Of a stretch of 32,832 bases of DNA, positions 1 through 32,832 are shown one piece after another (position 1 is the first letter of the stretch; each line of letters starts with the position of its first letter). The stretch comes from an uncultured Clostridia bacterium (lineage in GTDB: Bacteria; Bacillota; Clostridia; Oscillospirales; Acutalibacteraceae): the NCBI GenBank assembly GCA_944376655.1, contig CALWDJ010000027.1:1-32832 (forward strand), in the 5' to 3' direction. The translations under genes and the position numbers were made by a program. The notes beneath the pieces were generated by a model. It worked only from the letters and a program-made list of their open reading frames with translations. It was not told the DNA's origin and ran no database searches.

Positions 1-422
1 AAACACATACTTATTCTAATATCAAAAGAGAACAATGCTTTGCACTTAATTTTTTACCAATTAGTTATTATGATAAATTAGTAAACACAATAAAACATAA
101 TAATTATGAAGATGATGAATTTAAGGTGGGAGAGTTCACAGTAGAAAAAGCAAAGAAAATAAATGCTCCAGTAATAAAAGAAGCATTTATGAATATAGAA
201 TGTAATTTAAAAGATGTACAGGATTTAAGTGGGGCAGGCATAACTTCAATGGTTATAGGGCAAGTAGAACATATATCAGTAGATGAAGAATATGCTCAAG
301 GATATGAAAAGAGGTATGGAAAAGATGGTTTTATGATGTTAGTTCCTGCACCTCAAAATTTGAAAACAGGTGATTCAGCGCAATCTGGAATTGCAACTAT
401 AAAAATTGAAAAATTAGATTAA
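1..422 (+). CDS. Flavin reductase family protein, C-terminal part (cut by window edge)
   Basis: The frame is open from the first bases of the window to the stop at 420-422, so this is the last ~139 residues of a protein whose start lies outside. A GTG at 126 is only an internal codon. The stretch with CFALNFLP, then NIECNLKDV, VIGQVEHISVDEE and LVPAPQNLKTG resembles the split-barrel FMN-binding flavin reductase/flavoredoxin family, which usually has about 190 residues and uses bound FMN for electron transfer in the cytoplasm. Family assignment rests on pattern only. Codon use is strongly AT-rich, unlike every gene after position 1000, which suggests acquired DNA. No terminator is visible after the stop. 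A related flavoprotein of the same fold is the main alternative. Confidence 0.7.
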   Translation, partial: THTYSNIKREQCFALNFLPISYYDKLVNTIKHNNYEDDEFKVGEFTVEKAKKINAPVIKEAFMNIECNLKDVQDLSGAGITSMVIGQVEHISVDEEYAQGYEKRYGKDGFMMLVPAPQNLKTGDSAQSGIATIKIEKLD

Positions 423-427
423 AATAA

Positions 428-580
428 TTATATAAAAATAATATTTTCTGGTCATTTGATTTAAAAAATTATAGAAAGTCAAATTGGTGGAATAAAACAG
501 CAAGTACCAATATAAGTGATAAAATTACCATAAGAACGGCTAATACTATGAAAAAAGTATTAGAAATATGTAATAGATAA
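428..580 (+). pseudogene. Gene remnant, C-terminal ~50 codons without a start
   Basis: An open frame from just after a stop at 425-427 to a TAA near 580 encodes a basic, Trp/Asn/Lys-rich tail (contains KSNWWNKTAS and TMKKVLEICNR). It has no ATG, GTG or TTG in a plausible place and no ribosome binding site at its beginning, so it looks like the end of a gene whose 5' part is gone. It shares the AT-rich composition of its neighbours. I do not recognise the family. It could also be chance open frame in AT-rich spacer. Confidence 0.3.
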
Positions 581-604
581 ATAGTAATTTGTAGGTGAAA
601 AGTT

Positions 605-958
605 ATGAAAAAATTTTGGGGAATTTGCAATAATGATAATTATAGTGTCGGTTGTAATGGTGCAAGTGTTTATGTTTATGACAAAAACGGCAAAGAACTG
701 AAAGTATTTAAAGATGCACCTTATACTTATCGAGCAAAATTTAAACCAAATAATAATATATTAGTTGCTAAATCAACAGCTGGTTTTTTACTTATATATG
801 ATTTAGAAAATTCAAATAAAACTACACCAAATACAAAAACGGTTCCGCTTTCTGCGGAAAGCGGCAGGGGCGCCGCTCCTCGACCCCGCCGCCTTTTGAA
901 AAAGGCGGGCGAAAACTTTTTTCTGTTTTTTTGCTGCTTGTCTTTTTTAACAGACTGA
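605..958 (+). pseudogene. Beta-propeller (WD40-like) protein, 3'-truncated by a structured repeat
   Basis: The ATG at 605 has an AGGTG ribosome site at about 593-597. The first ~75 residues (SVYVYDKNGKELKVF, then AKFKPNNNILVAKSTAGFLLIYDLEN) look like one or two blades of a WD40-type beta-propeller, so the complete gene was probably several hundred residues. At about 843 the sequence changes abruptly from AT-rich to GC-rich, and the rest of the reading frame translates a dispersed hairpin repeat into a meaningless basic tail. I read this as a gene cut by repeat insertion or rearrangement, not a functional 117-aa protein. Function unknown. Confidence 0.55.
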
Positions 959-995
959 ACCGGCGCACAGTAAACTGTACTGTGCACCGGTTTTT
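843..995 (+). repeat. Multi-hairpin repeat, copy C (5'-shortened)
   Basis: This copy contains the stem CCGCTTTC-TGCG-GAAAGCGG (845-864), a weaker GC-rich stem, then CCGCCTTTTGAAAAAGGCGG (889-908) followed by GCGAAAACTTTT. A terminator-type hairpin begins about 50 nt further on (958-995). It matches copies at 20125-20352 (minus orientation) and 21898-22121 (plus). The 845-864 stem sequence differs from the other copies on both arms while the TGCG loop is kept. The two upstream hairpins of the other copies are missing here. Confidence 0.8.
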
Positions 996-996
996 G
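958..996 (+). terminator. Rho-independent terminator
   Basis: AACCGGCGCACAGT (958-971), a 7-nt loop and ACTGTGCACCGGTT (979-992) pair at 13 of 14 positions and run into a T tract at 991-995. It ends the truncated reading frame on the plus strand and occupies the place of the final hairpin seen in the other repeat copies. Confidence 0.75.
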
Positions 997-1020
997 TATA
1001 AACTGCAAAAACGCAGAAAT

Positions 1021-1218
1021 TTAAAACTCAAAATCGAGAATTTTTATGCCGTCTTCCTCTATTTCAACGGCTTTGCGGTACTCGCCAAATCCCGTTTTAC
1101 GGATTTCCTCGTATGCCCGGCAGACGCCGTAAATTCCGAAAAAAATACAAAGCAGTATCACAGATGAAAGGTATAAGGATTTAAAAAAAACAACGGTTTT
1201 TCTTTTTATTTTTATCAG
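1021..1218 (-). CDS. Small single-pass membrane protein, start uncertain
   Basis: Reading leftward, a frame follows spoIIP and ends at the stop 1021-1023. It encodes a basic start (IKIKRK), one hydrophobic helix (about SLYLSSVILLCIFFGIYGV) and a charged tail ending GIKILDFEF, 60-65 residues in all. The hydrophobic helix and even codon use argue for a real gene. There is no ATG: an in-frame stop lies at 1237-1239, and the only start-like codons after it are CTG (1216-1218) and ATA codons, with AAAAAAGGA nearby. It sits just downstream of gpr-spoIIP, where B. subtilis has the membrane gene yqxA, but I see no sequence reason to equate them. Confidence 0.45.
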   Translation of the reverse strand: MIKIKRKTVVFFKSLYLSSVILLCIFFGIYGVCRAYEEIRKTGFGEYRKAVEIEEDGIKILDFEF

Positions 1219-1261
1219 TCCTTTTTTATTTATGTATTATTTTTTCCGCTTTCTCAAATCT

Positions 1262-2353
1262 TTATACAAGCGTGTTGAAAAGGCTCGCGAGCGCGTTCCC
1301 CACAAGCTCGGCAGAGTAATGTACCTCGTCAAGGGAATTAGCGTCGGTGCCGAATTCGATAAGCAGCGAGCCCTTTGTAAGGCTCTCGTTGTACTTTCCC
1401 GTAGTAAGGCTTATCGGACGCGCCAGCGTAGGATATTTTACCTCCAGCGTCTGCTGGAGCCTTACCGCCAGCTTGAGATTCTCCTGCCAGTCCGGAAAAC
1501 CGCTCTCGCCCTCGCTCTGGGAGCCCATCACAAGCATTACCTGCGCCGCCTTTTTGCCGTTTATCTCGGTCACGAGCTTTACCTTGTCGCTCTCTCCTGA
1601 GCTTACGGCGTCACGGTGTAGGTCGAGCACCACTTTTATGCTCGGATATTTCTTGAGATAGCTGTTTATGGTCTGCGCCGCCCTCGTGTAGCTTCCGCTG
1701 TACTGCGGATAGTCGTGCTCGGTGGTGTCGTGCAGGGTCTTTATGCCGGCGGCGTTGAGCTTCTCCGCCACAATATCTCCCACGCTTACCATATTTTTGG
1801 TTTTATCCCGTGAACGGGAGGTAAACGCGTCGGTATAATATTCGCTGTCGTCCTCCATAAAGGTCTCGGTGGTGTGGGTGTGCATTATAAGCACCTGCGG
1901 CTCGTCGTTTTTCTTTAATTTAAAGCTCAGTGAGGACGAAAGCAGGCTTTTTATATCTATTTTGTGCGACGTTCCGTTTTTGAGATATACATTGCTGTAT
2001 GAAAGTCCGGCGTTATAGGGCGAGATGTACTGACTAAGTATTTTGCCCTTTACATTGCCCGAAACCGAAGCGGTGGCGGACGAGGAGCCGCTTTCCGCTT
2101 TTTCCTCCGGATTATCCTTGCTCTGTGCGGCTTCCGGCGAGCTTTGGGAATCTCCGGTTTCCGTATTTTCAGATGAAATTTCCTCTTTTTCCTCAGGCAA
2201 AATTTCAGTATCCTGACTGTGAGGCGCCGTTTCAAAAATATCCGTTCCGGTGCCCGCAGCCTCTGTCAGCTTTCCGAAAACATTATACGCTATTACCGCG
2301 ATACAGGCGGTAAAAACGCACGCCAGCCGCGCCATTGCCGAATATCTGCCCAT
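1262..2353 (-). CDS. spoIIP: Stage II sporulation protein P
   Basis: 363 residues from the ATG at 2353, chosen over an ATG 21 nt upstream because GGGAGG lies 8 nt before it. The protein has an N-terminal membrane anchor (ARLACVFTACIAVIAYNVF), a Ser/Glu-rich linker and a C-terminal amidase/endopeptidase domain with LIMHTHTTE, VLDLHRDAV and LLIEFGTDANSLDE, whose His and Glu residues fit the zinc site of SpoIIP. SpoIIP works with SpoIID and SpoIIM in the mother cell, degrading septal peptidoglycan so that the mother-cell membrane can engulf the forespore. It follows gpr by 45 nt on the same strand, the same order as in Bacillus. Confidence 0.93.
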   Translation of the reverse strand: MGRYSAMARLACVFTACIAVIAYNVFGKLTEAAGTGTDIFETAPHSQDTEILPEEKEEISSENTETGDSQSSPEAAQSKDNPEEKAESGSSSATASVSGNVKGKILSQYISPYNAGLSYSNVYLKNGTSHKIDIKSLLSSSLSFKLKKNDEPQVLIMHTHTTETFMEDDSEYYTDAFTSRSRDKTKNMVSVGDIVAEKLNAAGIKTLHDTTEHDYPQYSGSYTRAAQTINSYLKKYPSIKVVLDLHRDAVSSGESDKVKLVTEINGKKAAQVMLVMGSQSEGESGFPDWQENLKLAVRLQQTLEVKYPTLARPISLTTGKYNESLTKGSLLIEFGTDANSLDEVHYSAELVGNALASLFNTLV

Positions 2354-2398
2354 TATTACCGCCTCCCATACCATTATTCTATGCCTTCGGCTCTCGCT

Positions 2399-3247
2399 TT
2401 ATACCAGCCCTGAGAGAATATCCGGCTCTATTCCGGGCTGTAAAAAGGTGTTCATTGCGCGCGCTAAAATTCCGCTTATCCTGTCTGTGAGCATATCGAC
2501 GTCTTTCGGGGTTACGAACATTCCTTCAGAGGAACGGCTTTTTGAGCCTGTCAGCTCCTCGGCAAGAATTTCCGCTCCCACAACCGTAGGAACGCCGACG
2601 GCTATTACAGGTACTGACAGAGTGGCGGAGCTTAACTCTTTCCGCCTGTTTTTTACTCCTGAACCCGGAGATATTCCGGTGTCGCATATCTGTACCGTGG
2701 TAAAAAGCCTTTCGGTGCTTCTCGCGGCCAAAGCGTCTATTGCTATGACGGCGGCAGGCTTTACGGTATCCGCCGCCGCCTTTATAAGCTCGCTTGCCTC
2801 TATTCCGGTCTGACCTAAAACTCCGGGCGACAGCACCGAAACGCTCCTTATGCCGTCAAGTCCGAGTTCCTTTGCAAACTGTCCGTTTATATGGCGGGTG
2901 GCGAGCAATCTTCCGGCGGTGAGAGGTCCTACTGCATCGGGCGTAATGTCGGTATTCCCGAGTCCCGCAACAAGAAGCGGCGCTTTTTTGTCCGGAAAAA
3001 GTCCGGCGAGCGTTTTCGCAAGGCATTTTTCAAGCTCTTTACAGTCCGCTATGCGGGTTACCGGCGGAAATTCTACTGTTATATACCTACCCATTGCCTT
3101 TCCGAGCGCCTTTTCCCCTTCTTCTGACACTATTTCTATTTTTGTAATGCTTACATCTCCGCTTCCGCTTTTCTCGATCAGAACCCCGTCCTCGGGATAT
3201 TTTTCCGATTCCGTAAGCTCAAGCGCCAGGTCTGTTCTTCCGGTCAT
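2399..3247 (-). CDS. gpr: Spore germination protease GPR
   Basis: 282 residues. The ATG at 3247 has GGAAAGG about 10 nt upstream. GPR cuts small acid-soluble spore proteins (SASP) at the onset of germination, releasing amino acids and freeing the DNA. The N-terminus MTGRTDLALE contains the SASP-like sequence at which the zymogen processes itself. The core has LLVAGLGNTDITPDAVGPL, SVLSPGVLGQTGIEA, VIAIDALAAR and GVGVPTV-type segments typical of this A25 peptidase family, including conserved Asp residues. It is slightly shorter than Bacillus GPR (~370). It diverges from dnaA across 131 bp, an unusual neighbour for the origin. Confidence 0.93.
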   Translation of the reverse strand: MTGRTDLALELTESEKYPEDGVLIEKSGSGDVSITKIEIVSEEGEKALGKAMGRYITVEFPPVTRIADCKELEKCLAKTLAGLFPDKKAPLLVAGLGNTDITPDAVGPLTAGRLLATRHINGQFAKELGLDGIRSVSVLSPGVLGQTGIEASELIKAAADTVKPAAVIAIDALAARSTERLFTTVQICDTGISPGSGVKNRRKELSSATLSVPVIAVGVPTVVGAEILAEELTGSKSRSSEGMFVTPKDVDMLTDRISGILARAMNTFLQPGIEPDILSGLV

Positions 3248-3301
3248 CGCAGTTTTCCTTTCCGTTTTTTTTAAATTATCCCCTTTTTTGTGCTAAAAAA
3301 G

Positions 3302-3330
3302 TTGAAAAAGTTCAGAAATTATGATATACT
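3302..3330 (+). promoter_or_regulatory. dnaA promoter (sigma-A type)
   Basis: TTGAAA (3302-3307), 17-bp spacer and TATACT (3325-3330). It is followed by an AT-only run at about 3339-3364 and the ribosome site AAGGTGG (3365-3371) before the dnaA ATG. The AT run may help the region melt, though the main duplex-unwinding region is more likely downstream of dnaA. Confidence 0.8.
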
Positions 3331-3378
3331 GTATTAGATTATTATATATATATTATTATATATTAAGGTGGTAAAAAA

Positions 3379-4719
3379 ATGCCGATAGGCTCTATTGAGG
3401 ACATCTGGGCAGCCGTCTGCGAGGAGTGCAAAAAAACCATCTCCGAGGTCGCTTTCAACTGCTTTTTAAAAGACCTGAAGCCGGTTTCTCTTGACGGCGG
3501 CGAGTTTATTCTCTCCATAAACAACGATTATATGCGCGGTGTTGTGGAGCAGAATTACACGCAGGTGCTTGAAAACGCTATCAAGACCGTGATGGGTATT
3601 GACATAAAGGTCAAAATAATTTTTGAGGACGATGAGGAAAAAATTTTAAAAGCGGAGCAGTTCAGCGACGGGCTTACGTTTGAGGATTTTTTTACCTTTT
3701 CAAATTTTGTGGTCGGCTCCACAAACCGCTTTGCCCACGCGGCGTCGCTCGCGGTGGCCAACAACAACACGATCACATACAACCCGCTTGTTATATACGG
3801 ACCTCCCGGAGTGGGAAAAACACATCTGCTGCTTGCTATAAAGAATCAGATGAAAAAGAATTTTCCGTTCAAGAAGATTGAGTATATAAGAAGCGAGGAT
3901 TTTACAAATCAGCTTATAAAGGCACTTCAGGACGGTAAGCTGGGGCTCGGCTCGATTGAGGACTTCCGCAGCAAGTACAGAGGGGTTGACGTGCTGCTCA
4001 TAGACGATATTCAGTTTATCGCCGGCAAGGAGCAGACACAGGAGGAGTTTTTCAATACCTTCAACACTCTTTATCAGAACAATAAGCAGATAGTCGTAAC
4101 CCTCGACCGTCCGCCGAGAGAGATAAAGACGCTTGACGACCGCATAAGGGGACGCTTTGAGAGCGGTCTTTTCGCGGATATCACACTGCCCGACTTTGAG
4201 ACAAGAGTGGGGATAATAAAGAAAAAATCCGAAAAGCTGCATGTTGAGATAGACGAGAGCCTTGTGTTTTACATTGCCGAGCATATAAAGGGAAACACAA
4301 GACAGCTTGAGGGCGTGGTAAAAAAGGTTCAGGCATATATGTCGATACAGAACAAGATACCGACCCTCGCCGTGATACAGGGCTTTATAAGGGACATTAT
4401 AAACGACGCCCAGCCTGAGCCTGTAAAGATTGAAAAGATAATTGCCGAGGTGGCTAAAACCTACAACGTATCCGAAAGCGACATTCTCTCAAACCGCCGC
4501 ACCTCCTCGCTCGCGCTTGCCCGTCAGGTAGCCATGTATATAGCGCGTGAGACCACAAACCTTTCCTACAAGGCGATAGGAGAGAGCTTCGGCAAGGATC
4601 ACACTACGGTGCTTTACAACGTAAACCACATTGAGAATTTTCTCAAGGACAAGCCGTATGAGCGCGAGCTTGTAAAGGACATAATCAAGAATCTTAACGC
4701 AGACGCGTCGGATTACTGA
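3379..4719 (+). CDS. dnaA: Chromosomal replication initiator DnaA
   Basis: 446 residues from ATG 3379. Domain I covers about residues 1-80 and domain II is very short (~85-98). The AAA+ domain has Walker A GPPGVGKT (141-148), Walker B LLIDDIQF and the arginine-containing DRPPREIKTLDDRIRGRF. The C-terminal domain IV carries the DnaA signature GKDHTTVLYNVNHIE that reads DnaA boxes. ATP-DnaA binds the box cluster just downstream, opens the origin and loads the helicase. Linker segments are more variable than in Bacillus (RGRFESGLF where RSRFEWGL is common). dnaN follows after the origin region. Confidence 0.98.
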   Translation: MPIGSIEDIWAAVCEECKKTISEVAFNCFLKDLKPVSLDGGEFILSINNDYMRGVVEQNYTQVLENAIKTVMGIDIKVKIIFEDDEEKILKAEQFSDGLTFEDFFTFSNFVVGSTNRFAHAASLAVANNNTITYNPLVIYGPPGVGKTHLLLAIKNQMKKNFPFKKIEYIRSEDFTNQLIKALQDGKLGLGSIEDFRSKYRGVDVLLIDDIQFIAGKEQTQEEFFNTFNTLYQNNKQIVVTLDRPPREIKTLDDRIRGRFESGLFADITLPDFETRVGIIKKKSEKLHVEIDESLVFYIAEHIKGNTRQLEGVVKKVQAYMSIQNKIPTLAVIQGFIRDIINDAQPEPVKIEKIIAEVAKTYNVSESDILSNRRTSSLALARQVAMYIARETTNLSYKAIGESFGKDHTTVLYNVNHIENFLKDKPYERELVKDIIKNLNADASDY

Positions 4720-4933
4720 ACAAAAAGTTATCCGCATTATCCACTTTAATTAACAGTGAAGTTATCAAACCGGCTGTTGATAACCGAAAACCGGAAAATT
4801 TCTGAACTTTTTATCCAATCCGGTTTCAACACGCAAAATCCTTTTATGGCGCGTGATAAAGCGAGTTATCCACCGTTTCAACACCCTATATTATGACTGT
4901 TATTTTTATATTTTGTTTTTAGGAGGAAAAATT
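4720..4933 (+). other. oriC: oriC: DnaA-box cluster and AT-rich unwinding region
   Basis: The dnaA-dnaN gap holds many 9-mers close to TTATCCACA: TTATCCGCA (4728-4736), TTATCCACT (4737-4745, directly abutting), TTATCAAAC (4762-4770), TTATCAACA on the minus strand (4775-4783), TTATCCAAT (4811-4819), a weak minus-strand site near 4852-4859 and TTATCCACC (4866-4874). An AT-rich stretch from about 4885 to 4920 (TATATTATGAC to TTTTTATATTTTG) is the likely unwinding element. No box is a perfect consensus match. The second half also serves as the dnaN leader, ending in AGGAGG at 4921-4926. Confidence 0.9.
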
Positions 4934-6034
4934 ATGATTTTTTCAGTTGAGCGTTCAGAGCTGCTTGAGGCGGTTTCACGTCTTCAGCGAGTGGTAGGCT
5001 CAAAAACCTCCGTTCCCGTGCTTGAGGGAATACTTCTATCGGCGGAGCAGGGAAAGCTGACCCTTATAGCCTACAATCTCGAAATGGGAATGAAAAAGGA
5101 AATATACGCGAGGTGCGAGGAAGCGGGAGACATTGTATTAAGCGCCCGTCTGCTGGCAGATATTCTGCGCCGTATGAACGGCATACAGGTGGAAATATCA
5201 GCTGACGAGAGGCTTAACTGCTCTATACGCTGCGGCGAGGCCACCTTTGACATTATGGGCATGGCGACGGCCGATTTTCCCGAAATGCCCTCTGTGGGAG
5301 CAGGAAAAAACATTATGATTAACGGCGGCGTGCTTTCACACATGGTAAAGGGAACGATTTTTGCTGCGGCGCAGACCGAGGGCGTAAAACCGATACTTAC
5401 AGGCATTAACGTAACCATTGAGGACGGCGTTATGCAGTTTGTCGCGATTGACGGTTACCGTCTCGCAATAAGGAAGCACAGGGTTGACATAAACGATAAT
5501 TTTTCCTTTATAATTTCAGGCAGAGCGGTAGGAGAGGCGGTAAAGCTGATTGACGATGAGAACGAGGACGTTGAGATAAACGTGAGCGAGCGTCTTATCA
5601 GCTTCAATATAAACGGCTACTCCTTTATTTCAAGACTGCTTGAGGGCGAGTTCGTAAACTACAAAAAGACCATTCCGACCGAGCATAAGCAGCGTGTCGT
5701 AGTAAACACAAGAGAGCTTACCGAAACGATAGAGCGCGTCTCATTGCTTATAAGCGAGTCATTTTCGACCCCGATAAGGTGTTATTTCAACGAACTTAAC
5801 GTGGTATTCACCTGCGCTACCTCGGTAGGACGCGCGACTGAAACCTTCAACACAAAATTGGAGGGCGAGAATTTCGAGATAGGGCTTAACAGCCGCTACC
5901 TGCTTGAGGCTCTGCGCGCGGTTGAGGAGGAGCAGATACAAATACTTTTCAACGGCTCGGGCGCCGGAGTTGTGATAACCGCGCTTGACGGCGACGATTT
6001 CAAATATATGATAATGCCTATGAGGTTGAGATAA
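4934..6034 (+). CDS. dnaN: DNA polymerase III beta sliding clamp
   Basis: 366 residues starting at ATG 4934 (MIFSVERSELLEAVSRLQRVV), with AGGAGG 8 nt upstream. A longer in-frame start at 4853 would translate DnaA boxes and is rejected. Three repeated clamp domains are present; recognisable parts are SVPVLEGILLSA, FVAIDGYRLAIRK and a C-terminal MIMPMRLR. Two copies form a ring on DNA that tethers the polymerase and recruits repair and replication proteins. The stop overlaps the ATG of yaaA by one base (TAATG), so the two are translationally coupled. Confidence 0.98.
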   Translation: MIFSVERSELLEAVSRLQRVVGSKTSVPVLEGILLSAEQGKLTLIAYNLEMGMKKEIYARCEEAGDIVLSARLLADILRRMNGIQVEISADERLNCSIRCGEATFDIMGMATADFPEMPSVGAGKNIMINGGVLSHMVKGTIFAAAQTEGVKPILTGINVTIEDGVMQFVAIDGYRLAIRKHRVDINDNFSFIISGRAVGEAVKLIDDENEDVEINVSERLISFNINGYSFISRLLEGEFVNYKKTIPTEHKQRVVVNTRELTETIERVSLLISESFSTPIRCYFNELNVVFTCATSVGRATETFNTKLEGENFEIGLNSRYLLEALRAVEEEQIQILFNGSGAGVVITALDGDDFKYMIMPMRLR

Positions 6035-6246
6035 TGGAATATAAACAGCTCTCTATAAAAGAGGAGTTTATAAGGCTTGACAGCGCTATGAAGCTGGCTG
6101 GTCTGGTTTCGACCGGCGGCCATGCGAAAACGGTAATACAAAACGGCGAGGTTACGGTAAACGGTGAGGTCTGCACGGCAAGAGGAAAAAAGCTCCGCAG
6201 GGGAGATATGTCGGTGTATGACGGTCAGGGATTTGTTATAGTATGA
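6034..6246 (+). CDS. yaaA: S4-domain RNA-binding protein YaaA
   Basis: 70 residues, essentially a single S4 domain (IRLDSAMKLAGLVSTGGHAKTVIQNGEVTVNGE, then RGKKLRRGD). The position between dnaN and recF is the classic Firmicutes arrangement of yaaA/rlbA. S4 domains bind structured RNA; a role in ribosome assembly has been proposed for this family. It overlaps dnaN by one base and recF by four (GTATGATT region), giving a tight dnaN-yaaA-recF-remB cluster. Confidence 0.9.
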   Translation: MEYKQLSIKEEFIRLDSAMKLAGLVSTGGHAKTVIQNGEVTVNGEVCTARGKKLRRGDMSVYDGQGFVIV

Positions 6247-7304
6247 TTATAAAGGCTTTGACCTGCCGGAATTTCCGCAACATTGAGGAGCTTGAAGCCG
6301 GAAGCTTTGACGAAATGAACGTCATATGCGGCGAAAACGCCCAGGGAAAGACAAATATGCTTGAGAGCATATGGCTTTTTACCGGAATGAAGAGCTTTCG
6401 CGGCTCAAGGGATTCGGAGCTTGTTAAAAAAGACCGTGAAAAGGCTGTAAACGGGCTTGAGTTTGTTTCGGCCGGAACCGAAGAAAGCGCGCGGCTTGAG
6501 ATAAGCGAGCGCAGAACCGCTTTTCTGAACGGCAAGAAGCTGAAGGCCGCGTCTGAGCTGGCAGAGCATTTCAGCGCTGTGGTTTTCTCGCCCGGCGACC
6601 TTTCTTTAATAAAAGACGGTCCGGCGGTAAGGCGGCGGTTTCTCGATACGGCGATAGGCCAGCTTTATCCGGCATACATCGGGATACTCAAAAAGTACAC
6701 AAGAGCGGTTATACAGCGCAACAGCGTGATAAAGAATTACAGATATGACCGCACGCTTGAAATTATGCTTGACTCCTTTGAGGACGAGATAGCGGCGGAA
6801 GCTGTAAAGATAGTAAAATTCAGGGCAAGGTACATTTCCCTTTTAAAAGAAATACTGCCGGAAATTTACGGCGGTATCTCATCGGGAAAGGAAAGCCTTG
6901 AGACCTTTTATATGCCGTCAGCCGCTGATGATGTAAAGGAAAGGCTGAAGGCGGCGAGAACAGCCGATATGCTTACCGGTTCAACCTCGGCAGGACCGCA
7001 CAGGGATGATATTGATTTCAAGATAAACGGAATGTCGGCAAGAAGCTACGGCTCGCAGGGGCAGAAAAGGAGCGTCGCGCTTGCCTTAAAGCTGGCGGAA
7101 GCGGAGATAATTAAAAATATTTCGGGGGAATACCCGGTGTTTCTGCTCGATGATGTTATGAGCGAGCTTGACCCCGACAGGCAGAGCTACATTTTAAACC
7201 GGGTAAAGGGAATACAGACCTTTATAACCTGCTGTGACCCGTCAAACACGGCGAGTCTTGAAAAGGGCAGAATAATCTATATAGAAAACGGACGGATAAG
7301 ATAA
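6243..7304 (+). CDS. recF: DNA replication and repair protein RecF
   Basis: 353 residues. SMC-like ATPase: N-terminal ICGENAQGKTNMLESIW is the Walker A region, GSQGQKRSVALALKLAEA is the ABC-type signature and VFLLDDVMSELDPDR is Walker B with the D-loop. RecF, with RecO and RecR, loads RecA on gapped single-stranded DNA. The start ATG at 6243 overlaps the yaaA stop by 4 nt and its stop overlaps the next gene by one base, so expression probably follows dnaN. Length is normal for the family (~360). Confidence 0.97.
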   Translation: MIIKALTCRNFRNIEELEAGSFDEMNVICGENAQGKTNMLESIWLFTGMKSFRGSRDSELVKKDREKAVNGLEFVSAGTEESARLEISERRTAFLNGKKLKAASELAEHFSAVVFSPGDLSLIKDGPAVRRRFLDTAIGQLYPAYIGILKKYTRAVIQRNSVIKNYRYDRTLEIMLDSFEDEIAAEAVKIVKFRARYISLLKEILPEIYGGISSGKESLETFYMPSAADDVKERLKAARTADMLTGSTSAGPHRDDIDFKINGMSARSYGSQGQKRSVALALKLAEAEIIKNISGEYPVFLLDDVMSELDPDRQSYILNRVKGIQTFITCCDPSNTASLEKGRIIYIENGRIR

Positions 7305-7567
7305 TGTATATTCATCTGGGACAGGGCACGGTCGTGCCGTCGGGCGAAATTGTGGGCATATTCGATATAGAGAGTACCACGGTTTCAAAAAACACCCGCG
7401 TTTTTCTTGAAAAAGCCGAGAAAAAGGGAGAGGTAGTAACAGTATCCTACGAGCTGCCGAAATCCTTTGCGGTCTGCGCGGGAAAGGACAAAAAGCAGAC
7501 GGTGTATATCTCACAGCTTGCCTCCTCCACCCTGCTTAAACGCTCGGACTTTATAAATTCGCTTTAA
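7304..7567 (+). CDS. remB: Extracellular matrix regulator RemB (DUF370)
   Basis: 87 residues: MYIHLGQGTVVPSGEIVGIFDIESTT opening and a conserved VVTVSYELPKSFAV core, typical of the DUF370/RemB (YaaB) family found between recF and gyrB in many Firmicutes. The related RemA is a DNA-binding activator of biofilm matrix genes; the role of RemB is less clear. The ATG overlaps the recF stop by one base. After the stop there is a short imperfect hairpin (about 7588-7605) before gyrB but no convincing terminator. Confidence 0.9.
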   Translation: MYIHLGQGTVVPSGEIVGIFDIESTTVSKNTRVFLEKAEKKGEVVTVSYELPKSFAVCAGKDKKQTVYISQLASSTLLKRSDFINSL

Positions 7568-7658
7568 TTACAGAATATTACCCGATTTATTTTCGCTTTA
7601 AAAAGCGGAAAATACGGATAAAATAATTTTTTTCAGATTGAAAGGAATGTTGGTTCAA

Positions 7659-9602
7659 ATGAGTAATGACATAACCGCGCCTGTTACGGAAAGCTACGAC
7701 GAAAATTCCATACAGGTCCTTGAGGGACTGGAAGCCGTAAGAAAGCGTCCGGGAATGTATATCGGTTCAACGGGTGAGAGAGGTCTTCACCACCTTGTCT
7801 ATGAAATTGTGGATAACTCGATAGACGAGGCTCTCGCCGGATACTGCGACAAAATACTTGTCGAGATACTTGACGACGGTATTATAAGGGTTACCGACAA
7901 CGGAAGAGGAATACCGGTAGGAATACATCCGCAGAAGGGGATACCTACCGTAAGCGTTGTATTTACGATTCTGCACGCGGGCGGAAAATTCGGCGGAAGC
8001 GGATACAAGGTATCGGGAGGACTTCACGGAGTCGGCGCTTCGGTGGTAAACGCGCTGTCCGAGTGGCTTGAAGTCGAAATACACACCGGCGGCAAAAAGT
8101 ATGTACAGCGCTATGAAAAGGGAAATATTGTAAGCGACCTTAAAGTAATAGGCGAGACCGATAAAACCGGCACGCAGGTCACCTTCAAGCCCGACCCGAC
8201 CATTTTTACCGACACGACGAGATACGATTTTGATATTCTGCTCCAGAGACTTCGTGAGCAGGCTTTTCTGAATGCCGGAATAAGAATAGTTTTAAGGGAC
8301 GAGAGAAGCGACGCCGATATTCCCGGCAGAGAGGAAGATCTCCATTTTGAGGGCGGTATAAAATCCTATGTTGAATATCTGCTCGAGAAAAGCAAAAAGG
8401 ACAGGCTTAATTCCGAGGTTATCTATTTAAGCGGAACTTCGGGCGACTCGATGGCTGAAATCGCTATGCTGTGGAGCACGGGCTACGACACAAAGATAAT
8501 GTCGTTCGCCAACACCATTCACACGGTGGACGGCGGTACTCACGAAAGCTCGTTTAAGACAAGCCTTGCGAGGGTAGTAAACAAATACGCGAGAACCTTC
8601 AAATTTTTAAAGGACAGCGACGCCAACCTTAAAAGCGAGGATATAAACGAGGGTCTTGTGGCGGTTGTAAGCGTAAAGCTGACCGACGCGCAGTTTGAGT
8701 CCCAGACCAAGGCAAAGCTCGGCAATACCGCCATCGGCACGCTGGTAAACAACATAGTCGCCGAAAAGATGATGAACTATCTTGAGGATCACCCCGCCGA
8801 GGCTAAAATTATACTTGATAAGTCGATTGCCTCGTCAAACGCCCGTGAGGCGGCGCAGAAGGCGAGAGAGCTCCAGAGAAACAAGTCAGGCATAGGCGGA
8901 AAGACGAGAATGCCAGAAAAGCTGACCGACTGCATATCGGACGACCCGACCAAGACCGAAATTTTCATAGTCGAGGGAGATTCGGCAGGCGGTTCGGCGG
9001 TTGAGGGAAGAAACAGCACATATCAGGCGATACTTCCGCTCTGGGGTAAAATGCTCAACGTTGAAAAGGCAAGGGTTGACAAGGTCTTCAGCAATGAAAA
9101 GCTGACGCCTGTAATAGTGTCGTTAGGCACGGGAATAGCCGAAAACTTCGATATCACCAAACTGAGATACGACAAAATCGTTATCATGGCTGATGCCGAT
9201 GTCGACGGTTCGCACATCAGGACACTGCTTTTGACATTTTTCTTCCGCTATATGCCCGAGCTTATAGAAACAGGCCACGTGTATCTGGCACAGCCGCCGC
9301 TTTACAGGGTGTCAAAGGGCAAGAGATACTATGATGCGTTTACCGACGAGGAAAAGGACAAATATGTTGCCGAGTTCGGGGACAATTACAATGTCCAGAG
9401 ATACAAGGGTCTCGGTGAGATGGATCCCGAGCAGTTATGGGAAACCACGCTTGACCCCGAACACAGGACAATGCTGAGAGTTACAATGTCCGACGCGCAG
9501 CTTGCCGACGAGACCTTTACGATACTTATGGGCGAGGAAGTCGAGCCGAGAAGAAAGTTCATTGAGGAAAACGCAGTCTTCGCGACCGAGCTTGATATTT
9601 AA
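7659..9602 (+). CDS. gyrB: DNA gyrase subunit B
   Basis: 647 residues from ATG 7659 (MSNDITAPVTESYDENSIQVLEGLEAVRKRPGMY); AAAGGA at 7641-7646 serves it, and an upstream in-frame TTG at 7638 would precede that site. N-terminal GHKL ATPase with EIVDNSIDEALAGYC, VTDNGRGIPVG and GGLHGVGASVVNALS; transducer domain; C-terminal TOPRIM with IVEGDSAGGSA and DADVDGSHIRTLLLTF; tail with YKGLGEMDPEQLWETT. It powers negative supercoiling by GyrA2B2. gyrA follows after 12 nt on the same transcript. Length is normal. Confidence 0.98.
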   Translation: MSNDITAPVTESYDENSIQVLEGLEAVRKRPGMYIGSTGERGLHHLVYEIVDNSIDEALAGYCDKILVEILDDGIIRVTDNGRGIPVGIHPQKGIPTVSVVFTILHAGGKFGGSGYKVSGGLHGVGASVVNALSEWLEVEIHTGGKKYVQRYEKGNIVSDLKVIGETDKTGTQVTFKPDPTIFTDTTRYDFDILLQRLREQAFLNAGIRIVLRDERSDADIPGREEDLHFEGGIKSYVEYLLEKSKKDRLNSEVIYLSGTSGDSMAEIAMLWSTGYDTKIMSFANTIHTVDGGTHESSFKTSLARVVNKYARTFKFLKDSDANLKSEDINEGLVAVVSVKLTDAQFESQTKAKLGNTAIGTLVNNIVAEKMMNYLEDHPAEAKIILDKSIASSNAREAAQKARELQRNKSGIGGKTRMPEKLTDCISDDPTKTEIFIVEGDSAGGSAVEGRNSTYQAILPLWGKMLNVEKARVDKVFSNEKLTPVIVSLGTGIAENFDITKLRYDKIVIMADADVDGSHIRTLLLTFFFRYMPELIETGHVYLAQPPLYRVSKGKRYYDAFTDEEKDKYVAEFGDNYNVQRYKGLGEMDPEQLWETTLDPEHRTMLRVTMSDAQLADETFTILMGEEVEPRRKFIEENAVFATELDI

Positions 9603-9614
9603 GGAGTGTAATAA

Positions 9615-12227
9615 ATGGCTAAGCAGGAAAACGTTTACTGGCCGGAAAACGAACAAACCAATATTGTTCCGGTAGAAATCGTTGACGAAATAAAGAGCAG
9701 TATGCTCCAGTATTCGATGTCGGTGCTGGTGGGCAGAGCCATTCCGGACGTGAGGGACGGACTTAAACCGGTTCACAGAAGAATACTTTATACAATGTAT
9801 GAAAAGGGACTGACCCCCGACAAAGCGTACAGAAAGTGTGCCGATACCGTAGGTCAGGTTCTGGGTTCATATCACCCCCACGGTGACGCGAGCGTTTATG
9901 ACGCTATGGTGCGTATGGCGCAGGATTTTTCACTCCGCTATCCGCTTATAGACGGTCACGGAAACTTCGGTAATATCGACGGTTATCCGGCGGCGGCGTA
10001 CAGGTATACAGAGTCAAGAATGAACCGGCTTTCTATTCATATGCTTGACGATATAGAAAAGGAAACCGTAAATTTTGTTCCTAACTACGATAACCGCTTA
10101 AAGGAGCCGGAGGTGCTGCCGGTAAGATTTCCGCAGCTGCTTGTAAACGGCGCTTCGGGTATTGCGGTAGGTATGGCTACCGAGATACCGCCCCACAATT
10201 TAGGCGAGGTTATAGACGGTATGTGCTGTCTTATAGACAATCCCGACGCCGAGCTTCAGGAAATCTGCCAGTATATAAAGGGACCTGATTTTCCGACCGG
10301 CGGCACGATTATGGGAAGATCCGGAATAAGAGCGGCTTACGCTACGGGCAGGGGTAAAATTACACTCCGCGGTAAAACCGAGATTGAGGAGACAAAAGGC
10401 GGCAAGTACCGTATAATTATAACCGAAATTCCCTACAAGGTAAGAAAAAAGGATCTTGTAAAAAATATTTACGACCTTGCCGCCGATAAAAGAATAGAGG
10501 GTATAGACGATGTTGTGGACTATTCTTCAAAGCGTGACGGCGGAATAAGGATAGTTGTTGACCTTAAAAAGGACGCGAATCCGCAGGTCGTGCTTAATAA
10601 GCTGTACAGGTACACCGCTTTGCAGACCACATTCGGCGCGATACTGCTTGCTATTGTGGACGGCAAGCCGCAGGTGCTTACCTTAAAGGAAATGCTCCAG
10701 AACAGCATTGACTTCCAGTGCGATATCGTCCGCCGCCGCACCGAGTATGAAAAGCGCAAAGCTGAGGAGCGCGCCCACGTTCTTGAAGGTCTTAAAATCG
10801 CGCTCGACTTTATCGACGAGGTTATAAGCATTATACGTTCAAGCAAGACAATACCCGAAAGTAAAGAGGCGCTGTCCGAGCGCTTCGGGCTTGACGATAT
10901 ACAGACAACGGCTATTGTTCAGATGCAGCTCGGAAGACTGTCAGGTCTTGAAAAGCAGAAAATTCTCGATGAGTTAAAAGAAAAACTCGATTTTATAAAA
11001 GAATGTGAGGAAATTCTCGCAAGTCATTCAAGAATACTTGATATAATTAAAACAGAGGCGCTTAATTTAAGGGATAAATTTTCCGACGACCGCCGTACTG
11101 AAATTACCGATGTTGCAGGCGACGTTGATATTGAGGACCTTATACCCGAGGAGCAGTGCGTGCTTACAAAGACCGAAAACGGCTTTATCAAGCGTCTTCC
11201 GGCGGATACCTACAACGTACAGCACAGGGGCGGCAGGGGTATTACCGGTATGACCACAAGGGAAGATGATACGGTTGAGAATATGTTTGTATGCTCCACT
11301 CACGATTATATAATGCTTTTCTCCAACCTCGGCAGAATGTACCGAATTAAGGCTTACGAGATTCCCGAGGGCAGCCGTACCTCAAAGGGTATGAATATTA
11401 TAAATATTCTCCCGCTTATGCCGGACGAGAAAATCAACATTATTCTTCCCGCTTCCGAGCTTGACGAGGATAAGTTCATCACGATGGTAACAAAGAACGG
11501 CACTATCAAGCGCACCAAGCTGTCCGAGTTCAGAAATACGAGAAAGAGCGGAATTATCGCTATTTCAATCGATGAGGACGATGAGCTGACCTTTGTTAAG
11601 CTGACCGGCGGAAACGATAACCTGATGATCGCAACCAAAAAGGGTATGGCGATACAGTTCAAGGAAACCGACGTCCGCGCGATGGGCAGGTCCGCAAGGG
11701 GCGTAAAGGCTATTACAATGCGCGAGGGCGACAGCGTTGTGGCGATGGAAGTAACAGACGAAAACGCGAGAATCCTTACCATAACCGAGACCGGCTACGG
11801 CAGAATCAGCCCGATAAGCGATTACAGGCTCCAGTCGAGAGGCGGAAAGGGTCTTACCAACTACCGCGTTGATAAGTACGGCGATGTTGCGGCGGTGCTT
11901 GAAATCGAGGAGAACGACGATATTATTATGATAGCGTCGGACGGAATTTTAATCAGAATTTACAGCGGCGATATTTCCACCTTTGCCCGTCCCGCCAAGG
12001 GAGTGCGCGTAATGCGTGTAGGCGAGGGCGAAAAGGTGCTTTCGGTAGCCGTTACCGAGCACAGCGACGAGGAACCGACCTCTATGCCCGACGCGCCCGA
12101 TGAGGACGCCGGAGCTTCTGAAACGGATTTTGAGGAGAGCGGAGAAAATACAGCAAATGCCGAAAATACGGAAATTTCTGAGAAAACCGGTGCGGAAAAA
12201 GGCAATACAGAAACTTCCGAAAATTAA
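9615..12227 (+). CDS. gyrA: DNA gyrase subunit A
   Basis: 870 residues from ATG 9615, with GGAG right after the gyrB stop. The winged-helix/tower domain has the catalytic tyrosine Y131 (AAAYRYTESRM). The C-terminal beta-pinwheel has repeated blades and a GyrA-box-like LQSRGGKGL, supporting gyrase rather than topoisomerase IV. The tail from about residue 820 is acidic and Glu/Ser-rich. In the quinolone-binding helix the sequence is HPHGDASVYD, so the position equivalent to E. coli Ser83 is Ala92 and the Asp87 equivalent is D96. The enzyme introduces negative supercoils ahead of and behind the replication fork. Confidence 0.98.
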   Translation: MAKQENVYWPENEQTNIVPVEIVDEIKSSMLQYSMSVLVGRAIPDVRDGLKPVHRRILYTMYEKGLTPDKAYRKCADTVGQVLGSYHPHGDASVYDAMVRMAQDFSLRYPLIDGHGNFGNIDGYPAAAYRYTESRMNRLSIHMLDDIEKETVNFVPNYDNRLKEPEVLPVRFPQLLVNGASGIAVGMATEIPPHNLGEVIDGMCCLIDNPDAELQEICQYIKGPDFPTGGTIMGRSGIRAAYATGRGKITLRGKTEIEETKGGKYRIIITEIPYKVRKKDLVKNIYDLAADKRIEGIDDVVDYSSKRDGGIRIVVDLKKDANPQVVLNKLYRYTALQTTFGAILLAIVDGKPQVLTLKEMLQNSIDFQCDIVRRRTEYEKRKAEERAHVLEGLKIALDFIDEVISIIRSSKTIPESKEALSERFGLDDIQTTAIVQMQLGRLSGLEKQKILDELKEKLDFIKECEEILASHSRILDIIKTEALNLRDKFSDDRRTEITDVAGDVDIEDLIPEEQCVLTKTENGFIKRLPADTYNVQHRGGRGITGMTTREDDTVENMFVCSTHDYIMLFSNLGRMYRIKAYEIPEGSRTSKGMNIINILPLMPDEKINIILPASELDEDKFITMVTKNGTIKRTKLSEFRNTRKSGIIAISIDEDDELTFVKLTGGNDNLMIATKKGMAIQFKETDVRAMGRSARGVKAITMREGDSVVAMEVTDENARILTITETGYGRISPISDYRLQSRGGKGLTNYRVDKYGDVAAVLEIEENDDIIMIASDGILIRIYSGDISTFARPAKGVRVMRVGEGEKVLSVAVTEHSDEEPTSMPDAPDEDAGASETDFEESGENTANAENTEISEKTGAEKGNTETSEN

Positions 12228-12238
12228 GAGGTTAAAAT

Positions 12239-13597
12239 ATGGACGCTCAATTTAACAATCCGAACAACGGGTCTGAAAATAATCCGAATAATGATAATCC
12301 GCAGGCGGAAAACGGGGTTTTGAATAAAGAACAGACTTCGCCTGCCGGCAATGGGACTTCTGAACAGCAGCAGGCCGGACAGGGAGCTTATTCGCAAACG
12401 CAGACTTCATTCGCGGGCGATACAGCTTATAATAACGGTCAGACTGCGTTTGCGGCACAGGAAAATCAGAATAATCCGCAGACCCCATTCGCGGGAAACT
12501 CAACTTATAATAATGTTCAGACTTCGTTCGCGGCTCAGGAAAATCAAAATAATCCGCAGACCCCATTCGCGGGAAACTCAACTTATAATAATGTTCAGTC
12601 TTCGTTCGCGGCTCAAAAATATGTGAGCTATTTGCCGTATGGGTTTACGCCCAAAACCTTTGAGGAAAAAAAGGGCATAAGAAAAGCCGCGCTTATCACG
12701 GGGCTTTCGGTGCTTATTCTTATGGGAGTATCGTTTTTCTGGGCAACGGCGTATTTCTTTGTTATGGGCAGGCTCGGAATTGATTACAACAGGGCGCTTG
12801 AAATTGTATCCGATCCGGCGGTAATGCAGGTTGTGCAGATAATAATATCTACGCTGATGTTCTCGGTGCCGTTTATAATAGTTTTCAAGGCGAACCGGAT
12901 AAGCATAAGCGAAACCGTACCGCTCGGTAAGCCGAAAAAGGGCAACCGGCTCGCGATGTTCTTTATAGGCTTATCGCTCTGCGCTTTTGCGAATATCGCC
13001 AATTCTTACGCCGGATATTTTTTCAGCAGTTTCGGCATAAACTATAATGTTGATTACGGAGAAAATCCAAGCGGAATTTTCGGTTTTCTGCTTTCTTTCC
13101 TTGCTACGGCGGTGGTTCCGGCGTTTATGGAGGAATTCGCCTGCCGCGGTCTTATAATGGGAATACTCCGCAAATACGGCGACGGCTTCGCCGTACTTAT
13201 GACGGCGGCTGTTTTCGGACTGATGCACGGCAATTTTGACCAGATGCCGTTCGCGTTTATGGTAGGTCTCGCGCTCGGCTATATAGTGGTGCAGACCAAC
13301 TCGCTCTGGATAGCGGTAGCGGTGCACGCGGCGAATAATTTTGTTTCGGTGGCGTTCACCTATCTGCTTTCTCCGCTGAGCGCCGATATACAGAATCTTA
13401 TTTATTCGCTCTATCTTATGGCGGCGCTCGGAATAGGAATCGCGGCTGCGGCGGTTTCGGGAAAGAAAATTCTGAGCTTTTCACCGGAAACAACCGAAAG
13501 CAGTTTTTCAAAAAAATGCAGGTGGTTCATTTCTTCTCCGGTAATAATAATATTTGCGGTGGTGTGCGTGCTTCAGTCACTGCTGTACTTCTCATAA
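12239..13597 (+). CDS. CPBP-family (CAAX/Abi) intramembrane metalloprotease with Asn/Gln-rich N-terminus
   Basis: 452 residues, ATG 12239 with AAGAGG upstream. The first ~130 residues are low-complexity, Asn/Gln-rich and contain perfect to near-perfect 26-residue repeats. From about residue 145 several transmembrane helices follow. The catalytic motifs of the CPBP/Abi family are complete: EEFACR (about 297-302), FGLMHG (about 326-331) and HAANN (about 362-366). The family includes CAAX-type prenyl endopeptidases and bacteriocin-immunity proteases; the substrate here is unknown. It starts 11 nt after gyrA with no terminator, so it may be co-transcribed with gyrase. Confidence 0.88.
   Translation: MDAQFNNPNNGSENNPNNDNPQAENGVLNKEQTSPAGNGTSEQQQAGQGAYSQTQTSFAGDTAYNNGQTAFAAQENQNNPQTPFAGNSTYNNVQTSFAAQENQNNPQTPFAGNSTYNNVQSSFAAQKYVSYLPYGFTPKTFEEKKGIRKAALITGLSVLILMGVSFFWATAYFFVMGRLGIDYNRALEIVSDPAVMQVVQIIISTLMFSVPFIIVFKANRISISETVPLGKPKKGNRLAMFFIGLSLCAFANIANSYAGYFFSSFGINYNVDYGENPSGIFGFLLSFLATAVVPAFMEEFACRGLIMGILRKYGDGFAVLMTAAVFGLMHGNFDQMPFAFMVGLALGYIVVQTNSLWIAVAVHAANNFVSVAFTYLLSPLSADIQNLIYSLYLMAALGIGIAAAAVSGKKILSFSPETTESSFSKKCRWFISSPVIIIFAVVCVLQSLLYFS
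12458..12613 (+). repeat. 78-bp tandem repeat inside the CPBP protease gene
   Basis: Two nearly identical 78-bp units (12458-12535 and 12536-12613) encode the 26-residue unit beginning QENQNNPQTPFAG and ending SFAA. They differ at a few bases only. A degenerate earlier unit (about 12400-12457, QTSFAGDTAYNNGQTAFAA) shows that the array has an older history. The period is a multiple of three, so copy-number change keeps the frame. Confidence 0.9.
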
Positions 13598-13613
13598 CGA
13601 AAGGGGTAAAATT

Positions 13614-14279
13614 ATGTTTTTCGGCGAAATCTACGAGGAACTTATCGAAAGCGGCGCAAATCCGCAGATACTTGACGCGATTTTTTCAATGATGAAGATA
13701 TATACCGCGGTATTCGGCATAATAGGTCTGGCGCTTTATATACTTCGCGCGGCAGGCGTTTTCAAAATGGCGCGCGCGTCGGGCATAACAAGACCGTGGC
13801 TCGCGTTTATTCCGGTTGTCAATTCCTATACCTTCGGCAGGATTGCCGAGAAGTACACGAAAAAGGACGGCAGGAAAACCGGCGGTTTCGCCGCCGCGCT
13901 CGTTTCGCTTAACATAGCGGAGCTTGTAACGGGCGGACTGCTCGCGTATTTTTCGCTTGAGGCGGTATCCGAAATACTTGAAAACGCCTTCGGGGCATAT
14001 GAAATGTCGGCGGAAATGACTATTGATATGTTCTCGTCGCTTGTTCCGGTGATACTGCTTTATATAATCGTTATGGCGGTATCAGTCGCGTATCTTGCGG
14101 TCTTCTATGTGGCGCAGTGGAGAATTTTCGCGATTTTCGATTACAGGAACGCCACCCTCTTTACGGTGCTTTCGGTGTTTTTCAGCTTTTTAAGCCCGAT
14201 TTTCCTCTTTATTTTAAGAAACAGACAGCCTGTTTTCGACCCTTGGGAAAATATCAGGTTTATGAATCAGAAATTATAA
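13614..14279 (+). CDS. Multi-pass membrane protein, unknown function
   Basis: 221 residues from ATG 13614 (MFFGEIYEELIESG), with AAAGGGG 8 nt before it; a longer start inside the previous gene is rejected. About four to five hydrophobic helices can be seen: FGIIGLALYILRAAGVF, GFAAALVSLNIAELVTGGLLAYF, SLVPVILLYIIVMAVSVAYLAVFYV and FTVLSVFFSFLSPIFLFIL. The segment MARASGITRPWLAFIPVVNSYTFGRIAEKY, followed by a Lys-rich loop, is a pattern common in uncharacterised Firmicutes membrane proteins. It follows the CPBP protease by 16 nt, suggesting one operon, and ends at a strong terminator. Confidence 0.85.
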   Translation: MFFGEIYEELIESGANPQILDAIFSMMKIYTAVFGIIGLALYILRAAGVFKMARASGITRPWLAFIPVVNSYTFGRIAEKYTKKDGRKTGGFAAALVSLNIAELVTGGLLAYFSLEAVSEILENAFGAYEMSAEMTIDMFSSLVPVILLYIIVMAVSVAYLAVFYVAQWRIFAIFDYRNATLFTVLSVFFSFLSPIFLFILRNRQPVFDPWENIRFMNQKL

Positions 14280-14283
14280 ATTG

Positions 14284-14312
14284 AAGCGGTCTTCTGGACC
14301 GCTTTGTTTTTA
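14284..14312 (+). terminator. Rho-independent terminator
   Basis: Perfect 8-bp stem AAGCGGTC (14284-14291)/GACCGCTT (14297-14304) with loop TTCTG and a T-rich tail TGTTTTTAT. It closes the gyrA/CPBP/membrane-protein transcript. Confidence 0.85.
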
Positions 14313-14336
14313 TAAAAAATTATTCGGAGAAGCGAT

Positions 14337-14777
14337 ATGAACAGCAGATTTATGAAAGAGGCGCTGGCGCTCGCCGTTAAGGCAGGCGAAAGGGGCGAGG
14401 TTCCGGTAGGCGCGGTAATAGTAAAGGACGGCGGAATAATCGCCCGCGGCTTTAACCGCAGGGAGGAAAAGCAGAACGCGCTCTCCCACGCCGAGATTGA
14501 GGCGATAAATGCCGCCTGTAAGGTTCTTGAAAGCTGGCGGCTTGACGGGTGCGAGATGTATGTCACGCTGGAGCCCTGCCCGATGTGCGCCGGCGCGATT
14601 ATAAACGCGAGGATAAAAACTCTGGTCTTCGGCGCGTATGACCCGAAAGCCGGAAGCATTGACAGCGTTGTCAACCTGTGCGATCTTCCGTATAACCACA
14701 AGCCGGAAATTTACGGCGGCATTATGGAGGACGAGTGTCTTCATATAATGCGGGATTTCTTTAAAAATCTGCGGTAA
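14337..14777 (+). CDS. tadA: tRNA-specific adenosine-34 deaminase
   Basis: 146 residues, ATG 14337 with GGAGA upstream. It converts A34 to inosine in the wobble position of tRNA-Arg(ACG). The zinc-dependent deaminase motif is complete: H51-A-E53 (HAEIEAI) and P80-C81-P-M-C84 (PCPMCAGAI), with E53 as proton shuttle. RRFFNRREEKQN-type surface features are replaced here by GFNRREEKQNALSHAE, still matching TadA. Length is typical. It stands alone between a terminator and the convergent flippase gene. The ~100 bp after it (14778-14880) have only weak imperfect hairpins. Confidence 0.93.
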   Translation: MNSRFMKEALALAVKAGERGEVPVGAVIVKDGGIIARGFNRREEKQNALSHAEIEAINAACKVLESWRLDGCEMYVTLEPCPMCAGAIINARIKTLVFGAYDPKAGSIDSVVNLCDLPYNHKPEIYGGIMEDECLHIMRDFFKNLR

Positions 14778-14880
14778 AACGGCGCCGAAAACCGCCCTTT
14801 TTCAGCCTTTAAGAATTTCCTTTTTAAGAAAGGGGGTTGACGGCAGTTTTTCTGAAGCTGTCAGAAGCAGGCGTTTTTTA

Positions 14881-16404
14881 TCACTTTTTTATCAGGTTTC
14901 TTATGTCGTCCGGCTTTACAGTACCGAATAAAAAGATAAGCAGGGTATAAAGTCCGGCGGAAAGCGCGCAGTGAATAATGACGTAAAAAAGCCCGGGAAG
15001 CGAAAACAGCCGCAGCAGCGTGTCTGACAAAAAGGAAACGCAGAACGCCGATACAAGCGGCAGGATTATCTCGTTTAAAATGTAAATTCTCGCGCGGCTT
15101 ACCTTTATAAGCCTGCCAACGTTGAGCGCGCAGGTGAGAAAATTCGAGAAATACATTATCCAGATAAAGCCGCGGAGTCCGAAAAACGGCAGGAGCGCAA
15201 TAATAAGTATTATCCGTATGCCGGAATCGCTTACGGCGGTGCGGAAGGAAAAAGCCTGCTGGTCGAGACCCTTTAAAATGCCGTCGGATACGCTGTCAAG
15301 ATACATCAGCGGCACTATCGGGGCGAGTGCGCGGAGCAGTCCGCCGACATCTTCGCTTTTGTAAATTAGAAGCCCGATTTCCCTGCCGCCCGTGAAGAAA
15401 ATTGCCGCGAAAATAAAGGACATTACCGCCGTTAATTTCAGTATGTTGCGTGTGGCGGCGCTGACCAGCGCGGCTCTGCCCCGTGCCGACGCCTCGGACA
15501 TTTCGGGTATCAAAAGAGTTGAGATCGAACCGAGCAGCGCCGACGGGAAAAACAGTACCGGCAGCGCCATTCCTTTTATCATTCCGAACTGCGAAAGGGA
15601 ATTATCTCCCGAAAACGGGTATTTCGCGAGATTTCTCGGCACTAAAATGTTTTCGGCGGTGCGCAGCGCCGTATTGAGGTAACGCCCCGAGGTGATAGGC
15701 ACCGAAATATGTAAAATCCGCCGTACAATGCCGAAGGGCGGACGTGCTCTGCCTGAAAGTCCGGTCAGCTTTCTGCGGTCGGGCAGCCAGATGAAAAACA
15801 GCATAAGGAATGAGAAAATTTCCGCGGACACGTCCCCGAAAACCACCGCCGCGCAGCTTGCGGCAAGCCCTTTTGAGGAAAATTTGCTTACAAGCGTAAC
15901 CACAAGCAGTATCCTTACCGCCTGCTCAAAAATCTGGGACAGGGCGTTGGGCGTGATTCTGCGGCGCGCGATGAAATATCCGCGAAGACATGAGGTCATT
16001 CCCATAAACGGCAGGGAGAGCGGCAGAATTTTAATCGGAATAACAGCCCGCGCGTCGCCCAAAAACTTAAGGGCGATGATGTCGGCGCCGAAAAACAGCA
16101 CCGCCGCGGAAGCCGCCGCCATAATAAGGGTCAGCTGTATACAGCGGCGCAGTATTTTAAGCGTGCCCTTTTTGGTACCGAGCGCCAGCTCCTCCGCGGC
16201 AAGACGGGTTACGGCGGTGCATATTCCCGACGAAGCAAAGGTGGACGCCAGCATATATACGCTGAAAATCAGCTGATAAAGCCCTATTCCCTCGGAGCCT
16301 ATGCGCGCGGCGAGCCAGACCTTGAAAATTATTCCGGCAAACCTTAAAACAAGCGAGGAAACGGTAAGTATAAGCGCGTTTTTTATAAAAAGTGTCTTTC
16401 TCAA
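14881..16404 (-). CDS. Polysaccharide/lipid flippase, MATE-like (SpoVB/MurJ type)
   Basis: 507 residues if started at TTG 16404, preceded by GGGGAG with 9-nt spacing. An upstream ATG at 16443 (adding 13 residues) encodes that ribosome site and is less likely. The protein has about 12-14 hydrophobic helices across its length and the N-terminal signature TVSSLVLRFAGIIFKVWLAARIGSEGIGLYQL of SpoVB-type members of the oligosaccharidyl-lipid flippase family. Such proteins move lipid-linked sugars or lipid II across the membrane; SpoVB is needed for spore cortex. Whether this copy serves the cortex or another polymer cannot be decided from sequence. It is divergent from rarA. Confidence 0.85.
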   Translation of the reverse strand: MRKTLFIKNALILTVSSLVLRFAGIIFKVWLAARIGSEGIGLYQLIFSVYMLASTFASSGICTAVTRLAAEELALGTKKGTLKILRRCIQLTLIMAAASAAVLFFGADIIALKFLGDARAVIPIKILPLSLPFMGMTSCLRGYFIARRRITPNALSQIFEQAVRILLVVTLVSKFSSKGLAASCAAVVFGDVSAEIFSFLMLFFIWLPDRRKLTGLSGRARPPFGIVRRILHISVPITSGRYLNTALRTAENILVPRNLAKYPFSGDNSLSQFGMIKGMALPVLFFPSALLGSISTLLIPEMSEASARGRAALVSAATRNILKLTAVMSFIFAAIFFTGGREIGLLIYKSEDVGGLLRALAPIVPLMYLDSVSDGILKGLDQQAFSFRTAVSDSGIRIILIIALLPFFGLRGFIWIMYFSNFLTCALNVGRLIKVSRARIYILNEIILPLVSAFCVSFLSDTLLRLFSLPGLFYVIIHCALSAGLYTLLIFLFGTVKPDDIRNLIKK

Positions 16405-16456
16405 TTTCAACAACTCCCCACAGTAATTATTATGTCGCGGCATACCGCTTAATGAG

Positions 16457-16485
16457 TTGAAAAAAACGGGAAAAGATAATATAAT
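16457..16485 (+). promoter_or_regulatory. rarA promoter (sigma-A type)
   Basis: TTGAAA (16457-16462), 17-bp spacer, perfect TATAAT (16480-16485). It lies 32 bp before the rarA start and on the opposite strand from the flippase gene. Confidence 0.85.
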
Positions 16486-16517
16486 AAACTAAAGATAATG
16501 TGTACGGCGGTGTTTTT

Positions 16518-17783
16518 ATGTTGTCACCATTGGCGGACAGGTTAAGACCTGAAAAAATAGAGGACGTGGCGGGTCAGCGCCATTTGCTGGCGGAAGGCAG
16601 GGTTTTGAGAAAAATAATTGACAGCGGAAAGCTGCCGAACCTTATTTTCTACGGGCCGTCGGGCGTGGGCAAAACCACGGTCGCGAATATTATAGCCAGA
16701 AACTGCGGCAAAAAGCTGCATTACCTGAACGCCACCACCGCCTCGACCGCCGATATAAAGGAAATAATAGGCTCGATAGGCGGCTTCGGCTCGGAAAACG
16801 GCATACTGCTCTATCTTGACGAAATACAGTATTTCAACAAAAAGCAGCAGCAGATACTGCTTTCATACATAGAAACAGGGGATATAACCCTCATAGCGTC
16901 CACCACCGAAAACCCCTATTTTTATGTATATAACGCGATTTTAAGCCGCTCGACCGTCTTTGAGTTCAAGGCGCTGACGCCCGAGGACGTTTTTTCGGCA
17001 GTAAAGCGGGCGGTAAGGATTGTCGAGAGCGAAAAAGGCGCAAAAATAAAGGTTTCGGACGAGACGCTGATGAAAATAAGCCGTGCCGCCGCCGGAGACG
17101 TGCGGAGAAGCCTTAATATGCTGGAGCTTTGCCTGCTTACGGGGGAAAGCGCCGACGGTATCGAGATAACCGACGGCGCGGCGGAGGAAATTCTGGCGGC
17201 GAACGCTGTAAGGTATGACCGGGAGGGCGACGAGCATTACGATATAATTTCTGCATATCAGAAGTCGATGCGCGGTTCTGACCCGGACGCGGCGGTTTAT
17301 TATCTCGGAAGACTGCTTGCCGCCGGCGACCTGCCGAGCGCCTGCCGGCGGCTTATGGTCTGCGCCTGTGAGGACGTGGGGCTTGCCTATCCGCAGATAA
17401 TTCCGATTGTAAAGGCGGCGGTGGATATAGCGCTCCAGGTGGGACTGCCCGAGGCGAGGCTTCCGCTTGCTGACGCGGTTATTCTGGTGGCGACCTCGCC
17501 AAAGTCAAATTCAGCGCACGACGCTATAAACGCCGCCATGGCTGATATTGAAAAGGGTATCGGCGGAAGTATTCCCAGACAGCTTCAGAACAAGCATTTT
17601 GACGGGGAAGACGCCGAGGTAAAGGGACAGAACTATAAATATCCGCACGATTACCCTAATCATTATGTAAACCAGCAGTATCTGCCGGACGCTATTAAGG
17701 ATAAGCATTATTACCTTTACGGTCCTAATAAAACCGAGCAAAAATATAAGGAATACTGGGACAGGATAAAAAATCAGAAATAG
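16518..17783 (+). CDS. rarA: Replication-associated recombination protein RarA (MgsA)
   Basis: 421 residues from ATG 16518 (MLSPLADRLRPEKIEDVAGQRHLL). A GTG 18 nt upstream is possible but lacks a ribosome site. AAA+ ATPase related to clamp-loader subunits: Walker A GPSGVGKTT, Walker B YLDEIQYF, sensor region ASTTENPYF and a C-terminal tetramerisation domain with CACEDVGLAYPQI and the end motif HDYPNHYVNQQYLP. RarA acts at stalled or gapped replication forks. Length matches the family (~420-440). The PH-domain gene pair follows closely and may share the transcript. Confidence 0.94.
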   Translation: MLSPLADRLRPEKIEDVAGQRHLLAEGRVLRKIIDSGKLPNLIFYGPSGVGKTTVANIIARNCGKKLHYLNATTASTADIKEIIGSIGGFGSENGILLYLDEIQYFNKKQQQILLSYIETGDITLIASTTENPYFYVYNAILSRSTVFEFKALTPEDVFSAVKRAVRIVESEKGAKIKVSDETLMKISRAAAGDVRRSLNMLELCLLTGESADGIEITDGAAEEILAANAVRYDREGDEHYDIISAYQKSMRGSDPDAAVYYLGRLLAAGDLPSACRRLMVCACEDVGLAYPQIIPIVKAAVDIALQVGLPEARLPLADAVILVATSPKSNSAHDAINAAMADIEKGIGGSIPRQLQNKHFDGEDAEVKGQNYKYPHDYPNHYVNQQYLPDAIKDKHYYLYGPNKTEQKYKEYWDRIKNQK

Positions 17784-17809
17784 TATTATGTAAACCGAGG
17801 ATGAAGACT

Positions 17810-18241
17810 GTGAAAAAGGAAAAGCTGCCCGAAAAAACCGTGCTTTTATGGCAGATAAGACTGACGGCGATTGCCGTCCTGCCGGTTGCGCTTTTTGCGG
17901 CGCTCTGTTTCCTTACGCTCTGGATGCTGCTTGCGGCGGCGGTTGCGGCGGCGGTTTTCTCGGTCCTTATTTTCTGGTATATCCCCGCCCTTCTGCACAG
18001 CTACGAGATATTTTTTCCGTCGGGCGCCATTGTTATAAGGTGCGGCGTTTTTCTTAAAACCACTCATATTATGCCATTTTCGCGTATGGTCTGCGCTGAC
18101 ACTCTGGCTACTCCATTAGCGCGAAAAATGGGACTGTCCGCGCTGACCTTGAAAGCGGCGAGAAGCCGTATAATCGTCCCCGAGCTTGACGAAAAGTACG
18201 TGCGGCAGTTTATCGATTACATCACAAGGGAGGACGGTTGA
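17810..18241 (+). CDS. Bacterial PH-domain membrane protein (YdbS-like)
   Basis: About 143 residues from GTG 17810, chosen because GAGG (17797-17800) lies 9 nt before it; an ATG at 17801 abuts that site. The protein has two N-terminal membrane helices (IAVLPVALFAALCFLTLWMLLAAAVAAAVFSVLIFWYIPALL, split in two), then one bacterial PH-like domain (YEIFFPSGAIVIRCGVFLKTTHIMPFSRMV). YdbS/YdbT-type proteins work as pairs; some confer resistance to certain bacteriocins, but the general role is unknown. Its stop overlaps the next start (TGATG), indicating coupled translation of the pair. Confidence 0.8.
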   Translation: MKKEKLPEKTVLLWQIRLTAIAVLPVALFAALCFLTLWMLLAAAVAAAVFSVLIFWYIPALLHSYEIFFPSGAIVIRCGVFLKTTHIMPFSRMVCADTLATPLARKMGLSALTLKAARSRIIVPELDEKYVRQFIDYITREDG

Positions 18242-19671
18242 TGAAAAAAGAGTTCCGCGCCCATCCTCTTATGATAGTGAGCCTTATGCGGCCGTTTCTG
18301 TTTGTGCTTGTACTGCCGGTATTAAAGGGAGTTGTCCAGTATATCGTGAGCCGCGAGGTCACCGGTGTTCTGACGCTTGAGATAATTCTTTTCGCCGCGA
18401 TAGTGTTTTTCGCAGCTGTCCGCTGCGCCGCCTTCCGGCTTGTATGCGGTGAAAGGGCGGTAACGGTAAAAAGCGGAGTGATTTTCCGCACATCTTCGGT
18501 GATGAGCATTTCAAAGCTGTCCTCGGTGCAGACGGTGCAGAATCCGGCGGACGCGGTTCTCGGGGCGGTCACCTACCGCATAAACACCGAGGCGGGCAGA
18601 CGCGGAAAAGCGGATTTCGAGTTCAAGCTGAGCCGTAAGGACAGCGCCGAGGTATCAAAACGGCTTTACGGCGCCGAGAATCCGACAGCGGTGCGCTTTT
18701 CGGTGATAAAGGTCGCGATGATGGCGGCCACTACCTCGTCGGCCGTGACCGGAATGATAGTCGCGGTGCCGGTTATAAACCGTGCCGGAAAGCTGCTGGG
18801 TGTGGCGCTTGACCGTATGCTTTTCGACGAGATAAACGAGGTTTCCGGAGAGATTCAATCCTATTTTCCGCCTGTTGTCAACACGATAAGCCTGATTTTT
18901 CTGCTTGCCTATGCAGTGGCGTTTGTTTATTCGTTTATAAAGTATATAAATTTCAGTCTGTTTCTCGAGCGTGACAAGCTGGAGGTGCGCTCCGGCTTTT
19001 TCGTGCGTAGCCGAACCTCTTTTAAAAAAGAGTCGGTAAACGATGTGCTTATAGACCAGACGCCGCTTATGCGTATATTCAAGCGTTACGCTATGAAGGT
19101 CAGCGTGGGCGGCTACGGCGGCGCCAAGGGAGACGCGGCGGTCATAGTTCCGTCGGGCAGGCACGGCGAGATAAAGCGGCAATTTTCAATGTATTTTCCG
19201 TTTTTAGCGCCGGACGGCAGGCTTCTGCACCCTACGCGCGGCAGAAATTCTCGAGCACGATTTTTATATTTTCCTGCCGTGTATTTTTTGATTACCGCAG
19301 GAATATCGTTAGTTCTTGCACTGATTTTTCCCGATTTCGGCAGACTGATACTTTTTCTTATGGCTGTGGTCGAATGTGTGGTACTGTATTACGCGTATCT
19401 TTCTATATTTGAATACCGTTTCGGAAAGCTGAGTCTCGGAAAAAACGTATACGCGCGCAGTGTAAAGATTTTCAACACCTGCGAGCTTTACTGTCCTGCT
19501 GACAGAGTGGGAGAAATAAAGCTGGTACGCACGCCGCCCGATATCCGCCGCGGCACCTGCAAGGCGCGGGTCACGGTGCGTTCTGAGGGGGCGGACAGTA
19601 TACGGGTACGCAATCTTGATTATGAAGAGTTAAAAAGGGAAATTGCGGAACATTACGGAATAGAGGTATAA
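18241..19671 (+). CDS. Bacterial PH-domain membrane protein (YdbT-like)
   Basis: 476 residues from ATG 18241, overlapping the previous stop by one base. Hydrophobic segments and PH-like modules alternate: two helices, a module with CGERAVTVKSGVIFRTSSVMSISKLSSVQTVQN, a helix pair around TISLIFLLAYAVAFVYSFI, a second module (RDKLEVRSGFFVRSRTSF), another helix pair and a third module (YRFGKLSLGKNVYARSVKIF). This three-module layout fits the larger partner of YdbS-type pairs. Membrane-located; the ligand is unknown. No terminator is evident in the short gap before the parS site. Confidence 0.82.
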   Translation: MKKEFRAHPLMIVSLMRPFLFVLVLPVLKGVVQYIVSREVTGVLTLEIILFAAIVFFAAVRCAAFRLVCGERAVTVKSGVIFRTSSVMSISKLSSVQTVQNPADAVLGAVTYRINTEAGRRGKADFEFKLSRKDSAEVSKRLYGAENPTAVRFSVIKVAMMAATTSSAVTGMIVAVPVINRAGKLLGVALDRMLFDEINEVSGEIQSYFPPVVNTISLIFLLAYAVAFVYSFIKYINFSLFLERDKLEVRSGFFVRSRTSFKKESVNDVLIDQTPLMRIFKRYAMKVSVGGYGGAKGDAAVIVPSGRHGEIKRQFSMYFPFLAPDGRLLHPTRGRNSRARFLYFPAVYFLITAGISLVLALIFPDFGRLILFLMAVVECVVLYYAYLSIFEYRFGKLSLGKNVYARSVKIFNTCELYCPADRVGEIKLVRTPPDIRRGTCKARVTVRSEGADSIRVRNLDYEELKREIAEHYGIEV

Positions 19672-19705
19672 AGTTTAGAAAAACGGAAATCCTTTTAATA
19701 AAAAA

Positions 19706-19721
19706 TGTTTCACGTGAAACA
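19706..19721. other. parS: parS centromere site 1
   Basis: TGTTTCACGTGAAACA, a perfect 16-bp palindrome matching the Firmicutes parS consensus bound by ParB/Spo0J. It lies 19 bp before the spoVAE start codon and about 15 kb from oriC. Confidence 0.95.
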
Positions 19722-19740
19722 TTAAAAGCGGGGTTTTCGT

Positions 19741-20109
19741 ATGGAAATTTTTTTGAACTGTCTTTACGCTTTTCTGGTCGGCGGGTTTATCTGCCTTGTC
19801 GGACAGATTCTGATTGATTACACGAGGCTTACTCCGGCGAGGATTTTGGTTTCGTATGTTGTCGCCGGCGTGATTCTTACGGCGATAGGCGTGTATGAGC
19901 CGCTGGTCGAATTTGCCGGCGCGGGCGCTACCGTACCGCTTACGGGATTTGGTTACAGCCTTGCGAACGGAGTTAAAGAAGCGGTCAGGGAATATGGCTT
20001 TATGGGAGCGCTGTGCGGCGGACTCACGGCGACGGCGGCAGGAATAGCGGCGGCGGTAGTGTCGGGTTATTTAATGGCACTTTTGTTCAGACCGGGGGAT
20101 AAAACTTAA
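19741..20109 (+). CDS. spoVAE: Stage V sporulation protein AE (SpoVAE/SpoVAEb family)
   Basis: 122 residues, a small membrane protein with the family signature GGFICLVGQILIDYTRLTPARILVSYVVAGVILTAIGVYEPL and GAGATVPLTGFGYSLANGV, split by hydrophobic helices. SpoVA proteins form the inner spore membrane channel that takes up dipicolinic acid in sporulation and releases it in germination. Normally spoVAC, spoVAD and spoVAE sit together; here spoVAE is alone, with parS directly upstream and a terminator directly downstream. GCGGGG is the probable ribosome site. The partner genes must lie elsewhere or be absent. Confidence 0.9.
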   Translation: MEIFLNCLYAFLVGGFICLVGQILIDYTRLTPARILVSYVVAGVILTAIGVYEPLVEFAGAGATVPLTGFGYSLANGVKEAVREYGFMGALCGGLTATAAGIAAAVVSGYLMALLFRPGDKT

Positions 20110-20124
20110 AATTGCTGAAATAAT

Positions 20125-20150
20125 AAAAGGGAGCAGAAAGCTCCCTTTTA
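20125..20150 (+). terminator. Terminator after spoVAE, also last hairpin of repeat copy A
   Basis: AAAAGGGAGC (20125-20134), loop AGAAA, GCTCCCTTTT (20140-20149): a perfect 10-bp stem with T tail, bidirectional. A near-copy (AAAGGGAGC-AGAAA-GCTCCCCTTTTT) stands at 20417-20442 on the far side of the repeat, both preceded by TGCTGAAA. Confidence 0.85.
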
Positions 20151-20352
20151 TACTGTCAAATAAGACATTCAGTAAAAAATATAATACAAAAAGTTTTCGC
20201 CCGCCTTTTTCAAAAGGCGGCGGGGTCAAGGGGCAGAGCCCTTGGCGCGTCCCGCAGGACGCGAAATCCTTTGCTTTCATAAAGATCAGGAAGGGAGACT
20301 AAACAGCCCGGTGGGCTGTTTAGTCGTGGGAAACCCTATCAAGGGGTTTCCC
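20125..20352 (-). repeat. Multi-hairpin repeat, copy A (minus orientation)
   Basis: Read on the minus strand, the order is: GGGAAACCC-type stem (20328-20352), 13-bp stem GACTAAACAGCCC/GGGCTGTTTAGTC with loop ACC (20297-20325), CGCGTCC-TGCG-GGACGCG (20246-20263), AAGGGC/GCCCCTT stem (20228-20243), CCGCCTTTTGAAAAAGGCGG (20201-20220), then about 50 nt and the terminator hairpin at 20125-20149. Same order and spacing as copy B at 21898-22121. The 331-bp gap 20110-20440 is filled by this element plus a GCGGC/GCCGC stem (20356-20372) and a second terminator; no gene is seen. Confidence 0.85.
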
Positions 20353-20416
20353 GATGCGGCGAAATAAGCCGCATAAGTGCTTCTTGTTATTTGATAACCG
20401 GTTTTTCGGTATGCTG

Positions 20417-20442
20417 AAAGGGAGCAGAAAGCTCCCCTTTTT
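20417..20442. terminator. Second terminator hairpin, convergent to the 81-aa gene
   Basis: AAAGGGAGC (20417-20425), loop AGAAA, GCTCCCCTTTTT (20431-20442). It abuts the stop codon of the minus-strand gene at 20441 and can stop transcription from both sides. It closely resembles the spoVAE terminator at 20125-20149. Confidence 0.65.
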
Positions 20443-20686
20443 AATTGGAAAAATCATATTCGTTTAAAGTGGGCAAGGTCTCGTAAGTTGCTACAATTTT
20501 TTCTATTTTTTCTAAACAGCTCTTATCGTCTGTACTTTCATCCTGAAGAATAGTTTTTATTTTTTCTAAAGCGAGGTAGGTTTTATTTTCTAAAAGTTTA
20601 TTATAATCAAATTCAATACCTTTAAAGGTTACTTCTAAATCGTTGTTAGAAAGTATTTTTAATAAGATTTCCTTATATAACTTCAT
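20441..20686 (-). CDS. Small uncharacterised protein (81 aa)
   Basis: 81 residues starting MKLYKEILLKILSNNDLEVTF; the ATG at 20686 has AGAGAGGTG about 7 nt upstream, better than an ATG 48 nt further up, which would start inside the promoter. The sequence is charged, helix-rich and without membrane segments; the part YLALEKIKTILQDES-DDKSCLEKIEKIV recalls a widespread small hypothetical family in gut Firmicutes and their mobile elements. Function unknown. It is divergent from an XRE regulator with an operator in its promoter, so it is probably that regulator's target. Composition is more AT-rich than the surroundings. Confidence 0.75.
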   Translation of the reverse strand: MKLYKEILLKILSNNDLEVTFKGIEFDYNKLLENKTYLALEKIKTILQDESTDDKSCLEKIEKIVATYETLPTLNEYDFSN

Positions 20687-20705
20687 TTTGCACACCTCTC
20701 TACAT

Positions 20706-20734
20706 ATTTTAACCTGATTAAGGTTAAAAGTCAA
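20706..20734 (-). promoter_or_regulatory. Promoter of the 81-aa gene with palindromic operator
   Basis: On the minus strand: TTGACT (20729-20734), 17-bp spacer, TAAAAT (20706-20711). The spacer holds the 15-bp palindrome AACCT-GATTA-AGGTT (20711-20725), a likely repressor site. For the divergent XRE gene a weaker TTAAAA-17-TATACT (20724-20752) overlaps it, so one bound protein could block both. Confidence 0.75.
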
Positions 20735-20775
20735 TACAAACTTAAGTATACTTTATAGTATTTATGGTGATAAAT

Positions 20776-20976
20776 ATGTATGAACGTATAAGGGCTTTGA
20801 GAGAGGACAGCGATTTGACCCAGACACAGGTTGCGGAATATCTCGGAATGTCACAGACAGGATATTCAAAATACGAGACCGGCGAAAACAGTATACCGGT
20901 TGATGTTGTTGTAAAACTTGCGGATTTTTATAAAACCACAACAGATTATTTGCTTGGCAGAACAGACAAAAGATAA
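20776..20976 (+). CDS. XRE-family transcriptional regulator
   Basis: 66 residues from ATG 20776 (MYERIRALREDSDLTQTQVAEYLG), with GGTG 5-8 nt upstream. A single Cro/CI-type helix-turn-helix: DLTQTQVAEYLGMSQTGYSKYETGENSIPVDVVVKLADFYKTTTDYLLG. It probably represses its own promoter and the divergent 81-aa gene. It is a close relative in layout of the XRE proteins at 26707-26922 and 28684-28905 (all end in DYLLGxTD/S). A hairpin GCGTGCCGA/TCGGTACGC at about 20982-21003 follows and may terminate it. Confidence 0.9.
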   Translation: MYERIRALREDSDLTQTQVAEYLGMSQTGYSKYETGENSIPVDVVVKLADFYKTTTDYLLGRTDKR

Positions 20977-21091
20977 AAAGAGCGTGCCGATTATCGGTAC
21001 GCTTATATTTTATAACAGTAAATTATTTATTGCGGAATACAATTAAAACATAGAAAACTATACCGGTCAAAACTGTTTGCGAGGTAAGAAT

Positions 21092-21343
21092 ATGGAACAA
21101 AAAATAAGAAGAGATTTAAATATGGGTGCAAACCTGCGTGCGCTTAGAGATAAGTCGGGACTGTCACAGGAAAAGCTGTGCGCCGAGCTTCAGAGCAGAG
21201 GCTGTGATATAGGCAGAACAACCTACGCTAAATATGAATCCGGCGAACTGAATATAAAAGCAAGTGTAATTGTAACTCTCAAAAAGATATATAATTGCTC
21301 TTACGATGATTTCTTTGCGGGATTAGAAGAAGAAATTAAGTAA
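21092..21343 (+). CDS. XRE-family transcriptional regulator
   Basis: 83 residues from ATG 21092 with GAGGT 7 nt upstream; a TTG 15 nt earlier is less likely. The N-terminal MEQKIRRDLNMGANLRALRD leads into a Cro/CI helix-turn-helix (GLSQEKLCAELQSRGCDIGRTTYAKYESGELNIKASVIVTLKKIYNCSYDDFF). It differs from the shorter XRE proteins here by the inserted QSRGCDIG loop. It lies just upstream of the deaminase gene, which has its own promoter, so control of that gene is possible but not shown. Confidence 0.88.
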   Translation: MEQKIRRDLNMGANLRALRDKSGLSQEKLCAELQSRGCDIGRTTYAKYESGELNIKASVIVTLKKIYNCSYDDFFAGLEEEIK

Positions 21344-21397
21344 TTCAGAGTGCCGCAAACCCTTCCTTTTATTGTTGCTCGGAAAAACAATCAAATA

Positions 21398-21426
21398 TTT
21401 ACATTTATGCGGTTGATATGTATAAT
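21398..21426 (+). promoter_or_regulatory. Promoter of the cytidine deaminase gene
   Basis: TTTACA (21398-21403), 17-bp spacer, perfect TATAAT (21421-21426), followed by AAAGGAG at 21439-21445 before the ATG 21454. Confidence 0.8.
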
Positions 21427-21453
21427 GAATCATAAGACAAAGGAGTTGTACAT

Positions 21454-21864
21454 ATGGAAAGATATAATCTGAACGATAAGGATTGTGAGCTTATTCGTGC
21501 CGCACTGGAAGTGCTTAAAGAAAACTTTGATGACGGAATATATAATCACACCGTAGGCTGTGCGGTTTTGTGCAGAAACGGAAAGGTTTTTAAAGGCGTA
21601 AATTGTGACGGAATTCACGGCTCGTGCGCTGAGTACATAACAATCGGAACAGCGATTTCAGCAGGTGAAAGAGATTTTGATACAATTGTCGCGGTTCACG
21701 AAAAAGCGCCTAATCAGGTCTTTTCGCCCTGCGGAAACTGCCGGCAGATGCTTTATGAATACTGCCCTGATATTATGGTTATAGTAAATGATGAAAAAGG
21801 CAATTTAATAAAAGTCAAAGCAAAAGATTTACTGCCGTTTGCGTGGGAACCGGTTGAATGTTGA
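21454..21864 (+). CDS. Cytidine deaminase-like protein (blasticidin-S deaminase type)
   Basis: 136 residues. Zinc-dependent nucleoside deaminase fold: C58-A-E60 (GSCAEYITIG) and P92-C93-G-N-C96 (SPCGNCRQML), with E60 as proton shuttle and three cysteines binding zinc. It would turn cytidine, deoxycytidine or a cytosine nucleoside analogue into the uridine form in the cytoplasm. The C-terminus (IMVIVNDEKGNLIKVKAKDLLP) is more like blasticidin-S deaminases and their relatives than like classical Cdd. Substrate therefore open: pyrimidine salvage or detoxification. It has a strong own promoter and lies in the islet flanked by inverted repeats. Confidence 0.82.
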   Translation: MERYNLNDKDCELIRAALEVLKENFDDGIYNHTVGCAVLCRNGKVFKGVNCDGIHGSCAEYITIGTAISAGERDFDTIVAVHEKAPNQVFSPCGNCRQMLYEYCPDIMVIVNDEKGNLIKVKAKDLLPFAWEPVEC

Positions 21865-21897
21865 TTGAAGAACAGCACAAACAAAGAGTCAGTTAAA

Positions 21898-22121
21898 GGG
21901 TCCCCCCCGACGAGGGTTTCCCCTAAAAACAGTCCACCGGACTGTTTTTTTTACCCCTTCCTGCGTTTTATAATGCAAAAGATTCCGCGTCCTGCGGGAC
22001 GCGTCAGGTGCTCCGCCCCTTGACCCCGCCGCCTTTTGAAAAAGGCGGGCGAAAACTTTTGTAAAAATTTTTTTAGATTTGTTTGACGTAATAATAGGGA
22101 GCGTTTCGCTCTCTTTTATTT
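21898..22121 (+). repeat. Multi-hairpin repeat, copy B (plus orientation)
   Basis: Order on the plus strand: degraded GGG...CCC arms (21898-21923), AAAAACAGTCC-ACC-GGACTGTTTTT (21925-21949), CGCGTCC-TGCG-GGACGCG (21986-22003), a GC-rich stem (about 22005-22021), CCGCCTTTTGAAAAAGGCGG (22029-22048), GCGAAAACTTTT, then 48 nt and a terminator hairpin AGGGAGC/GCTCTCT with T tail (22096-22121). The second hairpin changes C-G to T-A on both arms relative to copy A. It fills the 367-bp gap after the deaminase, up to the parA promoter; no gene is seen there. Confidence 0.85.
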
Positions 22122-22144
22122 TTATGTGAAAAAGCAATCGGCTA

Positions 22145-22173
22145 TTTACTTTTATACGCCCTGCTGGTATAAT
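22145..22173 (+). promoter_or_regulatory. parAB promoter
   Basis: TTTACT (22145-22150), 17-bp spacer, perfect TATAAT (22168-22173). Transcription would begin near 22180, so the parS site at 22190-22205 lies in the leader, where bound ParB could reduce its own synthesis. Confidence 0.8.
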
Positions 22174-22189
22174 AAACAGGTGACAAAAA

Positions 22190-22205
22190 TGTTTCACGTG
22201 AAACA
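22190..22205. other. parS: parS centromere site 2
   Basis: TGTTTCACGTGAAACA, identical to the site at 19706-19721 and 2.48 kb from it. It lies between the parA promoter and its ribosome site. Confidence 0.95.
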
Positions 22206-22231
22206 TTCAGACGGCCAAAGGAGGCTTGAAA

Positions 22232-23002
22232 ATGGGCAAAATTATTGCCATCGTAAACCAGAAAGGCGGCGTGGGAAAGACCACGACAGCCGTTAATTTA
22301 GCGGCAGGCGTAGGCATCTCCGGCAAAAAAACACTGCTTGTGGACGCCGATCCGCAGGGAAACTCAACAAGCGGCTTCGGAATAAGCAAAAAAGAAGTTA
22401 AAACCACTACATATGAGCTGCTTGTCGGTACGGGAAAGCTCGACAACGCTATAATAAAATCAGATTTCAAAAATGTTGATATTGTTCCGTCCTCAATGGA
22501 CCTTGCGGCGGCGGAAGTCGATTTGATAGAAATCGAACACCGTGAGGCACAGCTTAAAATGGCGCTCGCGGCGGCAAGAGACCGATATGACTATATTTTT
22601 ATAGACTGTCCGCCCTCGCTCGGACTGATAACAATAAACGCGCTCAACGCAAGCGATACCGTGCTTGTGCCTATCCAGTGCGAGTATTACGCGCTCGAGG
22701 GACTGTCACAGCTTATGGCGTCGGTCAGGCAGGTAAAGCGGCTTTATAATCCCACCCTTGAGATAGAGGGAATAGTGCTTACAATGTATGACGGACGGCT
22801 TAATCTCACCGGACAGGTGGTAAGCGAGATAAAGAAATACTTTGCGGACAAGCTGTATAAAACCGTGATTCCGCGCGCCGTGCGGCTTTCCGAGGCGCCG
22901 AGCTACGGTATGCCGATACAGTATTATGACCGCCGCTCAAAAGGGAGCGACGCTTACACCGACCTTACCAAGGAATTTTTGAAGAAGAACAGGAGAAATT
23001 GA
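22232..23002 (+). CDS. parA: Chromosome partitioning ATPase ParA (Soj)
   Basis: 256 residues from ATG 22232, with AAAGGAGG 7 nt upstream (a TTG at 22226 is too close to it). Deviant Walker A KGGVGKTTTAVNLAA (residues 11 on), Walker A' LLVDADPQGNSTSGFG, Walker B YIFIDCPPSLGLITINAL. ATP-bound dimers bind DNA nonspecifically and, with ParB on parS, move the origin; in Bacillus Soj also controls DnaA. No N-terminal helix-turn-helix, as expected for chromosomal ParA (type Ia short form). parB starts one base after its stop. Confidence 0.97.
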   Translation: MGKIIAIVNQKGGVGKTTTAVNLAAGVGISGKKTLLVDADPQGNSTSGFGISKKEVKTTTYELLVGTGKLDNAIIKSDFKNVDIVPSSMDLAAAEVDLIEIEHREAQLKMALAAARDRYDYIFIDCPPSLGLITINALNASDTVLVPIQCEYYALEGLSQLMASVRQVKRLYNPTLEIEGIVLTMYDGRLNLTGQVVSEIKKYFADKLYKTVIPRAVRLSEAPSYGMPIQYYDRRSKGSDAYTDLTKEFLKKNRRN

Positions 23003-23003
23003 T

Positions 23004-23852
23004 ATGGCACCCAAAAAAGGCGGTCTCGGCAGGGGACTGGAATCACTTTTCAATGAGAACGCGACCGATACCGACGGCGCGGTAAAGCTGAATATAAACG
23101 ACATTGAGCCGAACCGCGGTCAGCCGAGAAAGGACTTTGACGAAACCGCCCTTTCAGAGCTTGCGGACAGTATTGCACAGCACGGACTTATACAACCTAT
23201 TGTGGTAAAGCCTACTGCTCAGGGAAGATATAGTATAATAGCCGGTGAGCGCCGCTGGCGCGCCTGCCGTATGGCGGGGCTTAATGAAGTGCCGGTGATA
23301 ATAAAGGACGCCGACGATCAGACCTTGATGGAAATAGCGCTTATAGAGAATTTACAGCGCGAGGATTTGAACGCCGTTGAAGAAGCGCTCGGTTATAGTT
23401 CTTTAATAGATAGCTTTGGTCTTACACAGGACGAAGTGGCAAAGAAAATGGGCAAGTCACGAAGCGCGGTAACAAACGCCCTGCGCCTGCTGGCTCTCAA
23501 TGATGCTGAGCTTGAAGCATTACGCAGAGGCACCATAACCGCCGGCCACGCGAGGGCGCTTCTCTCATGCGACGATGAGGAAGCGAGGGCGAAAATGCTG
23601 CTGGCGGCGGCGGACGGCGCGTCGGTAAGGGAGCTTGAGAGGCTCGCGGCAGCGGCGAAAAAGAAACCAGCCGCAAAAAAGGCGGAGACCAAAAAACCGA
23701 CCTTTTACAGCGAGGTTGAGCTGTCGCTCAAGGATTCGCTCCACCGCAGGGTAAAAATAACCCCCGCCGGAAACGGCAAGGGCACTATTACGCTTGAATT
23801 TTTTAATGACGCCGAGCTTTCCGAATTTGCAAAAAAGCTCGCAGGGGAATAA
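23004..23852 (+). CDS. parB: Chromosome partitioning protein ParB (Spo0J)
   Basis: 282 residues. N-terminal KGGLGRGLESLF, CTP-binding fold with NDIEPNRGQPRKDFDETALSELADSIAQHGLIQPIVVK and GERRWRACRMAGL, central helix-turn-helix TQDEVAKKMGKSRSAVTNALRLL and RRGTITAGHARALL, an Ala/Lys-rich linker and a C-terminal dimer domain ending FNDAELSEFAKKLAGE. It loads at parS as a CTP-dependent clamp and recruits SMC. With the two parS sites found nearby it forms a complete segregation locus. Lies 19 kb from dnaA rather than in the usual jag-rsmG neighbourhood. Confidence 0.97.
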   Translation: MAPKKGGLGRGLESLFNENATDTDGAVKLNINDIEPNRGQPRKDFDETALSELADSIAQHGLIQPIVVKPTAQGRYSIIAGERRWRACRMAGLNEVPVIIKDADDQTLMEIALIENLQREDLNAVEEALGYSSLIDSFGLTQDEVAKKMGKSRSAVTNALRLLALNDAELEALRRGTITAGHARALLSCDDEEARAKMLLAAADGASVRELERLAAAAKKKPAAKKAETKKPTFYSEVELSLKDSLHRRVKITPAGNGKGTITLEFFNDAELSEFAKKLAGE

Positions 23853-23944
23853 AATATCCGGAAAAATTCAAAAATTAAAAACTGAATACGCGGCTTTATA
23901 TCATAAAACGGGAGTGTTAAAAGCGGAAAAAAGGGGGAAGCTTT

Positions 23945-25624
23945 ATGATCAGGCAAATAAAGTCACAGGCGTTAAATACTCTTTTGGAAAATTACAGAGC
24001 GATTATTATTCCGGCGGTTATACTTATTTTTTCAAAGTTTGCAAGCTCTTTGATTTTAAATTACTTTACAAATCTCTTCGTTTGGGACGACCGAGGGGGT
24101 TTATACAGAATAACAGTACTTTTCTTTTTTATTCTGTTTGAGTTTTTAATAACTCCCTTGGCGACAGTTCTGATTTACAAAACCGCTATAATTGCGGGCG
24201 GGGATATAGCCGAGTGGAGAAACAAGCCGCTTAAGCTCCTTAACGCCGCGAATATTATGAAGATAGCGGCGATTAACTTTGTCCCGCGGCTTGTATCGCT
24301 TGCTGCGTCGGTGAACAGTTACAAAGTGTCGGCGTTCAATGTTTTCCGGCTGGACGGACTGTCTCTTATTCTGCTTTCAGCGGCGGCGTTTTTTATAAAC
24401 TATAAGTTTTACGCCTGCAACTACTGTTTCGCGCTTACCGAGTCGTCGGTAAGGGAAACAGTAGCCGCCTCTTTTTCGATTATGCGCGGAAATCTTTTGA
24501 AATGGGTGCTTTTTCCGCTCTCATTCGCCGGCTGGGTTATGCTTGAGACGGGGATACATTTTTTAGTCAAAACGTTTATCGGCGGAGGGCTTGATACGTA
24601 TACGCCCATAATAGATTCAATTGTGCCGTTCGGATACGGTATTGAACTGTTTGTAACTCCGTACTTTTATTTGGCGATGTCCGGATTTTTAAGGGAGCAG
24701 CAGGCGGCTGCCAAAGCCCGCGCGCAGAAAAAAAGGGCTGAAGAACAGAAAACGGCGCGCGAAAAAAAAGAGGGTAATATCTGCCGGACGCCGGAAGAAC
24801 CGGAAATTCTCTCCTTACAAGAGCGGTCATATACTTCCGAAAAGCGGCTTTGCCGCCGCAAAACCGTGAACAATAAAAATCTGAAAAGAGGAAAAAACGC
24901 AAAAATGAAAGCGGAAGCGGTAATTTTCGATAAAGACGGCACACTGATGGAATTTGACCCGTTCTGGGTTAAAGTGGCGGAAAGCGCGGTGTCGGATATG
25001 CTCAGCCGCCTTGGTATAAACACTGTTCCGGTGACGGAGATACTTGAGGCGTTCGGAGTGCGCGGCGGAGTATCGGACACAGACGCGATAATCCGCGGCG
25101 GTACCTATGAGCAGTCAGGACAAGTGCTTGCCGAAGTGCTTGAGAGACACGGAACAAAAATAGGAACAGCGGACGCGGCAGCGCTTGTAAGAGAGACGTT
25201 TTCCGCGAATTCCGGCGCGGGCGAGATAAAGGGCTGCGCGGGGCTTAAAGAAACGCTTTGCCGCCTCAAATCGCTCGGAATAAGGCTCGCGGTAGTGACG
25301 ACAGACAGCGCGGATATAACGCGGAAATGTCTTGAAGGTCTCGGGATAGAAAAGTTTTTTGATAAAATATATACCGACGACGGAAAAACGCCCCCCAAGC
25401 CGGAGCCTTACTGCGCGGAGGAATTTTTGAAGGCATACGGAATTAAACCGGAGAATGCGGTCATGATAGGTGATACGCTGACCGACGCGCAGTTTGCGGA
25501 AAACGCGGGAATGAAATTTATAGCCGTAGCTTCAGGTGCCGCCGGAAAAGAACTTGAAGACCGTGCGGCGGCGGTGATACCCGATATTTCGGGGCTTGAT
25601 CATATAATTGAGGGGAGAGCATAA
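23945..25624 (+). CDS. Membrane protein fused in frame to a HAD-family phosphatase
   Basis: One open frame of 559 residues from ATG 23945 (GGGGGAAG upstream). Residues 1-~255 form a multi-pass membrane protein (for example IIIPAVILIFSKFASSLILNYF and ITVLFFFILFEFLITPLATVLIY), followed by a charged coil (AAAKARAQKKRAEEQKTAREKK). Residues ~275-320 look like translated spacer. From M321 (ATG 24905) a complete HAD hydrolase follows, similar in size to phosphoglycolate phosphatases: D329-K-D331-GT, VVTTDS, KPEPYC and MIGDTLTDAQFA. An A8 run at 24762-24769 sits at the junction; one extra A would give a stop within a few codons. AGAGGA lies 13 nt before ATG 24905, so the HAD part may be translated alone. 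Substrates of both parts unknown. Confidence 0.7.
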   Translation: MIRQIKSQALNTLLENYRAIIIPAVILIFSKFASSLILNYFTNLFVWDDRGGLYRITVLFFFILFEFLITPLATVLIYKTAIIAGGDIAEWRNKPLKLLNAANIMKIAAINFVPRLVSLAASVNSYKVSAFNVFRLDGLSLILLSAAAFFINYKFYACNYCFALTESSVRETVAASFSIMRGNLLKWVLFPLSFAGWVMLETGIHFLVKTFIGGGLDTYTPIIDSIVPFGYGIELFVTPYFYLAMSGFLREQQAAAKARAQKKRAEEQKTAREKKEGNICRTPEEPEILSLQERSYTSEKRLCRRKTVNNKNLKRGKNAKMKAEAVIFDKDGTLMEFDPFWVKVAESAVSDMLSRLGINTVPVTEILEAFGVRGGVSDTDAIIRGGTYEQSGQVLAEVLERHGTKIGTADAAALVRETFSANSGAGEIKGCAGLKETLCRLKSLGIRLAVVTTDSADITRKCLEGLGIEKFFDKIYTDDGKTPPKPEPYCAEEFLKAYGIKPENAVMIGDTLTDAQFAENAGMKFIAVASGAAGKELEDRAAAVIPDISGLDHIIEGRA

Positions 25625-26568
25625 TGCTTACCGGACTTTCTGCCGGAATAACCTGGGCGCTCGAGACGGTCATGCTGGCGGCGGCGCTCGGAGCGGTATC
25701 CTCCGACTCGGTGACGCAGGCGGCGCTTCTGCCGCTTGCCGCCACATTTCTGCATGACGCGTTTTCGGCACTCTATATGCTCGCATACAACACGGCGAGA
25801 GGCAACCTGAGAAAACTGACCGTAACCGTCAAAAGCCCGGGCTTTAAATGGCTTGTCGCCGCTTCAGCGGTCGGCGGACCGGTCGGAATGACGGGGTATG
25901 TGCTCGCGGTCGGCAATATGGGCGCCGCGGCGGGAGCGGTCGCAAGCGCGGTCTATCCGGCGATAGGCACGGCGCTCGCCTGCATTTTTCTTAAGGAAAA
26001 GGTAAAATGGTACCGCTGGGTTTTTCTGGCGGCGGCGCTTGCGGGAGTGTTCGGTCTGAGCTATTCCCCCGGCTCTGGCATCCAAAACATATGGCTCGGA
26101 CTGCTTGGCGTGGCGATGTGCTCGCTTGGCTGGGGCACCGAGGCGGTCATTCTCGCCAAATGCTTTAGGGGCGGCGAAACAGGGCAAAGCCTCGCGCTCG
26201 GAATACGTCAGACGGTGTCGGCGCTTATTTATGCCGCGGTAATTCTTCCGGTATCGGGCGGCTGGAAGCTCATGGCGGGGCTTTTCGGCGGCGGAACCGG
26301 AATGTTTGTGCCGGCGGTTGCGGCGGCGGCTTTTTTTGCGTCGGTCTCATATATGCTGTATTACCGCACGATAGCGTCGGCGGGAGCGGCAAAGGCGATG
26401 GCGCTTAATATAACTTATACCGCGTGGGCTATTTTCTTTACCTGTATAATAACGGGCAAGACAGATATTTTAAGCCCGTTTACGGTCTGTTGTGCCGCAG
26501 CTGTGGTAATATTCGGCGTACTTGCCGCGGCAGATTTCAGAGCGCTGCTTTCGGGAAAGAACAAATGA
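25624..26568 (+). CDS. EamA/DMT-family transporter
   Basis: 314 residues, about ten membrane helices in two EamA-like halves. The first half ends with GAAAGAVASAVYPAIGTALACIFLKEKVKWYRWVFLAAALAGVFGLSYS and the second with GAAKAMALNITYTAWAIFFTCIITGKTDILSPFTVCCAAAVVIFGVLAA, the usual repeated LKEK-type drug/metabolite transporter pattern. It exports or imports small metabolites; substrate not predictable. Its ATG overlaps the HAD stop by one base (TAATG), so the two are coupled and the pair may handle related metabolites. Confidence 0.85.
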   Translation: MLTGLSAGITWALETVMLAAALGAVSSDSVTQAALLPLAATFLHDAFSALYMLAYNTARGNLRKLTVTVKSPGFKWLVAASAVGGPVGMTGYVLAVGNMGAAAGAVASAVYPAIGTALACIFLKEKVKWYRWVFLAAALAGVFGLSYSPGSGIQNIWLGLLGVAMCSLGWGTEAVILAKCFRGGETGQSLALGIRQTVSALIYAAVILPVSGGWKLMAGLFGGGTGMFVPAVAAAAFFASVSYMLYYRTIASAGAAKAMALNITYTAWAIFFTCIITGKTDILSPFTVCCAAAVVIFGVLAAADFRALLSGKNK

Positions 26569-26671
26569 AACCGTAACTGAACAATACTGTCTTGCCGCTT
26601 TATATATGGAATGGCATAGGATAATATCAGCATACTGGCAGCCGCGAAGCTGCCGGATAATCCGTATATTC

Positions 26672-26714
26672 AATAAGGCGCGGGGACGTTTTTGCGTATC
26701 CGCGCCTTATTTTT
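26672..26714. terminator. Bidirectional terminator between EamA and XRE genes
   Basis: AATAAGGCGCGG (26672-26683) pairs perfectly with CCGCGCCTTATT (26700-26711) over 12 bp with a 16-nt loop and a T tract. It overlaps the last codons of the convergent XRE gene. Confidence 0.85.
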
Positions 26715-26922
26715 CGTTCTTGCTTAACCCTAAAAGGTAATCGGACGAAACCTTGAAGTATTTGCAGAAGGCGATTATATCCTCAAGGCTCGGTTCGCAT
26801 TTTCCGCATTCGATATAGGAAATTTTGCGCTGGGTCATATTGAGCTTTCCGGCAAGCTCGGTTTGATTAAGGTCAGAGTCCTCGCGCAGGGCGCGTATTC
26901 TGTCTCCGAATTTGATTTCCAT
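26707..26922 (-). CDS. XRE-family transcriptional regulator
   Basis: 71 residues from ATG 26922 (MEIKFGDRIRALREDSDLNQ), with GGTGG 5 nt upstream; an ATG 9 nt earlier overlaps that site. One Cro/CI helix-turn-helix: DLNQTELAGKLNMTQRKISYIECGKCEPSLEDIIAFCKYFKVSSDYLLG. It faces two 17-nt operators in the divergent promoter region, so it very likely represses itself and the membrane-protein pair on the other side. The IECGKCEP turn has two cysteines, which the other XRE proteins here lack. Confidence 0.9.
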   Translation of the reverse strand: MEIKFGDRIRALREDSDLNQTELAGKLNMTQRKISYIECGKCEPSLEDIIAFCKYFKVSSDYLLGLSKNEK

Positions 26923-26947
26923 GCATACCACCGTAAATATTTTATAA

Positions 26948-26993
26948 TAGACAAAATCTATCTATTGACTTTTAGACAAAAATCGTCTACAAT
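26948..26993 (+). promoter_or_regulatory. Divergent control region with two 17-nt operators
   Basis: Plus-strand promoter TTGACT (26965-26970), 17-bp spacer, TACAAT (26988-26993). Operator 2 is TAGAC-AAAAATC-GTCTA (26973-26989), inside the spacer and reaching the -10. Operator 1 is TAGAC-AAAATCT-ATCTA (26948-26964), directly before the -35 and with one changed base in the right arm. Their starts are 25 bp apart. Best candidate ligand is the XRE protein encoded at 26707-26922. Confidence 0.8.
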
Positions 26994-27135
26994 ATAAAAG
27001 AACAGGCGGTGCGCCGCTGAAACCGCACCGTTGAATATTGTCGGCTGAACACGGAAAAATTATTCTTTCCGGTGCTGTGAGATTATCGGTGAGCTGTTAT
27101 ACACGGAGGGGCTGTAAGAATTGCGGCGGAGGATT

Positions 27136-27441
27136 ATGCTTATCAGGCCTTTTACAATGAGGATAACCGCGGCGGGGATTTTGCTGTTTCTGGTTTTTTA
27201 TCTGGGATTTTATTGCCTCTTTTATAAGGCGTTTCTTACGGAGCGCGGCAGGGAAGCGCTTTTATCAGACCTCGGAGTGGGAGAGCTTACATTTAATAAG
27301 GTTGTTTTTGCCGTGCTTTGCGTTAGCGTCGCGCTGATGCTTGCAGGGATAGCCGGCATAATGAGGACAGTAATAAAAAACGCCGCGCAGAACAGCCGCG
27401 GCGATAAAAAAGCGGAAAAAACGCGATCGGCGCACTGTTGA
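27136..27441 (+). CDS. Small two-helix membrane protein, unknown
   Basis: 101 residues from ATG 27136, with GCGGAGGA just upstream; a TTG at 27121 would precede that site. Two hydrophobic helices (MRITAAGILLFLVFYLGFYCLFY and VVFAVLCVSVALMLAGIAGIM) are separated by about 30 polar residues, with a basic tail (KNAAQNSRGDKKAEKTR). No known motif. Its transcript begins about 135 nt upstream at the XRE-controlled promoter, leaving a fairly long leader. The stop overlaps the next gene by four bases. Confidence 0.7.
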   Translation: MLIRPFTMRITAAGILLFLVFYLGFYCLFYKAFLTERGREALLSDLGVGELTFNKVVFAVLCVSVALMLAGIAGIMRTVIKNAAQNSRGDKKAEKTRSAHC

Positions 27442-27710
27442 CGGCGGCTGTTTTTACCGCGGTGGTCGGGTTACTGATTGTTATTTCCGATTTTTGTTTT
27501 AACAATATTGTTCGGGCGGACAGGGAGCTCACCGGCGCGGCAGGGGCGGCGGCAATATATTTCTGCGGTTCTGCCGCCGCGGCGGGGCTTATTGCCGCCG
27601 TTGTCGGGAGCGGATTTAAAAAAGCCGTGAAAATACCAGCGGTTTTCCTGCTCGGGGCGGCAGGGCTTTTTTTGATTGCGTCCGCGGTGCGAATGCTTTT
27701 ATCGGTTTAA
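27438..27710 (+). CDS. Small three-helix membrane protein, unknown
   Basis: 90 residues starting at TTG 27438, which overlaps the previous stop (TTGA), so translation is probably by coupling; there is no good ribosome site. Three hydrophobic helices (AAVFTAVVGLLIVISDFCF, AAGAAAIYFCGSAAAAGLIAAVV, IPAVFLLGAAGLFLIASAVRMLL). It shows no family I recognise. With the gene before it, it forms a two-component membrane module under one XRE-type operator pair. The transcript ends at the strong hairpin at 27796-27837. Confidence 0.62.
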   Translation: MTAAVFTAVVGLLIVISDFCFNNIVRADRELTGAAGAAAIYFCGSAAAAGLIAAVVGSGFKKAVKIPAVFLLGAAGLFLIASAVRMLLSV

Positions 27711-27795
27711 GGCTTTCCGGCGGAGTATTGCCGTGTTATTTCAGAAATACACCGGTGTTCAGGCATAAAAAACGGCTTGGAGCAAAAGTATAAAA

Positions 27796-27837
27796 ACAAA
27801 AAGCGGCGGTCCGGAAAACAGGACCGCCGCTTTTTGT
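27796..27837. terminator. Strong bidirectional terminator
   Basis: A perfect 17-bp stem, ACAAAAAGCGGCGGTCC (27796-27812)/GGACCGCCGCTTTTTGT (27821-27837), loop GGAAAACA, with A and T tracts on the two sides. It separates the membrane pair from the convergent sirtuin gene. Confidence 0.92.
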
Positions 27838-27860
27838 GGAAAAATACGCCCTTCAATAGC

Positions 27861-28604
27861 TTACAGAAGACGCATAACGCTTTCAAAAACCCCGCCGATG
27901 CTGTCGTGAAAAACAAGTCCCGCTCTGCTGTCATACGGCGTGGGGTCGCGGTTGATAAGCACCGTGTTTTTTCCCCGGAAATATGTGATATAGTCCGCCG
28001 CCGGATAAACCGCGAGCGAGGTTCCGCCTATTATAAGCATATCCGCGGCAGCAATAGCCCCCACCGCCCGCCGCACGACCTGCGGGTCAAGGGGTTCCTC
28101 GTAGAGCACAACGTCCGGCCTTACCGTTCCGCCGCATTTTTTACAGACCGGAACCGAGCCGCGCAGCGCCTTTACCTCATCGGCAGGCATTTCCTGCCCG
28201 CAGACGGTGCAGTAATGGCGCAGGACCGTGCCGTGCAGCTCTATTACGTTTTCGCTGCCTGCCCGGCTGTGCAGACCGTCGATATTCTGGGTGATTACGG
28301 CGGACAGCTTCCCTCTTTTCTCAAGCTGAGCCAGCGCGTAATGGGCGCGGTTGGGCTCAGCCTCGGTGTTCAGAAAATAGTTATAATAGAAATCGTAGAA
28401 AATTTCGGGGCGGCGCTCAAAAAAGCTGTGGCTTAATATGGTTTCGGGCGGCACGCTGTACCGGCTTACGGTGTTGTAAAGCCCGTCCTTACTTCGGTAA
28501 TCCTTCATTCCGCTTTCGGTTGAGACGCCGGCGCCTCCGAAAAACACGATATTTTTGCTTTCACGTATCATATCGGCGAAAGCGCTTATTTTTTCGTCTG
28601 TCAT
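27861..28604 (-). CDS. cobB: NAD-dependent protein deacylase, sirtuin family
   Basis: 247 residues, AAAGGAG before ATG 28604. Rossmann signature [16 protein letters not shown] (about 23-38), TQNIDGLH (105-112), catalytic H124 (ELHGTV), zinc cysteines C132, C135, C154 and C157, and [13 protein letters not shown] for NAD binding. Sirtuins remove acetyl or other acyl groups from lysine, making nicotinamide and O-acyl-ADP-ribose. The Arg-Tyr pair of desuccinylases is not obvious, which leans toward deacetylase activity. It stands alone, with no acetyl-CoA synthetase gene beside it. Confidence 0.93.
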
Positions 28605-28683
28605 ATTATTCTCCTTTCAGAGCTCCGCATTACAATGTCTGTCCTCTGCCGGCAAACAGAAATACGGCATAGTTGGGCGGATT

Positions 28684-28905
28684 TTACTTCCGCTTTGGAT
28701 ACGGCTTTTTCTCGTCCGTAAGTCCGAGCAGATAATCCACGCTTGTTTTATAATATTCCGCGAGCTTTACAAGCAGGTCGGCAGTAAGAGAGAGCTTGCC
28801 TGATTCATAGCTTGAATAAGTCGTCTGATGCACGCCGAGCGTTTTCGCAAGAGCAGTCTGGTTAAGGTCGCGGTCTTCACGCATATCTCTTAATCTGTTA
28901 TACAT
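28684..28905 (-). CDS. XRE-family transcriptional regulator
   Basis: 73 residues from ATG 28905 (MYNRLRDMREDRDLNQTALAK), with GGCGGTG 8 nt upstream; a much longer reading frame upstream would translate AT-rich spacer and is rejected. Helix-turn-helix DLNQTALAKTLGVHQTTYSSYESGKLSLTADLLVKLAEYYKTSVDYLLGLTDE plus a short Lys/Pro tail. Very similar in layout to the XRE protein at 20776-20976. It lies between the sirtuin and the divergent SCIFF operon; the target is unknown. Confidence 0.9.
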   Translation of the reverse strand: MYNRLRDMREDRDLNQTALAKTLGVHQTTYSSYESGKLSLTADLLVKLAEYYKTSVDYLLGLTDEKKPYPKRK

Positions 28906-29041
28906 ATATATCACCGCCGGTATATAAAATTTAAGCAAATACCGTTTATTTAATTTTAATACAAAAACAATTAAAAGTCCAGACCGCTTTAATGCCGGAG
29001 AAGTGCAAAAATACAGAAAATCTAAAATACTCCCCGTCCGG

Positions 29042-29070
29042 TTGACAATTAAAAAAAGATGTGTTAAAAT
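29042..29070 (+). promoter_or_regulatory. SCIFF operon promoter (sigma-A type)
   Basis: Perfect TTGACA (29042-29047), 17-bp spacer, TAAAAT (29065-29070), about 50 nt before the precursor gene with AGGAGG at 29109-29114. Confidence 0.88.
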
Positions 29071-29122
29071 CAATATACTAAAAGTTTACTTTACCGTAAA
29101 GCAATATCAGGAGGATAAGGAT

Positions 29123-29281
29123 ATGAAAATGATTAAAACCTTAAAGACACGCAATCTTTGCGAGAGCGCTAAAAACGGCGGCTGCGGCGAGTGCCAGACT
29201 TCCTGCCAGTCAGCCTGCAAAACAAGCTGCGGAATCGCCAATCAGCAGTGCGAGAACGCTTCCTCAAAGGAAAGCAAGTAA
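29123..29281 (+). CDS. scfA: SCIFF ribosomal peptide precursor
   Basis: 52 residues from ATG 29123 (AGGAGG 8 nt upstream): MKMIKTLKTRNLCESAKNGG, then the SCIFF core CGECQTSCQSACKTSC and one more Cys in NQQCE. SCIFF peptides (six Cys in forty-five residues) are a near-universal ribosomally made, modified peptide of Clostridia. The radical-SAM enzyme ScfB forms Cys-to-Thr/Ser-alpha-carbon thioether bridges in them. This one has a seventh cysteine (NLC) in the leader side. A terminator-like hairpin between this gene and scfB probably keeps peptide mRNA in excess. Final product role unknown. Confidence 0.95.
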   Translation: MKMIKTLKTRNLCESAKNGGCGECQTSCQSACKTSCGIANQQCENASSKESK

Positions 29282-29321
29282 TTTTTGAATTGGGTCGCTT
29301 TCGGCTCGGAAACACAACTTT

Positions 29322-29358
29322 AAGAGACGGAGGGTTTGCGCTGTCCGTCTCTTTTTTT
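29322..29358 (+). terminator. Attenuator between scfA and scfB
   Basis: AAGAGACGG (29322-29330) and CCGTCTCTT (29345-29353) form a 9-bp stem with 14-nt loop followed by a run of T. Partial read-through would give much more precursor than maturase mRNA. Confidence 0.8.
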
Positions 29359-29377
29359 GATATAAAGGGGAAAGAAT

Positions 29378-30763
29378 ATGATACACCGGTACAAGCTGAA
29401 CGGCTTCAACATAGTTATTGACACCTGCTCGGGCTCGGTTCACGCGGTCGATGAGGCGGCTTACGATATTATCGCGCTTTACGGCAGTGAAAGAAAAGAA
29501 AATATCGCCGCAAAGGTTTTTGAGAAGTATAAGGACTCGGGCGTTTCTCTTAATGATATAAATGAATGCATAGACGATATAGAAACCCTTAAAAACGAGG
29601 GCAAGCTGTTTGCGGAGGATACATTCGCGCCGCTGGCGGATACCTTCAAGCAGAAAAGCGGAAACGTTGTAAAGGCGCTCTGCCTGCACGTGGCGCATAC
29701 CTGTAACCTTAACTGCTCATACTGCTTCGCGAGCCAGGGCAAGTACCACGGCGACCGTGCGCTTATGTCCTTTGAGGTCGGAAAGAGAGCGCTTGATTTT
29801 CTTATTGAAAATTCTGGCACACGCAGAAACCTTGAGGTTGACTTTTTCGGCGGTGAGCCGCTTATGAACTGGGACGTGGTAAAGCGCCTTGTGGAGTACG
29901 CCCGCTCTGTGGAGCAGAAACACGGGAAGAACTTCCGTTTCACCCTTACCACAAACGGAGTGCTTATTGACGATGACGTAATAGACTTCGCCAACCGTGA
30001 GATGAGCAACGTTGTTTTAAGTCTTGACGGCAGAAAGGAAGTTCACGACGCTCTGCGTGTGGATTACGCCGGCAACGGCAGCTGGGAAAAAATCGTGCCG
30101 AAATTTCAGAAGCTCGTAAAGGCGAGGGGCGGCAAAAACTATTATATGAGGGGTACTTTTACCCACGCCAACCCCGATTTTCTTAAAGATATAGAAACTA
30201 TGCTTGATTTGGGCTTTACAGAGCTTAGTATGGAGCCGGTGGTCTGCGACCCGAAAGATTCTTACGCGCTTACAGAAGAGGACAAGCCGGTAGTAATGGA
30301 GCAGTACGAAAAGCTGGCGGAAAAAATGCTTGAGCGCAGAAAAGCGGGTAAGCCGTTTACCTTCTATCATTATATGATAGACCTGACCGGCGGCCCCTGC
30401 ATATACAAGCGCATTTCAGGCTGCGGCTCGGGTACTGAATATATGGCTGTCACGCCGTGGGGCGACCTTTACCCCTGCCACCAGTTCGTCGGGGACGAGG
30501 ATTTTAAATTGGGCGATATATGGAACGGCGTTACAAATAAGGAAAAGCAGGAGGAATTCCGCTCCTGCAACGTTTATAAACGTCCAGAGTGCGCCGACTG
30601 CTGGGCAAAGCTCTACTGCTCGGGCGGCTGTGCCGCTAACGCCTACCATGCCACCGGCTCGGTAAAGGGTATATATGAATACGGCTGTGACCTCTTTAAA
30701 AAGCGTATGGAGTGCGCCATTATGCTTAAAGTAGCCGAGAGCCTTGAAGAAGACGCAGAGTAA
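29378..30763 (+). CDS. scfB: SCIFF maturase, radical SAM/SPASM enzyme
   Basis: 461 residues, GGGGAAAG before ATG 29378. Residues 1-90 form a small peptide-recognition (RRE-like) domain. The radical SAM core has C109-x3-C113-x2-C116 (CNLNCSYC) for the SAM-bound iron-sulfur cluster and DFFGGEPLMNW. The C-terminal SPASM/twitch region has GCGSGTEYMAVTPWGDLYPCHQF and CNVYKRPECADCWAKLYCSGGCAAN with many Cys for auxiliary clusters. It installs thioether links in the SCIFF peptide encoded just before it. Its stop overlaps the next ATG by one base. Confidence 0.96.
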   Translation: MIHRYKLNGFNIVIDTCSGSVHAVDEAAYDIIALYGSERKENIAAKVFEKYKDSGVSLNDINECIDDIETLKNEGKLFAEDTFAPLADTFKQKSGNVVKALCLHVAHTCNLNCSYCFASQGKYHGDRALMSFEVGKRALDFLIENSGTRRNLEVDFFGGEPLMNWDVVKRLVEYARSVEQKHGKNFRFTLTTNGVLIDDDVIDFANREMSNVVLSLDGRKEVHDALRVDYAGNGSWEKIVPKFQKLVKARGGKNYYMRGTFTHANPDFLKDIETMLDLGFTELSMEPVVCDPKDSYALTEEDKPVVMEQYEKLAEKMLERRKAGKPFTFYHYMIDLTGGPCIYKRISGCGSGTEYMAVTPWGDLYPCHQFVGDEDFKLGDIWNGVTNKEKQEEFRSCNVYKRPECADCWAKLYCSGGCAANAYHATGSVKGIYEYGCDLFKKRMECAIMLKVAESLEEDAE

Positions 30764-32103
30764 TGGATACACCTATATATAATTATGTTCAGAAATACGC
30801 CGCGAAAAACGGCGCGAGATTTCATATGCCCGGACATAAGGGAGCGGAAATACTCGGCTGCGAGAGCCTTGATATCACAGAAATATCGGGAGCGGACTCG
30901 CTTTACGAAGCGGACGGAATTATAGCGGAAAGCGAGAAAAACGCCGCGTCGCTTTTCGGCACGGCAAAAACGCTTTATTCGGCTGAGGGCTCGACCCAGT
31001 GCATAAAGGCTATGCTTTATCTGGCGGTCACGGCGGAGGAAAGCAGAGAAAAACCCATTGTCGTGGCGGCGAGAAATGTACATAAATCGTTTGTGCAGGC
31101 GGCGGCTCTGCTTGATTTCGAGGTAGTCTGGCTGTGGGACGAAAACAGGGAATTTTCGCTCTGCCGCTGTGAAATAACGCCCGAACAGCTCGAAAACACC
31201 CTTAAAGGGCTTGACAGAAAGCCGGCGGCGGTATATCTGACCAGTCCTGATTATTTAGGCGGTACGGCGGATATAAAGGCTCTTGGCGATGTCGCACATA
31301 ATTTTTCGGTGCCGCTTCTTGTAGATAACGCGCACGGCGCTTATCTTGCCTTTCTTGATGAACCCTGCCACCCGATGCGGCTCGGCGCCGATATCTGCTG
31401 TGATTCGGCGCATAAAACCCTGCCGGTGCTGACGGGAGGGGCGTATCTTCATATTTCTGAAAAAGCGGCGCCGTTTTTCCGCGAAAACGCAAAGGGCGCG
31501 ATGGAGCTTTTCGGCTCTACAAGTCCTTCATATATTATATTGCAGTCGCTTGACCTCGCGAATAAATATATTGCCGCAGGTTATCCACAAAAGCTGCGCG
31601 CGTGTGTGGATAAAGTGTCGCGGCTTAAAAGGCAGCTTAAAAAGAGCGGCTGGAAAGTTTATGACAGCGACCCGCTTAAGCTTACCGTGCGCGCGTCAGA
31701 CAGCGGCTACGACGGACGGGAGCTCGCGGAGCTTTTAAGGGAAAACGGCATAGAATGTGAATACGCCGACCCTGATTTTACCGTTTTTATGTTCACTCCC
31801 GAAAACAGGGAGAGCGATTTCCGCGCTCTGACGGAATTTTTCACGGGAACTCCGGCGCGGCAGGCGCTGAAAAAAGATATATTATATATGAAGCTGCCCG
31901 AACAGATTATAAGTATCAGGGAAGCGGTTTTCTCAAAAACCGAAAGATTAAACGCGGAAAACTCGGCGGGCAGGATACTCGGCAGAACGGCGGTGAGCTG
32001 TCCGCCGGCGGTTCCGGTGGTGGTAAGCGGCGAAAAAATAAATGAGGACGCGGTAAAAATTTTTAAGCGATATGGCATAAAGTATGTTGACGCGGTGCTT
32101 TGA
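30763..32103 (+). CDS. Orn/Lys/Arg decarboxylase-family PLP enzyme
   Basis: 446 residues, ATG 30763 overlapping the scfB stop. Fold-type I PLP enzyme: N-terminal FHMPGHKGAEI, SAEGSTQC, D188 (VDNAHGAYL) for the pyridine nitrogen and the PLP lysine K218 in DSAHKTLPVLTGGAYLH. It resembles YaaO/SpeA-type arginine or lysine decarboxylases (~480 residues) rather than the 700-residue acid-inducible ones, and the C-terminal domain looks short. Likely makes agmatine or cadaverine for polyamine synthesis; the substrate is not certain. Close linkage to scfAB is seen in many Clostridia, a functional link is unproven. It contains two perfect inverted DnaA boxes at 31581-31613. Confidence 0.88.
   Translation: MDTPIYNYVQKYAAKNGARFHMPGHKGAEILGCESLDITEISGADSLYEADGIIAESEKNAASLFGTAKTLYSAEGSTQCIKAMLYLAVTAEESREKPIVVAARNVHKSFVQAAALLDFEVVWLWDENREFSLCRCEITPEQLENTLKGLDRKPAAVYLTSPDYLGGTADIKALGDVAHNFSVPLLVDNAHGAYLAFLDEPCHPMRLGADICCDSAHKTLPVLTGGAYLHISEKAAPFFRENAKGAMELFGSTSPSYIILQSLDLANKYIAAGYPQKLRACVDKVSRLKRQLKKSGWKVYDSDPLKLTVRASDSGYDGRELAELLRENGIECEYADPDFTVFMFTPENRESDFRALTEFFTGTPARQALKKDILYMKLPEQIISIREAVFSKTERLNAENSAGRILGRTAVSCPPAVPVVVSGEKINEDAVKIFKRYGIKYVDAVL
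31581..31613. other. Pair of perfect inverted DnaA boxes
   Basis: TTATCCACA at 31581-31589 on the plus strand and its reverse complement TGTGGATAA at 31605-31613, with 15 bp between. Both are exact consensus sites, better than any box in oriC, but lie within a coding sequence. Confidence 0.6.
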
Positions 32104-32451
32104 GCGGAAAATTTTTCGCGCCGGATAAGCGTCCGGACAATGCAAAAATACAATATGTGGTGCTATTCGCCGTGGTGCGACAACAACCGAAAAAAATATT
32201 GAAAAAAACCAAAAAAAAGTGTTGACAAGGGGGAGCGGATGTGGTATTATAATCAGGCGCTCTCGAAACGGGGCGCCAAAATGGACCTTGAAAATTAAAC
32301 AACGACGATAATAAGGACCCGACAATTCTCAAGAGAAATCGAGAGAAGAAACGAGTACAAAGTACTACGGACAGACAATACGCCGGTATTGTTAAAGATG
32401 AGCAGAGAATGCTCTGAAATAGGTTTAAGCACTAAGGTGTTTAGATAGAAT
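32104..32451 (+). promoter_or_regulatory. rRNA operon promoter and leader
   Basis: This 348-bp gap holds no gene. A strong promoter TTGACA (32222-32227), 17-bp spacer, TATTAT (32245-32250) drives the rRNA operon; the 60 bp before it are A-rich, suggesting an UP element. The leader has CCTTGAAAATTAAACAACG (about 32284-32302), like the region preceding antitermination sites in Firmicutes rRNA leaders, and TGCTCTGAAA (32410-32419), a boxA-like motif. Confidence 0.85.

Positions 32452-32832
<381 letters not shown>

Follow-up and report, generated by a model that had tools for sequence, protein, structure and literature searches.

Results

Repeat copies in the window

The window, by which is meant the whole 32,832-nucleotide stretch of Clostridia DNA that was analysed, contains three copies of a dispersed multi-hairpin repeat, at 843-957 (+), 20150-20416 (-) and 21898-22095 (+). 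These repeats are non-autonomous transposable elements of about 269 bp with ends CAGNCTGTCGAWAAA, here called MITE-A. An earlier note on this DNA had already recognised three dispersed copies, and they are indeed present, with corrected boundaries. Copy 2 comprises 267 bp on the minus strand between two copies of a terminator palindrome (no strand assigned), the left at 20126-20149 and the right, one base longer, at 20417-20441. From its 5' end it has a degenerate terminal inverted repeat (20401-20416), the hairpins S1 (20328-20352), S2 with an ACC loop (20299-20323), S3 with a TGCG loop (20246-20263), S4 (20228-20244) and S5 (CCGCC..GGCGG, 20201-20220), and a 3' terminal inverted repeat that is degenerate relative to the consensus (20150-20164). 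This copy had been thought to end at 20352, with a terminator-type hairpin as a module of the repeat; however, that hairpin belongs to the host, as the terminator targeted by each inserting copy; because in copy 2 it is a duplicated target found on both sides, the copy extends to 20416.

Copy 1, detected as a covariance model match on the plus strand, is truncated at its 5' end and lacks S1-S2; it retains S3 (845-864), S4 (865-882), S5 (889-908) and the 3' terminal repeat TTTTTTAACAGACTG (943-957), and adjoins a terminator-like host hairpin, its target, at 958-992 (+). A copy in the sister genome (L082) has the same truncation and similar downstream sequence. In copy 3 (+) the 5' end is missing, and the hairpins are S1 (21898-21922), S2 (21925-21949), S3 (21986-22003), S4 (22005-22022) and S5 (22029-22048), followed by the host terminator that was its target (22096-22116, +), which is also present in the sister genome. 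The own ends of the window copies are degenerate, and copies 1 and 3 retain a single flanking terminator. The covariance model gives E-values of 1.1e-44, 3.5e-41 and 7.5e-19 for the three copies, of which only copy 1 is an independent match, as copies 2 and 3 belong to the alignment of the model.

The shared parts are largely as first described. For the stem with the TGCG loop, two copies have CGCGTCC/GGACGCG and the remaining one has CCGCTTTC/GAAAGCGG, and CCGCCTTTTGAAAAAGGCGG and GCGAAAACTTTT are common to all three; the ACC-loop stem is limited to copies 2 and 3, between which the reported swap of T-A to C-G is seen.

Ends, target and target duplication

The consensus ends CAGNCTGTCGAWAAA are found in both MITE-A and MITE-B (231/339 bp), which has the same insertion habit. 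Each of the size classes 231, 269 and 339 bp is multi-copy, short and without a transposase gene. The insertion target is the palindrome of an intrinsic terminator, the whole hairpin of which is duplicated (22-32 bp). Exact CAGNCTGTCGANAAA sites number 22 in the own genome and 27 in the sister genome; with one mismatch allowed the counts are 39 and 50, compared to 21 and 15 for a reversed-pattern control.

In the DNA fetched from both species, 22 end-bounded copies have a duplicated palindrome, which is direct in 19 (15 of them exact) and loop-inverted in three; the latter are not produced by simple gap repair. Two of the sites occur in each of the two species, so that these copies represent 20 independent insertions. 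When copies with identical interiors are merged (L137-L139 drop out), the duplicated palindrome is found in 19/38 end pairs, and in 19/28 within the three size classes, the other nine having no matching palindrome duplication. A swapped-flank control, whose set includes orthologous pairs, gave 5 palindrome matches in 1,406.

An empty site with a single hairpin was found in the sister genome for 7 of 12 insertions tested, these being 12 of 13 prepared sites, with L007 left out because it is shared with the sister. Both flanks are present at six of the seven; at L112 only the left flank and the hairpin are well matched. Additional to these, a MITE-A insertion of the sister (G023:C10:50537) has its empty counterpart in the window, the terminator hairpin at 20981-21003 (+); the BLAST pieces overlap over 20980-21004, so that the sister carries this stretch twice. 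It is clear from the IS1182-type ends, the terminator targets, the duplicated target and the empty sites that the suggestion of a mobile non-autonomous element was correct.

Autonomous relatives

Full IS1182-family elements of 1,511 bp (L301) and 1,510 bp (L302) are present in related genera. Their reading frames, of 470 and 472 amino acids, score 398 and 396 bits as transposases (cut-off 270), their ends CAGTCTGTCGAATAAC/CAGTCTGTCGAAAAAG closely match CAGNCTGTCGAWAAA at both ends, and the palindromes duplicated at their flanks measure 32 and 31 bp. In the sister genome, IS ends of the CAGNCTGTCGAWAAA type occur at six contig ends, all six adjoining a palindrome, and the own genome has decayed IS1182 copies only, one internally deleted; an intact IS1182 transposase was not found in either of these genomes, both of which are fragmented assemblies. 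The link of the MITEs to IS1182 consists of the 15-bp ends together with the target habit. Among 36 loci with an IS1182 match (14 above cut-off) palindromic duplication was seen in three, including L296, which has other ends, and several further matching loci also carry different ends.

The hairpin array in other Clostridia

A covariance model built from the own genus finds full-length matches to the S1-S5 array in other gut Clostridia, so that further copies, on whose absence the first reading could have foundered, do exist in relatives. Of 64 loci searched with the model, 62 matched, with E-values down to 4e-33. All of these loci had been chosen for their S5 motif, and some overlap; 53 were picked by eye for visible hairpins from at least 80 motif loci, and 11 were array-pair loci. 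Strict-motif array copies reach 129 in one genome of the order, and the cultured relative Anaerotruncus massiliensis carries 7 copies of the motif. The palindromes form mosaics in which either orientation occurs, outward-facing pairs are frequent and the foot CGAAAACTTTT is conserved.

In other Clostridia, the array was flanked by a palindromic duplication at 2 of 69 usable matches, both in the tandem array of L201, compared to 2 of 345 random places. IS1182-type ends lay beside the array in 3/85 cases compared to 1/850 in the control, and are therefore mostly a trait of the present lineage. At four array-pair sites compared between G258 and its relative G259, one had a longer array with a mostly inverted-orientation match, one had no S1-S5 core but carried other palindromes, and the flanks of the other two were split between contigs; none of the four showed a duplication signature or a boundary of the array itself. 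Searches of the open-access literature by motif strings and by topic returned no description of the array. We tentatively suggest, as an idea somewhat short of probable, that Clostridia share a hitherto undescribed class of mobile mosaics of palindromes in which hairpins are the units of exchange, the arms being rewritten in step at the DNA level and the loops and foot CGAAAACTTTT conserved, and that in this lineage IS1182-type ends have captured such a mosaic into an element that enters terminators and restores them by duplication.

Covariation of the stems

The claim that pairing is kept while the arms change is strongly supported, both in distant relatives and within the genus, and substitutions keep the stems far more often than they break them. 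In the alignment of distant relatives (A2; 78 loci given, identical rows counted once), 28 of 35 pairs changed on both sides and 97.6% of cells are paired, a percentage that leans towards structure because A2 was fitted to the model; slid controls gave 38-54%. Within the genus (A1; 16 copies, truncated copies omitted), four of five covariation measures lay above every shuffle, the exception being the number of further pair types, whose value was reached by 286 of 500 shuffles. In an apex-based test of 90 copies, in which the S3, S2 and S4 apices were present in 38, 35 and 56 respectively, the pairs not above shuffles were 5, 6 and 8 of S3, 2, 4, 5 and 6 of S2, and 1, 3, 6 and 7 of S4.

These paired changes could be mainly point mutations selected singly for structure, and the 466 double-changed cells in the distant relatives, with as many as four Watson-Crick types at a single pair, would fit such a history. 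However, one-sided intermediates are rare in the same alignment. Furthermore, when one insertion present in both species is aligned, 100/106 columns agree over S1-S3 and only 37/60 over S4-S5 and the tail; at least one arm change in the genus is therefore a block exchange of S4-S5 and not stepwise compensation. Point mutation as the main source is thus unlikely.

Alternatively, selection could act on the fold of a structured RNA encoded by the array, either a small RNA or a module at 3' ends, and the copies would then be RNA genes that have been duplicated. The pervasive covariation, the strong predicted fold of copy 2 (z = -9.3) and the position of the window copies at the 3' ends of genes are all in keeping with this, but the z-score with DNA energies is nearly as extreme (-8.6), the element ends and duplications indicate DNA transposition, and the array has no Rfam match in the window, where SSU rRNA was the sole match in a search with the Rfam 15 covariance models. 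Moreover, among 2,664 array cells G-T (28) is hardly commoner than A-C (20); the tRNA stems of the fetched loci have G-T in 78 of 1,066 pairs, making G-T about sevenfold rarer in the array. This rarity, near the A-C level, favours constraint or copying at the DNA level over RNA, and of the proposed selection on RNA or single-stranded DNA structure the RNA part has weak evidence when set against the tRNA stems. We regard a structured RNA as very unlikely. Strong covariation in bacterial repeats does not, then, necessarily mean RNA, and the count of G-T against A-C is a cheap test, usable on other repeat families too, that separates DNA-level palindromes from RNA folds.

Discussion

The window copies are, very probably, MITEs mobilised in trans by an IS1182-family DDE transposase, with the array as cargo that is presumably kept complementary at the DNA level. 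The transposase would recognise the CAGNCTGTCGAWAAA ends and, as its target, the intrinsic-terminator palindrome by its shape. The palindrome may be extruded as a hairpin or cruciform, and the 3' ends of the element would be joined to the two stem-loops at their 5' feet; gap repair could then copy the hairpin onto both sides, which would leave a terminator-like hairpin at the end of each flank and make the insertion near harmless. The S1-S5 array would be internal cargo originating from the wider Clostridial family of hairpin mosaics. Complementarity of its arms may be kept at the DNA level by block exchange of hairpins between copies, as seen once, and, judging from the base-pair statistics, probably also by template-switch repair or selection for DNA hairpins.

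The presumed autonomous partner belongs to the transposase family of IS1272 and TnSha1 of staphylococci, which likewise have inverted-repeat ends and enter inverted repeats, frequently terminator hairpins. In the available parts of the published accounts, their target is an inverted repeat without sequence consensus, and the hairpin is replaced or deleted without duplication (PMC5678879, PMC4923244), whereas here it is kept and duplicated. Those parts contain no MITE of the terminator-duplicating kind (PMC5678879, PMC4923244). Duplication of the whole stem-loop is an outcome only drawn there as a possible route (pathway b, legend of Fig. 13, PMC5678879). The present elements provide natural and repeated cases of it, with the empty sites as proof, and show that an element can occupy terminators and yet leave a terminator-like hairpin on either side.

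BOX, RUP and SPRITE of Streptococcus pneumoniae are described, in the part of the report available, as small, modular, structured MITE-like repeats near gene ends, SPRITE resembling a terminator (PMC3049150). The array elements share these traits, but the pneumococcal repeats have other ends and in that text no reported palindrome duplication (PMC3049150), a separation made by description and not by sequence.

BIME/REP, too, consist of palindromic units that alternate in orientation within a mosaic. A REP/BIME-like family moved by a RAYT (Y1 HUH) transposase acting on hairpins would account for the mosaic in both orientations, the outward-facing pairs and the conserved foot, and Y1_Tnp (PF01797) has two matches in the own genome (G000) and one in the array-rich G260. 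These were two of seven genomes searched; no match was found in the draft of the sister (G023), and of the five further genomes with arrays, also drafts, four likewise gave no match, among them those with 64 and 109 copies. The stem sequences here, unlike those of BIME/REP, change wholesale while the loops remain constant. The window family, furthermore, has two-ended inverted repeats of IS1182 type and target duplication, which Y1 elements are not known to make. The REP-like reading raised in the earlier note is therefore disfavoured and appears highly improbable, despite the two Y1 matches in the own genome.

Least probable of all, and rejected, is that copies 2 and 3 are the ends of a composite transposon carrying the HTH genes and cytidine deaminase between them: they do form an outward-facing inverted pair, with 103-nt arms that are 87% complementary, but each adjoins its own, different terminator, and in the sister genome the minus-strand copy lies at another terminator (20981-21003 of the window) and copy 3 is shared.

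Repeat copies in the window

The window is one complete contig of a 1.99 Mb host genome in 55 contigs, and its genes include the sporulation genes SpoIIP and SpoVAC/SpoVAEB as well as ParA/ParB type genes. These genes, together with the origin of related repeats in named records, suggest that the host is a spore former of the Clostridia living in the gut. All three dispersed repeats described in an earlier note are present; a covariance model trained on 16 copies from this genus, window copies 2 and 3 among them, recovers the three with E values of 1.1e-44, 3.5e-41 and 7.5e-19. The hairpins follow the order S1 (..GGGTTTCCC), S2 (ACC loop), a linker, S3 (TGCG loop), S4, S5 (arms CCGCC/GGCGG or CAAACC/GGTTTG) and CGAAAACTTTT, and form the interior of a non-autonomous element of about 269 bp, MITE-A. 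Copy 2 (20150-20416, minus strand) is flanked by two palindrome copies, AAAGGGAGCAGAAAGCTCCCTTTT at 20126-20149 and a near-copy of it at 20417-20441. Copy 1 (843-957) is without S1-S2 and adjoins a hairpin at 958-992; a MITE-A copy in the sister-species genome, G023, is shortened in the same way (L082). Copy 3 (21898-22095), whose left end is gone, adjoins a terminator at 22096-22116. Because the copies' boundaries adjoin host terminators or hairpins, the 48-51 nt and terminator-type hairpin formerly counted as repeat parts are reassigned: the “spacer” is the 3' end of the element and the hairpin is the host's. A cytidine deaminase gene (21344-21876), between an HTH gene and copy 3, is missing at that place in G023.

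Element ends and duplicated terminators

Reading outward from complete copies in the source genome and G023 gave CAGNCTGTCGAWAAA and its inverse as the MITE-A boundaries. The exact pattern occurs 22 times in the source genome and 27 times in G023; with one mismatch allowed the counts rise to 39 and 50, compared with 21 and 15 when the pattern is reversed. MITE-B, another element of 231 or 339 bp, has the same ends around an interior unlike that of MITE-A; it is found at L111, L116, L118, L134 and other loci of both genomes, with exact terminator duplications.

Just outside the element ends stands a palindrome, often identical on both sides. In the fetched DNA it is duplicated at 22 copies. At 19 the duplicates are direct repeats, 22-32 bp long and exact in 15 cases; at the other three, L004 and the orthologues L007 and L080, the loop is inverted. 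The loop-inverted flank copies match as reverse complement at 28/28 and 24/25 positions, and simple gap repair does not account for them. Among the 38 end pairs lying 200-380 bp apart in fetched DNA, 19 had a duplicated flank, and all 19 belong to the 28 in three size classes (9 of 14 at ~231 bp, 6 of 9 at ~269 bp and 4 of 5 at ~339 bp). When flanks were swapped between elements as a control, which includes orthologous pairs, 5 of 1,406 matched.

Some repeat match was found in 35 of the 61 genomes of the genus, mostly to S2 alone. This hairpin, AAAAACAGTCCnCCGGACTGTTTTT, also occurs by itself, and most matches outside the source genome and G023 are confined to that part of the query. Among the sampled relatives G023 has the most copies; 12 source-genome insertions, rejoined without the element, were sought in it. 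For six (L110, L006, L116, L118, L155 and L137, L006 being MITE-A) an empty site aligned over both flanks, with a single terminator and no element; for a seventh, L112, the match was good over the left flank and hairpin. The L138 insertion is common to G023, where both flanks lie 231 bp apart, and L140 is probably shared too, judging by its right flank, which adjoins the same end at G023:C46:4964. L134 matched by its right flank only, and L004 and L139 had no match in this search. The interval 20110-20766 is wholly missing from G023, and therefore copy 2 is without a clean empty site there; 20980-21004 occurs twice in that genome, once on each side of a MITE-A.

By their ends, duplicated terminators and empty sites, the repeats are IS1182-type MITEs whose insertion duplicates the target terminator, which bears out the suggestion of a mobile non-autonomous element. 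An origin as REP sequences moved by a Y1 (RAYT) transposase, for which the source genome offers two Y1 matches, is very improbable. Those matches, of IS200/RAYT type, are L390 and L392 on contigs C12 and C50.

Likely mover and probable mechanism

The IS1182 transposase model NF033551 matches in 49 of 200 genomes of the family (10 above cut-off) and in 10 of 61 of the genus (3 above cut-off). Element ends were inspected at 36 loci with such a match. L301 and L302 are complete elements of 1,511 and 1,510 bp, with longest ORFs of 470 and 472 aa, ends CAGTCTGTCGAATAAC and CAGTCTGTCGAAAAAG, and exact palindrome copies of 32 and 31 bp as flanks. L296 differs in its ends (CAGACTGCTGACAAA) and has a palindrome of 19 bp present twice, and at L299 the palindromes on the two sides differ; palindrome duplication was not found at the remaining loci of the 36, many of which are fragmentary or run off a contig end and some of which have other ends. 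In G023, IS ends of the L301/L302 type lie at six contig ends, every one beside a palindrome; two resemble L302 at ~96% over 109 bp and four at ~76% over 77 bp. The source genome holds one internally deleted IS1182-type copy and a 131-bp left end. A profile search found no intact IS1182 transposase copy in either genome, which fragmented assemblies may explain. The internally deleted element L154 (G000:C23:32350-32719) has a MITE-B joined to one end. A different transposase, present in several copies and a weak match to the IS1182 model, sits at or near source-genome contig ends (L092, L099, L101, L103-L105); by eye its ends, GGGCACTGAAAAAGG, look unlike.

PMC5678879 shows that IS1272 (IS1182 family) recognises its inverted-repeat targets by their structure and takes their place; the Fig. 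13 legend also sketches a second path, where joining at the 5' foot of each stem-loop leads to duplication of the entire stem-loop. TnSha1, as PMC4923244 reports, likewise has terminator hairpins among its targets, but deletes the stem-loop without duplication. The elements here instead duplicate the target, the outcome of the second path: with joining at both feet, the hairpin would be copied to each side of the element. Retention of a hairpin on each side may be why insertion is tolerated.

The hairpin array in other Clostridia

S5 and its tail are common in other gut Clostridia, at no fewer than 80 loci. In a search leaving S5 stem positions 1-3 free, with copies taken among the matches listed, these positions are complementary in 88, 88 and 84 copies out of 89 (shuffle maxima 58, 57 and 46) with 23 arm combinations; in S2, S3 and S4, where the apex could be found, pairing exceeds shuffles at several, not all, positions. 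Within the genus 97.7% of cells are paired, with double change in 12 of 35 pairs against 0-2 when slid. The genus-built model matches 62 of the 64 loci supplied, mostly full length, down to E 4e-33. Across 95 model matches (87 distinct) 97.6% of cells are paired, both sides have changed in 28 of 35 pairs and 466 cells are double-changed, compared with 38-54% and 13-56 in slid controls.

Among 295 genomes of the order, 13 carry the strict S5 motif (10 of 148 genera), one of them in 129 copies; the reversed pattern gave none among the matches listed in this order-wide search. A shorter form has 64, 109, 33, 10 and 7 copies in five genomes, and its reverse 0. In those Clostridia two arrays often lie together facing outward, with further palindromes separating them; 19 fetched pairs of this kind span 464-981 bp. 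IS1182-type ends or palindrome duplication are usually missing around the array. The MITE interior is thus a module of a wide palindrome-mosaic family, of which no description was found in the literature searched.

Probable DNA palindromes and block exchange of arms

A fold kept as RNA should tolerate G-U on the sense strand and not A-C. The 2,664 stem cells contain 28 G-T, 20 A-C and 44 other mismatches; in 50 tRNAs of the fetched loci, G-T makes up 78 of 1,066 pairs, a comparison that holds for the G-T rate only, as the finder output is without A-C. This near-symmetry, together with near-perfect pairing, points to DNA palindromes. Of the selection on RNA or single-stranded DNA structure formerly proposed, the pairing with changed arms stands and the RNA form is improbable.

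Template-switch repair of imperfect palindromes would produce paired changes without selection, and could be one source of those in the array; another, block exchange, is visible directly. At an insertion before a parA-like gene, common to both species, S1-S3 match in 100/106 columns, S4-S5 and the tail in 37/60 and the 3' spacer in 25/51, while terminator and flank match in 172/208 (a count that takes in an unaligned end); S4-S5 and the part beyond were therefore swapped as a block. Loops and the CGAAAACTTTT foot stay conserved while arms change. Loci L370-L388 (G258-G260) are long palindrome mosaics (464-981 bp) whose tails face outward and which hold additional hairpins; at one mosaic site the arrays of two close genomes match each other chiefly in opposite orientation.
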